Below are positions 1-64,000 of a stretch of 64,000 nucleotides of DNA, in pieces. The DNA is from an uncultured Serinicoccus sp. (GTDB lineage Bacteria; Actinomycetota; Actinomycetes; Actinomycetales; Dermatophilaceae), in NCBI RefSeq assembly GCF_947500995.1, contig NZ_CANMUA010000001.1, positions 186,001 through 250,000 of the forward strand, in the 5' to 3' direction. The position numbers were made by a program, and so were the translations under genes. How positions within the stretch are numbered: position 1 is the stretch's first letter; each line of letters starts with the position of its first letter. The notes under the pieces were generated by a model that saw only the letters and a list, made by a program, of their open reading frames with translations, did no database searches and was not told the DNA's origin.

Positions 1-623
1 TTCTCCGGGTCCTTCTCGATCTTGCTCCGCAGCCGCTGGACGTGCACGTTGACCAGCCGGGTGTCCCCCGCGTGGCGGTAGCCCCAGACCTGCTCGAGCA
101 GCGACTCCCGGTCGAAGACCTGGGTGGGCTTGCTCGCCAGCGCCACGAGCAGGTCGAACTCGAGCGGGGTGAGCGGGATCTGCTCGCCGGCCCGGGTGAC
201 CTCGTGCCCGGCGACGTCGATCTGGACGTCACCCACCTGCAGCCGGGTGTCGTCGCCGGACTCGGTGCGGCGCAGCCGCGCCCGGATCCGGGCCAGCAGC
301 TCCTGCGGCTTGAACGGCTTGACGACGTAGTCGTCCGCACCGGCCTCCAGACCCAGGACGACGTCCTTGGTGTCCGTGCGGGCGGTGAGCATGACGACCG
401 GGATCCCGGACTCCGCCCGCAGCTCACGGCATACCTCGATCCCGTCCTTGGACGGCAGCATGACGTCCAGGAGGACGAGGTCGGGACGGAACTCGCGGAA
501 CATCGGCATCGCCCGTCCCCCGTCGGCGCAGCTGGCGACCTCGTAGCCCTCCTTGCGCAGCACGATGCCCAGCATCTCGGCCAGGGCCTGGTCGTCGTCG
601 ACCACGAGTACTCGAGCGCTCAC
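1..623 (-). CDS. mtrA: Two-component response regulator MtrA (3' end cut by window edge)
   Basis: OmpR/PhoB-family response regulator. The visible 207 residues hold a receiver domain (acidic pair DDD near residue 9, phospho-acceptor Asp in LLDVMLPSKDG near residue 53, conserved Lys in VVKPF) and most of a winged-helix DNA-binding domain (LTPLEFDLL, then VWGYRHAGDTRLVNVHVQRLR); the C-terminal residues lie beyond base 1. It is called MtrA because it directly follows ahcY on the same strand, as in the sahH-mtrA-mtrB-lpqB cluster of actinobacteria. In that family MtrA works with the kinase MtrB and controls cell-wall and division genes; the partner kinase would lie left of this window. The GTG start at 623 has an AGGAGG-type ribosome site a few bases upstream, so it is probably co-transcribed with ahcY. 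Confidence 0.9.
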   Translation of the reverse strand, partial: MSARVLVVDDDQALAEMLGIVLRKEGYEVASCADGGRAMPMFREFRPDLVLLDVMLPSKDGIEVCRELRAESGIPVVMLTARTDTKDVVLGLEAGADDYVVKPFKPQELLARIRARLRRTESGDDTRLQVGDVQIDVAGHEVTRAGEQIPLTPLEFDLLVALASKPTQVFDRESLLEQVWGYRHAGDTRLVNVHVQRLRSKIEKDPE

Positions 624-657
624 GGGTTCCTCCTGCGTCTGTGCCCCTGCACCAGCA

Positions 658-2121
658 TCAGTAGCGGTAGTGCTCCGGCTTGAACGGGCCGGCCACGTCG
701 ACCCCGAGATAGCTCGCCTGCTCCTTGGTCAGCTCGGTCAGGTCGGCCGCGACCGAGGCCAGGTGCAGCCGCGCGACCTCCTCGTCGAGCTCCTTGCGCA
801 GCGTGTGGACGCCGAGCGGGTAGGCCTCGAGCCGGGTGTGCAGCTCGATCTGGGCCAGCACCTGGTTGGCGAAGCTCGCCGACATGACGAAGCTCGGGTG
901 CCCGGTGGCGTTGCCGAGGTTGAGCAGGCGGCCCTCGGACAGCACGATGATCGAGCGACCGTCGGTGAAGGTCCACTCGTGCACCTGCGGCTTGATCTCC
1001 ACCCGCTGCACGTCCGGCACCCGCGCGAGACCGGCCATGTCGATCTCGTTGTCGAAGTGCCCGATGTTGCCCAGCACGGCCTTGTCCTTCATCGCCGCCA
1101 TGTGCTGCGGGGTGACGACGTCCTTGCACCCGGTCGCGGTGATGACGAAGTCCGCCGAGCCGATGACGTCCTCCAGCCGGGCGACCTGGTAGCCGTCCAT
1201 GGCGGCCTGCAGGGCACAGATGGGGTCGATCTCGGTGACGATCACCCGGGCACCCTGACCGCGCAAGGCCTCCGCGCAGCCCTTGCCGACGTCGCCGTAA
1301 CCGCAGACCACCGCGACCTTGCCCCCGATGAGCACGTCGGTGGCGCGGTTGATGCCGTCGATGAGGCTGTGCCGGCAGCCGTAGGTGTTGTCGAACTTGC
1401 TCTTGGTGACCGCGTCGTTGACGTTGATCGCCGGGAAGAGCAGCTCCCCGGCCTCGTGCAGCTGGTAGAGCCGGTGCACCCCGGTGGTCGTCTCCTCCGA
1501 CACCCCGCGGATGCCCTCGGCGACCCGGGTCCAGCGCTGCGGGTCATGCGCCAACGAGGCGCGCACGGTCTCCAGGATGACCTTCCACTCCTCCGGGTCC
1601 TCCTGCTGCGGGGTGGGCACGGCCCCCTGCCGCTCCCACTCCCGACCCTTGAGCACCAGCAGCGTGGCGTCGCCCCCGTCGTCGAGGATGAGGGTGGGGC
1701 CGGCCCCGTCCGGCCAGAGCATGATCTGGGTCGTGCACCACCAGTACTCCGGCAGGGTCTCGCCCTTCCAGGCGAAGACGGGGACGCCCTGGGGCTCCTC
1801 GGGGCTGCCCTGCGGGCCCACGACCACGGCGGCGGCCGCCTCGTCCTGGGTGGAGAAGATGTTGCAGGAGGCCCAGCGCACCTGCGCGCCGAGCGCGACG
1901 AGGGTCTCGATGAGCACGGCGGTCTGGACGGTCATGTGCAGCGACCCGGCGATCCGGGCGCCGGCCAGCGGCTGCTCGTGGGCGAAGCGTTCGCGCAGCG
2001 CCATGAGGCCCGGCATCTCGTGCTCGGCCAGCCGGATCTGGTGCCGCCCCTGCTCGGCGAGCCCCAGGTCGCGGACCCGGTGCTCCAGCGCGGTGCCGGT
2101 CGTCGTCATCGTGTCGGGCAT
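658..2121 (-). CDS. ahcY: Adenosylhomocysteinase (SAH hydrolase)
   Basis: Cytosolic NAD-dependent enzyme that splits S-adenosylhomocysteine into adenosine and homocysteine, relieving methyltransferase product inhibition and feeding methionine recycling. The 487-residue protein carries the NAD-binding motif GYGDVGKG at residues 274-281, the conserved block [11 protein letters not shown] near 235, the early [11 protein letters not shown] block, and the diagnostic C-terminus KPEHYRY, which in the family completes the cofactor site of the neighbouring subunit. Length fits the bacterial type with the internal insertion. The ATG at 2121 has no ribosome site; instead a TAGCAT hexamer ends 6 nt before it, overlapping the stop codon of the mycothione reductase gene upstream. 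It therefore probably starts its own leaderless message, with mtrA downstream. Confidence 0.97.
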
Positions 2122-2127
2122 GGGGTC

Positions 2128-2133
2128 ATGCTA
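2128..2133 (-). promoter_or_regulatory. -10 element of leaderless ahcY promoter
   Basis: TAGCAT on the minus strand, 6 nt before the ATG of ahcY with no ribosome site between. It coincides with the TAG stop codon of the preceding mycothione reductase gene. Confidence 0.6.
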
Positions 2134-3561
2134 CGTGGCGTCCCCGACGTCCTCCGGCACGTGCAGGCCCAGCAGCGCGTTCTCCAGCACCTCGGACAGC
2201 GCCGGGTGGATCCAGTACTGGCCCCGCGCCAGCTCGTGGGCGGTCACCGAGGGGCCCATGCTCAGCGCCTGGATGGCGGGCTGGATGAGGGTGCTGGCCA
2301 TCGGGCCCATCGCGTGCACCCCGAGCAGTCGCCCGGTCGCGGCGTCGCCCACCGCCTTGAGCAGCCCGGTGGTGTCCTCCATCGCCCAGCCGTACGCGGT
2401 GTCCCCGAAGCGCTGCACCTTGGTGGTCACGGCATACCCCTCGTCCTGCGCCTGGGCCTCGGTGAGGCCGACGCAGGCCATCTGCGGGTGGGTGAAGACG
2501 GCGGCCGGCACGAACCGGTGGTCGAAGGCGCGCAGGTCGTCGGGGTGGGCGAGGTTGTGGGCGACCACCCGGGCCTCGTGGTTGGCGACGTGCTTGAGCT
2601 GGTACTCGGAGGAGGCGTCGCCCAGCGACCACACGCCGGCGACGCCGGTGCGGCCGAAGCGGTCCACGACGACCCGCCCGTCGTCGTGGGTGGCCACCCC
2701 GGTGTGCTCCAGCCCCAGGTCGTGGGTGTGCGGCGTGCGTCCCGTCGCCACGAGGAGGACCTCCCCGCTCGCCGTCGAGCCGTCAGACAGGGTGAGCTCG
2801 ATCTCCGCCTCCCCCTGCTCGAGCGAGACGGCCTCGACCCCGGTCCGGACGTCCCACTGGGCCCGTGCGAGGTCGGTCCACGCGGCGGCCAGCTCCGCGT
2901 CGAGCGCGCGCAGGAGCCCGTCGCCGCGGGTGACGATCCGCACCGCCACGCCGAGGGCGGAGAAGATGTGGGCGAACTCCGCGGCGATGTAACCTCCGCC
3001 GAGGATGACCAGGCTGGCGGGCAGCTCGGGCAGGCGCATGACCGTGTCGGAGGTGTGGAAGGGCACCCCCGAGTCCAGCACGACGTCGGGGACGTGGGGC
3101 CGCGAGCCGGTCGCGATGACGACCTGGTCGCCCGTGATGCGGTGCACCGAGCCCAGCTCGTGGTGGCCTCCGGGACGGGTGATCTCGATCTCCAGCTCGT
3201 GGTCGGAGACGAAGCGGGCGTGGCCGAGGTAGGCGTCGGTGTTGCCCCCGTCGACGCGGTAGTCCCGGCCACCGTCGCTGATCGGGTCGATCCGGCCGAA
3301 GACCCGGTCCCGGATGTCGGTCCACCGCACCTGGTCCAGGCTCGCGTCGATGCCGAAGCGCGCCGCGTCGCGGATGGTCGAGGCCACCTCCGCGGCATAC
3401 ACGAACATCTTGGTGGGGATGCACCCGACGTTGAGGCAGGTGCCACCGAAGACCCCGCCCTCGACGACGGCGATCCGCCGCCCCTCCAGCTCGGGAGTGA
3501 CCAGCGAGTTGCCGGAGCCGGTGCCGATGATGACGAGGTCGTAGTGGGTGGTGTCGCTCAC
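2131..3561 (-). CDS. mtr: Mycothione reductase
   Basis: FAD- and NADPH-dependent pyridine nucleotide-disulfide oxidoreductase, 476 residues. In actinobacteria this family reduces mycothiol disulfide to mycothiol, the glutathione substitute. Visible: FAD-binding IIGTGSGN at residues 11-18, the redox-active pair in GGTCLNVGCIPTK (Cys42 and Cys47), a second Rossmann motif ILGGGYIAAE, and a C-terminal dimerisation domain ending with the catalytic His-Glu region WIHPALSEV. GSGNSL at the N-terminus and the overall pattern favour mycothione reductase over dihydrolipoamide dehydrogenase or mercuric reductase. The GTG at 3561 is chosen because a TACGCT hexamer ends 6 nt upstream; the frame stays open for 64 further codons, but that stretch lies beyond the likely transcription start. 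Confidence 0.9.
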   Translation of the reverse strand: MSDTTHYDLVIIGTGSGNSLVTPELEGRRIAVVEGGVFGGTCLNVGCIPTKMFVYAAEVASTIRDAARFGIDASLDQVRWTDIRDRVFGRIDPISDGGRDYRVDGGNTDAYLGHARFVSDHELEIEITRPGGHHELGSVHRITGDQVVIATGSRPHVPDVVLDSGVPFHTSDTVMRLPELPASLVILGGGYIAAEFAHIFSALGVAVRIVTRGDGLLRALDAELAAAWTDLARAQWDVRTGVEAVSLEQGEAEIELTLSDGSTASGEVLLVATGRTPHTHDLGLEHTGVATHDDGRVVVDRFGRTGVAGVWSLGDASSEYQLKHVANHEARVVAHNLAHPDDLRAFDHRFVPAAVFTHPQMACVGLTEAQAQDEGYAVTTKVQRFGDTAYGWAMEDTTGLLKAVGDAATGRLLGVHAMGPMASTLIQPAIQALSMGPSVTAHELARGQYWIHPALSEVLENALLGLHVPEDVGDAT

Positions 3562-3567
3562 CTGGTC

Positions 3568-3573
3568 AGCGTA
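3568..3573 (-). promoter_or_regulatory. -10 element of leaderless mycothione reductase promoter
   Basis: TACGCT on the minus strand, 6 nt before the GTG at 3561; no ribosome site is present. Confidence 0.55.
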
Positions 3574-3657
3574 GTTCGCCCCCAGACGCACGCCACCGGA
3601 GGTGGGGTCGCCCCCCCCCGGGGGCGCCGTGAGCAGCGCCAGGTATGCGGCACGGGG

Positions 3658-3686
3658 TTGCTTTCGTACAGGTGTTCGACTACACT
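3658..3686 (+). promoter_or_regulatory. Promoter of the DUF222-HNH gene
   Basis: TTGCTT at 3658-3663 and TACACT at 3681-3686 are separated by exactly 17 bp, a good sigma-70-type promoter. The first ribosome site downstream is GGGGGAGG at 3728-3735. An SOS-box-like palindrome fills the spacer between the two hexamers. Confidence 0.65.
3664..3679. promoter_or_regulatory. LexA (SOS) box in the promoter spacer
   Basis: TCGTACAGGTGTTCGA matches the actinobacterial/Gram-positive SOS consensus TCGAAC-N4-GTTCGA at 11 of 12 fixed positions; the only mismatch is T for A at position 4. It lies between the -35 and -10 hexamers, where a bound repressor would exclude RNA polymerase. Known context: 13E12/DUF222 family genes of Mycobacterium tuberculosis are among the LexA-regulated genes. 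Confidence 0.75.
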
Positions 3687-3743
3687 GGGAGGCACCCGCC
3701 GAGGTCGGCGGGGTGGAGCAGATCCTCGGGGGAGGTGGGTGTC

Positions 3744-5611
3744 GTGGCCGCATCGGTCGTCGAGTCGTCGCAGCAGGAGCCGGGTCATGCCGTGCTCGGG
3801 GTGCTGGGGGTGATCGGCGCCGCTCGGGCAGGCCTGGACGCGCGGTTGATCGAGGCCGCGCGGATCGTCGTCGCCACCACGGGGGCGGCGCTGCTCACGG
3901 ACAAGGGGTTCGCCAGCGTGGAGGAGCTGACCGACGCGCAACGACGGGCGTGGAGGTCCGAGGCCAAGCGAGCCGCGTGCGCGGAGGTCGAGGGCACGCT
4001 CGGACTGGGTGTCGTCGAGGCGCGGCACCTCGTGGGTGTCGCCTGTGCACCCAGGGGTGTCCGCATCCCTGTGCTGGGAGCTCTCGACAGGGGTGACGTC
4101 ACGTGGGGCATGGTCCGCGACTTCTGGCGCCGCTGCGCACGACTCTCCCCCGACGACGCGTCCCTGGTCGCCGAGTCCCTCTTCGGCACCGAGGCCGCCA
4201 CGGCCGCACCCGAACGCCTCACCCCCGACGACCTCCTGAGGGACACCCCGTGGCACGCCGCGGACTACCGGGCCGCGCTGGAACGGGAGGCCACCCGTGC
4301 CGAGGGGGTGGACGTCCAGGCCGAACGCGACCGACGCCGGGATGCCTACCGTCAGCGCCGCGCCAGCGTGGTCGTCGACGCCGACGGGACCGCCACGCTG
4401 TCCGTCACCGGACCCCTCATCGCCGTCGTCGCCGCACACTCCCGCATCGAGCGGGCTGCCCGCCTCCTGCGCAAGCACGGCGACCTCCGCACCCTGGACC
4501 AGCTCCGCGCCGACGTCACCGCTGCTCTGCTCGTCCACGGGCAGCTCCCCCTCCCCGACACAGCGGACGACGCGTCGGGGTGGCGCGACCTGCAGGTGCC
4601 GGACCTGCACAGGATCGCCCGCGTCGTCACGGGCATGCCGACCGTCCAGCTCCAGGTGGTGCTGCCCTGGGACACCCTCACCGGCAGCCCGGCATGCACC
4701 CATGCCGGGCTGGACGAGCGGTCCGGCCGCGAGGTGGCACACCTGCTCGGAGCACATCCCGCCGCCCTCACCCCCGGCCATGCGCGCGAGCTCGCCCTGA
4801 TGCCGGACACCACCCTGAGCCGGCTCCTGTGCGATCCCGCCGACGGGCGCCTCGTCGAACGCACCCTCACCACCTACCGGCCCGACGCGGACATGCGTCG
4901 GCAGGTCCTCGCGGCCGACGTCCACTCGCGCGCCCCCGGCACGCAGCACCCTGGTACCACCTGCGAGCTCGACCACGTCAGCCCCTGGGGCGGGTCGGAC
5001 GAGGAGGGCAGCCGCTGGGCGGCCCGACGGCCGAGACCAACCTCGTCGCCCTCGGCAAGCGGGCGCACCAGCTCAAGACGCTCGGCTGGGCCACCGCCCG
5101 GATCAACGACCTCCGCGACCTGACCTGGACCACCCTGCTCGGTCACACGACCACCACCCGCACCCACGACTACCGCCACTACGCACCCACCCCACGGCCG
5201 TCCGCGTCCGGACCGGGCGGCACCGCCGACCCCCCGCCACCAGCTGACCCGGACGAGCAGCGCGACGTGCTCAACCGCGCGCTGTACGACGCCCTCGGTG
5301 CACGAGGACCCGACGCCCTCCTCACCGACGACGACGACCACCCGGGCACCGGGGACCACGGCGGGCCCCTGTCGCGCTGGATGTTCATCCCCCGCCACCC
5401 TGGTGGGCAGCCCCCACCGGCACCCCGCCGCGCCCGCGTCGTCGGATCGGGCCCCGCAGGAGCCCAGCCCGCCGGTCCCGCGGGAATCCAGCCCGCCGGC
5501 CCCGCGGGAGACCAGCCCGCCGGCCCCGGCACGGCCAGCGACCCCGACACGCGAGACACCCCGCCCGGCCTGCCCTGGTCGTCCCCTCCGGACGGACCCC
5601 CGCCCTTCTGA
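3744..5611 (+). pseudogene. DUF222 / HNH endonuclease (13E12-repeat type), frameshifted inside the HNH motif
   Basis: A long N-terminal DUF222 helical domain is followed by a C-terminal HNH nuclease signature, as in mycobacterial 13E12-repeat proteins; function in vivo is unknown. The frame from GTG 3744 reads to CELDHVSPWG (His about residue 411) and then loses homology, stopping near 5123. The other half of the motif, GGPTAETNLVALGKRAHQLKT, resumes in the +2 frame from about 5020 and runs to the stop at 5609-5611. A single-base indel around 5008-5020 therefore splits the catalytic site. It could be a decayed gene, a strain-level mutation or a sequencing error. GTG 3744 is chosen because GGGGGAGG lies 8 nt upstream; the ATG at 3645 precedes the promoter. 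The tail holds three 24-bp repeats encoding QPAGPAGx. Confidence 0.85.
5465..5536 (+). repeat. Three tandem 24-bp repeats in the DUF222-HNH tail
   Basis: Three copies begin CAGCCCGCCGG at 5465, 5489 and 5513 and encode QPAGPAGI, QPAGPAGD and QPAGPGTA, a Gly-Pro-rich low-complexity tail. Copy number could vary between strains. Confidence 0.8.
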
Positions 5612-5629
5612 GGGCTGGGGTGTCGACGC

Positions 5630-6865
5630 TCAGCGCTGCAGCTCCTCCAGGACGGCCTGCAACCCGTGCCACACCTCGACGAAGGTGGTGGACAGCGGCG
5701 AGAGCCCCAGCCGCAGCCCGTCCGGGGAGCGGAAGTCGGGGATCACCCCGCGGTCCCAGAGCCGGGGGTATGCCTCCTCGAAGTCCGGGTGGCGCAGCGT
5801 CAGGTGACCGCCGCGCCGCTCGTGCGCACGCGGGCTCGCGACGACGACGCCCACATCGGCGGGCCAGGACTCCACCACGGACCAGGCGAAGTCGGTGAGG
5901 CGCAGCGACTTGCGCCGCACCTCGTCGATCCCGGCCTCGGCGAGCAGCTGCGCACCCAGGCGGACCGGCACCATGCCGATGATCGGCGGGGTGCCACTCA
6001 CCAGGGCCCGGATGCCCGCGGCGGGCTGGTAGCCCTGCTCCATACGGAAGGGGTCGCGACGGCCCATCCATCCCTGCACCGGTTGCTGCAGCGTCGGGAG
6101 GTCGTGGTGGCGGCGCGCGAGGTAGGCGTGGGCCGGCGCCCCCGGCCCCCCGCACAGGTACTTGTAGTCACAGCCCACGGCCGCGTCCCAGCCCCACTCG
6201 TCGGCCCGCACCGGGACCGAGCCGGCGCTGTGGCTGGTGTCCCACAGGACGAGGGCTCCGGCGTCGTGCACCACCCCCGTGACGCGGGCCGCCTCGGCGA
6301 CGAAACCGGAGCGGTAGGCCACGTGCGAGAGCAGGACCACGCCGGTGCTCTCGCCCACGACGTCCGCGACCTGCTCCGGGGTCACCCCCGCGGCCGGGTC
6401 GGCGTCGATCCACCGCAGGACGAGTCCGCGCTCGGCCGCGACGCCCTCCGCGACGTAGCGGTCGGTCGGGAAGTTGTCGGTGTCGATCACGAGCTCACGA
6501 CGTGCCGGGTCCGTCGCGAGCTGGTGGTCCACGAGCGCCCGCAGCACCTTGTAGAGCAGGACGGTGGTCGAGTCGGCCACCACCGTCTGGCCGGGGGCCG
6601 CGCCCAGGGCGGCAGCGCCGACGAGGTCGCCGACCTCCTCCGGCCAGCGCATCCACCCCTCGTCCCAGGACCGGATGAGCCGGGTGCCCCACTCCTCGCG
6701 GACGAAGCGCTCCATCTCCTGCGCGGCCCCGGCGACGGGGCGGCCCAGCGAGTTCCCGTCGAGGTAGGCCACCACGCCGTCCGCCCGCTCGAAGCGGGAC
6801 ACGAAGCGCGCCAGCGGGTCCTGGGCGTCGAGCTCCTGCGCGCGCTGCAGGTCGGGGTCAGCCAC
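5630..6865 (-). CDS. kynU: Kynureninase
   Basis: PLP enzyme that cleaves kynurenine to anthranilate and alanine (or 3-hydroxykynurenine to 3-hydroxyanthranilate) in oxidative tryptophan breakdown. The 411-residue protein shows the kynureninase-type N-terminus AYLDGNSLGRP, the phosphate-site region DSTTVLLYK, FPTDRYVAEG, WDTSHSAGS, and the Schiff-base lysine in GCDYKYLCGGPG (about Lys235). The GTG at 6865 is preferred because GGAGG lies 8 nt upstream, whereas the in-frame GTG at 6874 abuts that ribosome site. The start overlaps the end of kynA by 8 nt, so the two are translated together. No kynurenine formamidase (kynB) gene is seen in the window, although kynA product needs one. Confidence 0.95.
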   Translation of the reverse strand: MADPDLQRAQELDAQDPLARFVSRFERADGVVAYLDGNSLGRPVAGAAQEMERFVREEWGTRLIRSWDEGWMRWPEEVGDLVGAAALGAAPGQTVVADSTTVLLYKVLRALVDHQLATDPARRELVIDTDNFPTDRYVAEGVAAERGLVLRWIDADPAAGVTPEQVADVVGESTGVVLLSHVAYRSGFVAEAARVTGVVHDAGALVLWDTSHSAGSVPVRADEWGWDAAVGCDYKYLCGGPGAPAHAYLARRHHDLPTLQQPVQGWMGRRDPFRMEQGYQPAAGIRALVSGTPPIIGMVPVRLGAQLLAEAGIDEVRRKSLRLTDFAWSVVESWPADVGVVVASPRAHERRGGHLTLRHPDFEEAYPRLWDRGVIPDFRSPDGLRLGLSPLSTTFVEVWHGLQAVLEELQR

Positions 6866-7802
6866 GACCGTCACCTCCGTGGTAGCCCTCGGGCTCGACG
6901 TCCTGGATGGCCGAGCGCACGTCGTAGAGCTCGGGGAAGAAGGTCAGGTCCAGGGCGCGGCGCAGGAAGGGGGTGCCGCTCGACCCCCCGGTGCCACGCT
7001 TGCTGCCGATGATGCGCTCCACCGTCTTGAGGTGACGGAAGCGCCATACCTGGAAGTTGTCCTCGAGGTCGACCAGCTCCTCGGCCGTCTCGTACTCCGC
7101 CCAGAACCGCTGGGGGTCGGCGTAGACCCGCCCCAACGCCTCGACCACGCCCGGGTGCGAGTGGTAGGGCTGGGAGACGTCGCGGGCCAGGACCTCCTCG
7201 GGTATCGCGTGCCCGCGACGGGCCAGCCACGCCAGCACCTCGTCGTAGAGGCTCGGCCGGTGCAGCAGGCGGACCAGCTCGTCGTGCTGGGCCTCGTCGT
7301 GGGCGAAGACGGGGAGCATGCCGGCGTTCTTGTTGCCGAGCATGAACTCCACCGCGCGGTACTGCCAGCTCTGGAAGCCGGAGCCGGTGGCCAGGAAGGC
7401 CCGGAACCGGGCGTACTCGCTCGGGGTGAGCGTCGCCAGCACCGACCACTGCTCGGTCATGGAGGCCTGGATGTGCTTGACCCGGGCGATCCGCTTGAGC
7501 GCCTGCCGGTGGTCGTCGGCGCCCAGGAGCTCGCAGGCGCTGGTCAGCTCATGGATCACCAGGCGCAGCCACAGCTCGGTCGTCTGGTGCTGGATGATGA
7601 AGAGCAGCTCGTCGTGCTGGGGAGGCGTCGCGCGCGGGTGCTGCGCCGACAGCAGGGTGGGCAGGTCGAGGTAGGCGCCGTAGGAGAGGTTGCGCCCGAA
7701 GTCGTTCTCGATCCCGTGCTCGAGGTCGCGCTGCGCCCGGGTGTGCCGCGTCACCGGGTCCTCGCCCCGCTGACCGTCGGCGACCGGGTCCGCCCCGCTC
7801 AC
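6858..7802 (-). CDS. kynA: Tryptophan 2,3-dioxygenase
   Basis: Haem enzyme that opens the indole ring of L-tryptophan with O2 to N-formylkynurenine, the first step of the kynurenine pathway. Family signatures in the 314-residue protein: NDFGRNLSYGAYLDL, FIIQHQTTELWLRLVIHEL, SGFQSWQYRAVEFMLGNKN, and the distal block FRHLKTVERIIGSKRGTGGSSG; the His of FRHLK aligns with the axial haem ligand of the family and GTGGSSG with the substrate loop. The GTG start overlaps the stop of the upstream SIS-domain gene as GTGA, and the 3' end overlaps kynU, so this is a tightly coupled operon. Confidence 0.97.
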   Translation of the reverse strand: MSGADPVADGQRGEDPVTRHTRAQRDLEHGIENDFGRNLSYGAYLDLPTLLSAQHPRATPPQHDELLFIIQHQTTELWLRLVIHELTSACELLGADDHRQALKRIARVKHIQASMTEQWSVLATLTPSEYARFRAFLATGSGFQSWQYRAVEFMLGNKNAGMLPVFAHDEAQHDELVRLLHRPSLYDEVLAWLARRGHAIPEEVLARDVSQPYHSHPGVVEALGRVYADPQRFWAEYETAEELVDLEDNFQVWRFRHLKTVERIIGSKRGTGGSSGTPFLRRALDLTFFPELYDVRSAIQDVEPEGYHGGDGRG

Positions 7803-9091
7803 CGGGTCCGGTCCCGCAGGTCGGCGACGTGCGGCGAGACCGAGGGGTCCAGCCCCAGCCCGATCGCGAGGTAGGTCGCGGCGAAGTCGACGGCGGCCAC
7901 GTGGTCGGCGAGCCGGACGATCGGCGGGCCGCTCTCGGCCTGCACCTCCATGACCCGCACGCCCGCCTCCCGCGCGGTGGTGAGCACCGCGTCGGTCAGG
8001 GCCTCCGCCTGCGCGGACTCCCGGGTGGGCGGCTCCACCGGCGCGTCGCGCAGCATGAGCAGGCCCAGCCGCGGCGGGCCCGGACCGTCGAGGTAGGGGT
8101 CGGCGAAGAGGTCGTCCCGTCGGCCTCCTTCACCGGGGCCCGTGGGCCGCTCCATGAGCTCACCCTCCGGCTCGGCGAAGTGGTGCGGCTCCCAGCGCGA
8201 GGTGTCGATGTCACCCAGCCGGATCCGCGCGTCGTCGTAGGTGCCGGGTCGGCGGCCGCCGATGGCGGTGTAGGGCCCGTCGAAGCAGGCGACGATGCCG
8301 CTGGCCGCGTCGGGCAGCTCGCCGAAGGTCGCCGGGATGCGCGCCGTGCGGGCCAGCATCGAGGCGGCGCGGGCCGCGGCCACACCGCCCAGCGGCCCGT
8401 CGCCGAGGACCACGGGAACGGTCTCGGCCAGCTGCACGGCCAGCACCTTCGCGGGGTTGACGAAGGCGTCCGAGGAGGGCCGGAACTCCTCGGCGCGCGT
8501 GTCCAGTCGGTCGGCGACGCCGACGACCATGTCCGAGGAGGCCTCGAGCAGGCCGAGGCGGTCGGCCCCGATGAGGACCGGGGTCAGCAGGGTCCACAGG
8601 GCGGTGCGCGAGCTGGTCCGCCCTCCGCTGCCCACCCCCACGTGCACGCCGCGGGCGCGCCGGCACACCTCGGCCAGCGGCGAGTCGTCCGCCCCGACGG
8701 TGAGCAGCATCGCCCCGCGTCGGGCCGCCTCGGCGGCCACGGCGAGCGGCCCCGGCGCGCGCCCGGAGAGCGACACGGCGACCACGAGGTCCATCGGGCC
8801 CACCCAGCCCGGCAGCGGCAGGTTGCGCCTGGCCTGGACGGGGACCGGGGACCCCGGCTCCGCGAGCAGCTCCAGGACCTCGGCGACGATCGAGGAGCCG
8901 CCGATGGCCGCCACGAGGACCGATCTCGGCCGCTCGCTGCGGGCCAGCCGGTCGATGCCGGCCTCCTCGGTCAGCGTCATCGCCTCGCGCACCTGGGCGC
9001 CGGCGCTCGCGAGGGCGCGCAGGGTCTCCCGGGAGTCCTTGCGCGCCAGCTCGTCCGGGTCGTCGAGCAGCGCTTCGTCGATGTAGGGCAC
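7799..9091 (-). CDS. SIS-domain phosphosugar isomerase (PGI/PMI-like, Rv3256c type)
   Basis: A 430-residue protein with the sugar-isomerase fold: SVLVAAIGGSSIVAEVLELL near residue 60 and VVAVSLSGRAPGPLAVAAEAARRGAMLLTV near 105, followed by a C-terminal PGI/PMI-like region (PATFGELPDAASGIVACFDG). It resembles the actinobacterial SIS protein encoded beside phosphomannomutase, so a role in glucose-6-P/fructose-6-P/mannose-6-P interconversion for cell-envelope mannosylation is inferred; the precise substrate is not fixed by sequence. The GTG start at 9091 follows a GGAGGT ribosome site. It lies 17 nt after the Trm112-like gene and overlaps kynA by 4 nt. Confidence 0.8.
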   Translation of the reverse strand: MPYIDEALLDDPDELARKDSRETLRALASAGAQVREAMTLTEEAGIDRLARSERPRSVLVAAIGGSSIVAEVLELLAEPGSPVPVQARRNLPLPGWVGPMDLVVAVSLSGRAPGPLAVAAEAARRGAMLLTVGADDSPLAEVCRRARGVHVGVGSGGRTSSRTALWTLLTPVLIGADRLGLLEASSDMVVGVADRLDTRAEEFRPSSDAFVNPAKVLAVQLAETVPVVLGDGPLGGVAAARAASMLARTARIPATFGELPDAASGIVACFDGPYTAIGGRRPGTYDDARIRLGDIDTSRWEPHHFAEPEGELMERPTGPGEGGRRDDLFADPYLDGPGPPRLGLLMLRDAPVEPPTRESAQAEALTDAVLTTAREAGVRVMEVQAESGPPIVRLADHVAAVDFAATYLAIGLGLDPSVSPHVADLRDRTR

Positions 9092-9108
9092 GTGACCTCC
9101 GCGGCCGC

Positions 9109-9324
9109 TCAGCCGGTGACCGTGACGACGTCGGCGTCGTCGACGAGCAGGACGGGTATGCCGTCGCGCCAGGGGTAGCGCCGACGCCGCCCCGGACCGT
9201 CGCAGTCCTCGGCGCACTCGAGCACGGGCGCGCCGTGCTCGTCGGTCCGGTCGAGGAGCTCGTGCCGCCCCACCGGGCAGCGCAGGATGCTGCGCACCCA
9301 GGGGTCGTACTCCGGTCGCGCCAT
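9109..9324 (-). CDS. Trm112/YcaR-like small protein
   Basis: A 71-residue protein with ILRCPVGRHELLDR at the N-terminus, an internal Cys pair in LECAEDCDG, and the family ending YPWRDGIPVLLVDDA. Trm112-like proteins in eukaryotes and archaea are small activators of methyltransferases; bacterial homologues are often encoded among cell-envelope sugar genes and are poorly characterised. AGGAGG lies just before the ATG, and only one base separates it from the manB stop, so it belongs to the manB operon. The Gly-Ile-Pro codons are GGC ATA CCC, an unusual ATA that belongs to the dispersed octamer. Confidence 0.8.
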   Translation of the reverse strand: MARPEYDPWVRSILRCPVGRHELLDRTDEHGAPVLECAEDCDGPGRRRRYPWRDGIPVLLVDDADVVTVTG

Positions 9325-9325
9325 C

Positions 9326-10738
9326 TCAGGCCTCCTGTCTCACGAGCGCCAGGACGGCGTCCCGGACGCGGACCATCGTCTCACCGTCCTGCGCCTCGAC
9401 GTTGAGCCGCAGCAGCGACTCGGTGTTGCTGGCCCGCAAGGACACCCACCAGAAGGGGTCGTCGTCGCGCCTCATGAGCAGCCCGTCGCCCGCCCGCTCC
9501 CGGGCACCGTGGGCGCGTGCCCAGTCGCGGACCCGATCCGTGGCGGCGGCGACGTCGCGCACCCCGCTGTTGATCTCACCCGAGGCGGCGTAGGGGTCGA
9601 GGGGGGCGAGCAGCGCGGACAGGGTGCCCTGCTCCCGCCCCAGCGCGGCCAGCACGTGCAGCGCCGCGAGCAGCCCGCTGTCGGCGTACCAGAAGTCCCG
9701 GAAGTAGTAGTGGGCCGAGTGCTCGGCCCCGAAGACGGCGCCGTGCTGCGCCATGCGCGCCTTGACGAAGGAGTGGCCGACGGGTGAGCGCACAAACCGG
9801 GCACCGAGGCCCGCGACCGCCTCCTCCACGCCGCGGGAGACGACCGAGCCGTGGACCACCGTGATGTCCCGCGGGCTCTGCCCGGCGGCGACGTCGCGGG
9901 CGATCTCGCGGGTCGCGATGAGGGCGGCCACCGCACCGGCCGGCACCTGGACGCCACGCTCGTCGACGAGGACGACCCGGTCGGCGTCGCCGTCGAAGGC
10001 GAGCCCGAGGTCCGCGCCGGACCGGACGACGGCGTCCTGCAGGTCGCGGACGTTGGCGGGGTCGAGAGGGTTGGCCTCGTGGTGGGGGAAGGTGCCGTCG
10101 AGCTCGAAGTAGAGCGGCTCGACGCTGATCGGCAGGCCCTCGATCCCGAGCACGGCCGGCACCGTGACGCCGGCCATGGCGTTGCCGGCGTCCACGACCA
10201 GGCGCAGCGGCCGGATGCCCTCGAGGTCGACCAGCGAGTGCAGGTGGGCGGCGTAGTCCGGCAGGACGTCGGCGTGGCGGACCGCCCCCGCCGGGCCGGC
10301 CGGCAGCGTGTGCAGGTCACCGCGGTCGAGCAGCCACTGGGCCAGGTCCCTGACCTCGCCCAGCCCCGACTCCTGGCCGACGGGGCGCGCCCCGGCGCGG
10401 CAGAGCTTGATCCCGTTGTAGCCCGCCGGGTTGTGGCTGGCGGTGACCATGGCACCCGGCCGGCCACCCGACCCGCTGGCGTAGTAGAGCGCGTCCGTGG
10501 AGCACAGGCCGAGCACGGTGACGTCCACCCCCTGGGACCGGGCGCCCTCGAGGACGGCGTCGGCGAGTGCGGGCGAGGACTCCCTCATGTCCCGCCCGAG
10601 CACCATCTCCCGGTGCCCTTCCGGCAGGACCACGACCTGGGCGAAGGCGGCGCCCAGGGCCCGCGCCACCTCCGGGGTCAGGGGTCCGGGGACGCGGCCC
10701 CGGATGTCATAGGACGTGATGACGTCGGCGACCTGCAT
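9326..10738 (-). CDS. manB: Phosphomannomutase/phosphoglucomutase
   Basis: Alpha-D-phosphohexomutase, 470 residues, converting mannose-6-P to mannose-1-P (and probably glucose-6-P/1-P) for GDP-mannose and envelope glycans. Motifs in order: SYDIRGRVPG substrate start near residue 9, the phosphoserine loop TASHNPAGYNGIK near residue 100, the metal-binding loop DGDADR near 245, the specificity loop GAEHSAHYYFRDFW near 325, and the phosphate-binding RASNTESLLRLNVEA near the C-terminus. The ATG is preceded by GGAGGG at good spacing. It sits between DUF3499 and the Trm112/SIS genes, matching the pmmA neighbourhood of mycobacteria. Confidence 0.95.
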   Translation of the reverse strand: MQVADVITSYDIRGRVPGPLTPEVARALGAAFAQVVVLPEGHREMVLGRDMRESSPALADAVLEGARSQGVDVTVLGLCSTDALYYASGSGGRPGAMVTASHNPAGYNGIKLCRAGARPVGQESGLGEVRDLAQWLLDRGDLHTLPAGPAGAVRHADVLPDYAAHLHSLVDLEGIRPLRLVVDAGNAMAGVTVPAVLGIEGLPISVEPLYFELDGTFPHHEANPLDPANVRDLQDAVVRSGADLGLAFDGDADRVVLVDERGVQVPAGAVAALIATREIARDVAAGQSPRDITVVHGSVVSRGVEEAVAGLGARFVRSPVGHSFVKARMAQHGAVFGAEHSAHYYFRDFWYADSGLLAALHVLAALGREQGTLSALLAPLDPYAASGEINSGVRDVAAATDRVRDWARAHGARERAGDGLLMRRDDDPFWWVSLRASNTESLLRLNVEAQDGETMVRVRDAVLALVRQEA

Positions 10739-10762
10739 GCCGTGCTCCCTCCACCGACCCGG

Positions 10763-11131
10763 TCAGCGGTCGCGGAGCACCCGCAGGTGGCCGCGCCGGG
10801 CGATCTCGGTGACGGTCGCACCCTCGCGCTGGGCGACGTCCTGGTCGACCCGCACGATCGTGCCCCGGTGCTCCCGGACGGCATCGGCCAGGGCGGCGAG
10901 GTCGTCGACCGGGGGGCGGGGCTCGCCCTCGGGCAGCTCCAGGCGCACGACGTCCCACCCACGGGGGGCGGTGAGCCGGGTGGCGTGCTCCTCGCAGAGG
11001 TCGTAGCTGTGCGGCTCGGCATACGTCGCCAAGGGCCCCAGCACGGCGGTCTGCTCCGAGTAGACGTAGGTGAGCGTCGACGTGGCGGGGCGGACGCACG
11101 CCGTCTTCGAGCACTGGCGAGTGAGGGTCAC
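10763..11131 (-). CDS. DUF3499 family protein
   Basis: A 122-residue conserved actinobacterial protein of unknown function. Visible: CSKTACVRPATSTLTYVYSEQTAVLGPLA at residues 6-34 and YDLCEEHATRLTAPRGWDVVRLE near 47, with Cys-x4-Cys and CEEH that could bind a metal, as noted for this family. A GTG start at 11131 gives the family N-terminus VTLTRQCSK and is supported by TAGAGT 7 nt upstream (leaderless). It is the likely first gene of the manB operon and is divergent from the zincin-like gene. Confidence 0.85.
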   Translation of the reverse strand: MTLTRQCSKTACVRPATSTLTYVYSEQTAVLGPLATYAEPHSYDLCEEHATRLTAPRGWDVVRLELPEGEPRPPVDDLAALADAVREHRGTIVRVDQDVAQREGATVTEIARRGHLRVLRDR

Positions 11132-11138
11132 GCCCGAC

Positions 11139-11144
11139 ACTCTA
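11139..11144 (-). promoter_or_regulatory. -10 element of leaderless DUF3499-manB promoter
   Basis: TAGAGT on the minus strand ends 7 nt before the GTG at 11131. It faces the divergent -10 element at 11208-11213. Confidence 0.6.
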
Positions 11145-11207
11145 GGCGCCCGCACCCACCAACCCGTGCTGCCACCCCGTGGCGGGCGGGACTGCTGCCC
11201 GGTGGCC

Positions 11208-11213
11208 TAGGGT
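11208..11213 (+). promoter_or_regulatory. -10 element of leaderless zincin-like gene promoter
   Basis: TAGGGT ends 7 nt before the ATG at 11221; no ribosome site is visible. Confidence 0.6.
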
Positions 11214-11220
11214 CACGACC

Positions 11221-11607
11221 ATGGGCAGGCACCGGGACCGGCGAGGGCACGGGATGCGGGGTCCGCTGGCGCGGCCGGGCGTCCCGGTCATGCGCACGCG
11301 CCGGGACCGCTTCGACGAGCTCGTCCTCGACGCGGCCGAGGCCCTCGAGCGGCGGCTCGACGCGCCCCTCGGCGTGGAGCTGGCGGTCGAGGAGGTCCCG
11401 CCGTCGGACCCCGCGCCGTGGGAGGACGGTGTCGCGCTCGGTCGGTTGTTCCCCGCCGAGCGGGGCGTCCCGGCCCGACTGGTCGTCTACCGCCGCCCCG
11501 TCGAGCACCGGGCGGTCGACGAGAGCGAGCTGGCCTCGCTGGTCAGCGAGGTCGTGGTCGAGCAGGTGGCGCGGATGCTGGGCAAGGACCCCGACGACCT
11601 GGTCTGA
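11221..11607 (+). CDS. Zincin-like metallopeptidase family protein (Rv3259 type)
   Basis: A 128-residue protein resembling the small zincin-like family found between DUF3499 and whiB in actinobacteria. The body includes RRDRFDELVLDAAEALERRLDAPLGVELAVEEVPP and a C-terminal helix SEVVVEQVARMLGKDPDDL. At the place where zincins carry HExxH this protein reads SEVVVEQ, so the classical zinc-binding His residues are absent and peptidase activity is doubtful. The ATG 11221 start is supported by TAGGGT 7 nt upstream. It converges on the DUF5719 gene. Confidence 0.7.
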   Translation: MGRHRDRRGHGMRGPLARPGVPVMRTRRDRFDELVLDAAEALERRLDAPLGVELAVEEVPPSDPAPWEDGVALGRLFPAERGVPARLVVYRRPVEHRAVDESELASLVSEVVVEQVARMLGKDPDDLV

Positions 11608-11617
11608 GCGGGCTGAG

Positions 11618-11673
11618 GGATCGCCGGCTCAGAGCACGACGCCAGGGGTCGCCGGCTCAGGGCACGACGCTGG
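11618..11673. repeat. 28-bp tandem duplication at the 3' end of the DUF5719 gene
   Basis: Two copies sharing TCGCCGGCTCAG(A/G)GCACGACGC start at about 11618 and 11646, offset by 28 bp with four or five mismatches. The second copy contains the real stop of the DUF5719 gene (minus strand, SVVP-stop); the first contains a duplicated ghost of it (GVVL-stop) in the intergenic space. Confidence 0.8.
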
Positions 11674-13267
11674 TGATCGCGGTGACCTCTCGGGTCCACG
11701 GGACGGGACGCAGGGTCGTGGCCGCGCGGTAGGGACCGAGGTCGTCCTGCCCGGTGAGGTGCAGCGCGGCGGCGAGCCCCGGCATCGTCGTGTCCCCGGG
11801 ACGCACCCACACCGCCGAGGTCCCGGCAGGGATCTCGACGAGGGCGCTGGTGTCGTTGTCGAGGTCCACCGTCTGCGACGTCGTGGCACCCTCGCGGGTC
11901 CGCAGGAGGACCTCGGCGGTCGTCGCGTCCAGCGCGGCGAGCGACAGCTCCACCCGGGCCCCGGGGACGTCGACGAGGTCGGGCACGGCCGTGCCGACCG
12001 GCTGGACGGCGAGGGCCGTGGCGGGCAGCCAGGTGAGGTCGCCGGCGGGACGCACGACCTCGCTGCCGTCCGCGGGCGCGCGGGTGGTGGCCGCCGCCTC
12101 GTCCGCCCCGGTGCTGGTCGCCTCCTGCGCGTCCTCGAGCGGTTCGTCCCCGGTGGGGGCCACCCGGACCTGCAGCGACGCGGTGACCGGGGCGTCCGCG
12201 CGCAGCCGCAGCCCCGCCGCGCCCTCGTCCAGGCCCGCGATCGGGACGTCCACGGTGGACCCGGCCGGCACCCGCACGGCGGCGGGGTCCGGTGTGGCTG
12301 GTCCGGTCGCCGTCACCGAGCCCAGCTCCACCACGGCCGCCCCCTCCGGCGCGAGGACGCGCAGGACCAGGTCCGTCGGGTCCTCGCCCGACGGGACGGG
12401 GGGCACGACGAGGTCCCGGGCGGGCGCGGCGGCCGGAGACGTGACGCTCGCCCCGAGCTCGGTGGTCCCGTCCCGGTAGGTCTCGACCAGCTGGGCCGCG
12501 ACCGGGCCGCCCTCGGCGCGCACCCCCAGGGCGGGAGCGTCGACACCCTCCGCCAGGGCGTCGACGGGTCGCACCAGCCGGCCCCCCGCGGGCACCACGA
12601 GACCGGCGCCCCCGGTGACCCGGACCGGTCCGGCCTCGCCGCGCAGCTCCAGATCGACGCGCACCGGGTCGGCCCCGGGGTTGGTCAGGACGAGGCTCTC
12701 GGTGCGCCCCGGCTCGGCGCCCCCGGCCAGCAACCACTGGTCCTCGGCGGGCGCCACGCACCCGGAGAGCGCCGCTCCGCGCGGCGACGTGGCCGTCTGC
12801 TCCGCCCCGGTGCCGACGAGGACCTGCCCGGCCACCAGCCCCGCGGCGTCGCTGCCCGTGGCGAGGACCAGCGCCGAGTCCCCCTCGGCCAGCGGGACGC
12901 CGTCGGCCGCCTCCCCCAGCGGCACGGGGTCGGCGGACGGCCCCTGCGACCCGAGGACCTGCAGACGTCCTGCCCCCGGCCCGTCGCCGGGCAGGAGCTG
13001 CTCCGGCGCGGTGACGGCGAGCGCCCGGCCCGGGAGCCCTTCGCGGCCGGCGCAGGCCAGGGCGGCCTGCTCGACGAGCGCCTGCCTCCCTCCGTCGGCG
13101 GAGGCGTCGGCGGAGGTGCCGGGCCCGGCCGTCGGCGTCGACCCGTCGCCCTGGCCGGCACCCCAGCCTCCCGGCACCGTGCTGGTCCAGGCCAGCGCGG
13201 CCACGGCCGCGGCGGCCAGGGCCGGCCGCAGCCAGACGGCCCCGGGGGACCGGTCGTCACTGCTCAC
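11657..13267 (-). CDS. DUF5719 family secreted/membrane-anchored protein
   Basis: A 536-residue protein with one N-terminal hydrophobic segment (PALAAAAVAALAW, about residues 15-27) and an exported body rich in Ala, Val, Asp and Thr, built of beta-rich modules (SLVLTNPGADPVRVDLELRGEAG; LVVPPVPSGEDPTDLVLRVLAPEGAAVVELGS). The pattern matches the actinobacterial DUF5719 family encoded directly after a large membrane glycosyltransferase; its function is not established, and a role in surface glycan assembly is inferred from context. The GTG at 13267 overlaps the glycosyltransferase stop (GTGA). Its 3' end has been tandemly duplicated over 28 bp. Confidence 0.75.
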   Translation of the reverse strand: MSSDDRSPGAVWLRPALAAAAVAALAWTSTVPGGWGAGQGDGSTPTAGPGTSADASADGGRQALVEQAALACAGREGLPGRALAVTAPEQLLPGDGPGAGRLQVLGSQGPSADPVPLGEAADGVPLAEGDSALVLATGSDAAGLVAGQVLVGTGAEQTATSPRGAALSGCVAPAEDQWLLAGGAEPGRTESLVLTNPGADPVRVDLELRGEAGPVRVTGGAGLVVPAGGRLVRPVDALAEGVDAPALGVRAEGGPVAAQLVETYRDGTTELGASVTSPAAAPARDLVVPPVPSGEDPTDLVLRVLAPEGAAVVELGSVTATGPATPDPAAVRVPAGSTVDVPIAGLDEGAAGLRLRADAPVTASLQVRVAPTGDEPLEDAQEATSTGADEAAATTRAPADGSEVVRPAGDLTWLPATALAVQPVGTAVPDLVDVPGARVELSLAALDATTAEVLLRTREGATTSQTVDLDNDTSALVEIPAGTSAVWVRPGDTTMPGLAAALHLTGQDDLGPYRAATTLRPVPWTREVTAITSVVP

Positions 13268-16200
13268 GGGACCTCCTCCGGCTCGTCCTCGGTCCGTCCG
13301 ACGGGCAGGGCGAGGAACGCGGTCACGGCGCCGAGCACCAGCGCCAGGACGAGCGCCCTCAGGCCCGGTCGCTCGAGATCGACCTCCACGACGTGCTGTC
13401 CCTGGGGCAGGGGGACCCGGTGGGGGTCCTCCACCGCGACCTCCCGGCCGTCCACACGGACCTGGGCCACCTGCGCCCACCCGGACGGCTCGGCGACCGC
13501 CAGGACTGCCCCGGCGGGCACGTCGACCCGGCCCGAGGCTGCGCCGTGCGGGCCGTCGGCGGGCAGCACGGCCACGCCCCGGCCCGCCTCGTCCAGCACC
13601 CGGGTGCGCCCGGGATCACCGTCGACCATGCGCCACAGGACCGAGCCGCTAGGGCTGGACACCCGCCCGAGCCCCGAGATCCGGTCCAGCTGGGTGACGG
13701 CGGGATGGCTGTCGTCGGACTCCAGCAGGACGTAGCCGACCCCGAGGTCGAGCAGCTCGTCCTGCGCCTGGTCGGCCGGTGCGCCGCCGACGAGGGACTC
13801 GACGACCCCTTCCACCACCACCTGCTGCGGCCGGGGGGTGGGGGTACCGAGCTCGACGGTCCGGTCGCGCTGCAGACGTCCCGGCTCCGGCTCGGCACCC
13901 TGCAGGTCGACGACGAGGCCCGCACCGTCCGGACGCAGCACGAGGGTGCGGACCGCACCCGGGCCGTACGCCTCCTCGACGGCGACAGCGGGCAGCGGCT
14001 GCCCGGCCACCTCCAGGGCTGGTCGCTGGGCGGTCCACGGCGTCGACAACGCCGTGGCGAGCGGGGCGGCGAGCACCACGACCGCGGCCAGCGTCGCCGG
14101 GCGGGTCCACCGGCCGGCACCACCCGGTCGCAGCAGGTGCTCCACGGTGGTGCCGGCGGCCAGCAGCAGCGCAGCTCCCGCCAGCGACAGCGTCGGCCCC
14201 GTCCACAGGGTGACCAGCAGCCCCTCCTCGGGATGCCCCGGCGCCATGACCCCCAGCGCGGTCCGCGCCGCCAGCTGGGCCGCGCCGACAGCGGCGAGGG
14301 CGCCCAGCACCAGCGCGGCGACCCGGCGCCCGTCGCGGCCGGGCAGGAGCAGCCCACCGAGGGCCGCGAGCCACCAGGTCGCGGCGAGCCACAGGGGCAG
14401 GCCCGGCGCCCCGGCGTCGGCAGGCTGCAGCAGGAGGAGCTGCCAGAGCGCGGAGGGCGACGGGAGGTCGAGCGTGGCGGTGGTGGCACCGGCACCCCCC
14501 AGCAGCCGCAGCGGGTGCGCGGCCAGGGCACCCCACCAGGGCAGCAGGAGCAGCCACGGCAGGACCAGCACGACGGCCCCGCGCCAGCGGGCTCCCCCGC
14601 GGCCGAGCACGAGGAGGAGCACGCCCGCGGCGGTGGCGACGACGAGGACCGACGGCACCCAGGTCGAGGCCGCGGCCAGCCCCAGGGCGGTCGCGAAGGC
14701 GGCGGCGGCCCGCCGGGTGCCCCCGCCCCGGTGCGCGACCACCAGCAGCCCGGCGACGAGCAGGGGCGCGAGCACGTGCACGACGACCGGGCCCACCCGA
14801 CCCTGGCCGGTGGCCGCGGCGAGCGGAGCGGCGACGCCCCAGCCGAGGGCGAGGGACGCGCGGGCCCAGCGCCGGGCGGTGCTGCGTCGCAGCGCCAGGT
14901 ATGCCGTGACCACGCTGAGCAGGGGGGCGAGCACGAGGAGCCAGGCCAGGGCAGGTCCGGCGGTGTCCCGCCCGGCTCCCGGCAGCAGGCCCGTCACGGC
15001 GGCCAGGGCGGCCAGGGGCAGCAGCCAGGTCTGGGGCGGGTCGTCGTGCCCGAGACCGCCCCCACGCCACCCGTCGACGGCGGAGGACCACAGCGCTGCG
15101 CCGTCGCCGAGCCCGGGACCGAGCTCCCCGCCGACCCAGCCGGTGCCGGCCGGGTCGAGCCCGGCCCAGAGCCCCCGGGCCCACCAGGCGGTGAGCAGCA
15201 GGGTGAGGGCGCCGGTGGCGACCAGCGGCCAGCTCCACCACCGCGCGGCGCGCCCCTCCCCCGCGAGCTCGTCGAACTCCTCCGACACCGGGCCGCTGTC
15301 GGCGGACCGGGTGGAGGCACGCCGGCGCCCCGACCCCCGGGCCCGGCGCGAGCGGGGGTCCAGCGCCTCTCCCACCGTCTCCAGGGTCGCCCCCCACCCG
15401 GCGTCGCGCGGCTCGTGCAGGCCGGCCAGGTCACGAGGGGCGACGGTCCGCGCCCGGCAGAACCGACGTCGGGCTCCCCAGCCGCGGGCGGGAGCCAGCA
15501 CGGCCCGGACGTCCGCCCACTCCCCGGCGGCCTCGGCAGGACGCTTGACGAGCAGGAGGAGCAGGGCCGCGGCCAGGCTCGTGAGCAGCACCCCGAGCGA
15601 GCGCCACGGCGCCGCCCACGCCGGGCCACGGGCGAGGGCGAGCTGTCGGGTGCGGATGCGGGTGCGCAGGGGGTCCTCCACCCCGAGGCCGGCGTCGTCC
15701 AGGCGGACCACGGCGTCGGGGGCGACGACCACGCGATGACCGGCCAGGTGCGCCCGCCACCCGACGTCGAGACCGTCGACCCCGTCGGCGGCGAAGGCGC
15801 GGTCCAGCCCGCCGATCGCCTCCAGCAGGTCCCGGTTTACCAGGGACCCGCTCAACGGGACCCCGAGCACGTCCTGCCGCAGGTCCAGCTGGCCCTGGTC
15901 GACGAGGGCCCGCACCGTCGGGTCCACGACGCGCCCGGCGGGGGTGAGGTGGTGGCCCATCGAGCGGAGCAACCGGGGCTGGTCGGTCCGGACCAGCTTG
16001 GGCCCGACCACCCCGACGCGGCTGCTGCGTCGAGACGCCCCGACCAGGGCGGCGAGCGCCCCGGGCTCGGGGACCGCACCGGGGGTGAGGAACCAGACCC
16101 AGCGCCCCGGGCCGGAGGGCAGCCGGCCCAGCGCGGCGTCCACCTGCGCCTCCCGGTCGGTCCCGACGTGCGCGAGGAGGGTCAGCCCGATCCCCAGCTC

Positions 16201-16446
16201 GCCGGCCAGCGCCTGCAGCTCGGCGGCCCGCTCCCCCTCCGGGTCCGGGTGGACGACGAGCACCCCCGCCGGTGTCCGCTCCTGCCGGGCCACCGCCCGC
16301 AGCGTCCGGGCATACCCCTCGTCGAGGCCCTCCACGCCCGGGCCGGCAGCCGGCTCCGCTGCACCCAGCAGGACGACCCGTACGTCGTCCGTCGCCGCAC
16401 GGGCCCGGCGGGCGCCGGGCGGGGGCGGGACAGGTGTCGGGGACAT
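13264..16446 (-). CDS. GT2 family glycosyltransferase with large membrane domain
   Basis: A 1060-residue protein. Residues about 20-290 form a GT2-like domain: VRVVLLGAAEPA, WVWFLTPGAVPEPGALAALVG, VGVVGPKLV, and GLDRAFAADGVDGLDVGWRAHLAGHRVVVAPDAVVRL. A hydrophobic segment near 315 is followed by a soluble linker, then about ten or more transmembrane stretches between roughly 420 and 850, and a C-terminal extracytoplasmic beta-rich region with a last membrane helix (LVLALVLGAVTAFLALPVG). It probably transfers sugars to an envelope polysaccharide at the membrane. The ATG at 16446 lacks a well-placed ribosome site, and upstream in-frame starts would run into whiB, so the start is uncertain. It is coupled to DUF5719. 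Confidence 0.8.
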   Translation of the reverse strand: MSPTPVPPPPGARRARAATDDVRVVLLGAAEPAAGPGVEGLDEGYARTLRAVARQERTPAGVLVVHPDPEGERAAELQALAGELGIGLTLLAHVGTDREAQVDAALGRLPSGPGRWVWFLTPGAVPEPGALAALVGASRRSSRVGVVGPKLVRTDQPRLLRSMGHHLTPAGRVVDPTVRALVDQGQLDLRQDVLGVPLSGSLVNRDLLEAIGGLDRAFAADGVDGLDVGWRAHLAGHRVVVAPDAVVRLDDAGLGVEDPLRTRIRTRQLALARGPAWAAPWRSLGVLLTSLAAALLLLLVKRPAEAAGEWADVRAVLAPARGWGARRRFCRARTVAPRDLAGLHEPRDAGWGATLETVGEALDPRSRRARGSGRRRASTRSADSGPVSEEFDELAGEGRAARWWSWPLVATGALTLLLTAWWARGLWAGLDPAGTGWVGGELGPGLGDGAALWSSAVDGWRGGGLGHDDPPQTWLLPLAALAAVTGLLPGAGRDTAGPALAWLLVLAPLLSVVTAYLALRRSTARRWARASLALGWGVAAPLAAATGQGRVGPVVVHVLAPLLVAGLLVVAHRGGGTRRAAAAFATALGLAAASTWVPSVLVVATAAGVLLLVLGRGGARWRGAVVLVLPWLLLLPWWGALAAHPLRLLGGAGATTATLDLPSPSALWQLLLLQPADAGAPGLPLWLAATWWLAALGGLLLPGRDGRRVAALVLGALAAVGAAQLAARTALGVMAPGHPEEGLLVTLWTGPTLSLAGAALLLAAGTTVEHLLRPGGAGRWTRPATLAAVVVLAAPLATALSTPWTAQRPALEVAGQPLPAVAVEEAYGPGAVRTLVLRPDGAGLVVDLQGAEPEPGRLQRDRTVELGTPTPRPQQVVVEGVVESLVGGAPADQAQDELLDLGVGYVLLESDDSHPAVTQLDRISGLGRVSSPSGSVLWRMVDGDPGRTRVLDEAGRGVAVLPADGPHGAASGRVDVPAGAVLAVAEPSGWAQVAQVRVDGREVAVEDPHRVPLPQGQHVVEVDLERPGLRALVLALVLGAVTAFLALPVGRTEDEPEEVP

Positions 16447-16499
16447 GGCTGGGTCCGTGGCCTCCGGGTCGGTCCTGCCGACCGGCGCCGGGCGACCGC

Positions 16500-16769
16500 T
16501 CAGACCGCGCGCTTCTTCAGCTTGCGCCGCTCCCGCTCCGACAGCCCGCCCCAGATCCCGAAGCGCTCGTCGTTGGACAGGGCGTACTCCAGGCACTCGG
16601 CCCGGACCTCGCACCCGACGCACACCTTCTTGGCCTCGCGGGTGGACCCGCCCTTCTCCGGGAAGAACGCCTCAGGATCGGTCTGCGCGCACAGCGCCCG
16701 CTCCTGCCAGGACATCTCCTCCGTCTCGTCGATCCCGTGCATCATGGACATCAGTTCCAGCTCGTGCAT
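16500..16769 (-). CDS. whiB2: WhiB2/WhmD-type iron-sulfur transcriptional regulator
   Basis: An 89-residue Wbl protein with four cluster-binding cysteines (C27, C50, C53, C59, i.e. C-x22-C-x2-C-x5-C), the turn GIWGG at 71-75 and the basic tail ERERRKLKKR. The Wbl family binds a 4Fe-4S cluster and interacts with the principal sigma factor. The paralogue call WhiB2 rests on sequence type (MSWQERALCAQTDPEAFFPEKGGSTREAKKVC) and on the neighbourhood shared with Rv3260c of mycobacteria (cofD/fbiA divergent, DUF3499 and manB nearby). WhiB2/WhmD affects septation in its family. The ATG has GAGGAGG 5 nt upstream. A BldD-like palindrome lies in the divergent region. Confidence 0.93.
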   Translation of the reverse strand: MHELELMSMMHGIDETEEMSWQERALCAQTDPEAFFPEKGGSTREAKKVCVGCEVRAECLEYALSNDERFGIWGGLSERERRKLKKRAV

Positions 16770-16858
16770 GGCTCCTCCTCGACCTCTCGCCTACACACCT
16801 GCCGCCGGCCACGCCCCCGCGGCCGAAGGTGCTCCGGCGCAAGATCGCAACACCTGAA

Positions 16859-16872
16859 TTACACGCGTGTCA
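16859..16872. promoter_or_regulatory. BldD-like palindrome in the whiB2-cofD divergent region
   Basis: TTACACGCGTGTCA is a near-perfect inverted repeat. Its half-sites TGACAC and GTGTAA match the BldD half-sites of Streptomyces (TnACnC and GnGTnA), but the spacer is 2 bp rather than 1. It sits about 90 bp upstream of whiB2 and 57 bp upstream of cofD. Binding by a BldD-type regulator is inference. Confidence 0.45.
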
Positions 16873-16916
16873 TCCGCTGGAGTCAACCCCGCATCTGCTA
16901 GACGCCGCCGCGACGC

Positions 16917-16922
16917 GACAAT
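16917..16922 (+). promoter_or_regulatory. Possible -10 element of leaderless cofD promoter
   Basis: GACAAT ends 6 nt before the ATG of cofD and no ribosome site is present. The hexamer departs from TAnnnT at its first base, so this is weaker than the other leaderless promoters here. Confidence 0.35.
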
Positions 16923-16928
16923 ACCGAC

Positions 16929-17936
16929 ATGCAGATCACCGTCCTGGCCGGCGGCGTCGGCGGCGCCCGCTTCACCCGCGGCCTCCTCGCCGCGCTCCCC
17001 CGCGACGGCCACGACGGGCCTGACGGACCCCCGTCGGTCACCGTCGTCGGCAACACCGGCGACGACATCACGCTGGTGGGGCTGCGGGTGTGCCCGGACC
17101 TGGACACCCTGCTCTACACCCTGGGCGGCGCGGTCGACGAGGCCCAGGGCTGGGGCCGCGCCGAGGAGACCACGGCGGTCGCGCGCGAGCTCGCGGCGCT
17201 GGGCGTGGGGCCGGAGTGGTTCACCCTGGGTGACCGTGATCTCGCCACCCACCTGGCACGCACGCGGTGGCTGGCCCAGGGCCTCACCCTGAGCCAGGTC
17301 ACCGAGCGGCTGGCCGCGCGGTGGGGGCTGCCGGAGCAGGGGGTGCGGCTCCTCCCGGCGACGGACACCCCGATCGAGACCCACGTGGTCGTGGACGACG
17401 AGGAGGGTGGGGAGCGGGCCCTGCACTTCCAGGAGTGGTGGGTGCGCCACCAGGCGGCCCTCCCGGCCCACCGGTTCACCGTGGCCGGCCTGGCGCAGGC
17501 CTCGGCCGCCCCGCAGGTCCTCGACGCGATCCGGTCGGCCGACCTCGTCCTGCTGCCCCCGAGCAACCCGGTCGTGTCCATCGGGATCATCCTGGGCGTC
17601 CCCGGCGTGCGGGAGGCGCTGCGGGGGACGCGGGCCCCGGTGGTCGGGGTCAGCCCGCTCCTGGGGGGGCGACCGGTCCGGGGGCATGCCGACGCCTGCC
17701 TGCGCCCGTTGGGCGTCGAGGTCAGCGCGTCCGGCGTCGCGGGCCTCTACGCCGACTTCCTGGACGGCTGGCTCGTCGACACCGCCGACGACCCCGCCAC
17801 CGTCGACTACCCCTCGAGGCTGCGCGTCCGGTCCCTCGACCTGCTCATGCGGGACCAGGAGGGGGCGGCCCGGCTGGCGGGAGCGGCCCTGGAGCTGGGG
17901 CGCGAGCTGCGCGTCGCGACCGCGGGTCGGGGCTGA
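16929..17936 (+). CDS. cofD: 2-phospho-L-lactate transferase (F420 biosynthesis)
   Basis: CofD/FbiA family, 335 residues. It transfers the phospholactyl/phosphoenolpyruvyl moiety to the deazaflavin Fo during coenzyme F420 synthesis in the cytosol. Signatures: N-terminal TVLAGGVGGARFTRGLL nucleotide-binding start, VVGNTGDDITLVGLRVCPDLDTLLYTLGG near 40, EWFTLGDRDLATHLARTRWL near 98, and SNPVVSIGIILGVPGVREAL near 215. cofE follows after one base, so the two form the fbiAB-like operon. It is divergent from whiB2, as in mycobacteria. The window also encodes a probable F420 user at 27521-28546. Confidence 0.95.
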   Translation: MQITVLAGGVGGARFTRGLLAALPRDGHDGPDGPPSVTVVGNTGDDITLVGLRVCPDLDTLLYTLGGAVDEAQGWGRAEETTAVARELAALGVGPEWFTLGDRDLATHLARTRWLAQGLTLSQVTERLAARWGLPEQGVRLLPATDTPIETHVVVDDEEGGERALHFQEWWVRHQAALPAHRFTVAGLAQASAAPQVLDAIRSADLVLLPPSNPVVSIGIILGVPGVREALRGTRAPVVGVSPLLGGRPVRGHADACLRPLGVEVSASGVAGLYADFLDGWLVDTADDPATVDYPSRLRVRSLDLLMRDQEGAARLAGAALELGRELRVATAGRG

Positions 17937-17937
17937 C

Positions 17938-18981
17938 GTGGCGGGGCCCGACGCCCTGCACGTGCTGCCGCTGACCGGGATCCCCGAGGTGACCGAGGGC
18001 CTGGACCTCGCCGGCGCGCTGGTCGGCGCCGCCGAGCGCTGGGGCGGGGTGCAGGACGGCGACGTGGTGGTGGTCTCCAGCAAGCTCGTCTCCAAGGCGC
18101 TGGGGCTGCGCCACGAGGCGCCCACGGACCGGCTCGACGTGGTGCGTGAGCACACCGTGCGCGTGGTGGCCGAGCGCCTCACGCCCTCCGGCCTGACCCA
18201 GGTCGTGGAGTCGGTCGCCGGCCCGGTGCTGGCCGCGGCGGGCGTCGACGCCAGCAACACCGGGGCGGAGGACGCGGTGCTCGTGCTCCCCCGCGACCCG
18301 GACCGGGCGGCGCGAGACCTGCACCGGGCCGTGCGCGCGCACCTGGTGGCGGGGGCCGGCGACGTCGCCCGCTTCGGGCTCCTCCTCACGGACACGGCCG
18401 GGCGGCCGTGGAGGGAGGGGCAGACGGACCTGGCGCTGGGCGCCTGCGGGATGGTCGTGCTGGAGGACCTCCGGGGTGCGCCCGACGCCGACGGGCGGAC
18501 CCTGTCGGTCACCAGCCGCGCCGTCGCGGACGAGCTCGCCGCCGCGGCGGACCTCGTCAAGGGCAAGGCGAGCGGCGTGGGGGCGGTCCTCGTGCGGGGG
18601 GTCGAGGCGCTGGTCCTGGAGGCCCCCGGGGACGGGGCGCGCCGCTTGGTCCGCACCGGACCCGGAGACTGGTTCGCCCTGGGCCACCGGGAGGCGGTCC
18701 GGGCGGCGCTCGGTGCCCCTCCGGGGAGCACCGCCGCGCAGGAGGTCGGCCTGCCCGGGGTCGTGCCCGAGTCGGCGGAGCAGCGGGCGGGGCGCGCCAC
18801 GGCGCTGGCGCTGCTGGGTCACGAGGGCGTCCGGGTGAGCGGCACGGTGGTCGACGGGTTCGTCGTGCGGGCACCGGACCCGGTGCTGGCGGGCAGGGTC
18901 GCCGCCCGCCTCGAGGTGGCGCTGGCCGGCGAGGACCTGCGGGCGGGGGTCGGCGTCGTCAGCGGGACCGGTGACGCGTGA
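17938..18981 (+). CDS. cofE: Coenzyme F420-0:L-glutamate ligase (CofE/FbiB N-domain type)
   Basis: GTP-dependent ligase adding glutamate to F420-0. The first 240 or so residues show the CofE pattern: VLPLTGIPEVTEGLDLA, DGDVVVVSSKLVSKALG, GPVLAAAGVDASNTG, DTAGRPWREGQTDLALG, and AAAADLVKGKASGVGAVLVRG. Total length is 347 residues. Mycobacterial FbiB is longer (about 450) because of a C-terminal nitroreductase-like FMN domain; here only about 100 residues remain after the CofE core, and I do not recognise the nitroreductase fold in them. The GTG start lies one base after the cofD stop. Its 3' end overlaps the convergent AlkA-like gene by 23 nt. Confidence 0.88.
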   Translation: MAGPDALHVLPLTGIPEVTEGLDLAGALVGAAERWGGVQDGDVVVVSSKLVSKALGLRHEAPTDRLDVVREHTVRVVAERLTPSGLTQVVESVAGPVLAAAGVDASNTGAEDAVLVLPRDPDRAARDLHRAVRAHLVAGAGDVARFGLLLTDTAGRPWREGQTDLALGACGMVVLEDLRGAPDADGRTLSVTSRAVADELAAAADLVKGKASGVGAVLVRGVEALVLEAPGDGARRLVRTGPGDWFALGHREAVRAALGAPPGSTAAQEVGLPGVVPESAEQRAGRATALALLGHEGVRVSGTVVDGFVVRAPDPVLAGRVAARLEVALAGEDLRAGVGVVSGTGDA

Positions 18982-19894
18982 CCGGGAGGTGCGTGCGCGG
19001 GGCCATCCGCTGGCCCCGGCGCGGTCGCATCGCCCCGGAGAGCTCGAGCAGACGCTGCACCCGGTAGCGGTGCCCCGCGTAGGGCAGCAGCAGCTCCACC
19101 AGGCCGTGGTCGTCGACGGGTCGGCCGGTCAGGGCCCATCCGATGTTGGCCGCCACGTGGTAGTCGCCGAAGGACACGGCGTCCGGGTCGCCCAGGGCCC
19201 GGTGCGCCGTCTCGGCGGCGGTCCAGACCCCGACCCCGGGGACGGCGGTGAGCCGGGCCCGCGCCGTCGCGTGCGGGAGCGCGACGCACTCCTCGAGGCG
19301 GGCGGCGACGCGCACCACCCGCAGGACGGTGTCGGCCCGCTGCGGGCTCACCCCCGCCCGCAGCCACTCCCAGGACGGGACGGCGAGCAGGGTGTCCGCC
19401 GAGGGCGGCACCCGCAGGCCGAGCCCCGCGCCGGGGCCCGGTGCCGGCTCGCCGAACCGCTGCACCATCCGGCGCCACCCCGAGAACGCCTCCTGCCCCG
19501 TCACCTTCTGCTCCACCACCGCCGGCACCAGCGACTCCAGCACGAGCCCGGTGCGGGGCACCCGCCAGCCGGGGTGCCGCCGCAGCGCCTGCACCACGGG
19601 CTCGTGGACCGGGACGAAGCCGTCCGGCTCGTCCTCCTCCCCCAGCATGCGCGGGAGGTGCTCGAGGACCCACTCCGCGCCCGGGCCCCACGCCCGCGCC
19701 GCCACGGGGGCGTCCGCCGGTCGTCGGGGCAGCCGCAGGGTGGCCGGGCCCTGGGGCGTGCACAGCCCCCGCCACAGCGCGCCCCCGCCGACCTGCCACG
19801 CCGGGTCCCCCGCCCCGCGGCGCAAGGTGCCCCAGGTCGCCCCCACGTCGAGGGGGGCGAGCGGGCGCCATACGCGGTGCCGGGCCGTGTCCAC
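18959..19894 (-). CDS. AlkA-type DNA-3-methyladenine glycosylase (HhH-GPD)
   Basis: A 311-residue base-excision repair protein. The C-terminal half carries VVEQKVTGQEAFSGWRRM, the helix-hairpin-helix LTAVPGVGVWTAAETAHRALG near 225 and the catalytic Asp in AVSFGDYHVAANIG about 20 residues later, matching AlkA-like 3-methyladenine glycosylases that remove alkylated bases. The N-terminal 100 residues are divergent. The start is uncertain: GTG 19894 is chosen, with TTG 19903 in frame; AGGGTT lies 7 nt before 19894. The gene is divergent from TIGR03089 and overlaps cofE at its 3' end. Confidence 0.85.
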   Translation of the reverse strand: MDTARHRVWRPLAPLDVGATWGTLRRGAGDPAWQVGGGALWRGLCTPQGPATLRLPRRPADAPVAARAWGPGAEWVLEHLPRMLGEEDEPDGFVPVHEPVVQALRRHPGWRVPRTGLVLESLVPAVVEQKVTGQEAFSGWRRMVQRFGEPAPGPGAGLGLRVPPSADTLLAVPSWEWLRAGVSPQRADTVLRVVRVAARLEECVALPHATARARLTAVPGVGVWTAAETAHRALGDPDAVSFGDYHVAANIGWALTGRPVDDHGLVELLLPYAGHRYRVQRLLELSGAMRPRRGQRMAPRTHLPVTRHRSR

Positions 19895-19942
19895 GACCCG
19901 CAACCCTGCCTCGCTGGTTGCCCCGGACGCAAGGGCAGCAGT

Positions 19943-19948
19943 TAGCGT
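19943..19948 (+). promoter_or_regulatory. -10 element of leaderless TIGR03089 gene promoter
   Basis: TAGCGT ends 7 nt before the GTG at 19956; no ribosome site is seen. Confidence 0.55.
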
Positions 19949-19955
19949 GGGCGTC

Positions 19956-20702
19956 GTGCAGCTTCCTCACGAGATCCTCGCTCGGGCCGTCGCCGCCGAC
20001 GCCACCCGCCCGGCTCTCACCTACTACGACGACCGTCCCGAGGGTGCCGGGGAGCGGATCGAGATCTCGCGCAAAGTCCTCGGCACCTGGGTGGCCAAGG
20101 CCGCGAACGCGCTCCAGGAGGGGCTCGACGTGCAGCCGGGCTCGGTGGTGCTCGTGGACCTGCCCGCCCCGCACTGGCGGCTGGCCTACTGGGCGCTGGC
20201 CGTGTGGTCGGTGGGCGCGACCCTCACCGTCGACGCCCACGAGGGCGCCGACGTGCTCGTCACCGCCGATCCCGACGCGCCCGTCGCGGACGACTGCGAC
20301 GAGGTCGTCGCGGTGTCGCTGCCCGCGCTGGCCCGACGCTTCGGCGGCGAGCTGCGCTCGGGGGTGATGGACGAGGCGGCCGAGCTCGCGAGCTACGCCG
20401 ACGACTTCACCGCGTGGGACGAGGCGGAGGACGGGGACACGGCCCTCGTCAGCGCCGGGGAGCGGGTGACCTACGCCGACCTCCTCACCGGGCTGCCGGA
20501 CGTGCCGGACGGCGCCCGGACGCTGCTCTTTGACAGCGATCCCGGCCTGTTCGTGCGACAGGTGCTGCAGCTCCTGGACCGCCAGGCCTCCGGGGTCCTG
20601 GTCCACGGCGGGGCGGCACCGCAGGACGACCCCCGCTGGGCCGCCGAGGGCGTCGACCACCGCCCGGGGACCGGCGGCGGGAAGCCGGCGACCGACCGGT
20701 AG
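19956..20702 (+). CDS. TIGR03089 family protein
   Basis: A 248-residue protein of the actinobacterial TIGR03089 family, which looks like a shortened relative of acyl-CoA synthetase N-domains: RPALTYYDD, then RIEISRKVLGTWVAKAANALQEGLDVQPGSVVLVDLPAPHWRLAYWALAVWSVGATLTV, similar to the AMP-binding family start. It lacks the P-loop and C-terminal adenylation motifs, so a ligase activity is unlikely; the function is unknown. GTG 19956 is set by the upstream TAGCGT. Confidence 0.8.
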   Translation: MQLPHEILARAVAADATRPALTYYDDRPEGAGERIEISRKVLGTWVAKAANALQEGLDVQPGSVVLVDLPAPHWRLAYWALAVWSVGATLTVDAHEGADVLVTADPDAPVADDCDEVVAVSLPALARRFGGELRSGVMDEAAELASYADDFTAWDEAEDGDTALVSAGERVTYADLLTGLPDVPDGARTLLFDSDPGLFVRQVLQLLDRQASGVLVHGGAAPQDDPRWAAEGVDHRPGTGGGKPATDR

Positions 20703-20705
20703 CCT
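20700..20705 (+). promoter_or_regulatory. -10 element of leaderless scoA promoter
   Basis: TAGCCT ends 7 nt before the ATG of the CoA-transferase alpha gene and overlaps the stop codon (TAG) of the preceding gene. Confidence 0.55.
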
Positions 20706-20712
20706 CGCGGGC

Positions 20713-21510
20713 ATGGACAAGGTCGTCGCCTCCGCCGCGCAGGCGCTCGAGGGGCTCACCGACGGGATGACCGTCGCGGTGGGCGGCTTCGGGCTCTCGG
20801 GCATCCCCACCGTGCTCATCCACCAGGCGCTCGAGCAGGGCACCACCGACCTCGAGGTCGTCTCCAACAACTGCGGTGTCGACGGCGCCGGCCTGGGGCT
20901 GCTGCTGTCCCGGGGCCGCATCCGCCGCGTCATCGCCTCCTACGTCGGGGAGAACAAGGAGTTCGCGCGCCAGTACCTCTCCGGCGAGCTCGAGGTCGAG
21001 CTGACCCCGCAGGGCACCCTGGCGGAGAAGCTGCGCGCCGGCGGCGCCGGCATACCGGCCTTCTTCACCCCCACCGGCGTCGGCTCGCAGGTCTCCGAGG
21101 GCGGTATGCCGTGGCTCTACGACAGCGACGGCGTCGTGGTCAAGGAGTCCCCGGCCAAGGAGACCCGCGGGTTCGAGGTACGCGGGCACACCCGCGACCA
21201 CGTGCTGGAGCACGCCATCTTCGCCGACTTCGCCCTCGTCCGGGCCGCCCGAGGCGACCGGCACGGCAACCTCGTCTTCAACCAGTCCGCCCGCAACTTC
21301 AACCCGTTGTGCGCCATGTCCGCGCAGGTCGCCGTCGCCGAGGTCGAGGAGCTGGTCGAGCCGGGCGAGATCGACCCGGACGACGTCCACCTCCCGGGCA
21401 TCTACGTCCAGCGCGTGCTGCCCCTCACCGCGCAGCAGGCCGGTGACAAGGACATCGAGAAGCGGACCACGCGTCCGCGTCCCCCCGCCGCGACCGACCA
21501 GGAGGCCTGA
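20713..21510 (+). CDS. scoA: 3-oxoacid CoA-transferase subunit A
   Basis: Alpha subunit (265 residues) of a succinyl-CoA:3-ketoacid-type CoA transferase, used in ketone-body or acetoacetate metabolism. Motifs: DGMTVAVGGFGLSGIPTVLI near residue 18, the family-I signature region VVSNNCGVDGAGLGLLL near 49, and GRIRRVIASYVGENKEFARQYLSGELEVELTPQGTLAEKLRAGGAGIPAFFTPTGVGS. The beta subunit follows after 3 nt. GIPAF is written GGC ATA CCG and GGMPW with GGT ATG CC, two copies of the dispersed octamer only 54 bp apart. Confidence 0.95.
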   Translation: MDKVVASAAQALEGLTDGMTVAVGGFGLSGIPTVLIHQALEQGTTDLEVVSNNCGVDGAGLGLLLSRGRIRRVIASYVGENKEFARQYLSGELEVELTPQGTLAEKLRAGGAGIPAFFTPTGVGSQVSEGGMPWLYDSDGVVVKESPAKETRGFEVRGHTRDHVLEHAIFADFALVRAARGDRHGNLVFNQSARNFNPLCAMSAQVAVAEVEELVEPGEIDPDDVHLPGIYVQRVLPLTAQQAGDKDIEKRTTRPRPPAATDQEA

Positions 21511-21513
21511 GCC

Positions 21514-22182
21514 ATGCCGCTCACCCGTGAGGAGATGGCGGCCAGGGCGGCCGCCGAGCTGCACGACGGCGACTACGTCAACCTCGGGATCGGCATGCCG
21601 ACCCTCGTCCCCAACTACGTCCCGGACGACGTCGAGCTGGTCCTGCAGTCCGAGAACGGCATCCTCGGGGTGGGGCCGTACCCGTACGAGGGGGACGAGG
21701 ACCCCGACCTCATCAACGCGGGCAAGGAGACGGTCACCGTCCGCCCCGGCGCCAGCTTCTTCGACTCCGCGACCAGCTTCGGGATGATCCGCGGCGGCAA
21801 GGTCGACGCCGCGATCCTCGGCGCGATGCAGGTGTCCGCGGCCGGTGACATCGCCAACTGGATGATCCCGGGCAAGATGGTCAAGGGCATGGGTGGGGCG
21901 ATGGACCTGGTCATGGGGGCCAAGAAGGTCGTCGTGCTCATGGACCACGTCGCCAAGGACGGATCGGCAAAGATCGTCGACGAGTGCGACCTGCCCATCA
22001 CCGGCCTACGGGTCGTCCAGCGCATCATCACCGACCTGGCCGTCATCGACGTCACGCCCGACGGCCTGGTGCTGCGCGAGCTGGCACCGGGCGTCACCGT
22101 CGAGGAGGTCGTCGAGCGGACCGGACCGCCCCTGCGGGTCGCCCTCGACGAGCCCACCCCGGAGCCTGAACCGCCGGCCTAG
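21514..22182 (+). CDS. scoB: 3-oxoacid CoA-transferase subunit B
   Basis: Beta subunit, 222 residues, carrying the catalytic glutamate in [13 protein letters not shown] (about Glu49, SENG motif) that forms the enzyme-CoA thioester in this family. Also visible: [24 protein letters not shown] near the start and [25 protein letters not shown] near 128. AGGAGG lies 8 nt before the ATG. It ends 3 nt from the convergent glycosyltransferase gene with no obvious hairpin between them. Confidence 0.95.
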
Positions 22183-22185
22183 CCG

Positions 22186-23163
22186 TCAGCCGCGGGGGCC
22201 TCGCAGGAAACCGGCACCCCAGGTGAGGTGCATGGTGGCCAGCACGGCGGGCATCCGTGCCACGACCCTCGGGTCGCGCCCGCGCGCGATCCAGGCGCCG
22301 CCGGCGGTGACGGCGGCGGCATACCCGAGGGGGAGCAGCCACAGCGGGCGCCACGCCACGCCCCCGGCCGCCCCGAGGACGAGGAGGCCGAGGGTGACCG
22401 GAGGCGCGAGGTAGCGGGCGTTCACCGAGTCCGGGTGCTGGCGCACCACCTGCCGTCGCCACTGCCCGCTGCCGTAGAACTGCCGGGCGAGGTCGCGGAA
22501 CGTGGACCGGGGACGGTAGGTCACCGTGAGCTCCGGCGTGAACCACACCGTGCCGCCGGCCTGCCGGATCCGGTGGTTCATCTCCCAGTCCTGGGCCCGG
22601 GTGAACGCGGGGTCGTAGCCGCCCACGCGGCGCAGCCAGTCGCGCCGGAACACGCCCAGGAAGACGGTGTCCGCCGGCCCGGCCTCACCCCCGACGTGGA
22701 AGCGCTCGGCGCCCATGCCGAGCGGCGAGCGCATCGCCAGCGCGACCGCCTCCTGCATGGCGCCGGTCCCCTCGGCCAGCATGATCCCGCCGACGTTGGC
22801 GGCGCCGGTCTCCTCGAGGATCTCGACCGCGCGCCGGACGTAGCCCTCGCTGAGCTCCCCGTGCCCGTCCATCCGGACGACGATCTCGTGACGGGCCCGC
22901 GCCACGGCGGCGTTGAGGCCGTCCGGGGTGCGGCCCGAGGGGTTCTGGACCACCTGGACGCGGTCGTCCGCGGCGGCGAGCCCGTCGGCGACCTCCTGCG
23001 TGCGGTCCCGGCTGGGGCCCACCGCGAGGACCACCTCCATCGCGCCCGGGTAGTCCTGGGCCAGCACCGAGCGCACGGCCTGGGGCAGGTGCTCCTGCTC
23101 GTTGAGGACGGTCATGACGACCGACACGGGCGGGGCGGAGACGGGCCGGGACGCAGAGCTCAC
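22186..23163 (-). CDS. Family 2 glycosyltransferase
   Basis: A 325-residue GT2 protein. N-terminal SVVMTVLNEQEHLPQAVRSVLAQDYPGAMEVVLAVGPSRDRTQEVADG is the nucleotide-sugar fold; VVRMDGHGELSEGYVRRAVEILEETGAANVGG carries the DxD-like acidic site; QDWEMNHRIRQAGG matches the (Q/E)xxRxxxxG acceptor-site region. Two or three hydrophobic segments at the C-terminus (about 255-300) suggest membrane association. The product is unknown; proximity to an LCP ligase suggests a wall glycopolymer. GTG 23163 is set by TAGCCT 6 nt upstream. Confidence 0.85.
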   Translation of the reverse strand: MSSASRPVSAPPVSVVMTVLNEQEHLPQAVRSVLAQDYPGAMEVVLAVGPSRDRTQEVADGLAAADDRVQVVQNPSGRTPDGLNAAVARARHEIVVRMDGHGELSEGYVRRAVEILEETGAANVGGIMLAEGTGAMQEAVALAMRSPLGMGAERFHVGGEAGPADTVFLGVFRRDWLRRVGGYDPAFTRAQDWEMNHRIRQAGGTVWFTPELTVTYRPRSTFRDLARQFYGSGQWRRQVVRQHPDSVNARYLAPPVTLGLLVLGAAGGVAWRPLWLLPLGYAAAVTAGGAWIARGRDPRVVARMPAVLATMHLTWGAGFLRGPRG

Positions 23164-23169
23164 GCCGCG

Positions 23170-23175
23170 AGGCTA
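23170..23175 (-). promoter_or_regulatory. -10 element of leaderless GT2 promoter
   Basis: TAGCCT on the minus strand, 6 nt before GTG 23163. It is divergent from the LCP gene. Confidence 0.55.
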
Positions 23176-23235
23176 CCCGGCTCGTGGACGCGCGCGACGG
23201 TGCGGCACTCCCAGCCCGGGGCAAGGTGGAGCACG

Positions 23236-23241
23236 TAGTCT
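23236..23241 (+). promoter_or_regulatory. -10 element of leaderless LCP promoter
   Basis: TAGTCT ends 8 nt before GTG 23250; no ribosome site is seen. Confidence 0.5.
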
Positions 23242-23249
23242 GTCGTCCC

Positions 23250-24509
23250 GTGCCCGACCATCCGCAGGACGACTGGACCCGCCCCATGCCGCGTACCCCG
23301 CGGGGGGGCCGTCGCCACGACCCCGACGCCACCGAGCGCATCCCGCTGCCCTACGTGGACCGGCCAGGCCCGGACCGCGACGACGCCTGGGGGTACGACG
23401 CGCGGCAGGGCCGCGGTGACGATCGGGACCGCGAGCGGCCCCCGTCGCGGTACGACGAGCACGGTCGCCACGACGACCAGGACCGGTATGCCGGGCACGA
23501 GCGGCCCGAGGACCGGCAGCGGTACGCCGCTCCCCCGCCCCGGCGACGCCGACCGCGCTACGCCCTCCGCCGCGCCGCCGCTCTGGTGGCGCTGGGCGTG
23601 GTCGCCTACCTCGTCTCGATGATCGTCGTCGTCGCCCTGGTCTGGGGCAGCGTCAACCGCATCGACGCCACCCCCGACGTGGCCGACCGCCCGATCGGGG
23701 CGGCCGGGGCCAACTACCTGCTGGTCGGCACGGACAGCCGGGAGCAGCTCACCGACGAGCAGCGCGGCGAGTTCGGGACCGGGTTCACCGAGGGTCACCG
23801 GGCGGACACGGTCATGCTGCTGCACGTGCCCACCGTCGGCGCGCCGACCCTGGTGAGCCTGCCCCGGGACAGCTACGTCGAGATCCGCGACGGGGGGTTC
23901 AACAAGCTCAACGCCGCCCATGCCAACGGTGGTCCCGAGCTGCTCGTGGACACCGTGGAGCGGGCCACCGGGCTCCGGGTGGACGGCTACCTCGAGATCG
24001 GCTTCGGCGGCTTCGTCGACGTCGTCAACGGGGTCGGGGGCGTGGAGATGTGCCTGGACCAGCCGATCGCGGACGAGAAGGCGCACATCGACCTCCCGGC
24101 GGGGTGCCAGGAGCTGGCCGGCGAGCAGGCGCTGGGATACGTCCGCATGCGGTACAGCGACCCGCGTGGCGACCTCGGCCGCGTCGAGCGGCAGCGCGAG
24201 TTCCTCTCCGCCCTCGTCGACCGCATGCTCACCCCCGCCACCGTGCTCGTGCCCTGGCGGCTGCACGACGTGGGCACCTCCACCGGGTCGGCTCTCAGCC
24301 TGGGCGACGACACCTCGATGCTCGAGGCGGGCCGGATGGCCTGGGCCATGCGTCAGGTCGCGGCCGGCGAGGGCAACTCGGTGACGGTGCCCATCGCCGA
24401 CACGAACTACCCGACGGAGGTGGGCAGCACCGTGCTGTGGGACGAGCAGGGGGCCAGCCAGCTGTTCACCGCGCTCCGTCAGGGGCAGGCCATCACTGTC
24501 GAGCCCTGA
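23250..24509 (+). CDS. LytR-CpsA-Psr (LCP) family glycopolymer transferase
   Basis: A 419-residue LCP protein. In this family the extracytoplasmic enzyme attaches glycopolymers from lipid carriers to peptidoglycan. The N-terminal ~105 residues are a cytoplasmic, highly charged Arg/Asp-rich tail (DDRDRERPPSRYDEHGRHDDQDRY), followed by a single membrane helix at about 108-131 (AAALVALGVVAYLVSMIVVVALVW). The LCP core contains NYLLVGTDSREQ, RADTVMLLHVP, LVSLPRDSYVEI, NKLNAAHANGGPELLVDTVERATGLRVDGYLEI and the Arg-rich YVRMRYSDPRGDLGRVERQREF. Its neighbours are a GT2 gene (divergent) and a Ser/Thr kinase. Confidence 0.93.
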   Translation: MPDHPQDDWTRPMPRTPRGGRRHDPDATERIPLPYVDRPGPDRDDAWGYDARQGRGDDRDRERPPSRYDEHGRHDDQDRYAGHERPEDRQRYAAPPPRRRRPRYALRRAAALVALGVVAYLVSMIVVVALVWGSVNRIDATPDVADRPIGAAGANYLLVGTDSREQLTDEQRGEFGTGFTEGHRADTVMLLHVPTVGAPTLVSLPRDSYVEIRDGGFNKLNAAHANGGPELLVDTVERATGLRVDGYLEIGFGGFVDVVNGVGGVEMCLDQPIADEKAHIDLPAGCQELAGEQALGYVRMRYSDPRGDLGRVERQREFLSALVDRMLTPATVLVPWRLHDVGTSTGSALSLGDDTSMLEAGRMAWAMRQVAAGEGNSVTVPIADTNYPTEVGSTVLWDEQGASQLFTALRQGQAITVEP

Positions 24510-24547
24510 GCCCCGTCGGGCTACCCTTGCGCTGATCGGAGGTGACC

Positions 24548-26296
24548 ATGGCGGACCCGCACGAGACGGACCACGAGCCGGAGACGACGGCTCCCGCACC
24601 GGCGTCGCAGGACCCCACGCTGGTGGCCGGGCGCTACCGCATCGTCCGCACCCTGGGCCGTGGTGGGGGCGGGCACGTCTGGCTCGCGACGGACGAGAAC
24701 CTCGGGCGGCAGGTCGCCCTCAAGCGGGTCGGGGGCGAGCCCGACACCGAGGTGCTGCTGAGCCGCGGGTTCCGCGAGGCCCGCACCAGCGCGACGTTGG
24801 CCCACCAGCACGTCGTCCGCGTCTACGACGCCTTCGAGCACGAGGGGTCTCCCTGGATCGTCATGGAGTTCGTGGAGGGCCCCTCCCTGGCCGAGCTCAT
24901 CAGCGACGGCCGACGCCTGCCGCCGGATCAGGTGGCCGCCGTGGGGGCGCAGATGGCGACCGCGCTGGCCGCGGCCCACCGCGCCGGCATCCTGCACCGT
25001 GACGTCAAGCCGGCCAACGTCCTGCTCACCGGCGGGGAGGGCCACGACGCGAAGCTCACCGACTTCGGCATCGCGCGGGCCGACGAGGACCCGCAGCTGA
25101 CGCGGACCGGCTTCGTGTCGGGCACCGCCGCCTACTTCTCCCCCGAGCTCGCCCGCGGCGAGGACCCGAGCACCGCCTCGGACGTCTGGGCCCTGGGCGC
25201 CACGCTCTACGCGGCCGTCGAGGGTCGACGGCCCTACGAGGAGCGGCCCAACGCGGTGGCCCAGCTCCACACGATCGCGCGGGAGGAGCCACGCCCGCCC
25301 GAGCACGCAGGGCCCCTCACGGCGGCGCTGCAGGGCATGCTGGACCCCGATCCGCAGAGCCGGTGGGACGCGGCCCGGGCGGCCCGGGAGCTCGGCGCCG
25401 TCGCGGAGGGTCAGGACCCCGAGGACGGGGGCGGCGGCGTACGTCCGGCCGCCGCGGGTGCCGCCGCCGGCGCCGCGGCCGGTGCTGCCGCCGGTGCGGC
25501 GGCCGGTCACGCAGCCGACCACACCCAGGCGGTGCCGCAGGCCGACCCCACGCGCTCCTTCCCCCGGGCCACCCCCGACCCGGTCCGCGCCGACGCCCCC
25601 GCCGATCCCCCACCCACCTACCACCGCGAGCACCGGCCCCAGGGGGCCGACCGCCGCGGCGGCCCCGTCCGGACCCAGCCCCGCCGCGGCGTGTGGCTGG
25701 GCTGGCTGCTCGCCGTGCCGCTGGCCCTGCTGCTGGGCTGGCTGGTGTGGAGCATCGCGACGGCTCCCGACACCGGTGGGGGGACCCCGGCGGACCCGGG
25801 CCCGACCTCGCAGGCACCCGGCACGCCGGTCAGCGCCCAGGAGGCGCAGAGCCTCGCGGAGGAGTTCTACACCACGCTGGAGCGCGAGGGTCTCGCGGCC
25901 GCGCAGGAGCTGACCACCCCCTCGGCCTACATCGCCCCCGACATCGCGGACGGGTTGGACGCCGTCTCGGTCACCGACCTCACGGCGCAGGAGCAGGAGG
26001 ACGGCACCGCCCAGGTCGACGCCGTGGTCACCTACACCTACGGTCCGGTCGTCATCGAGCAGCAGGAGACGCTGGGCGTCGTCCGCGAGGACGGACAGGC
26101 CCGCATCTCGGTGCGGCAGGCGGTGGAGCGCAGCAGGTCGGGTGAGCCGACCGACGCCGCCGACAGCGGCAGCGAGGACGGCGACCCCGACGAGGGGGAC
26201 GGCAACGGCGACGACACCGACCGCGACGACACCAACCGCGAGGACACCAACCGCGACGACCAGAGCGAGGGCACCGGCAGCGGCGACGGCGGCTGA
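24548..26296 (+). CDS. Membrane Ser/Thr protein kinase (Hanks type)
   Basis: A 582-residue kinase. Kinase domain residues about 25-280: glycine loop LGRGGGGHVW, VALKRV lysine, HRDVKPANVLL catalytic loop, DFG, and TGFVSGTAAYFSPE activation/P+1 segment. A low-complexity Ala/Gly linker (AAAG repeats, 25448-25507) and a Pro/Arg-rich juxtamembrane region precede one transmembrane helix (GWLLAVPLALLLGWLVWSIATA, about 390). The outside domain has no PASTA repeats; it begins AQSLAEEFYTTLEREGLAAAQELTT and resembles small NTF2-like/DUF4878 sensor folds (inference), and ends in an Asp-rich tail with 15-bp repeats. The ATG at 24548 has GGAGG 5 nt upstream. Confidence 0.92.
   Translation: MADPHETDHEPETTAPAPASQDPTLVAGRYRIVRTLGRGGGGHVWLATDENLGRQVALKRVGGEPDTEVLLSRGFREARTSATLAHQHVVRVYDAFEHEGSPWIVMEFVEGPSLAELISDGRRLPPDQVAAVGAQMATALAAAHRAGILHRDVKPANVLLTGGEGHDAKLTDFGIARADEDPQLTRTGFVSGTAAYFSPELARGEDPSTASDVWALGATLYAAVEGRRPYEERPNAVAQLHTIAREEPRPPEHAGPLTAALQGMLDPDPQSRWDAARAARELGAVAEGQDPEDGGGGVRPAAAGAAAGAAAGAAAGAAAGHAADHTQAVPQADPTRSFPRATPDPVRADAPADPPPTYHREHRPQGADRRGGPVRTQPRRGVWLGWLLAVPLALLLGWLVWSIATAPDTGGGTPADPGPTSQAPGTPVSAQEAQSLAEEFYTTLEREGLAAAQELTTPSAYIAPDIADGLDAVSVTDLTAQEQEDGTAQVDAVVTYTYGPVVIEQQETLGVVREDGQARISVRQAVERSRSGEPTDAADSGSEDGDPDEGDGNGDDTDRDDTNREDTNRDDQSEGTGSGDGG
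25448..25507 (+). repeat. Ala/Gly low-complexity repeat in kinase linker
   Basis: About five degenerate 12-bp units encoding AAAG in a row join the kinase domain to the juxtamembrane region. Confidence 0.7.
26213..26257 (+). repeat. Three 15-bp tandem repeats in the kinase C-terminal tail
   Basis: GACACC(G/A)ACCGCGA(C/G) is repeated at 26213, 26228 and 26243, encoding an Asp-Thr-Asp/Asn-Arg-Asp/Glu acidic tail outside the membrane. Confidence 0.75.
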
Positions 26297-26313
26297 GCCC
26301 GTCGCGGCCCGGC

Positions 26314-27477
26314 TCAGCCGCGGAGCAGCTGGCGGGCCATGACGACCCGCTGGATCTGGTTGGTGCCCTCGTAGATCTGGGTGATCTTGGCGTCCCGCAT
26401 CATCCGCTCGACGGGGAAGTCGCGGGTGTAGCCATACCCCCCGAGCAGCTGCACCGCGTCGGTGGTGACCTCCATCGCGACGTCCGAGGCGAAGCACTTG
26501 GCCGCCGCGCCGAAGAACGGCAGGTCGGCGTCTCCACGCTCGGACTTCGCCGCCGCGACGTAGACCATCTGGCGGGCGGCCTCGAGCTTCATGCCCATGT
26601 CGGCGAGCATGAACTGCACCCCCTGGAAGTCGGCGACGGACCGACCGAACTGCTGCCGTTCCTTGACGTAGCCGAGGGCGAAGTCCAGGGCGCCCTGGGC
26701 GATGCCCACGGCCTGCGCCCCGATGGTGACCCGCGTGTGGTCCAGGGTGCGCAGGGCGATCTTCAGGCCCTCCCCGAGGCCACCGACCATGCGGTCGCCC
26801 GGGATCCGGCAGCCGTCGAAGAGCAGCTCCCGGGTGGGGCTGCCCTTGATGCCGAGCTTCTTCTCCGGCGCGCCGAAGGTGAAGCCCTCGTCGCCCTTCT
26901 CCACCACGAAGGCGGTGACGTTGCGCCCGCGGGGGCCGTCCGGGTCGGTCACGGCCATGACGGTGTAGTACTCGCTGACCCCCGCGTTGGTGATCCACGA
27001 CTTCTGCCCGGTGAGGACGAAGTCGTCGCCGTCGGCGACCGCCTTGCAGGTCATGCCCGCGGTGTCCGACCCCGCCCCGGCCTCGGAGAGGCCGTAGGAG
27101 AACATGGCCGCCCCGGAGGCCACCGCCGGGAGGTACCTGGCCTTGACCTCCTCGCTGGCGGCGAGGATGAGCGGCATGGTGCCGAGCTTGTTGACGGCGG
27201 GGATGAGCGAGCTGCTGGCGCAGGCCCGGGCGACCTCCTCGATGACGATGCAGGTGGCCAGCGCGTCCGCGCCGACCCCGTCGTAGTCCTCGGCGATGTG
27301 CGGGGCGTGGAAGTCGGTCGCGACGAGGGCCTTGAGCGCCTCGTCGGGGAAGCGGCCCTCCTCGTCGACGGCGGCGGCGTGCGGCGCGATCTGCTCGTCC
27401 GCGACCTCGCGGACCGCCTCCCGCAGCGCCTCGTGATCCTCGTTGATCCGGAACAGGTCGAACTCGCTCGTGCTCAT
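26314..27477 (-). CDS. Acyl-CoA dehydrogenase
   Basis: A 387-residue FAD-dependent acyl-CoA dehydrogenase for fatty or branched acyl-CoA oxidation. Motifs: N-terminal helices [21 protein letters not shown], signature [22 protein letters not shown] near 140, [14 protein letters not shown] near 165, and C-terminal [43 protein letters not shown], where the Glu of YEGTNQIQ is at the catalytic-base position of the short/medium-chain type. The ATG start is set by TACGCT 7 nt upstream. It converges on the Ser/Thr kinase gene. Confidence 0.95.
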
Positions 27478-27484
27478 GGGGGGC

Positions 27485-27490
27485 AGCGTA
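27485..27490 (-). promoter_or_regulatory. -10 element of leaderless acyl-CoA dehydrogenase promoter
   Basis: TACGCT on the minus strand, 7 nt before the ATG at 27477; no ribosome site. Confidence 0.55.
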
Positions 27491-27520
27491 CCCCCGCCCG
27501 GAGCGGGCCTGACGTGCGCG

Positions 27521-28546
27521 TCACCCGCCCAGCGCGGGGATGACCTCGCTCTCGAAGAGCTCGATGCCGGAGGTGTCGAAGGCCGCCTCGGGGAAGTAGG
27601 TGATGGCGTAGGTCATGCCCAGCGCCTCCAGGCCCGTCAGCGACTCGGCGACCTGCTCGGGGGTCCCGACCAGGGGTTGGGTGCGCAGGCTCTCGGCCTG
27701 GGCCCGCGCCGCCTCCTCGGAGAGCCCGGCGCGACGGTAGCGCTCGCTCACCGCGCTGAGCCGCTCCTCCACCTCGCCGGCGTCCCGGCCGATGACGACG
27801 TTGTAGTTGGCGCTGCGGACGATCTCCTCGGGGTCCCGGCCCACGTCGGCGCAGTGCTCGGCCAGCACGGCGGACTTGTGCCGGAACCCGTCCGGGGAGC
27901 CGTCGAAGTTGGTGGCGTCGGCATACTCGGCGGCGATGCGCAGGGTCTTGCGCTCCCCGCCGCCGGCGACCCAGACCGGTATGCCGTTGCGCGGGCTGCC
28001 CCCGAACCCCTCGGTGCTGCCCTGCAGGGGTCGGGGGAAGCACATGGCCCCGTCGACCTGGTAGTGCTCGCCGTCCAGCGTCGCCGACCCGGTCGTCCAC
28101 ATCTGCCGGAAGACGTCGACGCCCTCGCGCAGCCGCGCCAGCCGCTCCCCCGCGCCGGGGAAGCCGTAGCCGTACGCGCGCCACTCGTGCTCGTACCACC
28201 CCGCGCCGATGCCCATGTCCACCCGACCGCCGGAGATGACGTCCACGGTCGCGGCGACCTTGGCGAGGTAGGTCGGCGCGCGGTAGCTCATGCAGGTGCA
28301 CATCTGGCCCAGGCGCACGCGTCCGGTGGTCGCGGCCAGCGCGGCCATGAGCGTCCAGGCCTCGTGGCAGGCCTCCTCGCTGGGCTCGGGCACGGTGTGC
28401 ACGTGGTCGTAGACCCAGACCGACGTCCAGCCCTCCTCCGCGTCGGCGTGCCGGGCCACGTCGAGCATGGCCCCCCACTGCTGCTGCGGGGGGATGCCGA
28501 CGAGGTCCATCCGCCAGCCCTGGGGCACGAAGAGTCCGAAGCGCAT
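27521..28546 (-). CDS. LLM-class, probably F420-dependent oxidoreductase
   Basis: A 341-residue luciferase-like TIM-barrel protein starting [15 protein letters not shown]. Family pattern: [91 protein letters not shown], the hallmark of LLM-class F420-dependent enzymes, and a C-terminal [15 protein letters not shown]. The substrate is unknown. The window also encodes cofD/cofE, so cofactor supply is consistent. The ATG is set by TAGGGT 7 nt upstream. Confidence 0.88.
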
Positions 28547-28553
28547 GGCCCCG

Positions 28554-28559
28554 ACCCTA
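28554..28559 (-). promoter_or_regulatory. -10 element of leaderless LLM oxidoreductase promoter
   Basis: TAGGGT on the minus strand ends 7 nt before the ATG at 28546. It lies just before the convergent-side end of purE, which is on the same strand upstream. Confidence 0.55.
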
Positions 28560-28567
28560 CGCCGCGC

Positions 28568-29110
28568 TCAGGGTGCCGGCGGCCCGACCCGGCGGGCGCG
28601 CAGCCGCTCGCCCTTGGCGTGCGCCTGGTCCCGCAGGTCGTCGGCGAAGGCCGCCAGCTGCTCGCGCAGCCGCTGGGCCCGCTCGCCCTCGCCGGCGGCG
28701 AGGGTCCGCACCGCCAGCAGGCCGGCGTTGCGGGCTCCCGCCACCGACACGGTGGCCACGGGGATCCCGGCCGGCATCTGCACGATCGAGAGCAGGGAGT
28801 CCAGTCCGTCCAGGTGCTTCAGCGGCACCGGGACCCCGATGACGGGCAGGACGGTGACCGACGCGAGCATCCCGGGCAGGTGGGCGGCCCCGCCGGCGCC
28901 CGCGACGATGACCCGCAGCCCGCGGTCGGCGGCGGTGCGCCCGTAGTCGATCATCTCGGTCGGCATCCGGTGCGCCGACACCACGTCGGCCTCGAAGGGC
29001 ACCCCGAACTCCTCGAGCGCCTGCGCCGCGGCCTCCATCACCGGCCAGTCGCTGTCGCTGCCCATGACCAGGCCGACGAGGGGCGGCACCGGGTGGTCCT
29101 CGCTGCTCAC
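28568..29110 (-). CDS. purE: 5-(carboxyamino)imidazole ribonucleotide mutase
   Basis: PurE class I, 180 residues, converting N5-CAIR to CAIR in purine synthesis. Signature [39 protein letters not shown] at the start, [28 protein letters not shown] near 55 and [45 protein letters not shown] near 90. The GTG start overlaps the purK stop as GTGA. Confidence 0.97.
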
Positions 29111-30324
29111 TCGGTCACCACTCCCTGCAGGTAGTCGGCGGCGTGCCGGCTGCGGCCGCGCAGCTCCTCGAGCGAGGCCAGGTCACCCTGCTCGCCTCCG
29201 TAGACGGTGACGTGCCCGAGCTTGCGCCCTGGTCGCACCCCCTTGCCGTAGAGGTGCACCTTCAACCCGGGGTCGCGGGCCAGCAGGTGGCGGTAGGTGG
29301 CGTACAGCTCGGGGTAGTCCCCACCCAGCACGTTGGCCGAGGCCGTCCACGGCGCCCTGGCCGACGGGTCCCCCAGCGGCAAGTCCAGCACCGCCCGCAG
29401 GTGCTGCTCGAACTGGCTGGTGACCGACCCGTCGATGCTCCAGTGCCCGCTGTTGTGCGGTCGCATCGCCAGCTCGTTGACGAGGTATGCCGGGGCGCCG
29501 GTCCCCGGGTCGCGCACCTCGAACGCCTCCACCGCCATGACCCCGGTCACGTCCAGCTCACCGGCCAGGCGCAGCGCGCCCTCGGTGAGGGCCGCGGCCA
29601 GGCCCGGGTCGAGGGAGGGGGCCGGGGCGAGCACCTCGGTGTTGATGCCGTCCTCCTGCACCGTCTCCACGACGGGCCAGGCCGCGGCCTGGCCGGAGGG
29701 GCTGCGGCCCACCATGATCGACAGCTCGCGGGAGAAGTCCACGGCCTCCTCCAGGAGGATGCCGTCGGCGAACCCGCCCCGGCCCACGCCCTCGAGCCAC
29801 CCGTCGAGGTCGGCGGGGCCACGGCACACCAGCACCCCCTTGCCGTCGTAGCCGCCGCGCGGCGCCTTGGCCACCAGCGGCCAGCCCACCTGTGCGGCGA
29901 ACTCCTCGACGTCGGCGGCGGTCCGGGCCTGCGCCCAGCGGGGGCAGGGCAGCCCCAGCGCGCTGAGGCGCCGCCGCATGGCGAGCTTGTCCTGCGCGAA
30001 GACGAGGGCCTGCGGGCTGGGGTGGACGGCCACGCCGGCGTCCTGCAGGGCCAGGAGCACCTCCTGGGGCACGTGCTCGTGGTCGAAGGTCACCACGTCG
30101 CACCCGCGGGCGAAGGCCAGCACGGCCTCGGTGTCGGTGTGCTCCCCGACCGGGCTGTGCGGCACCACGAGGGCTGCGCTGGAGGTCGGGCTCTCGGCGA
30201 GGACGGACAGGGTGAGGGCGAGGTTGGTCGCGGGCGGCTGGCACATGCGGGCGAGCTGCCCCCCGCCGACGATGCCCACCACCGGGAAGCCGCCCTCGGC
30301 ACGGACGGGGCTGGGAGAGGTCAC
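29107..30324 (-). CDS. purK: 5-(carboxyamino)imidazole ribonucleotide synthase
   Basis: ATP-grasp enzyme, 405 residues, making N5-CAIR from AIR, bicarbonate and ATP. Motifs: [21 protein letters not shown] at the start, ATP-grasp core [19 protein letters not shown] near 150, [20 protein letters not shown] near 190, and [35 protein letters not shown] near 288. The GTG start is set by TAGGCT 6 nt upstream. It is coupled to purE and divergent from gtrA. Confidence 0.97.
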
Positions 30325-30330
30325 GCGGTC

Positions 30331-30336
30331 AGCCTA
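30331..30336 (-). promoter_or_regulatory. -10 element of leaderless purKE promoter
   Basis: TAGGCT on the minus strand, 6 nt before GTG 30324. Only 15 bp separate it from the -10 of divergent gtrA. Confidence 0.6.
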
Positions 30337-30351
30337 CCCAGCCGCTGCACC

Positions 30352-30357
30352 TAGACT
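30352..30357 (+). promoter_or_regulatory. -10 element of leaderless gtrA promoter
   Basis: TAGACT ends 8 nt before GTG 30366. It is close to the divergent purK -10, so the two polymerase footprints would overlap. Confidence 0.55.
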
Positions 30358-30365
30358 GCCGCCCC

Positions 30366-30887
30366 GTGACCCCCTCTGCCGCCTCCGGGCTCGTGGCGCG
30401 TGCACGCGCCACCTACCAGGTCCTCGTGGCCGAGCTCGCGAAGTTCGGCACCGTGGGGGCCGTGGCCTTCGTGCTCGACACGGCGCTCTACAACCTCCTC
30501 GTCTTCGGGGTGCCCGGCCTGGGCGAGGGGCCCATGTCCGGCTCCCCGCTGTGGGCCAAGGTGGTCGCGACGAGCGTGGCGACGGTCTTCTCCTGGGTCG
30601 GCAACCGGTGGTGGACCTTCCGGCACCGGCGCAGCGAGCCGGTGGCGCACGAGTTCGCCCTCTTCGTCCTCTTCAACGCGGTCGGGCTCCTCATCGCGGT
30701 GGCCTGCCTGGGCTTCTCCCGATACGTGCTCGGGCTGGACAGCCAGCTGGCCGACAACGTCTCGGGCAACGGCGTGGGCCTGGTGCTGGGCACGATGTTC
30801 CGCTTCTGGGCCTACCGGACCTTCGTCTTCCGCGGCGAGGTGGAGCTCGACGCGCCCGGTCAGGGCGTCACGGCCAGGGGCAGGTAG
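30366..30887 (+). CDS. GtrA family membrane protein
   Basis: A 173-residue protein with four predicted membrane helices. Family pattern: ELAKFGTVGAVAFVLDTALYNLLVF, KVVATSVATVFSWVGNRWWTFRHRR and NGVGLVLGTMFRFWAYRTFVF. GtrA proteins are thought to flip or translocate lipid-linked sugars for surface glycans. The 3' end overlaps the convergent histidine kinase gene by 28 nt. Confidence 0.92.
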   Translation: MTPSAASGLVARARATYQVLVAELAKFGTVGAVAFVLDTALYNLLVFGVPGLGEGPMSGSPLWAKVVATSVATVFSWVGNRWWTFRHRRSEPVAHEFALFVLFNAVGLLIAVACLGFSRYVLGLDSQLADNVSGNGVGLVLGTMFRFWAYRTFVFRGEVELDAPGQGVTARGR

Positions 30888-31924
30888 CAGGCGAAGGTCG
30901 GCGGGAAGGCCCGGGTCAGCTCCAGCCGGCCGCCGATCGACTCGGCCGTCTCCCGCGCCACGGCGAGCCCGAGCCCGGTCCCCTGCCCGCTGGTCGTGCC
31001 GCGGTCGAAGATGCTGCGGGCCAGGTCGCGAGGGATCCCCGGGCCCTGGTCGGACACGGTGAACACCGCCGAGGGCCCCGAGCGCGCGACGTGCACCCGC
31101 ACGTCGCCGCGTCCGTGCACCAGCGAGTTCTCGACGAGCGTGTTGAGCACCTGGGACAGGACCGAGGCGCTCGCCTCGACGATGACCCCCCGCTCGCAGG
31201 TGAGCTCGATCGCCCGCCCCCGCTCCTCGAAGGCCGGCGTCCACTCCTCGTCGAGGCCGGCGAGCACCGCGTCGGCGGCGCTGACCGCACCACCGCTCGC
31301 GTGACCCGCCCGGGTGCGCTGGAGCAGCTCGTCGACCACTCCGGTCAGCCGCTCCACCTGGCTGATGGCGATCTCCGCCTCGGCCCGGGCCACGGACGCG
31401 TCGTCGGACTGGGCGATCTCCTCCAGCCGCAGCAGCAGCGCGGCCAGCGGGGTGCGCAGCTGGTGCGAGGCGTCCGCCGCGAAGGACCGCTCGAAGACGA
31501 GCGCCCGGGCGAAGGTGTGGTGGTGCCGGTCGACCTCGCGTGCCACGGCGTCGATCTCGGCGATCCCGGAGCGGAACGGCTCCTGCTCCACGAGACGCCC
31601 GGGCCGGGTCTGCGGGTCGAGCACGAACCCGCCCGAGGCGAGCTCGTCGGTGCGGTGGGCCAGCTGGCGCAGGGGGCGGGCGGTGGTCTCGGCAGCGCGG
31701 TCCGCCCACGAGCGCGCGGCCGGGACGGCGATCGCCAGGATGACCGCGCCGGTGAGGACCAGCGTGCCGAGGAGCCACCAGTCGGGCATCTCCCCGTTGC
31801 CGGTCTGCCAGCGGGTGGTCTGCGCCTCCCGCAGCAGCCAGGCGATGAGCGCGCCGAAGAGGAGGGAGACCCCGACCACGGTCAGCACGATGCGTACCGC
31901 CAGGTCGCGCAGCACCTTGCGCAC
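30860..31924 (-). CDS. Sensor histidine kinase
   Basis: A 354-residue HisKA/HATPase_c kinase. Two membrane helices (about 11-30 and 50-68) flank only a short periplasmic loop; a HAMP-like linker follows. The phospho-acceptor His lies in FAADASHQLRTPLAALLLRLEE (about His154). ATP-binding motifs: NTLVENSLVHG (N box), DQGPGIP (G1) and GQGTGLGLAVARETAESIGG (G2). The short sensing loop suggests it senses at or within the membrane. The GTG start lies 5 nt after the stop of the response regulator gene. The stimulus is unknown. Confidence 0.93.
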   Translation of the reverse strand: MRKVLRDLAVRIVLTVVGVSLLFGALIAWLLREAQTTRWQTGNGEMPDWWLLGTLVLTGAVILAIAVPAARSWADRAAETTARPLRQLAHRTDELASGGFVLDPQTRPGRLVEQEPFRSGIAEIDAVAREVDRHHHTFARALVFERSFAADASHQLRTPLAALLLRLEEIAQSDDASVARAEAEIAISQVERLTGVVDELLQRTRAGHASGGAVSAADAVLAGLDEEWTPAFEERGRAIELTCERGVIVEASASVLSQVLNTLVENSLVHGRGDVRVHVARSGPSAVFTVSDQGPGIPRDLARSIFDRGTTSGQGTGLGLAVARETAESIGGRLELTRAFPPTFACYLPLAVTP

Positions 31925-31929
31925 GGCGC

Positions 31930-32634
31930 TCAGTCCACGCTGTCGGCGTCGGCGCCGTCGGGGTCGTTCTGGAAGCGGAAGCCCACGCCGCGGACCGTGA
32001 CGATGTGCCGCGGGTCGTGGGCGTCGTCGCCGATCTTGCGGCGCAGCACGGAGACGTGCATGTCGAGGGTCTTGGTCGACCCGAACCAGGTGTCCCACAC
32101 CTCGCGCATGAGCACCTCGCGCGACACGACCCGGCCCTCCTCCCGCATGAGGACCCGCAGCAGGTCGAACTCCTTGGTGGTGAGGCGGACCTCGCGGTCG
32201 TGGAGGAAGACCCGGCGGGCCTCGATGTCCATCCGCAGCGCCGTGCCCCCGGGCGTCTGGCTCGCGGTGGGTCCCCGGCGCAGCAGCGCCCGCACCCGGG
32301 CGAGGAGCTCACCGAGGCGGAACGGCTTGGTGACGTAGTCGTCGGCTCCGGCGTCCAGGCCGACGACGGTGTCCACCTCCTCGCTGCGGGCGGTGAGCAT
32401 GAGGACCGGCATCCGCACCCCGGAGTCGCGCAGCGAACGGCATACCTCGACCCCGTCGAGCTGAGGCAGCCCGAGGTCGAGCACGAGGAGGTCGTGCGCG
32501 ACGTCCCCGGTCGCCTCGGCCAGCGCCGCGCGGCCGTTGGCCGCGACGGTCACGTCGTAGCCCTCGCGCCGCAGCGCGCGGGCGAGCGGCTCCGAGATGG
32601 TCGGGTCGTCCTCGGCGAGCAGCACCCTGGTCAC
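31930..32634 (-). CDS. OmpR-family response regulator
   Basis: A 234-residue regulator: receiver with acidic patch EDD at 8-10, phospho-acceptor Asp53 in LVLDLGLPQLDG, and Lys in YVTKPF; C-terminal winged helix ending VRGVGFRFQND. It pairs with the kinase just downstream. RBS GGAGGGA precedes GTG 32634. The target genes are not evident; the strongest regulator-like repeat array in the window is upstream of the 49352 gene, but no link can be made from sequence. Confidence 0.95.
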   Translation of the reverse strand: MTRVLLAEDDPTISEPLARALRREGYDVTVAANGRAALAEATGDVAHDLLVLDLGLPQLDGVEVCRSLRDSGVRMPVLMLTARSEEVDTVVGLDAGADDYVTKPFRLGELLARVRALLRRGPTASQTPGGTALRMDIEARRVFLHDREVRLTTKEFDLLRVLMREEGRVVSREVLMREVWDTWFGSTKTLDMHVSVLRRKIGDDAHDPRHIVTVRGVGFRFQNDPDGADADSVD

Positions 32635-32677
32635 GTCGTCTCCCTCCGCGTGGCTGGTTGACAGTATGCGCTTTCGG

Positions 32678-33496
32678 TCACCGTCCGGGCCACTGCGGCC
32701 TGCGCTTCTCCGCGAAGGCGGCCACGCCCTCGGCCCGGTCGCGGCTGAACGCGGTGGCCCGCCAGGCGCCGTCCTCGATCTCCAGACCGGCGGCCAGGTC
32801 GGTCCCCATCCCCATCCGCATGGCCCGCTTGGCGTTGCGCACCGCGACCGGGGAGTTGGCCGCGATGGTCGCCGCCAGCTCCAGGGCCCGGTCCCGCGCG
32901 GACCCGGCCTCGACCAGCTCGTCGACGACCCCCAGGTCGCGACCCTCCTGCGCGCCGAGCCGGCGCCCGGTGAAGATCATCGAGGCCGCGCGCGACCACC
33001 CCACCCGACGGGTGAGCAGCTGCGTGCCGCCGCCCCCGGGGATGACGCCCACGCCGACCTCCGGCAGCGCCAGGGTCGCCCCCGTCCCGGCGACGACGAG
33101 GTCGCAGGAGAGCGCGAGCTCCAGCCCGCCGCCCAGCGCGTAGCCCTCGACCGCGGCCACGGCCGGCACCGGCAGGTCGAGGACGCCGCGGTAGGCGAGC
33201 TTGGACACGAGGCGGTGGTCCATCATCTGCGCGTCGGTGAAGCCGTTGCGCTCCTTGAGGTCGGCGCCCACGCAGAAGGCCCGGTCGTGGGCGCTGGTGA
33301 GCACCACGGCGCGCACGCTCGGGTCCGCGGCGAGGGCCGCGGTCGTCGCGGTGATCTCCTGCGCGAACTCCGTGGAGATGGCGTTCATGGCCTCCGGGCG
33401 GTCGAGGGTCAGCTCGACCACCGACCCGGGCTCTCCTCCCGACTCCTCGCCCGGGGACGGGTGCCGGGTCACCTGAAGCATCGTCGGTGCGTCCAT
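32678..33496 (-). CDS. Enoyl-CoA hydratase/isomerase family protein
   Basis: A 272-residue crotonase-fold protein. Oxyanion-hole and catalytic regions: AFCVGADLKERNGF near 73, VEGYALGGGLELALSCDLVVAGTGATLALPEVGVGVIPGGGGTQLLTRRVG near 115-165, where GLELALSCD and the Glu in LPEVGVGVIPG align with the two catalytic glutamates of hydratases. It hydrates 2-enoyl-CoA in fatty acid or phenylacetate-like breakdown; the precise substrate is unknown. ATG 33496 is set by TAGCCT 6 nt upstream. Confidence 0.9.
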   Translation of the reverse strand: MDAPTMLQVTRHPSPGEESGGEPGSVVELTLDRPEAMNAISTEFAQEITATTAALAADPSVRAVVLTSAHDRAFCVGADLKERNGFTDAQMMDHRLVSKLAYRGVLDLPVPAVAAVEGYALGGGLELALSCDLVVAGTGATLALPEVGVGVIPGGGGTQLLTRRVGWSRAASMIFTGRRLGAQEGRDLGVVDELVEAGSARDRALELAATIAANSPVAVRNAKRAMRMGMGTDLAAGLEIEDGAWRATAFSRDRAEGVAAFAEKRRPQWPGR

Positions 33497-33502
33497 GCGG
33501 TG

Positions 33503-33508
33503 AGGCTA
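33503..33508 (-). promoter_or_regulatory. -10 element of leaderless enoyl-CoA hydratase promoter
   Basis: TAGCCT on the minus strand, 6 nt before ATG 33496. It straddles the stop codon region of the upstream birA gene. Confidence 0.5.
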
Positions 33509-34258
33509 CTGGTCGCGCAGGTGCTCGACGTCGCCGGCGTGGTGCACCCCGACCGCGCCGTCCGGCTCGCGCACCAGCAGCGCCCCGTCCTCGCCCAGCC
33601 CGACCGCCTCCCCGCGGACCGTGGCGCCGTCCGGGCGGTGCACGACCACCGCGCGCCCGAGGGTCGCGCACCGGGCGAGGTATGCCGTGCGCACGGGCTC
33701 GGTCTCCCCGCGCGCCAGGGGGGCGTGCAGCCCACGCAGCCGGCGCAGGTAGTCCTCGAGGAGGTCCTCCCGCGCACCCTCCGGGAGCGGGGCGCCACCC
33801 CGGGCGAGGCGCCAGGAGGTGGCCGTCGGCACCGGCAGCTGGTCGCGGTCGTGGTCGACGTTGACGCCGACGCCCACGACGACCGCACCGGTGTCCGCGA
33901 CCTGCACCAGCACCCCGCAGAGCTTGCCCGGGGCCGGCCCGTCCTGGAGCAGCACGTCGTTGGGCCACTTGAGGACCGCGTCCACCGGCCACCGGGTAGC
34001 CCGCAGCGCGTCCACCACCGCGACGCCCGCGGCCAGCGGCAGCCAGCCCGCCACCGGTGCCGGGACGGGCGGCAGGACGGCGCTGACCGCCAGGCAGGTC
34101 CCGGGCGGCGAGGACCAGGCGCGGCCGCGGCGGCCCTGCCCCGCGCTCTGGTGGTCGGCGACGACCACGCGACCGGGCCGCGGGTCGGCGAGGGCGAGGA
34201 CGTTGGTCGAGCCGAGGCTCTCGTGGCGCTCCGGCGTGGCCCAGCACAGTCGGGTCAT
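33506..34258 (-). CDS. birA: Biotin--[acetyl-CoA-carboxylase] ligase
   Basis: A 250-residue biotin protein ligase that attaches biotin to carrier domains. The catalytic core shows the SAGQGRRGRAWSSPPG biotinyl-AMP loop at about 39-54, LKWPNDVLL near 93 and the C-terminal SH3-like domain. There is no N-terminal DNA-binding domain, so it is a monofunctional (group I) ligase and not the E. coli-type repressor. ATG 34258 is set by TAGCCT 6 nt upstream. It is divergent from the carboxylase beta gene, with 22 bp between the starts. Confidence 0.95.
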   Translation of the reverse strand: MTRLCWATPERHESLGSTNVLALADPRPGRVVVADHQSAGQGRRGRAWSSPPGTCLAVSAVLPPVPAPVAGWLPLAAGVAVVDALRATRWPVDAVLKWPNDVLLQDGPAPGKLCGVLVQVADTGAVVVGVGVNVDHDRDQLPVPTATSWRLARGGAPLPEGAREDLLEDYLRRLRGLHAPLARGETEPVRTAYLARCATLGRAVVVHRPDGATVRGEAVGLGEDGALLVREPDGAVGVHHAGDVEHLRDQ

Positions 34259-34264
34259 GGACCA

Positions 34265-34270
34265 AGGCTA
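34265..34270 (-). promoter_or_regulatory. -10 element of leaderless birA promoter
   Basis: TAGCCT on the minus strand, 6 nt before ATG 34258. It shares bases 34269-34270 with the -10 of the divergent carboxylase gene. Confidence 0.6.
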
Positions 34271-34274
34271 AGTT
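34269..34274 (+). promoter_or_regulatory. -10 element of leaderless carboxylase beta promoter
   Basis: TAAGTT, 6 nt before ATG 34281. It overlaps the birA -10 on the other strand by two bases. Confidence 0.6.
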
Positions 34275-34280
34275 GGGGGC

Positions 34281-35900
34281 ATGACCGACCAGCTCAGCGA
34301 CGACAGCCAGGACGCCGAGGGACCGGACCTGCGCACGACCGCCGGGCGGCTCGAGGACTACCGCGCACGGGTGGACCACGCCGTCCACGCCGGGTCCGAG
34401 AAGGCCGTCGAGAAGCAGCACGCCAAAGGCAAGCTCACCGCCCGGGAGCGCATCGAGGCGCTGCTGGACGAGGGCAGCTTCACCGAGCTCGACGCCCTGG
34501 CCCGGCACCGCTCGACGGCCTTCGGGCAGGAGCGCAACCGTCCCTACGGCGACGGCGTGGTCACCGGCTACGGCACCGTCGACGGTCGGCCCGTCGCCGT
34601 GTTCGCCCAGGACTTCACCGTCTTCGGCGGCTCCCTCGGGGAGGTCTACGGCGAGAAGATCGTCAAGGTCATGGATCTCGCGATGAAGATCGGGTGCCCG
34701 GTCGTCGGGATCAACGACTCCGGCGGCGCGCGCATCCAGGAGGGCGTGGTCGCCCTGGGGCTCTACGCCGAGATCTTCAAGCGCAACGTGCACGCCTCCG
34801 GGGTCATCCCGCAGATCTCCCTGGTCATGGGGCCCTGCGCCGGCGGGGCCGTCTACTCCCCCGCCATCACCGACTTCGTCGTCATGGTGGACCAGACCTC
34901 GCACATGTTCATCACCGGCCCGGACGTCATCAAGACCGTCACCGGCGAGGACGTCACCTTCGAGGAGCTGGGCGGGGCACGCACCCACAACTCCACCAGC
35001 GGCGTGGCCCACTACCTGGCCAGCGACGAGGACGACGCCTTCGGCTACGTCAAGGAGCTACTGGGCTTCCTGCCGCAGAACAACCTCGAGGACCCCCCGG
35101 TCTACGAGGAGGAGCCCGACGAGGAGCTCGGCGACGCCGACACCGAGCTCGACGTGCTCATCCCCGACTCCCCCGGAGTCCCCTACGACATCACCGAGGC
35201 CGTCCGCGCCGTGCTGGACGACGGCGACTTCCTCCAGGTGCAGGAGCTGTTCGCGCCCAACATCGTCGTGGGCTTCGGACGGGTCGAGGGTCGCTCGGTA
35301 GGGGTCGTGGCCAACCAGCCGATGCAGCTGGCCGGCACCCTGGACATCGACGCCTCGGAGAAGGCCGCCCGCTTCGTGCGCACGTGCGACGCCTTCAACA
35401 TCCCCATCCTCACCTTCGTCGACGTGCCGGGGTTCCTCCCGGGCACCGACCAGGAGTTCGGCGGGATCATCCGCCGTGGCGCCAAGCTGCTCTACGCCTA
35501 CGCCGAGGCGACCGTCCCCCTGGTCACGGTCATCACCCGCAAGGCCTACGGCGGCGCCTACGACGTCATGGGGTCCAAGCACCTCGGTGCCGACATCAAC
35601 CTGGCCTGGCCCACCGCCCAGATCGCCGTCATGGGCGCCCAGGGCGCCGCCAACATCCTCTACCGTCGCGAGCTGGCCCAGGTGCAGGCCGAGGGCGGTG
35701 ACGTGGAGGCCGAGCGGGCCCGCCGCATCCGGGAGTACGAGGACACCCTGGCCAACCCCTACGTCGCGGCCGAGCGCGGCTACGTCGACGCGGTCATCGA
35801 GCCGTCGCACACCCGCCTCGAGGTGGCCCGCGCCCTGCGCCACCTGCGCACCAAGCGGTCCAACCGGGCACCGCGCAAGCACGGGAACATCCCGCTGTGA
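34281..35900 (+). CDS. accD: Acyl-CoA carboxylase beta (carboxyltransferase) subunit
   Basis: A 539-residue carboxyltransferase of the propionyl/acetyl-CoA carboxylase beta type. Motifs: [18 protein letters not shown] near 46, [17 protein letters not shown] near 138, [17 protein letters not shown] near 183, [57 protein letters not shown] near 375-430. The two GG oxyanion pairs of the crotonase-like halves are present. Substrate (propionyl- or acetyl-CoA) cannot be fixed by eye. The biotin-carrying alpha subunit is not in the window; the epsilon-like subunit follows, overlapping by 4 nt. Confidence 0.93.
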
Positions 35901-36142
35901 GCGACACCACCGGACCCGCCGAGGCGCAGCAGCCCGCGCTGGTGCGCGTGGTGCGCGGCGCCCCGACGCCGGCCCAGCTCGCCGCGCTCACCGTGGTCCT
36001 CAGCGCTGCCGGCGGCGGCAGCGACACGGCGTCCGAGCGCCCCGGCGCCCCCCGCACCCTGTGGACGGCACGCGCGAGGTTCGCCCGGCCCCGCCCCTCG
36101 GTCGGGCCCGACGGGTGGCGCGCCTCGGCCCTGCCCCGCTAG
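35897..36142 (+). CDS. Acyl-CoA carboxylase epsilon-like subunit
   Basis: An 81-residue protein starting with GTG inside the stop of the beta gene (GTGA). The core [23 protein letters not shown] is the signature of the actinobacterial epsilon subunit that binds the beta carboxyltransferase and stimulates the complex; the tail [26 protein letters not shown] has the family's W-x-R end. It overlaps the convergent MOSC gene by 4 nt. Confidence 0.85.
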
Positions 36143-36804
36143 CGGGAGGCGCGGGCCTCCAGCCGCCGGGCCAGGGCGTCGTGGTACCTCGCCGGCAGCG
36201 CGCCCGCGGCGACCACCTGCCGGGCCGCGGCAAGGTCCCCCATCGCCGCGGCGAAGGCGGTGCGCATGCTCACCCCGTGCGCCGGAGGGGCACCGAGCCC
36301 GATGGGGTCCCCCGGCGAGATCCGCCCCGGGGCGAGCACGCGCAGGTATGCGCCGCAGGCGCCACGCTCGGTGAACCGGCGGACCCAGCCCTGCACCCCC
36401 AGGTGCCGCGCGAAGGTGGCGCACGGCTGCCGCGGGAGCGAGACCTGCAGCGTCGCCGAGCCCACGTGCAGGTGCCGCCCGAGCTCGAGGCCGTGGAGGT
36501 CGATCCCCGACGTGGTGAGGTTCTCGCCGAAGGTGCCGTCCCGCAGCACCCGTCCGAGCTCCCCCTCCCACCAGTCGAGCTCCTCGCGGGCCACGGCATA
36601 CACGGCCTTGTCGGCGCCGCCGTGGTGCCGGGCGTCGCCGACGTGGTCGCCCACGGCCCCGGACCCGTCGCCGTACCGGGGTCCGGGCGCGAGGACGTCG
36701 ATCCCGTCCACCGGGTGCTTGTCTATACCGGTGGTGCGCGGCGTGCCGGGGTCGGGCTTGGGCCGGGCGAGGTTGGTGGAGCGGACGCACGCCCTCCCGG
36801 TCAT
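36139..36804 (-). CDS. MOSC domain protein
   Basis: A 221-residue protein of the MOSC family (molybdenum cofactor sulfurase C-terminal/YiiM-like). Visible: DKHPVDGIDVLAPGPRYGDGSGAVGDHVGDARHHGG at the start, DWWEGELGRVLRDGTFGENLTTSGIDL near 78, and VSLPRQPCATFARHLG near 122 with the conserved Cys of the family. YiiM-like proteins reduce N-hydroxylated bases or transfer sulfur to molybdenum cofactor. The ATG start overlaps the stop of the symporter gene (ATGA), an odd functional pairing. Confidence 0.88.
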   Translation of the reverse strand: MTGRACVRSTNLARPKPDPGTPRTTGIDKHPVDGIDVLAPGPRYGDGSGAVGDHVGDARHHGGADKAVYAVAREELDWWEGELGRVLRDGTFGENLTTSGIDLHGLELGRHLHVGSATLQVSLPRQPCATFARHLGVQGWVRRFTERGACGAYLRVLAPGRISPGDPIGLGAPPAHGVSMRTAFAAAMGDLAAARQVVAAGALPARYHDALARRLEARASR

Positions 36805-38270
36805 GTCGTGACGGCGTCCACGCCGTCGGCGCCCTTCTCCTGCAGCTCGCGGCGTTCGGCGTCGGCCCGCGGCCGGAAGTAGAACCACCCGGTGCCCACG
36901 GCGACCAGGAACAGCGCGAGCATCACCGAGAACAGCGGCCAGATGCCGGTGAGCGCGATGACCGGGACGGCCAGCGCGGTGACGAGGCCGCCGCCGAAGA
37001 ACGGCTCGAAGACCAGCTGCTTGTAGCCGAACGCCTCGAAGGCCGGGCTCTCGCCGTCCGGGTCGGTGATCCGCATGAGGATGAGCCCGGTGGCGGTGAC
37101 GCCCATGGACTGGCCGAAGTCGCCGATGCCCCGCTCGAACCAGTAGCGGCCGATGATCCGCGGGGCGAACCACAGGAAGAGCCCGACGTTGAGCGCGATG
37201 CCGGCCACCGCCAGCAGCAGGAACGAGCCGATGTTGGAGCCGATCGCCTCCAGCGAGAGCGTGCCGATCGCGGCCACGATGAGGAAGTCGAGGGCCCAGC
37301 CCTGGATGCGCAGCATGATCTGGTGGTCGATGAGGTGGTCGACGCCGAGCGCGGCCGCCGCGGCCTGGATGGCGACGCCCCCGAGCAGCGCCAACGGGAA
37401 GAGCGGGACGAAGGCGAAGATCTCCAGCGGCGTGTCGCCGTTGATGAGCACGCTGGAGTAGGTCTGCGACTCCACCCACCGCAGCGCCTCGAGGAAGAGC
37501 CACCCGATGAGGATGGCCACCGCCACCAGCGCCATGTGCAGGGACAGCGGCTCCACCGAGGAGGGGCGGCTGGTCATGGTCCCCGCGGGGTAGTACTCGT
37601 CCTTGCGGAACAGCCCCTTCTGCTCCTCGACCGAGGCCTGGACGTCGCCCTTGAGGATCTCGGTGCGTCCGGTCCGGACCCCCCAGTTGATGAGGGCGAT
37701 GCCGATGACGACGCCGGCGACGATGCCGACGGTGGCCAGCCCGACCGCGAGGTCGGCACCCTCGCCGTAGCCGAGGTCCTCGAGCACCGGACGCATGCCC
37801 GCCGCGGTGCCGTGGCCCCCCTCGAAGCCCATCTCGATGAGGGCCCCGACCATCGGCTCGGCGGCCAGCAGCGGCACCAGGACGAGCGCGGCGAGGAGCA
37901 GCCCGACGACGTACTGGCCGGACCCCATCGCGACCCCCAGGGCCAGCTGCGGGCCGACGAGCTTGCCGGCGCGGCGCGGGGTGGGCAGGTCCTGGCCGAG
38001 GAACATCGTGGCGAAGACCACGCTGATGAGCAGGCCCGGCAGGGCGGTCCACACGTCGAGCATCGGCTGGGTGAAGAGCCCGTTCTCGCCGACCGGGCCA
38101 CCGACGCGGCCCAGCACCTGCGGCCCGAGGAGCAGGATGAGGAAGCCGCCGATGATCGAGCTGGGCAGGAAGAGCTTCTGCACCCATCCCACCTTGACCC
38201 TCACCACCTTGCCGAGGAGCAGGAAGAGCCCCAGCACGATGAGCGCGAATCCGATCTGGTCTGCGGACAT
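36801..38270 (-). CDS. gltS: Sodium:glutamate symporter-like membrane transporter
   Basis: A 489-residue integral membrane protein with about a dozen hydrophobic segments. It resembles GltS (ESS family): SIIGGFLILLLGPQVLG near 37, ATMFLGQDLP near 86, LALGVAMGSGQYVVGLLLA near 108, the inverted-repeat motif EMGFEGGHGTAAGMRPVLEDLG near 147 and DFGQSMGVTATGLILMRITDPDG near 385. The GGHGTA and GxTATG motifs fit the family. It is longer than E. coli GltS (about 400) because of an extra cytoplasmic loop near 220 and a charged tail. RBS GGGAGGG precedes the ATG; no -10 is obvious. Confidence 0.85.
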   Translation of the reverse strand: MSADQIGFALIVLGLFLLLGKVVRVKVGWVQKLFLPSSIIGGFLILLLGPQVLGRVGGPVGENGLFTQPMLDVWTALPGLLISVVFATMFLGQDLPTPRRAGKLVGPQLALGVAMGSGQYVVGLLLAALVLVPLLAAEPMVGALIEMGFEGGHGTAAGMRPVLEDLGYGEGADLAVGLATVGIVAGVVIGIALINWGVRTGRTEILKGDVQASVEEQKGLFRKDEYYPAGTMTSRPSSVEPLSLHMALVAVAILIGWLFLEALRWVESQTYSSVLINGDTPLEIFAFVPLFPLALLGGVAIQAAAAALGVDHLIDHQIMLRIQGWALDFLIVAAIGTLSLEAIGSNIGSFLLLAVAGIALNVGLFLWFAPRIIGRYWFERGIGDFGQSMGVTATGLILMRITDPDGESPAFEAFGYKQLVFEPFFGGGLVTALAVPVIALTGIWPLFSVMLALFLVAVGTGWFYFRPRADAERRELQEKGADGVDAVTT

Positions 38271-38345
38271 GGCCGCCCTCCCTCAGTCTGATGGTGCGGT
38301 CACCCTGACACAGGACGTCCGCCACCGCCAGCGACCGGCCGAGGT

Positions 38346-39155
38346 TCAGCCGGACGGGTCCGGACGGGTGGCGACCGCGAAGACCCGCCGGAACGGCAGC
38401 ACCACCCCCGCCTCGGTGCGGGGGTATGCCTCCCGCAGCGCCGCGCGGAGCTCGTCGGCGAAGGCCTCGCGCAGGTCCGGCGGCAGGGCCTGCAGGGTGG
38501 GGCGGGCGCCCGTGGCGCTCACCCAGGTGAACACCGGGTCGGGGTCCTGCCCCGCGGGGTCGAGGACGTGCAGGTAGGTGGTCTCCCAGGCGTCCACCTC
38601 GCACCCCGCGCCGGCCAGCACCCGGAGGTAGTCGACCGGGTCGTGCGCGGCCGGGGTCGGCACCCCGGCGAGGTGCGCGGCATACCGCGGCCGCGCCGCG
38701 ATCTCGCGGCGCCGGGTGTGGCTGGGCTCGCCCATGTTCCCCGGCACCGTCATCGCGAGGACCCCTCCGGGGCGCAGCCGCCCGACCAGCTCCGGCAGCA
38801 GGGCGAGGTGCCCGGGGACCCACTGCAGGGTGGCGGTCGTCACCAGCAGGTCGACCTCCCCCGGACCCGCGCCGCCGCGGGCCCAGTCGACGAGGTCGCC
38901 CACCTCCGCCCGGGCCCTGCCCCCTCCGGCCGTCTCCCGCGCCGCGGCCACCATCTCCGGCGAGGAGTCCAGGCCGAGCACGTCGGCGCCCGGCCACCGG
39001 TCCGCGAGCCACCGCAGCCCGTGGCCGGGTCCGCAGCCCAGGTCGACGACGTGTCGCGGCTCGAGCCGGGGCACCCGGGCCATGAGCTCGACGAACGGCC
39101 GGTCCCGCTCGGCGGCGTACCGCCGGTAGTGGCCAGGGTCCCAGCTAGTGCTCAC
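38346..39155 (-). CDS. tam: Trans-aconitate 2-methyltransferase-like SAM methyltransferase
   Basis: A 269-residue class I methyltransferase with SWDPGHYRRYAAERDRPFVELMARVP at the start, SAM motif VVDLGCGPGHGLRWLADRWPGADVLGLDSSPEMVAAAR at 36-72, and LLVTTATLQWVPGH near 104, matching Tam. In its family it methylates trans-aconitate, detoxifying an inhibitor of aconitase. It overlaps the upstream membrane protein gene by 11 nt. Confidence 0.88.
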   Translation of the reverse strand: MSTSWDPGHYRRYAAERDRPFVELMARVPRLEPRHVVDLGCGPGHGLRWLADRWPGADVLGLDSSPEMVAAARETAGGGRARAEVGDLVDWARGGAGPGEVDLLVTTATLQWVPGHLALLPELVGRLRPGGVLAMTVPGNMGEPSHTRRREIAARPRYAAHLAGVPTPAAHDPVDYLRVLAGAGCEVDAWETTYLHVLDPAGQDPDPVFTWVSATGARPTLQALPPDLREAFADELRAALREAYPRTEAGVVLPFRRVFAVATRPDPSG

Positions 39156-40182
39156 GAGGCTCCTCCCCGCCGTGGCTGTCGCGGCGCTCCCCCTCCCGCA
39201 GCGCCCGGTAGACGGCCCGGACCCCGACCGCGCGCTCCAGCTCGTCGGTGACGACCGAGAAGAACTGGTGCCGGTAGGTGTCGTCGGTGACCGCGCTCAC
39301 GATGAAGTAGAGCCCGGAGAACGAGGCGAGGAACAACGAGACCTTGACCAGCTCGACCGAGACGCTGCCCAGGTAGGGCACGTGGCGGGTCTGCTCCAGA
39401 CCCGTCCAGTTCAGCTGGGTCTGCTGCTGCATGATGATCGAGCCGAAGACGAGCAGGAAGATGAAGACCGCCACGATGAGGGCCACGACCTGCACCAGCT
39501 GGATGAGCAGCAGGGCGATGATGAGGTTCCACCGCTCGAAGCCGGTGACGCGGGCGTAGGACGCCGTGTCCACCCCGGGGTCCGCGGCGAGCCGGGCCTG
39601 GGTGGCCTGCATGGGCGTGCCGCGGCAGGCACGCTCCAGGAAGGCCTCGTCGACGGCGTCGTCGGCCCGGTCGACCTCCTCCGGCAGCCGGATGAGCTGG
39701 AACACGACACCGACGCCCAGGAGGAGCAGCACCACCAGCCAGTGCGTGGCGAAGGGCAGGCTCGCGCTCATCTCCCACGCCTCGGCGTTGATGAAGAGGA
39801 AGGCCACGAAGAGCAGCAGCAGCGGCAGCGCGCGCATCGCGGTCCCGACCAGGAGCGGGACGCTCGTGACCGTGCGGCGCAGCGCGAAGGTGAGGATCGG
39901 GCGCGCGTGCAGGGCGGTCGAGGCATACCAGAGGACCGCGAGGAGGAGCAGCGTCAGCCACACCGCCGGCGCCGCGCTGACCTGCTGCGAGACCCACCCG
40001 AGCGCCCCGCCGAGCGCGGCCGTGACGACGACCACGAGCAGGCCCACGGGCACGAGGTGACGGGGGCGCAGGGCGGCCCGGGCCGCCGCCCGCTCGGCCG
40101 GCACGAAGTAGGACAGGCCGTGCGCGAGGAACCAGCGCTCGGTCTCGCGACGGGGGTCGGCGGGGCGGGGTCGGCGGGGCAC
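39145..40182 (-). CDS. Uncharacterised multispanning membrane protein
   Basis: A 345-residue protein I cannot assign to a characterised family. It has a basic cytoplasmic N-terminus (RRPRPADPRRETERWFLAHGLSYFV), a run of at least six hydrophobic helices (LVPVGLLVVVVTAALGGALG; VWLTLLLLAVLWYA; ALPLLLLFVAFLFI; HWLVVLLLLGVGVVFQLI; IIALLLIQLVQVVALIVAVFIFLLVFG; VKVSLFLASFSGLYFIVSAV) and a charged C-terminal tail. No catalytic or transport motif is evident. GTG 40182 is set by TACCCT 6 nt upstream; the longer open frame upstream belongs to antisense of the next gene. It is divergent from DUF885. Confidence 0.75.
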   Translation of the reverse strand: MPRRPRPADPRRETERWFLAHGLSYFVPAERAAARAALRPRHLVPVGLLVVVVTAALGGALGWVSQQVSAAPAVWLTLLLLAVLWYASTALHARPILTFALRRTVTSVPLLVGTAMRALPLLLLFVAFLFINAEAWEMSASLPFATHWLVVLLLLGVGVVFQLIRLPEEVDRADDAVDEAFLERACRGTPMQATQARLAADPGVDTASYARVTGFERWNLIIALLLIQLVQVVALIVAVFIFLLVFGSIIMQQQTQLNWTGLEQTRHVPYLGSVSVELVKVSLFLASFSGLYFIVSAVTDDTYRHQFFSVVTDELERAVGVRAVYRALREGERRDSHGGEEPREH

Positions 40183-40188
40183 GAGCAC

Positions 40189-40194
40189 AGGGTA
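40189..40194 (-). promoter_or_regulatory. -10 element of leaderless membrane protein promoter
   Basis: TACCCT on the minus strand, 6 nt before GTG 40182. It overlaps a copy of the dispersed word GGTATGC at 40191-40197. Confidence 0.55.
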
Positions 40195-40224
40195 TGCACG
40201 CGGGGACGGCCCGCCCGCGCGCGG

Positions 40225-40230
40225 TAGGTT
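40225..40230 (+). promoter_or_regulatory. -10 element of leaderless DUF885 promoter
   Basis: TAGGTT ends 6 nt before GTG 40237; no ribosome site. Confidence 0.6.
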
Positions 40231-40236
40231 GCGTGG

Positions 40237-41922
40237 GTGACCACGCAGAGCCGCGAGCAGACCGACATCGACCGCATCGCCGAGGACCACCTGGACGCCA
40301 CCGTGGCGCTCAGCCCGCTCGAGGCGACCTACCTGGGCGTGCCCGGCCGGGACGCCGAGATCGACGACCTGTCGCTGGAGGGGCTGCGCGCGCAGCGGGC
40401 GCAGTGCGCGAGCACCCTGGCCGCCCTGGAGGGCGCCCGCCCGGTCGACGAGACCGACCGGGTGACGGTGGCCGCGCTGCGCGAGCGGCTGGGCCTGGAG
40501 GTCGAGCTCCTGGACCTGGTCCTGGAGGGCCGGACGCCGGTGGAGTTCAACGTGCTCACCGCCGCCCCGCTGGCGGTGCGGGACGTCTTCGACCTCATGC
40601 CCAAGGACACCGAGGAGCACTGGGGGACGGTCGCCGCCCGGCTGCGCGCCGTGCCCACCGCCCTGGAGCAGTTCGTCTCCGCGCTGCGCTGGTCCGCGCA
40701 GCGGGGTCAGGTCCCGCCGGTCCGCCAGGTGCGCGGCGTCGCGGGGCAGTGCCGGGACCAGGCCGGCGACGAGGCCAGCAGCTTCGACGCCCTCGTCCGC
40801 GAGGCGGCGGACCAGCCCGAGGCGGTCCGCGCGGACCTCGCCGCAGCGGTCACCGACGCGAAGGCGGCCTTCGGCGAGCTCGCGGCATACCTCACCGACG
40901 AGCTGGAGCCGCAGGCGCCGGAGTCAGACGCGTGCGGGCGCGAGCTCTACCGGCTGCGGTCGCGCAGCTTCCTCGGTGCCGAGATCGACCTCGAGGAGAC
41001 CTACCGGTGGGGCCAGGAGGAGCTCGCGCGGATCACCGCCATGATGGAGGAGGCGGCCGAGGCGGTCCGCCCGGGTGCGGGCGTCGAGGAGGCCGTCGCG
41101 ATCCTGGACGCCGACCCGCGGTACGCCCTGGAGGGCACCGAGGCGCTGCGCGAGTGGATGCAGGTCAGGGCGGACGAGGCGGTGGCCGAGCTCGCCGGCA
41201 CGCAGTTCGACGTGCCGGAGCCCGTGCGGCGCATCGAGTGCATGATCGCCCCCAGCCAGACGGGAGGCATCTACTACACCGGTCCCAGCGAGGACTTCAC
41301 CCGTCCGGGTCGGATGTGGTGGTCGGTGCCCAAGGGGGTCACCCGGTTCTCCACCTGGCGCGAGCTCACCACCGTCTACCACGAGGGCGTCCCGGGCCAC
41401 CACCTGCAGATCGCGCAGACCGTGTACCGCTCCGAGCTGCTCAACCGCTGGCGTCGCCTGGCGTCCTGGACCTCCGGGCACGGGGAGGGCTGGGCGCTCT
41501 ACGCCGAGTGGCTCATGGCCGACCTGGGCCACATGGACGACCCGGGCAACCGGATGGGCCTGCTCGGCGGGCAGTCGCTGCGGGCGGCCCGGGTGGTCAT
41601 CGACATCGGGGTGCACTGCGGCTTCGAGGCTCCGGCCGAGGTCGGCGGCGGGGAGTGGACGTACGACAAGGCCTGGCGCTTCCTCACCGCGCACGCCCAC
41701 GAGAACGAGGAGTCCCTGCGCTTCGAGCTGGACCGCTACCTCGGCTGGCCCGGGCAGGCCCCGAGCTACAAGATCGGCGAGCGGCTGTGGCTGGAGCTGC
41801 GCGAGGAGTGCCGTCGCCGGGAGGGCGACGACTTCGACCTCAAGGCCTTCCACCGACGGGCGCTCGACATCGGCGGCGTCGGTCTCGACACGCTGCGTGC
41901 GGCGGTGCTCGGCGAGCTGTGA
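40237..41922 (+). CDS. DUF885 domain protein (putative metallopeptidase)
   Basis: A 561-residue protein of the DUF885 family, often annotated as putative peptidases or lipoproteins. The decisive motif is VYHEGVPGHHLQIAQ near residue 388, an HExxPGHH signature typical of the family and compatible with zinc binding; the downstream GHGEGWALYAEWLM near 418 provides a third ligand candidate. No signal peptide is present here, so it is probably cytosolic. The substrate is unknown. The GTG start is set by TAGGTT 6 nt upstream, and a GNAT gene follows by a GTGA overlap. Confidence 0.88.
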   Translation: MTTQSREQTDIDRIAEDHLDATVALSPLEATYLGVPGRDAEIDDLSLEGLRAQRAQCASTLAALEGARPVDETDRVTVAALRERLGLEVELLDLVLEGRTPVEFNVLTAAPLAVRDVFDLMPKDTEEHWGTVAARLRAVPTALEQFVSALRWSAQRGQVPPVRQVRGVAGQCRDQAGDEASSFDALVREAADQPEAVRADLAAAVTDAKAAFGELAAYLTDELEPQAPESDACGRELYRLRSRSFLGAEIDLEETYRWGQEELARITAMMEEAAEAVRPGAGVEEAVAILDADPRYALEGTEALREWMQVRADEAVAELAGTQFDVPEPVRRIECMIAPSQTGGIYYTGPSEDFTRPGRMWWSVPKGVTRFSTWRELTTVYHEGVPGHHLQIAQTVYRSELLNRWRRLASWTSGHGEGWALYAEWLMADLGHMDDPGNRMGLLGGQSLRAARVVIDIGVHCGFEAPAEVGGGEWTYDKAWRFLTAHAHENEESLRFELDRYLGWPGQAPSYKIGERLWLELREECRRREGDDFDLKAFHRRALDIGGVGLDTLRAAVLGEL

Positions 41923-42512
41923 GCGGCCGGCCGCAGGCCCCGCGGCGGACCACCCGCCGGCTCGTGCTCCGCGGGTTCGTCGAGGCCGACCGGGAGCCGT
42001 TCGCCGCGATGAACGCCGACCCCGAGGTGACGCGCTACCTGCAGGGCCCGATGAGCCGCGAGCGCTCGGACGCCTTCGTCGACCGCATCGACGCCTGCTG
42101 GTCCGGGCGGGGCTACGGGCTGTGGGCGCTGGAACGGCGCGACACCGGCGCGTTCCTCGGCTACACCGGGCTGTGGCCCGCGGACTTCCTGCCCTCGGGG
42201 CCCGCCGTCGAGGTGGGGTGGCGGCTGGCCCGGTCGGCCTGGGGCCACGGGTTCGCCACCGAGGCGGCCACCGAGGCGCTGCGTCTGGGCTTCACCGAGG
42301 TCGGGCTGGCGGAGATCGTCTCGTTCACCCCGGCGGTCAACACCGCCTCGCTGCGGGTCATGGGCCGGATCGGGCTCCGGCGCGACCCGGCCCGGGACTT
42401 CGACCACCCCCGGGTGGACGCGACGGCATACCCCGAGCTCGTGCGGCACCTCGTCCACGCCCTCGACGGCCAGGCGTGGCGGGATCACGCCGCCGGCGCC
42501 GGCCGGTCGTGA
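41919..42512 (+). CDS. GNAT family N-acetyltransferase (RimJ/RimL-like)
   Basis: A 197-residue acetyltransferase of the RimJ/RimL class: RLVLRGFVEADREPFAAMNADPEVTRYLQGPMSRERSDAFVDRI at the start, GYGLWALERRDTGAFLGYTGLW, then EVGWRLARSAWGHGFATEAATEALRLGFTEVGLAEIVSFTPAVNTASLRVMGRIGL, which includes the acetyl-CoA-binding GxGxAT-like loop (WGHGFATEA). The acceptor is unknown. The GTG start lies inside the DUF885 stop (GTGA), so they share a transcript. Confidence 0.9.
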   Translation: MSGRPQAPRRTTRRLVLRGFVEADREPFAAMNADPEVTRYLQGPMSRERSDAFVDRIDACWSGRGYGLWALERRDTGAFLGYTGLWPADFLPSGPAVEVGWRLARSAWGHGFATEAATEALRLGFTEVGLAEIVSFTPAVNTASLRVMGRIGLRRDPARDFDHPRVDATAYPELVRHLVHALDGQAWRDHAAGAGRS

Positions 42513-42579
42513 CGGCGGCTCGGGCCGCGGACGTGACGGGGGTTCGGGCCGCGGTTGTGACGGTGGCTGCGGCCGGGGG
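42508..42579. repeat. Three tandem 24-bp repeats after the GNAT gene
   Basis: Degenerate copies beginning at 42508, 42532 and 42556 share GTGACGGnGGnTnGGGCCG. They begin at the GNAT stop codon. The array also forms a 26-codon open frame beginning GTG at 42509 (VTAARAADVTGVRAAVV...) overlapping the GNAT stop; whether it is translated is unknown. The rest of this 257-bp gap (42580-42756) shows nothing recognisable before the maf promoter. Confidence 0.75.
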
Positions 42580-42756
42580 TCGCCGCTGAGCGTCGCCGCC
42601 GCGCACCACGAGACCCACGGGCCACACGGGCCCCTGAGTGCGGGGACAGGTGCGGATGACGGGGATATACCCCCCGCACCGGTCAACGTCCCCGCACCAC
42701 GGGGCTGCCGTGACGGGTGCGGCCCGTGGGACGGCGCCGCGGTCGGCCGACGCCGG

Positions 42757-42762
42757 TAGGCT
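42757..42762 (+). promoter_or_regulatory. -10 element of leaderless maf promoter
   Basis: TAGGCT ends 7 nt before GTG 42770; no ribosome site. Confidence 0.6.
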
Positions 42763-42769
42763 CCCGTCC

Positions 42770-43414
42770 GTGATCCCCCTCGTGCTCGCCTCCGCCTCGC
42801 CCGCCCGTCTCACCACGCTCACCCGGGCCGGCGTGTCCCCCGAGGTCATCGTGTCCGGGGTGGACGAGGAGGCTGCCCTCGCGGCCGCGCAGGAGCGGCA
42901 CGGGGAGCTCAGCGCCGCCGACGTCGCGCTCACCCTCGCCCGGGCGAAGGCGGAGCAGGTCAGCCGCGAGCACGGCGTCGACGCCCTCGTCCTGGGCTGC
43001 GACTCGGTGCTGGAGCTGGACGGGCAGGTCTTCGGCAAGCCGCACTCCTCGCAGGTCGCGGTGGAGCGCTGGCAGGCCATGCGCGGCCGGTCGGGCACGC
43101 TGCACACCGGGCACTGGCTCGTCGACGACCGGGAGGCCGGGGCGGACGGCTCGCCCGGGACCGGCGCCACGCTCGGCGCCACCGCATCAACCGTCGTGCA
43201 CTTCGCCGACCTGACCGACGCCGAGATCGCCCACTACGTCGGCACCGGCGAGCCGCTGCAGGTCGCCGGGGGGTTCACCGTCGACGGGCTGGGGGGTCCC
43301 TACGTGCGGGGCATCGAGGGCGACTACCACGCGGTGGTCGGCATCAGCCTGCCGCTGCTGCGCGAGCTCCTGGGCCAGCTGGACCTCGCCTGGCACGAGC
43401 TGCTCGACCGCTGA
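42770..43414 (+). CDS. maf: Maf family nucleoside triphosphate pyrophosphatase
   Basis: A 214-residue Maf/HAM1-like house-cleaning pyrophosphatase, which in the family hydrolyses dTTP/UTP or modified nucleotides. Motifs: PLVLASASPARLTTLTRAGV at the start, VDEEA near 30, KAEQVSREHGVDALVLGCDSVLELDGQVFGKP near 60, and the C-terminal EPLQVAGGFTVDGLGGPYVRGIEGDYHAVVGISLPLL. GTG 42770 gives the family N-terminus and is set by TAGGCT; the frame is open further upstream without support. Confidence 0.93.
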   Translation: MIPLVLASASPARLTTLTRAGVSPEVIVSGVDEEAALAAAQERHGELSAADVALTLARAKAEQVSREHGVDALVLGCDSVLELDGQVFGKPHSSQVAVERWQAMRGRSGTLHTGHWLVDDREAGADGSPGTGATLGATASTVVHFADLTDAEIAHYVGTGEPLQVAGGFTVDGLGGPYVRGIEGDYHAVVGISLPLLRELLGQLDLAWHELLDR

Positions 43415-43504
43415 GCCTCTCGGGCGGCGCACGGCCACCCCGGCCCTCGCGGCCCCGGCCCAGGGGGCGGTGCCACCGCACCCGCGGGACGGCCGGCGCG
43501 CCGC

Positions 43505-44632
43505 TCAGGCGTCGTAGTCGATGGTGACCGTCCCCGTCACCGGGTGCGACTGGCACATGAGGCGGTAGCCGCGCTCGACCTCGTCCGGCTCCAGGGCGTA
43601 GTTGCGCTCCATCCGGACCTCCCCGTCGACGACCTTGGCGCGGCAGGTGCCGCACACGCCACCGGTGCAGGAGAAGGGAGCGTCCGGCCGCTCCCGCAGG
43701 GTCGCCGCCAGGATGGTCTCCGCGGCGCTGGCCATCGGCACGGTGGTGGTGCGCCCGTCCAGCGTGACGGTGGCGACCGCCTCGGGGGGAGCCCCCGGGT
43801 CGCGGGGCGTCGCGTCCTCGGCCGGGGTGGTCACCGGCGCACCGTCGCTGTCGACGTGGAAGATCTCGTGGTGCACGTGCCCGGGGTCCACCCCTCGCTC
43901 GGCGAGGACCTCCTGCACCGCCTCGACCATGCCGAACGGCCCGCAGAGGTACCACTCGTCGACCTGGTCCTCCGGGACGAAGGTGGCGAGCAGCTGCTCG
44001 ACCTTCTCCCGGTCGATGCGGCCAGTGAGCAGCTCGGCGTCCTGCGGCTCGCGGGAGAGCACGTTGAGCAGGGTGAACCGCTGCGGGAAGCGGTTCTTGA
44101 GGTCCATGAGCTCCTCCAGGAACATCACCGAGTCGGTCCGCCGGTTGCCGAAGACGAGGGTCACCCGGGAGTGCGGCTCCTCCTCCAGCGCGGTGGTGAG
44201 CAGGGAGAGCACCGGGGTGATCCCGGACCCCGCCGCGACGCCCACGTGGTGCTTGGCCGCGGTCGGCTCGGTCGGGCAGACGAAGGACCCCATGGGGGTC
44301 ATCACCTGCAGGGTGTCGCCGGGCTGCACGTGCTCGTTGAGCCAGCTGGACATCAGCCCGCCGGGGACCGTCGCGGCGGCCACGCGGACCTCGCCGGTCT
44401 CCCGGGACCGGCCGCGGGAGATGCAGCAGGAGTAGGAGCGACGGACGTCCTGTCCGTCGATGGTGGCCCGCACCGTGAGGTGCTGGCCGGGCTCGAAGGC
44501 GAACTCCTCGCGCAGGTCCTCGGGGACCGCGAAGCTCAGGGCGATCGCCTCGTCGGTCAGGCGGTCCACCCGGCTCACCGTGAGGTCGTGGAACCTCGCG
44601 CGGCGCCGCGTCGGCTGCTGGATCAGGCTCAC
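43505..44632 (-). CDS. paaE: 1,2-phenylacetyl-CoA epoxidase, reductase subunit PaaE
   Basis: A 375-residue reductase that passes electrons from NADPH to the PaaABC(D) epoxidase in aerobic phenylacetate breakdown. FAD domain: FEPGQHLTVRATIDGQDVRRSYSCCIS near 47; NAD domain: GVAAGSGITPVLSLLTTAL near 130 and WYLCGPFGMVEAVQEVL near 230; the C-terminal plant-type 2Fe-2S domain has CTGGVCGTCRAKV (C-x4-C-x2-C) and a fourth Cys in LMCQSHP. The GTG start follows an AGGAG ribosome site that overlaps the paaD stop codon. Confidence 0.95.
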   Translation of the reverse strand: MSLIQQPTRRRARFHDLTVSRVDRLTDEAIALSFAVPEDLREEFAFEPGQHLTVRATIDGQDVRRSYSCCISRGRSRETGEVRVAAATVPGGLMSSWLNEHVQPGDTLQVMTPMGSFVCPTEPTAAKHHVGVAAGSGITPVLSLLTTALEEEPHSRVTLVFGNRRTDSVMFLEELMDLKNRFPQRFTLLNVLSREPQDAELLTGRIDREKVEQLLATFVPEDQVDEWYLCGPFGMVEAVQEVLAERGVDPGHVHHEIFHVDSDGAPVTTPAEDATPRDPGAPPEAVATVTLDGRTTTVPMASAAETILAATLRERPDAPFSCTGGVCGTCRAKVVDGEVRMERNYALEPDEVERGYRLMCQSHPVTGTVTIDYDA

Positions 44633-44639
44633 GGTGCTC

Positions 44640-45170
44640 CTAGATCGTCTTGAACTCGTCGAAGGGCTCCCGGCAGGTCCGGCAGCGGCGCAGCGCCTTG
44701 CACGCCGTGGAGCCGAACCGGGCGACCTCCTCGGTGTCGTCGGACCCGCACTGCGGGCAGCTGACGACCCGGAGCTGGAGCCCCACGGGCACCGGCCCGG
44801 GAGGGGCCGCGTGCGCCCGCTCCCCGGTGGGCGGCGCGATCCCGAACCGGCGCAGGCTGGCCCTGCCCTGCTCGCTCATCCAGTCGGTCGTCCAGGCGGG
44901 CGAGAGCCGGGTGACGACCTCGACCGGTATGCCGTGGGCCCGGCCGGCCGCCACGACCGCGTCGGCCATGGCGTGCATGGCCGGGCAGCCGGAGTAGGTG
45001 GGCGTGATGGTGACGCGCATCCCGGGATGCCCGTCGACCTCGGCCGTCTCGACCCGGCGGATGACCCCGAGGTCGTCGATGGTGATGACCGGGATCTCCG
45101 GGTCGGGGACGGCGCGCATGTCCTGCTCCACCCGGGCGACCAGGTCGGGGTCCAGCACGGCGACCCTCAC
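44640..45170 (-). CDS. paaD: Phenylacetyl-CoA epoxidase maturation protein PaaD
   Basis: A 176-residue PaaD/MIP18-family protein: VRVAVLDPDLVARVEQDMRAVPDPEIPVITIDDLGVIR at the start (PDPEIP typical of the family), TPTYSGCPAMHAMADAV near 70, and a C-terminal zinc-ribbon-like tail with CPQCG and CRTC pairs. In E. coli PaaD is needed for full epoxidase activity, apparently in iron-sulfur assembly. The GTG overlaps the paaC stop as GTGA. Confidence 0.93.
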   Translation of the reverse strand: MRVAVLDPDLVARVEQDMRAVPDPEIPVITIDDLGVIRRVETAEVDGHPGMRVTITPTYSGCPAMHAMADAVVAAGRAHGIPVEVVTRLSPAWTTDWMSEQGRASLRRFGIAPPTGERAHAAPPGPVPVGLQLRVVSCPQCGSDDTEEVARFGSTACKALRRCRTCREPFDEFKTI

Positions 45171-45976
45171 CACCGCGCGCCGGGATGGCTGCGGTGGAGG
45201 TGCTGCATCTCGGCCAGCAGGTAGCCCATGACCTCGGAGTGCACGCCCGCACGCCCGCCCCGGGCGTGCCAGCGGGGGGCGTCCGGCATGCTCAGCGTGG
45301 CCTGCTCGAGCACCCCGGCGACGGAGGCGTTGACCGCGTCGATCAGGCTCGAGGGCAGCACGCCGACGCCGTGCTCGGCCGCCCATCGTGCGGCGCCGTG
45401 GTCCTCGCCCAGCTCCGCGACGTAGGGGTGCACCGCGACCAGAGCCGCCTGCATCCGGTCGTGGCTCTCCTCGGTGCCGTCCCCCAGGCGCAGCACCCAC
45501 TGGGTCGCGTGGTCCCGGTGGTAGTCGACCTCCTTGACGGCCTTGGCGGCGACGCCCGCGAGGGTCTCGTCGGTCGAGGTGAGCAGGGCGGAGTACAGCG
45601 CGCGCTGGTAGGTGGAGAACCACAGGAGCCGCGCCATCTCGTGGGCGAAGTCGCCGCGGGGCTGCTCGACGAGCTGCACGTTGCGGAACTCGCGCTCGTG
45701 GCGCAGCATCGCCAGGTCGTCCTCGTCGCGGACCGGGTCCGGGCCCTCGACCTCCCCGGCGTGGGTCAGCAAGGCCCGGGCCTGGCCGATGAGGTCCAGG
45801 GCCACGTTGCCGAGGGCCATGTCCTCCTCGATCTGCGGCGCGTGCGTGAGCCACTCACCGAGGCGCTGGGCGTAGATGAGGGCGTCGTCGCCGAGCCCGA
45901 GCAGGTAGTCGAACGCCGGGTCGGCCACGCGCCCCGGGTCTGCCCCGACCGTCTCGGTCGTGTGCTGCTCGGTCAC
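45167..45976 (-). CDS. paaC: Phenylacetyl-CoA epoxidase subunit PaaC
   Basis: A 269-residue ferritin-like structural subunit that partners PaaA: FDYLLGLGDDALIYAQRLGEWLTHAPQIEEDMALGNVALDLIGQARALLTHAG near the start, EREFRNVQLVEQPRGDFAHEMARLLWFSTYQRALY near 87, and KEVDYHRDHATQWVLRLGDGTEES near 142. The catalytic di-iron site resides in PaaA. The GTG start overlaps the paaB stop. Confidence 0.95.
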   Translation of the reverse strand: MTEQHTTETVGADPGRVADPAFDYLLGLGDDALIYAQRLGEWLTHAPQIEEDMALGNVALDLIGQARALLTHAGEVEGPDPVRDEDDLAMLRHEREFRNVQLVEQPRGDFAHEMARLLWFSTYQRALYSALLTSTDETLAGVAAKAVKEVDYHRDHATQWVLRLGDGTEESHDRMQAALVAVHPYVAELGEDHGAARWAAEHGVGVLPSSLIDAVNASVAGVLEQATLSMPDAPRWHARGGRAGVHSEVMGYLLAEMQHLHRSHPGARW

Positions 45977-46260
45977 AGGTACTCCACATCCTCCGGCACG
46001 TCGTAGAACGTGGGGTGCCGGTAGACCTTGTCGGCGGCCGGGTCGAAGAAGCTGTCGCGCTCGTCCGGGCTGGACGCGGTGATGTCCTCGGAGGCCACCA
46101 CCCAGATCGAGACGCCCTCCTGACGCCGGGTGTAGACGTCGCGCGCGTTGCGCAGCGCCATCTCCCGGTCGGGGGCGTGCAGCGAGCCGGCGTGGACGTG
46201 CGACAGGCCGCGCCTGGCCCGCACGAACACCTCCCACAGCGGCCAGGACCCGGAGCTCAC
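45973..46260 (-). CDS. paaB: Phenylacetyl-CoA epoxidase subunit PaaB
   Basis: A 95-residue small subunit: [55 protein letters not shown] and [20 protein letters not shown], both diagnostic of PaaB. It bridges the PaaAC dimers of the complex. The GTG overlaps the paaA stop as GTGA and the 3' end overlaps paaC likewise. Confidence 0.96.
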
Positions 46261-47306
46261 GCGACCGCCTCCGGCTGGTGCCGGGCGGCCTGCTTGGCGG
46301 CATACGCCTCCGCGGCCTCGCGCACCCAGGCACCCTCCTCGTGGGCCTGCACCCGGGTGCGGATGCGCTGCTCGTTGCAGGGGCCGTCACCCTTGAGGAC
46401 CCGCCAGAACTCGTCCCAGTCGATGGGGCCGAAGTCCCAGTGCCCGCGCTCCTCGTTCCAGGCCAGGTCGGGGTCGGGAAGGGTGATGCCGAGCTTCTGG
46501 GCCTGCGGCACGGTCATGTCGACGAACTTCTGCCGCAGGTCGTCGTTGGAGAAGCGCTTGATGCCCCACGCCATGCTCTGCGCGGTGTGCCCGCTGCTCG
46601 CGTGCTCGCCGGTGTCCGGCGGGCCGAACATCTGCAGCGCCGGCCACCACCACCGGTTCGCCGCGTCCTGGGCCATGGCCTTCTGCTCCTCGGTCCCACG
46701 GGCGAGCACCCAGAGGATCTCGAAGCCCTGGCGCTGGTGGAAGGACTCTTCCTTGCACACCCGGACCATGGCCCGGGCGTAGGGCCCGTAGGAGCACCGG
46801 CACAGCGGCACCTGGTTCATGATGGCCGCGCCGTCCACGAGCCAGCCGATCGCCCCGGCGTCCGCCCAGGTCAACGTGGGGTAGTTGAAGATCGAGGAGT
46901 ACTTCTGCCGGCCCGAGTGCAGCTTGTCGAGCAGCTCGGAGCGGTCCACGCCGAGGGTCTCGGCGGCGGAGTAGAGGTACAGCCCGTGACCGGCCTCGTC
47001 CTGGACCTTGGCCATGAGGATGGCCTTGCGCCGCAGCGAGGGCGCGCGGGTGATCCAGTTGGCCTCCGGCTGCATCCCGATGATCTCGGAGTGGGCGTGC
47101 TGGGCCATCTGGCGGATCAGCGTGGTGCGGTAGGCCTCCGGCATGGCGTCCCGCGGCTCGACGCGCTGGTCCTCCTCGATGAGCCCGTCGAAGTACTCCG
47201 CGAGCGCGTCGGTGTAGTCCGGCGTCTCCGCGGCGTTGAGGGGGTGCGGCGGCGCGCCCGCACCCGGGTCCGTCGTGCCGGGCTGGCCGAAGTCGTTGCC
47301 GTACAT
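46257..47306 (-). CDS. paaA: Phenylacetyl-CoA epoxidase catalytic subunit PaaA
   Basis: A 349-residue ferritin-like di-iron oxygenase that epoxidises phenylacetyl-CoA. Iron-binding helices: [26 protein letters not shown] near 68, [20 protein letters not shown] near 102 (ExxH) and [18 protein letters not shown] near 185 (ExxH), typical of the family. GGAGGG directly abuts the ATG at 47306, too close to be an ideal ribosome site; CACACT ends 6 nt upstream, leaving a leaderless start possible, while TATACA further up (47336-47341, plus-strand coordinates) would give a short leader. First gene of paaABCDE. Confidence 0.96.
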
Positions 47307-47346
47307 CCCTCCAGTGTGCCAGAGACGAGCCCTCTTGTATAACGCA

Positions 47347-47369
47347 ACGCACGTCACATGACGGTGCGT
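47347..47369. promoter_or_regulatory. Imperfect inverted repeat between paaA and divergent GNAT gene
   Basis: Arms ACGCACGTCA and TGACGGTGCGT, separated by 2 bp, match apart from one extra base; similarity extends outward (TATAAC on the left, GTAATA on the right), giving half-sites of about 19 bp. The repeat covers the -35 to -10 region of a TATACA promoter for paaA, so a repressor site is likely. It does not resemble the published Corynebacterium PaaR consensus as I recall it. The regulator is not in this window. Confidence 0.55.
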
Positions 47370-47390
47370 CTGTAATACCGGGGCCGGTGC

Positions 47391-47396
47391 GAGACT
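47391..47396 (+). promoter_or_regulatory. Possible -10 element of leaderless GNAT (47403) promoter
   Basis: GAGACT ends 6 nt before GTG 47403, with no ribosome site. First base differs from TAnnnT. Confidence 0.35.
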
Positions 47397-47402
47397 GGGT
47401 GG

Positions 47403-47969
47403 GTGAGCCATCAGCACGAGCAGCCCCCCGCCGCCGACGCCAGCGTCCGCACCGCGCGGCCCAACGACGCCCCGGCCGTGGGCCTGGTCCAGGCCTTCGT
47501 CTGGCAGCACGAGCTCGCCGACGTGCTCGACCAGGAGGTCCTGGACGCCCTGACCGGGCCCCGCTTCGCGGCCGCCTGGCGCGAGTCCCTGGAGCACCCG
47601 CCCACGCCACGGCACCGTCTCCTCGTGGCCTGCGCCGGCCCGCAGGTGACGGGATACGTCGCGGTCGGCCCGGCCGACGACGAACCCGGCCTGCCCGAGG
47701 GGACCTGCGCGCTGCTCCTGGACGGCGGCGTGCACCCGGAGGCCAGGGCGGCCGGACACGGCTCCCGGCTGCTCAACGCGGCCATCGACACCCTCCGCGC
47801 CGCCTACGACCAGCTCGAGGGCGTCGCGACCTGGGTGCTCGCCGAGGCCGGCACCACCCGCGCGTTCCTGCAGGAGGCCGGGTTCGAGCCGGACGGCGCG
47901 TGGCGCGACCGGGTCGTCGGCGACGACGGACGCACGGTCCGCGAGGTGCGGCTGGTCGCGTGGACGTGA
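47403..47969 (+). CDS. GNAT family N-acetyltransferase
   Basis: A 188-residue protein with [25 protein letters not shown] at the start, [20 protein letters not shown] near 77, and [32 protein letters not shown] near 102, where R-x2-G-x-G-x-R/L ([10 protein letters not shown]) is the acetyl-CoA loop. The C-terminal [22 protein letters not shown] has the GNAT motif B. The acceptor is unknown. It is divergent from paaA and followed 7 nt later by a membrane protein gene. Confidence 0.88.
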
Positions 47970-47976
47970 GGCGCCG

Positions 47977-49161
47977 ATGACGACGTCCCGGCGGCTGGTG
48001 GGGATCGACCTGGCGCGCACCCTCGCGCTGCTGGGCATGTTCGCCGCACACCTGGCCGTCCAGGAGGGCGACGGCCCCGGCGGCGTCAGCTGGCTCTTCC
48101 AGCTCGTCGCCGGCCGCTCCTCGGCCCTCTTCGCGGTGCTGGCGGGCGTCAGCATCGCGCTCGCCGCACCGCTCTCCGCGGTCCGCGCCGACCCCCGCCT
48201 CCACCGGCGCCGGCTGCTCGTGCGCTCGGCGCTCATCGCGGTGATCGGCCTCGTCATCGGCCTCCCGAGCTCGGGCATCGCCGTGATCCTCACCTACTAC
48301 GGCGTGCTCTTCTGCTGCGCCCTGCCCGTCCTGCGCTGGGAGGCCCGCTCCCTGGCGTGGCTGGCGCTGGGGTGGGGCCTGCTCAGCCCGGTGGTCAGCC
48401 TGCTGGTGCGCCAGGTGCTCCCGGAGCCGACCCTCATGGTCCCCTCCCTGGCCACCTTGCTCGTCGCCCCGCTCCAGATGGTCCTCGAGCTGCTCGTCAC
48501 CGGCTACTACCCGGTGCTGACGTGGGCCACCTACCTGTTCGCCGGACTGGCCGTCGGCAGGTGGGTGCAGGCGCGCGGCGGCGCCGACCGCACGGTCCTC
48601 GGTGGCCTCGTCCTCGGGGGCGCGGCATCGGCAGCCCTGGCGCTGGTGGCCTCCGCCCTGGTCCTGCGGTCCCAGCAGGTGCGCAGCGCCCTGCTCGACA
48701 GCGTCGGCCTCGACGCCGGCTCCTGGGCCACCCTCGACGCGGACCGTCGCACGGGGTTCTACGGGACCCACCCCGAGGAGAGCGCCTGGTGGCTGGGCGT
48801 CTGGGCCCCGCACAGCGGCAGCGTCGTGGACCTCGTCCACACCACCGGCACCGCCCTGCTCGTCCTCGGCGGCTGCCTGGCGCTCGTCCGGCTCACCCCG
48901 TCCCTGCCCTGGCCGATCCTCGCCGGCGCCGGGCGGGCCACCCTCACCCTCTACGTGGCGCACGTCCTCGTCCTGTCGACCCCGCTCGGGGACACCGGGC
49001 CGCTGGCCCGTGACACCACGACCGGGCTGGTGCTGCACAGCGTGCTGGCCCTCACGGCCGGCGCCCTCATCGCGGCCAGCGGCCGTCGGGGCCCCCTGGA
49101 GGCGTTCCTGCACGAGGCCACCCACGGCACCCCCGCCAGGTCCTCCTCCCCCCGGTCCTGA
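47977..49161 (+). CDS. Multispanning acyltransferase-like membrane protein (DUF1624/DUF418 type)
   Basis: A 394-residue integral membrane protein starting [27 protein letters not shown], the signature opening of DUF1624/HGSNAT-like and acyltransferase-3-like proteins (R-x2-GIDxAR-x-LA-x-LGM-x-xxH). About nine to ten hydrophobic helices follow, with [20 protein letters not shown] and [23 protein letters not shown] at the C-terminus of the core. Transmembrane acyl transfer to surface glycans is inferred; the substrate is unknown. It probably shares a transcript with the GNAT gene. Confidence 0.8.
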
Positions 49162-49253
49162 CCAGCACCCGCGCCCCGCGCCCCGCGCCGTGGGCGCTGA
49201 CGCACCCTCCCGCCGTGCTGCCCTCCCTCGACACGCCTCGACACGCCACGCCC

Positions 49254-49326
49254 GTTCACCTGTCGTTCACTTCTACGACGTCTTGGGGTACGCTAGATGA
49301 ACAGAAGATGAACGGCATACCGTTCG
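49254..49326 (+). promoter_or_regulatory. Promoter with helically phased repeats before the 50-residue gene
   Basis: TTCACT (49266-49271) and TACGCT (49289-49294), 17 bp apart, form a plausible promoter. Upstream, GTTCAC occurs twice 11 bp apart (49254 and 49265, the second overlapping the -35). Downstream, GATGAAC occurs twice 11 bp apart (around 49297 and 49308). The two arrays are inverted relative to each other. A perfect palindrome GAACGG-CATA-CCGTTC (49311-49326) follows and contains a copy of the dispersed octamer. One-turn spacing suggests cooperative binding by a regulator on one DNA face. Confidence 0.6.
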
Positions 49327-49351
49327 ACCGACCTTGGAGGAGGTGGCTCCC

Positions 49352-49504
49352 ATGGCGAGCGTTCGACCGCTGAGGACCGCGCGACCGACCCGGGCCCTCA
49401 CCTGGGTCCCGGTGACGGACGCGTCAGGCCGCACCCGGATGGAGATGCGCTGGCACGTCGGTGCCCCGGCACCGCAGATCCGGCGCCGCGCCCAGGTCGC
49501 CTGA
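49352..49504 (+). CDS. Small 50-residue basic protein, function unknown
   Basis: Not recognised as a characterised family. GGAGGAGG lies 8-12 nt before the ATG, giving one of the strongest ribosome sites here, and the ORF ends just before a strong hairpin. The product is basic and short: MASVRPLRTARPTRALTWVP, then TDASGRTRMEMRW and QIRRRAQVA at the end. No signal peptide, membrane segment or Cys. The elaborately repeated promoter upstream suggests tight regulation. I think similar small ORFs exist in related genera, but this must be tested by database search. Confidence 0.7.
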   Translation: MASVRPLRTARPTRALTWVPVTDASGRTRMEMRWHVGAPAPQIRRRAQVA

Positions 49505-49535
49505 CCTGGGGCGCGGACCACACCGCGACCACGCC

Positions 49536-49565
49536 GAAGGGCGGGCCCGACCGGGCCCGCCCTTC
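49536..49565. terminator. Bidirectional hairpin between the small gene and pnp
   Basis: A 14-bp perfect inverted repeat: GAAGGGCGGGCCCG (49536-49549) and CGGGCCCGCCCTTC (49552-49565), with at most a few loop bases. It follows the small plus-strand gene by about 30 nt and lies downstream of pnp on the minus strand, so it could serve both. No U-tract is present, as is common in high-GC actinobacteria. Confidence 0.75.
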
Positions 49566-49597
49566 GTCATGTGTCGCGCGGTCGCCCGCGCGTCTGC

Positions 49598-52084
49598 TCA
49601 GCCCTCGTCGGAGCCGTTGTCGCCACCCTCGGTGCCGGCGCCGTTGCTCCCGCGGCCACGGCCGCCACGACGACGGCGCTGACGACGGGGGCGGTCGCCA
49701 CCCTCCTGCTCGGAGCCGGACTCCTCGGAGCCCGCGGCCTCGGCCTCGGGCGCGTCGGACCCGGCGACCTCGGTGGCGGCACCGCTCTGCGGCACCTCCG
49801 CGGCCTCGGCCACCGGGGCGGGGGCGTCGACCGTCGGCTCAGCCGCCGGTGCAGCGGCCTCCGGTGCCGGGGCGGGCGCGCCGCCCTGCTCCCCGGCGAC
49901 CACCGCGGCGAGCGAGAGCTTGCCGCGCGGGTCGATCTCCTTGAGCTCCACCTGGACCTTCTGGCCCACGCCCATGACGTCCTCGACCGCGTCGATGCGC
50001 TTGCCGCCCACCAGCTTGCGGATCTCGGAGATGTGCAGCAGCCCGTCCTTGCCGGGCAGCAGGGAGATGAACGCCCCGAAGGTCGTGGTCTTGACCACGG
50101 TGCCGAGGAAGCGCTCACCGATCTCCGGCATCTGCGGGTTGGCGATCGCGTTGACCGCCGCCCGCGCGGCCTCGGCCGACGGGCCGTCGGTCGCGCCGAT
50201 GTAGACGGTGCCGTCGTCCTCGATGGAGATGTCGGCGCCGGTGTCCTCCTGGATCTGGTTGATCATCTTGCCCTTCGGGCCGATGACCTCACCGATCTTG
50301 TCCACGGGGACGCGCACCGAGATGACGCGCGGCGCGTAGGGGCTCATCTCGTCCGGGGCGTCGATGGCCTCGGTCATGACGTCCAGGATGTGCATCCGGG
50401 CGTCCCGGGCCTGGGTGAGCGCCCCGGCGAGCACGTCGGCGGGGATGCCGTCGAGCTTGGTGTCCAGCTGGATGGCGGTGACGAACTCCCGCGTCCCGGC
50501 CACCTTGAAGTCCATGTCGCCGAAGGCGTCCTCGGCGCCGAGGATGTCGGTCAGCGCGGCATACTTCGTCGCACCGTCGACCTCCGCCGAGACCAGGCCC
50601 ATCGCGATGCCCGCGACCGGCGCGCGCAGCGGCACACCGGCGTTGAGCAGCGCCATCGTGGACGCGCAGACCGAGCCCATCGAGGTCGAGCCGTTGGAGC
50701 TCAGGGCCTCGGAGACCTGGCGGATGGCGTAGGGGAACTCCTCGCGGGTCGGCAGCACCGGCATCAGGGCGCGCTCGGCGAGCGCACCGTGGCCGATCTC
50801 ACGACGCTTCGGGGAGCCGACGCGACCGGTCTCACCGGTCGAGTAGGGCGGGAAGTTGTAGTTGTGCATGTAGCGCTTGCGGGTCACCGGGGACAGGGTG
50901 TCCAGCTGCTGCTCCATGCGCAGCATGTTCAGCGTGGTGACGCCCATGATCTGGGTCTCGCCGCGCTCGAAGATCGCGGACCCGTGCGCCCGCGGGATGA
51001 CCTCGACCTCGGCCGACAGGGCCCGGATGTCCCGGAGCCCACGGCCGTCGATGCGGACCTCGTCGCGCAGGATGCGCTCGCGGATCAGCTTCTTCTGCAC
51101 GGCGCGGTAGGCCGCCGAGAGCTCCTTCTCGCGCCCGGCGTACTCGGCGTCATCGCCGGCCAGGCGGGCCGTCATCGCGGCCTTGATCTCATCGATCCGG
51201 TCCTCGCGCTCGGCCTTGCCCGCGATCTGCAGCGCCGAGGTCAGGTCACCGCTGGTGGCCTCCTCGACGGCGGAGTAGGCGTCGTCCTCGTAGTCGAGGA
51301 AGCGCGGGAACTCCTGCACCTCCTTGGCGGCGTTGGCCGCCAGCTCGGCCTGCGCCTCGCACAGCACCTTGATGAACTTCTTGGACTCCTCGAGCCCCTG
51401 CGCCACGACGTCCTCGGTCGGGGCCTGCTTGCCCTCGGACTTCACCAGGTCCCAGGTGGCCTCGGTGGACTCGGCCTCGACCATCATGATCGCGACGTCA
51501 CCCCCGTCGATGACCCGCCCGGCCACGACCATGTCGAAGGTCGAGCGCGCGGCGTCGGAGAAGTTGGGGAAGGCGACCCACTGACCGTCGATGAGCGAGA
51601 CGCGGACGCCACCGATCGGGCCGCTGAACGGCAGGCCCGAGATCTGGGTGGACAGGGACGCGGCGTTGATCGCCAGCACGTCGTACTGGTGGTCGGGGTT
51701 CAGCGAGAGGACGCTGATGACGACCTGGACCTCGTTGCGCAGGCCCTTGGCGAAGGTGGGGCGCAGCGGGCGGTCGATGAGGCGGCAGGTGAGGACCGCG
51801 TCGGTCGAGGGGCGACCCTCGCGACGGAAGAAGCTGCCCGGGATCTTGCCCAGGGCGTACATGCGCTCCTCGACGTCCACCGTCAGCGGGAAGAAGTCGA
51901 AGTGGTCCTTGGGGTGCCTGCCTGCGGTCGTGGTCGACAGCAGCATGGTGTCGTCGTCGAGGTAGGCGGTGACGGAGCCGCCGGCCTGCTTGGCCAGGCG
52001 CCCGGTCTCGAACCGGACGGTGCGGGTGCCGAAGCTGCCGTTGTCGATGGCGGCTTCGGCGAACGTGATCTCTGGACCCTCCAT
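49598..52084 (-). CDS. pnp: Polyribonucleotide nucleotidyltransferase (PNPase)
   Basis: A phosphorolytic 3'-5' exoribonuclease, 828 residues. Two RNase PH domains (first near [31 protein letters not shown]; second near [29 protein letters not shown]), KH domain with [24 protein letters not shown] near 660, and S1 domain near 690 ([28 protein letters not shown]). The tail beyond residue 740 is an acidic/Pro-Ala stretch followed by Arg-rich [15 protein letters not shown], a C-terminal extension often seen in actinobacteria and absent from E. coli. ATG 52084 with RBS GGAGGG is chosen. It lies downstream of rpsO, as usual. Confidence 0.97.
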
Positions 52085-52183
52085 GGGCCCTCCTTTTCTC
52101 TTCACTCTCAGCGCGAGGGGCATCGTCGTTGTGCCCGTCGGTCCTGCAGACGGGGGGCGCGGGTGGCGACCCCCTGACGCACG

Positions 52184-52213
52184 GAGAGCGGTCCCCTCAC
52201 GGGAACCGCTCTC
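52184..52213 (-). terminator. Hairpin in the rpsO-pnp spacer
   Basis: GAGAGCGGT (52184-52192) and ACCGCTCTC (52205-52213) form a 9-bp perfect stem, with further CCC/GGG pairing inside. It lies 10 nt after the rpsO stop and before pnp. In other bacteria a hairpin here acts as attenuator or RNase III processing site controlling pnp; which applies here is inference. Confidence 0.65.
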
Positions 52214-52223
52214 GGTGCGAGAC

Positions 52224-52493
52224 TCAGCGGCGCAGGCCGAGCCGCTTGATCAGCGACCGGTAGCGCTCGATGTCGATGTCCTCGAGGTAGCGCAGCAGCC
52301 GCTTGCGCTTGCCGACGAGGAGCAGCAGCCCGCGGCGGCTGTGGTGGTCGTGCTTGTGCTCGCGGGCGTGCTCGGTGAGCTCGCGGATACGGGCGGTCAG
52401 CAGCGCGACCTGCACCTCCGGCGAACCGGTGTCGCCCTCGGTCGTGGCGTACTCCTTGATGATGTCCTGCTTGGTGGCAGTCTCGATCGCCAT
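52224..52493 (-). CDS. rpsO: 30S ribosomal protein S15
   Basis: An 89-residue protein, the universal S15 length, with [53 protein letters not shown] and the C-terminal [12 protein letters not shown]. It binds 16S rRNA in the platform of the small subunit. AAGGAG lies 7 nt before the ATG. pnp follows after the hairpin. Confidence 0.98.
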
Positions 52494-52609
52494 GGGCGAC
52501 TCCTTCGTGTTGTTGCGCGGCGCCAACCCGGGCCTGTTCACCGGGGCACTCTCGATCCGCGGCCGTCATGACGGCAGCTTCCAGGTTATCAGCGTGCGCC
52601 GGAGCACCC

Positions 52610-52615
52610 TAATCT
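52610..52615 (+). promoter_or_regulatory. -10 element of leaderless topoisomerase IB promoter
   Basis: TAATCT ends 6 nt before ATG 52622; no ribosome site. It is divergent from rpsO. Confidence 0.6.
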
Positions 52616-52621
52616 GAGCAG

Positions 52622-53617
52622 ATGCCCCGCCTGCGCACCGTCTCCCCCGCCTCGCCCGGCTGGACGCGCCGCCGCGTGGGCCGCGGCTTCACCTACGTCG
52701 ACGCGCAGGGCACCCGGCTGGGCGCCGAGGACGTGGCCCGGGTCAAGGCCCTGGTCATCCCCCCGGCGTGGACGGACGTGTGGATCTGCCCCCACCCCAC
52801 CGGTCACCTCCAGGCCGTGGGGACCGACGACGCCGGTCGGCGGCAGTACCTCTACCACCCCGCGTGGCGCGAGCAGCGGGACAAGCTCAAGTTCGAGCGG
52901 GTCCTGGGGGCGGCCGCCCGGCTCCCCGCGGCACGGCGCCGGATCATGCGGGACCTGGCGCTGGAGGGTATGCCGGTGCAGCGCGCCGAGGCGGTCGCCG
53001 TGCGCCTGATCGACCTGGGCTACTTCCGCATCGGCAGCGACGTCTACACCGACGCGCACGGCAGCTTCGGCCTCACGACGCTGGAGCGGCGGCACGTGCG
53101 GGCCCGCGGTGACGTCCTGCTCTTCTCCTTCGTCGGCAAGTCGGGGGTGGAGCACCGCATCCAGATCGACGACCGCGACGTCATCGCCGCACTGGACCGG
53201 ATGCGGCGGCGGCGCTCGGGCGACCGGCTGCTGGCGTACCAGGAGGGGCGGCGCTGGATCGACCTGGACGCCGCCGCGGTCAACGCCTACCTGGGCGACC
53301 TGCTGGGCGGGGAGCTGACGGCCAAGGACTTCCGCACCTGGCACGCCACAGTCCTCGCCGCGACCTCCCTGGCGCTGACCGAGGAGCCCGGCGACACCCC
53401 GGCCTCACGACGCCGGGCGGTGCGGGCCGCGGTCGAGGAGGTGTCGGCATACCTCGGCAACACCCCGACGATCGCCCGCAACTCCTACATCGACCCCCGG
53501 GTCATCGACCTCTACGAGGCGGGGACGACGATCGGCGAGGCCGCCCGGCGGCGCCACCGCTCGCCCGCGACGAGGACGCGCGACCTGGAGCGTGCCGTGC
53601 TAGAGATGCTGTCATGA
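52622..53617 (+). CDS. Type IB DNA topoisomerase (poxvirus-like bacterial form)
   Basis: A 331-residue TopIB. The N-terminal domain has GFTYVDAQGTRL and VIPPAWTDVWICPHPTGHLQAVGTDDAGRRQYLYHPAWREQRDKLKF; the catalytic domain has RLIDLGYFRIGSDVYTDAHGSFGLTTLERRHV with the Arg nucleophile-helper, KDFRTWHATVLAA with Arg and His, and the active-site Tyr in ARNSYIDPRV (about Tyr289). It relaxes supercoils through a 3'-phosphotyrosine. Such enzymes are patchy among bacteria. The PIG-L gene overlaps its end by 4 nt. Confidence 0.93.
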   Translation: MPRLRTVSPASPGWTRRRVGRGFTYVDAQGTRLGAEDVARVKALVIPPAWTDVWICPHPTGHLQAVGTDDAGRRQYLYHPAWREQRDKLKFERVLGAAARLPAARRRIMRDLALEGMPVQRAEAVAVRLIDLGYFRIGSDVYTDAHGSFGLTTLERRHVRARGDVLLFSFVGKSGVEHRIQIDDRDVIAALDRMRRRRSGDRLLAYQEGRRWIDLDAAAVNAYLGDLLGGELTAKDFRTWHATVLAATSLALTEEPGDTPASRRRAVRAAVEEVSAYLGNTPTIARNSYIDPRVIDLYEAGTTIGEAARRRHRSPATRTRDLERAVLEMLS

Positions 53618-54348
53618 GCCTCACGACCTTCCCCCACGACTGGCAGCGGGCGCTGTGCATCGTCGCCCACCCCGACGACCTGGAGTACGGCACGGCGGCC
53701 GCCGTGGCGCGGTGGACCGAGGAGGGCAAGGACGTCACCTACCTCCTGGTCACCCGTGGTGAGGCGGGGATCGCCACCATGGCCCCGGCGGAGGCCGGCC
53801 CGCTGCGCGAGCAGGAGGAGCGGGACGGCGCCCGCGAGGTCGGCGTGGACGAGGTGCTCTTCCTCGAGGGCTTCTCCGACGGCGTGGTGGAGGCGGACCT
53901 GCGGCTGCGCCGCGAGCTGGCCCGGGTGGTCCGCGACGTGCGGCCCGAGGTCGTGACGACCCTCACCCACGCCGAGACCTTCCCGAACGGCGGCCTCAAC
54001 CAGGCCGACCACCGGGCCGTGGGGCTGAGCGTCATCGACGCCGTCGCGGCCGCGGGCAACCGGTGGATCTTCCCCGAGCTCGTCACCGAGGGCCACGAGC
54101 CCTGGGACGGCGTGCGGTGGATCGCGTCCGCGGGCGGTCACGCCCCCACCCACGAGGTCGACGTCACCGGGACCTTCGAGCGCGGGGTCGCCTCGCTCGA
54201 GGCCCACCGCGAGTACCTCTCCGCGCTCGGCGACGACTACCCCGCTCCGCGCGAGCTGCTCGGCGGCATCCTGGGCGACCCCGACAGCGCCGGCGACGAC
54301 GGCGTCCCCACCCGGTACCGGTGGGCCGCCCAGGTCTGGGAGCGCTGA
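53614..54348 (+). CDS. PIG-L family deacetylase
   Basis: A 244-residue LmbE/PIG-L zinc deacetylase. The metal site AHPDDLEYG at about 18-26 and the distal His in LTHAETFPNGGLNQADHRAVG at about 128-140 are present. Relatives include MshB and Mca of mycothiol metabolism, but this shorter form with PIG-L motifs alone cannot be assigned to them; it is the second mycothiol-suggestive gene only by family. The ATG starts inside the topoisomerase stop (ATGA). Confidence 0.85.
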   Translation: MSLTTFPHDWQRALCIVAHPDDLEYGTAAAVARWTEEGKDVTYLLVTRGEAGIATMAPAEAGPLREQEERDGAREVGVDEVLFLEGFSDGVVEADLRLRRELARVVRDVRPEVVTTLTHAETFPNGGLNQADHRAVGLSVIDAVAAAGNRWIFPELVTEGHEPWDGVRWIASAGGHAPTHEVDVTGTFERGVASLEAHREYLSALGDDYPAPRELLGGILGDPDSAGDDGVPTRYRWAAQVWER

Positions 54349-54377
54349 GGCCTCCCGCCCGCCGCATCGGCGCCTGA

Positions 54378-54436
54378 GCAGAGAAGGGGTCCCCGAGGCA
54401 GTGGCCACGACCCCTCTCTGGGGCGCCCTTCTCTGC
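54378..54436. terminator. Convergent terminator with two alternative stems
   Basis: A left arm GCAGAGAAGGGGTC (54378-54391) can pair with either of two right arms: GACCCCTCTCTG (54409-54420), with one bulge, or CCCTTCTCTGC (54426-54436), 11 bp perfect. The two foldings are mutually exclusive. It sits between convergent PIG-L and nei. Confidence 0.65.
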
Positions 54437-54454
54437 CCAGGCATGCCGGCGTGC

Positions 54455-55291
54455 TCAGGTGCGGCGCTGGCAGTTGCCGCACCAGAAGAGGTTGCGGCCG
54501 GCGACGACCTTGTGCCGCACGACCGAGCCGCAGCGCAGGCAGGGCAGCCCGGTGCGCTGGTAGACCGCGAACTCGCGCGGCACCGCAGGCTCCTCCCCCC
54601 GGGCCAGGGCGGCCTCGGTGTCCTCCAGCACGTCGTCGAGCGTGATGATGGTGCCCGTGCGCACCCCGAACGGCATGAGCCGCACGAGGTCGTCCCAGAT
54701 GAGCTGCCACGACGCCCGCTTGAGGGTCTTCCCTGGTCGCAGCGGGTGCAGCCGGTGCCGCCACAGCACCTCGCACCGGTAGATGTTGCCGACCCCCGCG
54801 AGGACCGTCTGGTCCATGAGCAGCTCGGCCACGGTCTTGCCCGAGCGCGTGATGGTGCGGTATGCCGCGTCCGGGTCGTTGAGGTCGCTCACCGGCTGCA
54901 GCGGGTCGGGTCCCTGGCGCAGGACCAGCCGGTCGACCTCCGCCTCGTCCACGACCTGGCAGGCCATGGGCCCGCGCAGGTCGGCGACGTGCGCGTCGGA
55001 GAGCAGCCGCAGCCGCACCTGGCCGGTCGCCGGGGGCTCGTGGCCGGCCGGGTCGACGGGCAGCACGAACCACTTGCCGATGAGCCCGAGGTGCACGTAG
55101 AGCGTCCGCCCACCGGCGAAGTCGACGAAGAGCAGCTTGCCGTGCGCCCAGGAGCGCTCCAGCACGGACCCGTCGAGCCGGGCGGCCCCCTCGGCGAAGC
55201 GTCCCTGGGGACTGCTCACGGCGGGCACGGTGCCGCCGAAGGCGTCGTCGAGCGAGCGCGCCAGGCGGTGCAGCGTGTGACCCTCGGGCAT
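54455..55291 (-). CDS. nei: Fpg/Nei family DNA glycosylase (endonuclease VIII-like)
   Basis: A 278-residue base-excision repair enzyme. The mature N-terminus PEGHTL with Pro2 nucleophile and Glu3 is that of Nei rather than Fpg (PELPE). Also HGKLLFVDFAGGRTLYVHLGLIGKW with the conserved Lys near 52, the helix-two-turn-helix VLAGVGNIYRCEVLWRHRLHP near 165, and a C-terminal zinc finger CLRCG...CGNCQ. It removes oxidised pyrimidines. No ribosome site is clear at the ATG; GAGCAT lies 6 nt upstream. Confidence 0.93.
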   Translation of the reverse strand: MPEGHTLHRLARSLDDAFGGTVPAVSSPQGRFAEGAARLDGSVLERSWAHGKLLFVDFAGGRTLYVHLGLIGKWFVLPVDPAGHEPPATGQVRLRLLSDAHVADLRGPMACQVVDEAEVDRLVLRQGPDPLQPVSDLNDPDAAYRTITRSGKTVAELLMDQTVLAGVGNIYRCEVLWRHRLHPLRPGKTLKRASWQLIWDDLVRLMPFGVRTGTIITLDDVLEDTEAALARGEEPAVPREFAVYQRTGLPCLRCGSVVRHKVVAGRNLFWCGNCQRRT

Positions 55292-55337
55292 GGGCTGATG
55301 CTCTCAGGTGCCCCGGGAGGCACGACACCCAGCCCGG

Positions 55338-55997
55338 TCAGGCGTCGGTGCGGAGCACCTCGCCCGTGACCGCGTCCACCCAGACGTCGACGTCGTCCCC
55401 GGGGTCGGGGCCCAGGTCCACCGACACCTCGTAGGCCAGGTCGCGCTCCTCCTCGAGGGCGGCGTCGTCCAGGACGCCGCCGACCTCGTCGAGCGCGGTG
55501 GTGACGGCCTCCTCGAGGGACACCTGCGCCGCGTCCATGGCCGCCAGGTCCTCGGCGTCGAGGTCGTCCTCCTCCACCCGGGTCACCGCACCGCCGGCGT
55601 CGACCTCCACCGTCACCGACCGGTCGTCGACCCGCAGGTCGACCTCCCAGGTGCCGTCGTCGTCGCCGTCGATCTCGTATGCCGTCCCGCCGGTCTCCCG
55701 CTGGGCCGCCTCGACCGCCGCGAGGGCGGCCGCGGTGACGCCGTCGTCGCCGCCCGCGTCCTGGGTCTGCGCGCCGGTGTCGGCGGCGTCGCCCGCACCG
55801 GTGTCGTCGGTGGCGTCGGTGCCCTCGGTGCCGCCGTCGCCGGTGTCGTCACCGCGGGTCGCGGCCGAGGTGCCAGTCGACGCCGCGGTGGCCTCGATGC
55901 CGTCGGCGGGGCCGTCCGCGCCGCCGCACGCGGAGAGGGTGAGCGCCAGGGCAAGCGCCAGGGCGGTCGTGGGCCTGAGGGCTGGGGGGAGGTTCAT
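55338..55997 (-). CDS. PepSY-domain lipoprotein
   Basis: A 219-residue exported protein. The signal ends in lipobox LTLSACGG (Cys24), followed by a long Asp/Thr/Gly-rich linker and two PepSY-like modules near 95-160 (AALAAVEAAQRETGGTAYEIDGDDDGTWEVDLRVDDRSVTVEVDAGGAVTRVEED) and 160-219. PepSY modules are often peptidase inhibitors or ligand sensors. ATG 55997 is chosen over upstream ATG 56015 because it gives a standard lipoprotein signal and CAGGCT lies 7 nt upstream. Overlapping palindromes of CTCTCA/TGAGAG lie just upstream. Confidence 0.85.
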   Translation of the reverse strand: MNLPPALRPTTALALALALTLSACGGADGPADGIEATAASTGTSAATRGDDTGDGGTEGTDATDDTGAGDAADTGAQTQDAGGDDGVTAAALAAVEAAQRETGGTAYEIDGDDDGTWEVDLRVDDRSVTVEVDAGGAVTRVEEDDLDAEDLAAMDAAQVSLEEAVTTALDEVGGVLDDAALEEERDLAYEVSVDLGPDPGDDVDVWVDAVTGEVLRTDA

Positions 55998-56020
55998 GAG
56001 GACCAGCCTGGACACCTCGG

Positions 56021-56050
56021 ATGAGAGCGACTCTCATGAGAGTCCTCTCA
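56021..56050. promoter_or_regulatory. Overlapping CTCTCA/TGAGAG palindromes upstream of the PepSY lipoprotein
   Basis: ATGAGAG-CGA-CTCTCAT (56021-56037) is a perfect 7-bp inverted repeat; GACTCTCATGAGAGTC (56029-56044) is a perfect 16-bp palindrome sharing its second arm; a further CTCTCA follows at 56045-56050. The array fills the gap between ppc and the lipoprotein gene, and may be an operator or a weak hairpin after ppc. Confidence 0.6.
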
Positions 56051-56053
56051 CGG

Positions 56054-58846
<2,793 letters not shown>

Positions 58847-58853
58847 GGGGTCG

Positions 58854-58859
58854 ACCCTA
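58854..58859 (-). promoter_or_regulatory. -10 element of leaderless ppc promoter
   Basis: TAGGGT on the minus strand, 7 nt before GTG 58846, overlapping the end of the upstream GNAT gene. Confidence 0.55.
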
Positions 58860-59393
58860 CGGCAACCGCGGCGGACCCTCCGCACCGATCCCGGGCTCGT
58901 CGACGTCCTCGCGCAGGGCCAGCTCGAACCAGTCGCACCCGTGCCACCGGCCGAACTTGCGGCCCACCCGGGTGAAGGCCCCCACCCGGCGGAAGCCGAG
59001 GGAGCGGTGCAACGCGGCGCTGGCCGGGTTGGGCGGGGTCGTGCCGGCCACCGCCGTGCCGTAGCCGAGCTCGCGCAGCCGGTCGAGCAGGGCGGCGTAG
59101 AGCGGGCGCCCGAGCCCCTGCCCCGCGGCCTCCTGCGCGAGGTAGATGCTCGTCTCGGCGGTGCGCGCGTAGGCGCTGCGGGCGCGGAAGCCGCCGGCGT
59201 AGGCATACCCCAGGACGACGCCGTCGCGCTCGGTGACCAGCCAGGCGTGGGCGCGCTGCGCGGCGGCGATGCGGCGGGCGAGCTCCTCGGCCCCCGGCGG
59301 CTCGGTCTCGAAGGTGACGGAGGTGCCCGTGACGTAGGGCGCGTAGATCGCCGCGCACCGCCCGGCGTCCTCGGGGCGGGCGTCCCGGATCAC
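58857..59393 (-). CDS. GNAT acetyltransferase (phosphinothricin acetyltransferase-like)
   Basis: A 178-residue [46 protein letters not shown] at the start is typical of the Pat/Bar/MnaT branch, which acetylates phosphinothricin or methionine sulfone-like amino acids. The acetyl-CoA loop is [27 protein letters not shown], followed by [37 protein letters not shown]. The GTG overlaps the mrdA stop as GTGA, so it is transcribed with the mre cluster. Confidence 0.9.
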
Positions 59394-61462
59394 GGCTGCA
59401 CCTCGCGCAGGGTGTCCCAGATCTGGCGCACCGCCGGCGCGGCGGTGTCCGACCCGATGCCACCCTCCTCGACGACGACGAGCACGACGTACTCGGGCTC
59501 GTCCGCGGGACCGTAGGAGGCGAACCACGAGGTCGCCTGGCGGCCGAAGGACTCCGCCGACCCGGTCTTGCCGGCCAGGGGGTAGTCGGCGCTGGGCCAG
59601 CCGGCGAACGCCGCCGCCCCGGTCCCCTCCGTCACGACGCCTTCCAGCCCGTCCCGCACGATCCGCCACGTCTCCTCGTCCAGCGAGACCCGGCCCTGGT
59701 CCGGTGCCTCGATCTGCTCCACCACGCTGCCGTCGGGGCGGACCAGCGCGTCGGCCACCTGCGGCGTGACCAGCCGCCCCCCGTTGGCGACGGCGGCGTA
59801 GACCACGGCCATCTGCAGCGGGGTCGTCGCGACGTCGCCCTGGCCGATGGAGAAGTTCACCGCGTCGCCGGGTCGCCAGCGGGCGCCGTCGACGCAGTTC
59901 TCCTGGGCCAGCTGCTCCAGGAACTCGCGCCGCTCCGTCTCGGCCACCTCCGGGTAGCCCTCCTCGGCGCGGCGGCAGACGTCCTCCCGGGTGCTCTCCC
60001 AGTAGTCCTGCTTCCACCGCCGCGAGGGCAGGGTGCCGGCCTCCTCGCCCGGCACGTCCACCCCGGTGCGCTGCCCGAGGCCGAAGCCCCGCGCCACCGC
60101 GAGGAAGCGGTCGCTCGCGTCGGCGTCGTCCACGCCCGCGTCCTGCAGCTCGCGCCACTGGTCGTAGGCCCAGCGGTAGAAGGTCGTGTCGCAGGAGACC
60201 TCGAGGATGCGGCGCAACCCGATCTCGCCGTAGGCCTCGGACTCGTAGTTGGTGAACCGTTGACCGGCGATGGAGACCGCGCCGGGGCAGGAGTACTCCC
60301 CCTCGGGGTCGATGCCGGTCTGCAGCGCCGCCGGGAGGGTGACGACCTTGAAGGTCGAGGCCGGTGGGTAGGTCTCCCCGACCACCCGGTTGACCAGGGG
60401 GGCGCCGCGGTCGACGTCGAGCAGCCGGGCGTACTCCCCGGCGCTCACGCCGCGGCTCCAGACCCCCGGGTCGTAGGTGGGGAAGCTCGCGGCGGCGAGC
60501 ACGGCACCGGTGTCGGGGCGCAGGACGACGGCGGCACCGCTGGTCGCCGGGGCGCCCGCACGGCGCGCGGCCCGCACGGCCTCCACCAGGGCCTGCTCGG
60601 TGACCGCCTGGACCCGGACGTCGAGGTGGGTGAGCAGGTCGGCCCCCTGGACCGGGTCGGTGCTCCCGAGCGTGCCGGTGACCACCCCGCGCGGGTCGAC
60701 GGTGAGGGTGGTGCGCCCGGGCGTGCCGCGCAGTCCCTCGTCGTAGACGGCCTCCAGCCCGGCGCGGCCCAGCCACGCCTGGGCGTCGAGCCCGTCCTCG
60801 GAGGCCTCGACCTCCTCGAGCGTCGGACGACCCAGGTAGCCCACGAGGTGCGCCGCGTTGACGCCCTCCGGGGCGGGGTAGTCGCGGACCGGGATGCTCT
60901 CGACCTCGATGCCGGGGTAGTCCTCGGGTCGCTCCAGCAGGGCCAGGGCGTCCACCGGGTCGACGTCGTAGACCAGCGGGACCGGGAGGTAGGGGGAGCC
61001 CGAGAAGCAGAACGGCACCGGCGGCGCACCCTCGGTGCCGCACAGGCGGGTGCGTCCCCACAGCTCCTCCTCCGGGCGGCGCAGGGCCTCGGACACCGAG
61101 GCCACGAGGTCGGCGCCCCCGTCGTCGGACTCCAGCAGCACCTGGGGGTCGACCGTCACGACGGAGCTCGCGGCGTTGGCGACGACCGGCGTGCCGTCGG
61201 CGGCCAGCACCCGGCCCCGCAGGGCCGGCGTGAGGATCTCCCGCGTGCTCACCTCGGCCGCCTGCACCGCGAGCTCCTCGTGCTGGCCGAGCTGCATCTG
61301 CCCGAGCCGTCCGGCCAGCAGCCCGCCGAGGGCGAGCACGGCCACGAGCACGACCCACAGGGCTCCCGTGGAGCGACGGCGCCGGACCCGGCGGGGGGTC
61401 AGGGCCGGCCGGGGGACGCGGGTGGCCGCCCGGCCACGGCGGGGGGCGGGGTGGGTGGTCAT
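59390..61462 (-). CDS. mrdA: Penicillin-binding protein 2 (class B transpeptidase)
   Basis: A 690-residue class B PBP. A basic cytoplasmic N-terminus precedes one membrane helix at about 34-52; the pedestal domain includes LRGRVLAADGTPVVANAASSVVTVDP. The transpeptidase domain has the catalytic SxxK as STFK (Ser369, Lys372), VSCDTTFYRWAYD at the SxN-like position, and KTGSAE. It cross-links side-wall peptidoglycan in its family. ATG 61462 starts inside the mreD stop (ATGA). No rodA follows; the next gene is a GNAT. Confidence 0.93.
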   Translation of the reverse strand: MTTHPAPRRGRAATRVPRPALTPRRVRRRRSTGALWVVLVAVLALGGLLAGRLGQMQLGQHEELAVQAAEVSTREILTPALRGRVLAADGTPVVANAASSVVTVDPQVLLESDDGGADLVASVSEALRRPEEELWGRTRLCGTEGAPPVPFCFSGSPYLPVPLVYDVDPVDALALLERPEDYPGIEVESIPVRDYPAPEGVNAAHLVGYLGRPTLEEVEASEDGLDAQAWLGRAGLEAVYDEGLRGTPGRTTLTVDPRGVVTGTLGSTDPVQGADLLTHLDVRVQAVTEQALVEAVRAARRAGAPATSGAAVVLRPDTGAVLAAASFPTYDPGVWSRGVSAGEYARLLDVDRGAPLVNRVVGETYPPASTFKVVTLPAALQTGIDPEGEYSCPGAVSIAGQRFTNYESEAYGEIGLRRILEVSCDTTFYRWAYDQWRELQDAGVDDADASDRFLAVARGFGLGQRTGVDVPGEEAGTLPSRRWKQDYWESTREDVCRRAEEGYPEVAETERREFLEQLAQENCVDGARWRPGDAVNFSIGQGDVATTPLQMAVVYAAVANGGRLVTPQVADALVRPDGSVVEQIEAPDQGRVSLDEETWRIVRDGLEGVVTEGTGAAAFAGWPSADYPLAGKTGSAESFGRQATSWFASYGPADEPEYVVLVVVEEGGIGSDTAAPAVRQIWDTLREVQP

Positions 61463-61944
61463 GCCCACCCCCGCTGCGTCATCCAGCGCTCCAGCCGCAT
61501 GACGACCGGCAGCACGAGGACGGCCACCAGCATCGTCACGGCCAGGGTCCAGGCCAGCTCGGCCGGCAGGGCCCGCCCGACGCCCGCGGCCGCCGCCACG
61601 CCCCGGACGCCCAGCACCAGCGCCGCCGCCAGACCGGTCGCCACCCAGGGGAGCACCGGGGACAGGACGAGCTGGCGGCGGACCGCCCCCAGCCCCAGAC
61701 CGACGGCGGCGTAGACGAGGGCGCCCGCGCCCAGCGGAGCCGCCCCGGGGGGCACCACGTCGACGAGCCAGCCCCCCGCCAGCCCGACCAGGAGACCGAC
61801 CGGGGGTGGGTGCAGCAGCGCCACGCCCGCCACGACGAGCAGGACCAGGTCCGGCCGGGCCAGGCCGGCAGGCCAGGCGCTGGGCAGCAGGACCGCGGCC
61901 AGCAGGAGCACCCCGCGCACGAGCGGGCCCAGCAGGCGGATCAT
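61459..61944 (-). CDS. mreD: Rod shape-determining protein MreD
   Basis: A 161-residue integral membrane protein with about five hydrophobic helices, including LVRGVLLLAAVLLPSAW, DLVLLVVAGVALL and LAWTLAVTMLVAVLVLPVVMRLERWM. Sequence signature is weak, as usual for MreD; the call rests on size, topology and position between mreC and mrdA, joined by ATGA overlaps to both. Confidence 0.85.
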   Translation of the reverse strand: MIRLLGPLVRGVLLLAAVLLPSAWPAGLARPDLVLLVVAGVALLHPPPVGLLVGLAGGWLVDVVPPGAAPLGAGALVYAAVGLGLGAVRRQLVLSPVLPWVATGLAAALVLGVRGVAAAAGVGRALPAELAWTLAVTMLVAVLVLPVVMRLERWMTQRGWA

Positions 61945-62750
61945 CCGTCCTCCCTCAGGACGACCGCGACGAGGTCGAGGGTGTCGGTGTCCACGAAGGG
62001 CTCCACGACGGCCGTGCGCCCGAGCTGGCCGCGGTCCGGGTCGACGGAGACGACGGTCCCCAGGGGTATGCCGGCGGCGTAGGGGACGTCGTCCGGGCTG
62101 CCCAGCGTGCTCACCCGGTCGCCGACCTCGACCTGGGTGTCGCCCAGCGCGGTGAGCGTGAGCTGGCCGTGCCCGCGCGCCGGGAGGCCGGGCACCGGGT
62201 CCGCCTGGACGTCGCCGAGCGCCCCGTCCTGCCCGAAGCGCACGCCCACGACGACCTGCGGGTCCCCGAGCAGCAGGACGTCGGCGCTGGTCGGGGCCAC
62301 CCGCAGCACGCGGCCGGCGAGCCCCTCGACGGCGACGACGGTCTGGTCGGGCAGGACGCCGTCCTCGCTGCCCACGTCGACGGTGACCGTCCGCCCACCC
62401 ACCGGCGTGCTGCCGGACGCGACGGCGACCACCCGCGCCGGGAGCAGGGTCCGGTCCACCACGGCGGCGGTGCTGGAGCGGGCCAGCTCCTCCAGCTCGG
62501 TGGCGTCCCTCGCCCGGGCCCGCAACCGGTCCACCTCGGCGGCCAGCGCGTTGCGCTCCTCCGTGAGCTCGGCGACCCGGCCGTCGTCCCAGCCGGCGAG
62601 CACCCGCTGCGCGGGGGCCAGCGCGGCGGCCACGGCGGAGCGTGCGGGGGCGGCGAGACCGGGCCGGGCCAGGTCGACCACGAGCACCGCCGCGGTGAGG
62701 GCGACGAGCAGGAGCGCGAGGACGGTGGTGCGCGAGGGCATACCGGTCAC
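61941..62750 (-). CDS. mreC: Rod shape-determining protein MreC
   Basis: A 269-residue bitopic protein: one N-terminal helix (TVLALLLVALTAAVLVVDLARPG), a coiled coil (RVAELTEERNALAAEVDRLRARARDATELEEL, about 58-90), and a periplasmic beta-rich domain with GSEDGVLPDQTVVAVEGLAGRVLRVAPTSADVLLLGDP typical of MreC. GTG 62750 overlaps the mreB stop (GTGA); the in-frame ATG 62741 is a possible alternative start three codons later. The Gly-Met-Pro codons around it carry a copy of the dispersed octamer. Confidence 0.9.
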   Translation of the reverse strand: MTGMPSRTTVLALLLVALTAAVLVVDLARPGLAAPARSAVAAALAPAQRVLAGWDDGRVAELTEERNALAAEVDRLRARARDATELEELARSSTAAVVDRTLLPARVVAVASGSTPVGGRTVTVDVGSEDGVLPDQTVVAVEGLAGRVLRVAPTSADVLLLGDPQVVVGVRFGQDGALGDVQADPVPGLPARGHGQLTLTALGDTQVEVGDRVSTLGSPDDVPYAAGIPLGTVVSVDPDRGQLGRTAVVEPFVDTDTLDLVAVVLREDG

Positions 62751-63796
62751 CCCTGGGACGCGGGCTGGCGGGTCAGGACCTGGCGCAGGGCCTTCATGTC
62801 GTCGACGCAGATGCCCGCCCCCCGGATGACGGCGTGCTGGGGGTCCTCGGCCAGCCGGACGGGCACCCCGAGCTCGTGCCGCAGGCGCTCGGTCCACCCG
62901 CGCAGGAGGGCACCGCCCCCGGTGAGCGTCACCCCCGTGTCGAGCAGATCGCCGGAGAGCTCGGGCGGGCAGACGTCCAGGACGGCACGGACCGCCTCGA
63001 CCACCTGCGCCGTCACCGGTTCGATCATCCGGCGCACCTCCTCGCTGCCCAGCTCGATCGTGCGGGGCAGCCCCGAGCCGAGGTCGCGGCCGCGGACCCG
63101 GGTGGTGCGCTCGGTCGCCAGGGGCCAGACCGCACCCACCTGGTGCTTGATGTGCTCCGCGGACCGCTCCCCGAGCAGCAGGTCGTACGCCTCGCGCACA
63201 CCCTGGGCGACGGCCTCGTCCACCTCGTCGCCGCCGACGCGCAGGCTTCGGGCGTTGACGACCCCGCCCAGGCTGATGACGGCGACGTCCGTGGTCCCCC
63301 CGCCCAGGTCGACGACCATGGTGGCGGCCGCGCTGTCGACCGGCAGCCCGGCCCCGATGGCCGCCGCCATCGCCTCCTCGACGACGAGGACCCGCCGCGC
63401 ACCGCACCGCATGGCGGCGTCCTCCAGCGCCCGCCGCTCGACCGCGGTGACACCGCTGGGCACGCAGACCACGGTGCGCGGGCGGACCAGCCGGGTCGGC
63501 CGCACCCGCTCGACGAAGTGGCGCAGCAGCTGCTCGGCCACCTCGGAGTCGGTGATGACCCCGTCCGAGAGCGGCCGCAGGGTCAGCACCCGCTCGGGAG
63601 TGCGCCCCAGCATCTCGTGGGCCCGGGCCCCGGCCGCCACCAGCCGGCCGGTCGCCGTGTCGAGGGCCACCAGCGTCGGCTCGTCGAGGACGACGCCCCG
63701 GCCCTGGACGTGCACCTGCGTCGTGGCCGTGCCCAGGTCGATCGCGAGGTCGCGTCCGAGCAGGGTGGACCCTCGGGGGACGCGCGCAGTGCTCAC
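62747..63796 (-). CDS. mreB: Actin-like cell-shape protein MreB
   Basis: A 349-residue MreB/FtsA-like ATPase. Phosphate 1 LAIDLGTATTQVHV near 17, connect 1 near VVCVPSGVTAVERRALEDAAMRCGARRVLVVEEAMAAAIGAGLP, phosphate 2 MVVDLGGGTTDVAVISLGG near 160, and adenosine-binding LTGGGALLRGWTERL near 290. MreB polymers organise side-wall growth in rods. The GTG 63796 start is set by TACCAT 6 nt upstream. It heads mreB-mreC-mreD-mrdA-GNAT. Confidence 0.95.
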   Translation of the reverse strand: MSTARVPRGSTLLGRDLAIDLGTATTQVHVQGRGVVLDEPTLVALDTATGRLVAAGARAHEMLGRTPERVLTLRPLSDGVITDSEVAEQLLRHFVERVRPTRLVRPRTVVCVPSGVTAVERRALEDAAMRCGARRVLVVEEAMAAAIGAGLPVDSAAATMVVDLGGGTTDVAVISLGGVVNARSLRVGGDEVDEAVAQGVREAYDLLLGERSAEHIKHQVGAVWPLATERTTRVRGRDLGSGLPRTIELGSEEVRRMIEPVTAQVVEAVRAVLDVCPPELSGDLLDTGVTLTGGGALLRGWTERLRHELGVPVRLAEDPQHAVIRGAGICVDDMKALRQVLTRQPASQG

Positions 63797-63802
63797 CCCG
63801 GC

Positions 63803-63808
63803 ATGGTA
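63803..63808 (-). promoter_or_regulatory. -10 element of leaderless mreB promoter
   Basis: TACCAT on the minus strand, 6 nt before GTG 63796, in the 19-bp gap after the upstream CHAT gene stop. Confidence 0.6.
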
Positions 63809-63815
63809 CGCAGCG

Positions 63816-64000
63816 TCACGGACCGACCGGGGTGGCGCTCCAGGGGGCTCCCCACGCCACGAAGGCCCCCGCGAGCGGGTGGGCCCGGGTGGCCGCGCTG
63901 CTCAGCGCCTCGTCGGCGGGCAGCCCCCGGGCGAGCAGCTCGTGGTAGCGCGGCAGGTGGTCCGCCGCCACCTCGTCGGGGATCCGGCAGGGTGCCGCCA
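63816..64000 (-). CDS. C-terminal tail of a probable CHAT-domain protein (5' part beyond window)
   Basis: An open frame enters from the right edge and ends at the stop complementary to 63816-63818. The 61 visible residues read CRIPDEVAADHLPRYHELLARG, then LPADEALSSAA and LAGAFVAWGAPW, the layout seen at the C-terminus of CHAT (caspase-like) domains: the last helix pair (M/LPRxHxxLAxGxxPAEAL) followed by the closing beta strand FVxFGA. The catalytic His and Cys would lie outside the window. The gap to mreB is 19 bp. The assignment is moderate because the visible fragment is short. Confidence 0.5.
   Translation of the reverse strand, partial: AAPCRIPDEVAADHLPRYHELLARGLPADEALSSAATRAHPLAGAFVAWGAPWSATPVGP

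Follow-up and report, generated by a model that had tools for sequence, protein, structure and literature searches.

What maintains a single 8-base word at dozens of sites in a short stretch of actinobacterial DNA? A 64,000-nucleotide stretch from an uncultured Serinicoccus sp. (the window) carries GGCATACC, or its complement GGTATGCC, throughout its length. The first-pass annotation ascribed the word to selection or a mutational process acting on DNA itself, and named as options DNA uptake, methylation or repair at the word, and recognition by an undescribed protein. Action on the DNA itself is supported, since the word does not depend on codon use and its excess survives a Markov test. Among the options, an uptake sequence suits most of the features described below, and the word probably serves natural transformation as a DNA uptake sequence, which may be strand-polar.

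Abundance and form of the word

A recount of the window gave 29 exact copies (15 on the + strand and 14 on the - strand), identical to the hand count and including all exact positions named in it. In 100 dinucleotide shuffles the mean was 0.73 and the maximum 5, and none attained 29. The expectation is 1.59 copies under a third-order Markov model and 1.95 under independent bases, the latter agreeing with the earlier figure of about twice by chance. The earlier count of about 10 seven-base matches also holds, with 8 + 4 end matches falling short of the full word. The remark that nearly all ATA and TAT triplets belong to the word was overstated: 29 of the 63 such triplets in the window do, and 207 of the 593 in 464 kb. 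It stands in the narrower sense that 26 of 37 ATA codons in the 464 kb sit in GGC-ATA-CC.

The whole genome contains 663 + 752 = 1,415 copies, compared with 4 + 4 = 8 for the reversed pattern. In 464 kb of this genome (G000), 207 copies were found against a third-order expectation of 10.5, or 3.7 when the word was masked in training. The word and its overlapping forms have the top third-order z-scores among all 8-mers in the 464 kb, and the excess was thus not refuted by the Markov count; by the ratio of observed to expected, a 15-copy tandem-repeat word, AACCATTC, ranks above it.

The word is not a palindrome, GGCATACC being different from its complement. The core is GGCATACC, and the form favoured in the host genome is ACGGCATACC. 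Enrichment of near matches sits at the edges of the word in the 464 kb of G000, where one edge variant, AGCATACC, is missing rather than enriched (0 vs 3.3 expected). Word density in 10-kb bins correlates with GC content in G007 (rho 0.31) and shows no correlation in G000, G166 and G188; the lowest-GC tenth of the bins is word-poorer in all four genomes.

Genes, codons and intergenic DNA

The copies in the window are read in several ways. Ala-Tyr is encoded at 5767..5774, 14898..14905, 29484..29491, 33679..33686, 38423..38430, 54859..54866 and 57175..57182 (all -), and at 40884..40891, 42425..42432 and 53446..53453 (all +). Gly-Tyr-Ala is encoded at 2431..2438, 16309..16316, 22318..22325, 57536..57543 and 59202..59209 (all +), and Arg-Tyr-Ala at 23485..23492 (-) and 38679..38686 (+). 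The word is read as Gly-Ile-Pro at 9155..9162 (-, with an ATA codon), 21049..21056 (+), 27978..27985 (-), 44926..44933 (-) and 62065..62072 (-), as Gly-Met-Pro at 21103..21110 (-), 52967..52974 (-) and 62737..62744 (+), and as Val-Cys at 428..435 and 32439..32446 (both +). The copies at 21049 and 21103 form an opposite-orientation pair. Those at 39922..39929 and 49314..49321 (both +) lie outside or at the edge of gene calls. The peptide readings given earlier agree with independent gene calls at the named positions except 39922, which is called outside a gene.

All six reading frames are used, and orientation does not follow the direction of the genes (87 vs 77 copies in G000, 123 vs 127 in G007). 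The word imposes a rare codon: ATA is used in 26 of 55 Gly-Ile-Pro sequences in the 464 kb of G000, where only 37 of 3,912 Ile codons are ATA, and in 52 of 69 in G007. The use of six frames and the departure from codon preference rule out a codon or peptide effect, as the first-pass annotation had held. Intergenic density is 2.0-2.6 times that of coding DNA in 4 of 4 genomes (1.9 for G007 on earlier gene calls). Among 17 opposite pairs less than 60 bases apart, folded from G000, G166 and G188, the order is GGTATGCC...GGCATACC in 14, and many of the 17 are predicted to form strong hairpins.

Same-orientation copies exclude each other

In all four genomes tested, same-orientation copies are scarce within ~1 kb of each other and opposite-orientation copies are not. 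For these orientation-pair tests each genome contributed single stretches that do not overlap; an earlier locus count had included a Phycicoccus elongatus locus under two handles, L060 and L165, and one Serinicoccus pair in three relatives. The word has a more extreme share of same-orientation pairs than all control words but 1 of 161 in G166, the overlapping word GCGGCATA. When such pairs are simply counted, 3 of 67 controls in G007 and 6 of 102 controls in G188 have as few as the word. A one-per-gene rule as the cause was ruled out, the bias being alike within and between genes.

The exclusion rule is followed by variants with a mismatch at the edge but not by those with a mismatch in the core. 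The eight edge variants were selected as enriched in G000. Five core variants were usable, present at 1.3-2.2 times expectation in G000; a sixth is a palindrome and was skipped. Together, the exclusion and the contrast between edge and core variants indicate that the word acts directionally, with a reach of ~1 kb. The word had been set apart from polar signals on the grounds of its balanced orientations; the two orientations are indeed equally common, but the word nonetheless behaves as a directional element. A replication-polar signal is not favoured: inspection by eye of 25 G007 stretches, not anchored to the origin, showed no replication-linked switch of orientation.

Distribution and positional stability in the host family

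Of 186 genomes of the host family, 107 are word-rich, 66 word-poor and 13 between, with a maximum of 2,228 copies. The word-rich genomes together carry 44,468 forward and 44,576 reverse copies. Three genera contain word-rich as well as word-poor species, and comparable enrichment was found in no sampled genome outside the host family. No replacement word of comparable frequency was seen in 100 kb each of the word-poor genomes G023 and G031. A literal search for the word in the literature gave, among the matches listed, no title on a genomic word, a result of no evidential weight.

Comparison with relatives, proposed earlier as a check, was made position by position. Among 532 aligned comparisons of one word-rich genome with another, 71% have the word at exactly the same position, against 23% for the control (the comparisons are not independent), and the position is often shared across genera. 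Sets in which no site could be aligned, G065 among them, do not figure in these counts. Fewer positions are kept when the comparison starts from G007, where the word is densest: 15 of 33 positions to G000 (control 0.38), 2 of 8 to Ornithinimicrobium and 2 of 8 to G188. For L053, a set placed with the word-poor ones and containing a single word in 13.7 kb, 5 of 46 positions are kept. L160, a 20-kb stretch of G142, has no word though G142 has 347. The aligned non-word states are diverse and do not represent a single precursor.

Four near-empty stretches, which cover 5 of the 13 10-kb bins with at most one word, were annotated by scanning some of their genes. Two carry integrases and one metal-transport genes, and these three look like acquired DNA; the fourth consists of ordinary metabolic genes.

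A putative DNA uptake sequence

In the proposed mechanism, the word would label DNA, and a natural-transformation machinery would prefer DNA of its own kind. Word-bearing fragments would be taken up and recombined more often, words would accumulate, and they would be retained wherever the protein tolerates them. The process would then be DNA uptake, with a receptor and strand-polar entry. In single-membrane bacteria, which we take the word-bearing bacteria to be, ComEC lets a single strand of DNA directly into the cell, so a bound word may fix the direction of entry, and each copy would serve one strand over ~1 kb. Tentatively, then, the word may be a strand-polar uptake (or uptake-plus-recombination) signal of single-membrane Actinomycetota, the two orientations forming two independent layers on the genome; this more specific reading is somewhat less probable than uptake in general.

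Uptake sequences are listed as non-palindromic, unbiased in orientation, over-represented between genes and in part arranged as inverted repeats (PMC1939737). The USS of Haemophilus and other Pasteurellaceae is, according to the published descriptions, likewise a short non-palindromic word with >1,000 copies in balanced orientations, located mostly in genes yet denser outside them, and with mismatched forms over-represented (PMC1939737, PMC5217627). Inverted USS pairs are reported as terminator stems in H. influenzae (PMC5217627), to which the predicted hairpins correspond here. The USS differs in that its sequence and phylum are unrelated to those of the word, and in that uptake in H. influenzae is reported to be independent of orientation (PMC1939737), whereas same-orientation copies of the word exclude each other. 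The DUS of Neisseriaceae is alike in its genome-wide habit and is described as having dialects among relatives (PMC3630211). On the other strand the preferred form, GGTATGCCGT, has ATGCCGT in common with the DUS ATGCCGTCTGAA (PMC2346458); the overlap is probably due to chance. The receptor reported for the DUS is the minor pilin ComP (PMC3868556). Unlike in that system, no ComP-like receptor was found here in a search that covered ComEC, ComEA, PilM, the Tad ATPase and RcpC.

Genes examined for association with the word

The first-pass annotation had suggested looking for a gene family that co-occurs with the word; ComEC, PilM, the Tad ATPase, RcpC and RecC do not track it, and the first four were rejected as word-tracking families by their presence or absence across the 186 genomes. 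ComEC is present in 180 of the 186 and is as common in word-poor genomes; five word-rich genomes without a match are each incomplete or in >500 contigs. In the host genome, ComEA and ComEC adjoin degV and leuS. No column of ComEA or ComEC discriminated, by the criterion applied, between word-rich and word-poor loci (22 and 6, respectively, some without both proteins). PilM, a part of the type IV pilus, is present in 7 of 186 genomes and absent from G000; its lack of a match in the other 179 is a further difference from the USS, and its near absence a further difference from the DUS. The Tad-type ATPase occurs in 184 of 186 genomes and RcpC in 108 of 186. No receptor candidate thus emerged among ComEC, ComEA, PilM, the Tad ATPase and RcpC in the family genomes.

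Alternative explanations

The word could instead be a Chi-like recombination signal, at which an end-processing helicase-nuclease stops degradation in one orientation, with a copy per ~kb per strand. Chi sites of RecBCD are octamers with about a thousand copies and directional action, as is the word; directional action over ~1 kb, with the two orientations independent of each other, would be expected here too, and the scarcity of the word in some acquired DNA fits self-marking. However, RecC shows no association with the word, which argues against RecBCD-Chi: it is missing from 58 of 107 word-rich genomes and present in 37 of 66 word-poor ones (the 13 intermediate genomes are omitted from these counts, and congeneric genomes are not independent data points), and no word-rich genome has it in 19 of the 31 rich genera. 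The balance of orientations and an excess far beyond that usual for known Chi sites also set the word apart; no replication-linked switch was visible by eye in the G007 stretches. A Chi-like role is unlikely.

Similarly unlikely is a site of chromosome organisation or an epigenetic site like HIP1, bound chromosome-wide by a nucleoid protein or an orphan methyltransferase. HIP1 is itself linked to methyltransferases. A genome-wide word at fixed positions, patchy within one clade, would be accounted for, and HIP1 of cyanobacteria (GCGATCGC) is likewise a very frequent octamer, described as occurring at low frequency in exceptional clade members (PMC4390886). HIP1 is palindromic, however, and the word directional; exclusion confined to same-orientation copies is not explained by a simple binding site.

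A signal for transcription or replication (a terminator stem, a KOPS-like polar translocase site or a primer site) is very improbable. The strong predicted hairpins of some inverted pairs would fit, as would the convergent gaps, which are the word-richest gaps in G007, G166 and G188; but they are the poorest in G000, 163 of 207 G000 copies are intragenic, and orientation follows neither gene direction nor, visibly in G007, the replichores.

Least credible of all is a mutational process in which hypermutation or biased repair turns a single precursor into the word, for instance by deamination of methylated C in GGTACGCC: it would explain the rare codons and the occurrence on both strands, but the precursor is not depleted (GGCGTACC, 22 vs 11.6 expected), which rules out a methyl-C hotspot, the aligned non-word states are diverse, and same-orientation exclusion and long-term stability of position are left without a reason.

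Implications

We know of no uptake labels in Actinomycetota. Uptake sequences have been described in Pasteurellaceae and Neisseriaceae, two proteobacterial families (e.g. PMC7811141). The rule of distance and orientation constitutes a purely computational functional assay that tells working variants from dead ones, and known uptake sequences as well as Chi could be examined with it straight away. With rich and poor species within three genera, the patchy spread provides clean contrasts for a search for the receptor gene. If the word is indeed an uptake sequence, self-marking of DNA would have evolved again, independently, in Actinomycetota in which the usual type IV pilus is mostly missing.

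Excess of the word

The window holds all 29 copies of the word that the first-pass annotation had counted, every exact position that it named included, 15 on the forward and 14 on the reverse strand, against a shuffle mean of 0.73. The source genome (G000; 3.805 Mb in 45 contigs) holds 1,415 copies of the word and 8 of the reversed pattern. A third-order Markov model, suggested in that annotation as a check, left the excess standing: 207 words were counted in 464 kb of G000 and 10.5 were expected, or 3.7 when the model was trained with the word masked. The favoured form in G000 is ACGGCATACC; ACGGCATAC occurs 103 times in the same 464 kb versus 1.6 expected, and AC directly precedes the word in 499 of the 1,415 genome copies.

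For nearly all copies from other genomes and loci of the sample the preceding base was C: 28 of 28 in the family genome G166, 34 of 34 in Phycicoccus elongatus (one locus counted twice) and 27 of 27 in four Ornithinimicrobium loci. It was looser in G000 (165/207), in a second family genome, G007 (177/317), and in loci L046-L048 (9/17 in the Serinicoccus locus L048), which is a drift in the form of the word that is accepted. Short tandem arrays of 32-base period, with a unit around CAACCATTCrCGryGCyCGGTC, also occur in G000 outside the window (C1:57287-57319, 339914-340010, 418866-418962 and 419991-420119, in stretches L011, L022 and L026). AACCATTC, an 8-mer from these arrays with 15 copies, has the top observed/expected ratio of the 8-mers in the 464 kb; its 9-mer form was not found in the window, nor the 8-mer in 500 kb of G007.

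Independence from genes

Within the 464 kb, 163 of the 207 words lie inside genes, at 0.38 per kb versus 1.00 between genes; the intergenic density is 2.0-2.6 times the genic density in G000, G007, G166 and another family genome, G188. The claim that no codon or peptide effect is involved was borne out by the presence of the word in all six reading frames, by the lack of any relation between its orientation and gene direction (87 and 77 in G000, 123 and 127 in G007), and by the rare codons that the word imposes. ATA makes up 37 of the 3,912 Ile codons in G000, 26 of these 37 in GGC-ATA-CC. It encodes Ile in 26 of the 55 Gly-Ile-Pro tripeptides, with GGC preceding every time, and in 52 of 69 in G007; the less common codon GGT is used in 21 of the 31 Gly-Met-Pro tripeptides of G000.

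A directional spacing rule

Among word pairs less than 1 kb apart, those in the same orientation are too few but those in opposite orientation are not. Same-orientation pairs numbered 15 in G000, 59 in G007 and 18 in G166 versus orientation-shuffle means of 36.3, 88.0 and 32.7, and none of 2,000 shuffles in each genome was as low; in G188 there were 22 versus 34.8, with 2 of 2,000 shuffles as low. Summed over the four genomes in successive 200-base bins, same-orientation pairs rose from 13 through 19, 26 and 26 to 30, and opposite pairs were 68, 50, 56, 54 and 44, with 44.9 of each expected per bin. At 1-1.5 kb the sums were 111 same and 128 opposite (112 expected). The shortage is seen both inside and between genes.

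The same-orientation share is 0.21-0.33 for the word versus medians of 0.52-0.54 for control 8-mers of like frequency. Controls with a share as low were 0 of 256 in G000, 0 of 67 in G007, 0 of 102 in G188, and 1 of 161 in G166, namely GCGGCATA, which overlaps the word. Judged by the raw number of same-orientation pairs, the word stands out less in two genomes: equally low numbers were found for 3 of 67 controls in G007 and for 6 of 102 in G188. Eight variants with a mismatch at the edge of the word, paired with exact words, follow the rule, with 238 same and 471 opposite pairs below 1 kb, and 638 and 671 at 1.5-3 kb. Five variants with a mismatch in the core did not obey the rule (286 same and 321 opposite below 1 kb), and the rule therefore reports on word function without experiment. 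One copy renders a same-orientation copy superfluous for about 1 kb; an opposite copy is not made so.

Opposite pairs less than 60 bases apart in G000, G166 and G188 were ordered GGTATGCC...GGCATACC in 14 of 17 cases, and many of the 14 fold as near-perfect hairpins, much as terminators in H. influenzae are reported to be made from two opposed USS (PMC5217627). Hairpins do not explain the directional rule, because it depends on the absent same-orientation pairs.

Persistence and distribution

Comparison with relatives, also proposed in the first-pass annotation, showed that the word is kept in place. It was exact at the aligned site in 71% of 532 comparisons among word-rich genomes, which are not independent because loci and species recur among them, and control 8-mers of equal A+T content in 23% (alignments of 75-84% identity in the larger comparisons). 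Retention was 15/18 from G000 to G007. Starting from G007, in which words are densest among the genomes sampled at length, it was 15/33 to G000 (control 0.38), 2/8 to G188 and 2/8 to Ornithinimicrobium, as if younger copies are less well kept. No word was retained in the word-poor sets (G140, 0/52; pooled LeuS loci, 0/64; G023, 0/3; G031, 0/1), and 5/46 were in the low-density Ornithinimicrobium MAG L053.

Copies range from 6 to 2,228 in the 186 genomes of the family, which is probably Dermatophilaceae. With word-rich defined as at least 60 copies per Mb and at least 3 times the control, 107 genomes from 31 genera are rich, 66 are word-poor (<30 per Mb) and 13 are intermediate. Three genera (g1, g30 and g58) each contain rich and poor species; the word has therefore been lost or gained within genera. 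Outside the family, the highest count was 136 among 229 genomes of the order and 408, in a 7.5 Mb genome with a control count of 146, among 366 of the class (29 shared with the order sample). LeuS of G000 shares 96% identity with its counterparts in Serinicoccus chungangensis and an uncultured Serinicoccus, followed by those of S. kebangsaanensis (86%) and Ornithinimicrobium (76-78%); the window was taken as Serinicoccus-like.

In G000, G007, G166 and G188 alike, words are scarcer in the tenth of 10-kb bins with the lowest GC than in the other bins, most sharply in G007 (2.4 versus 6.8 words per bin). Some genes were scanned in four near-empty stretches, which make up 5 of the 13 bins that hold no more than one word. 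Of two low-GC islands of G007 (L150, C1:2900001-2920000; L146, C1:2180001-2200000), both word-poor, one has integrases of phage and IS type, the other P-type ATPase and cation-efflux genes; the G166 stretch has a serine integrase, and that of G188 ordinary metabolic genes.

Competence, recombination and the function of the word

ComEC and ComEA adjoin degV and leuS in G000. Across the 186 family genomes, ComEC was matched in 180, a Tad-type ATPase in 184, RcpC in 108 (68/107 word-rich, 32/66 word-poor) and the type IV pilus protein PilM in 7, by far the strongest match being full-length (G142, L126, C2:210707-211714; E 2.9e-38). None of these genes, nor RecC, follows the word in this set. Transformation of Micrococcus luteus, also an actinobacterium, is reported to depend on Flp (Tad-type) pili (PMC4322843, PMC6370729); a missing type IV pilus therefore does not preclude competence.

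Reading the word as an uptake sequence explains the magnitude of its excess, the equal orientations, disregard of frame, intergenic excess, hairpins, stable positions and patchy spread. The chief alternative is a Chi-like element, since that would likewise be directional, but it is improbable, weakened by the balanced orientations of the word and by RecC, the component examined, which is present in 89 of 186 genomes without association to the word (49/107 rich, 37/66 poor). An origin of the word by one kind of mutation was rejected: GGCGTACC, the likeliest precursor if there were a methyl-C hotspot, is not depleted (22 versus 11.6 expected), and the aligned bases in word-less relatives vary in many ways.

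No uptake sequence in Actinomycetota was reported in the titles and abstract openings of the matches listed from open-licence PubMed Central. The word consensus GGTATGCCGT and the Neisseria DUS ATGCCGTCTGAA, as reported (PMC2346458), have the 7-mer ATGCCGT in common, probably by chance, since the outer T of the word is merely a preference. The directional rule is a feature beyond what the uptake-sequence reading covers: orientation matters for this word, whereas uptake in H. influenzae is reportedly independent of USS orientation (PMC1939737). As an uptake sequence in a one-membrane bacterium, the word may be bound at the point where the entering strand is chosen, and binding there would render it directional.
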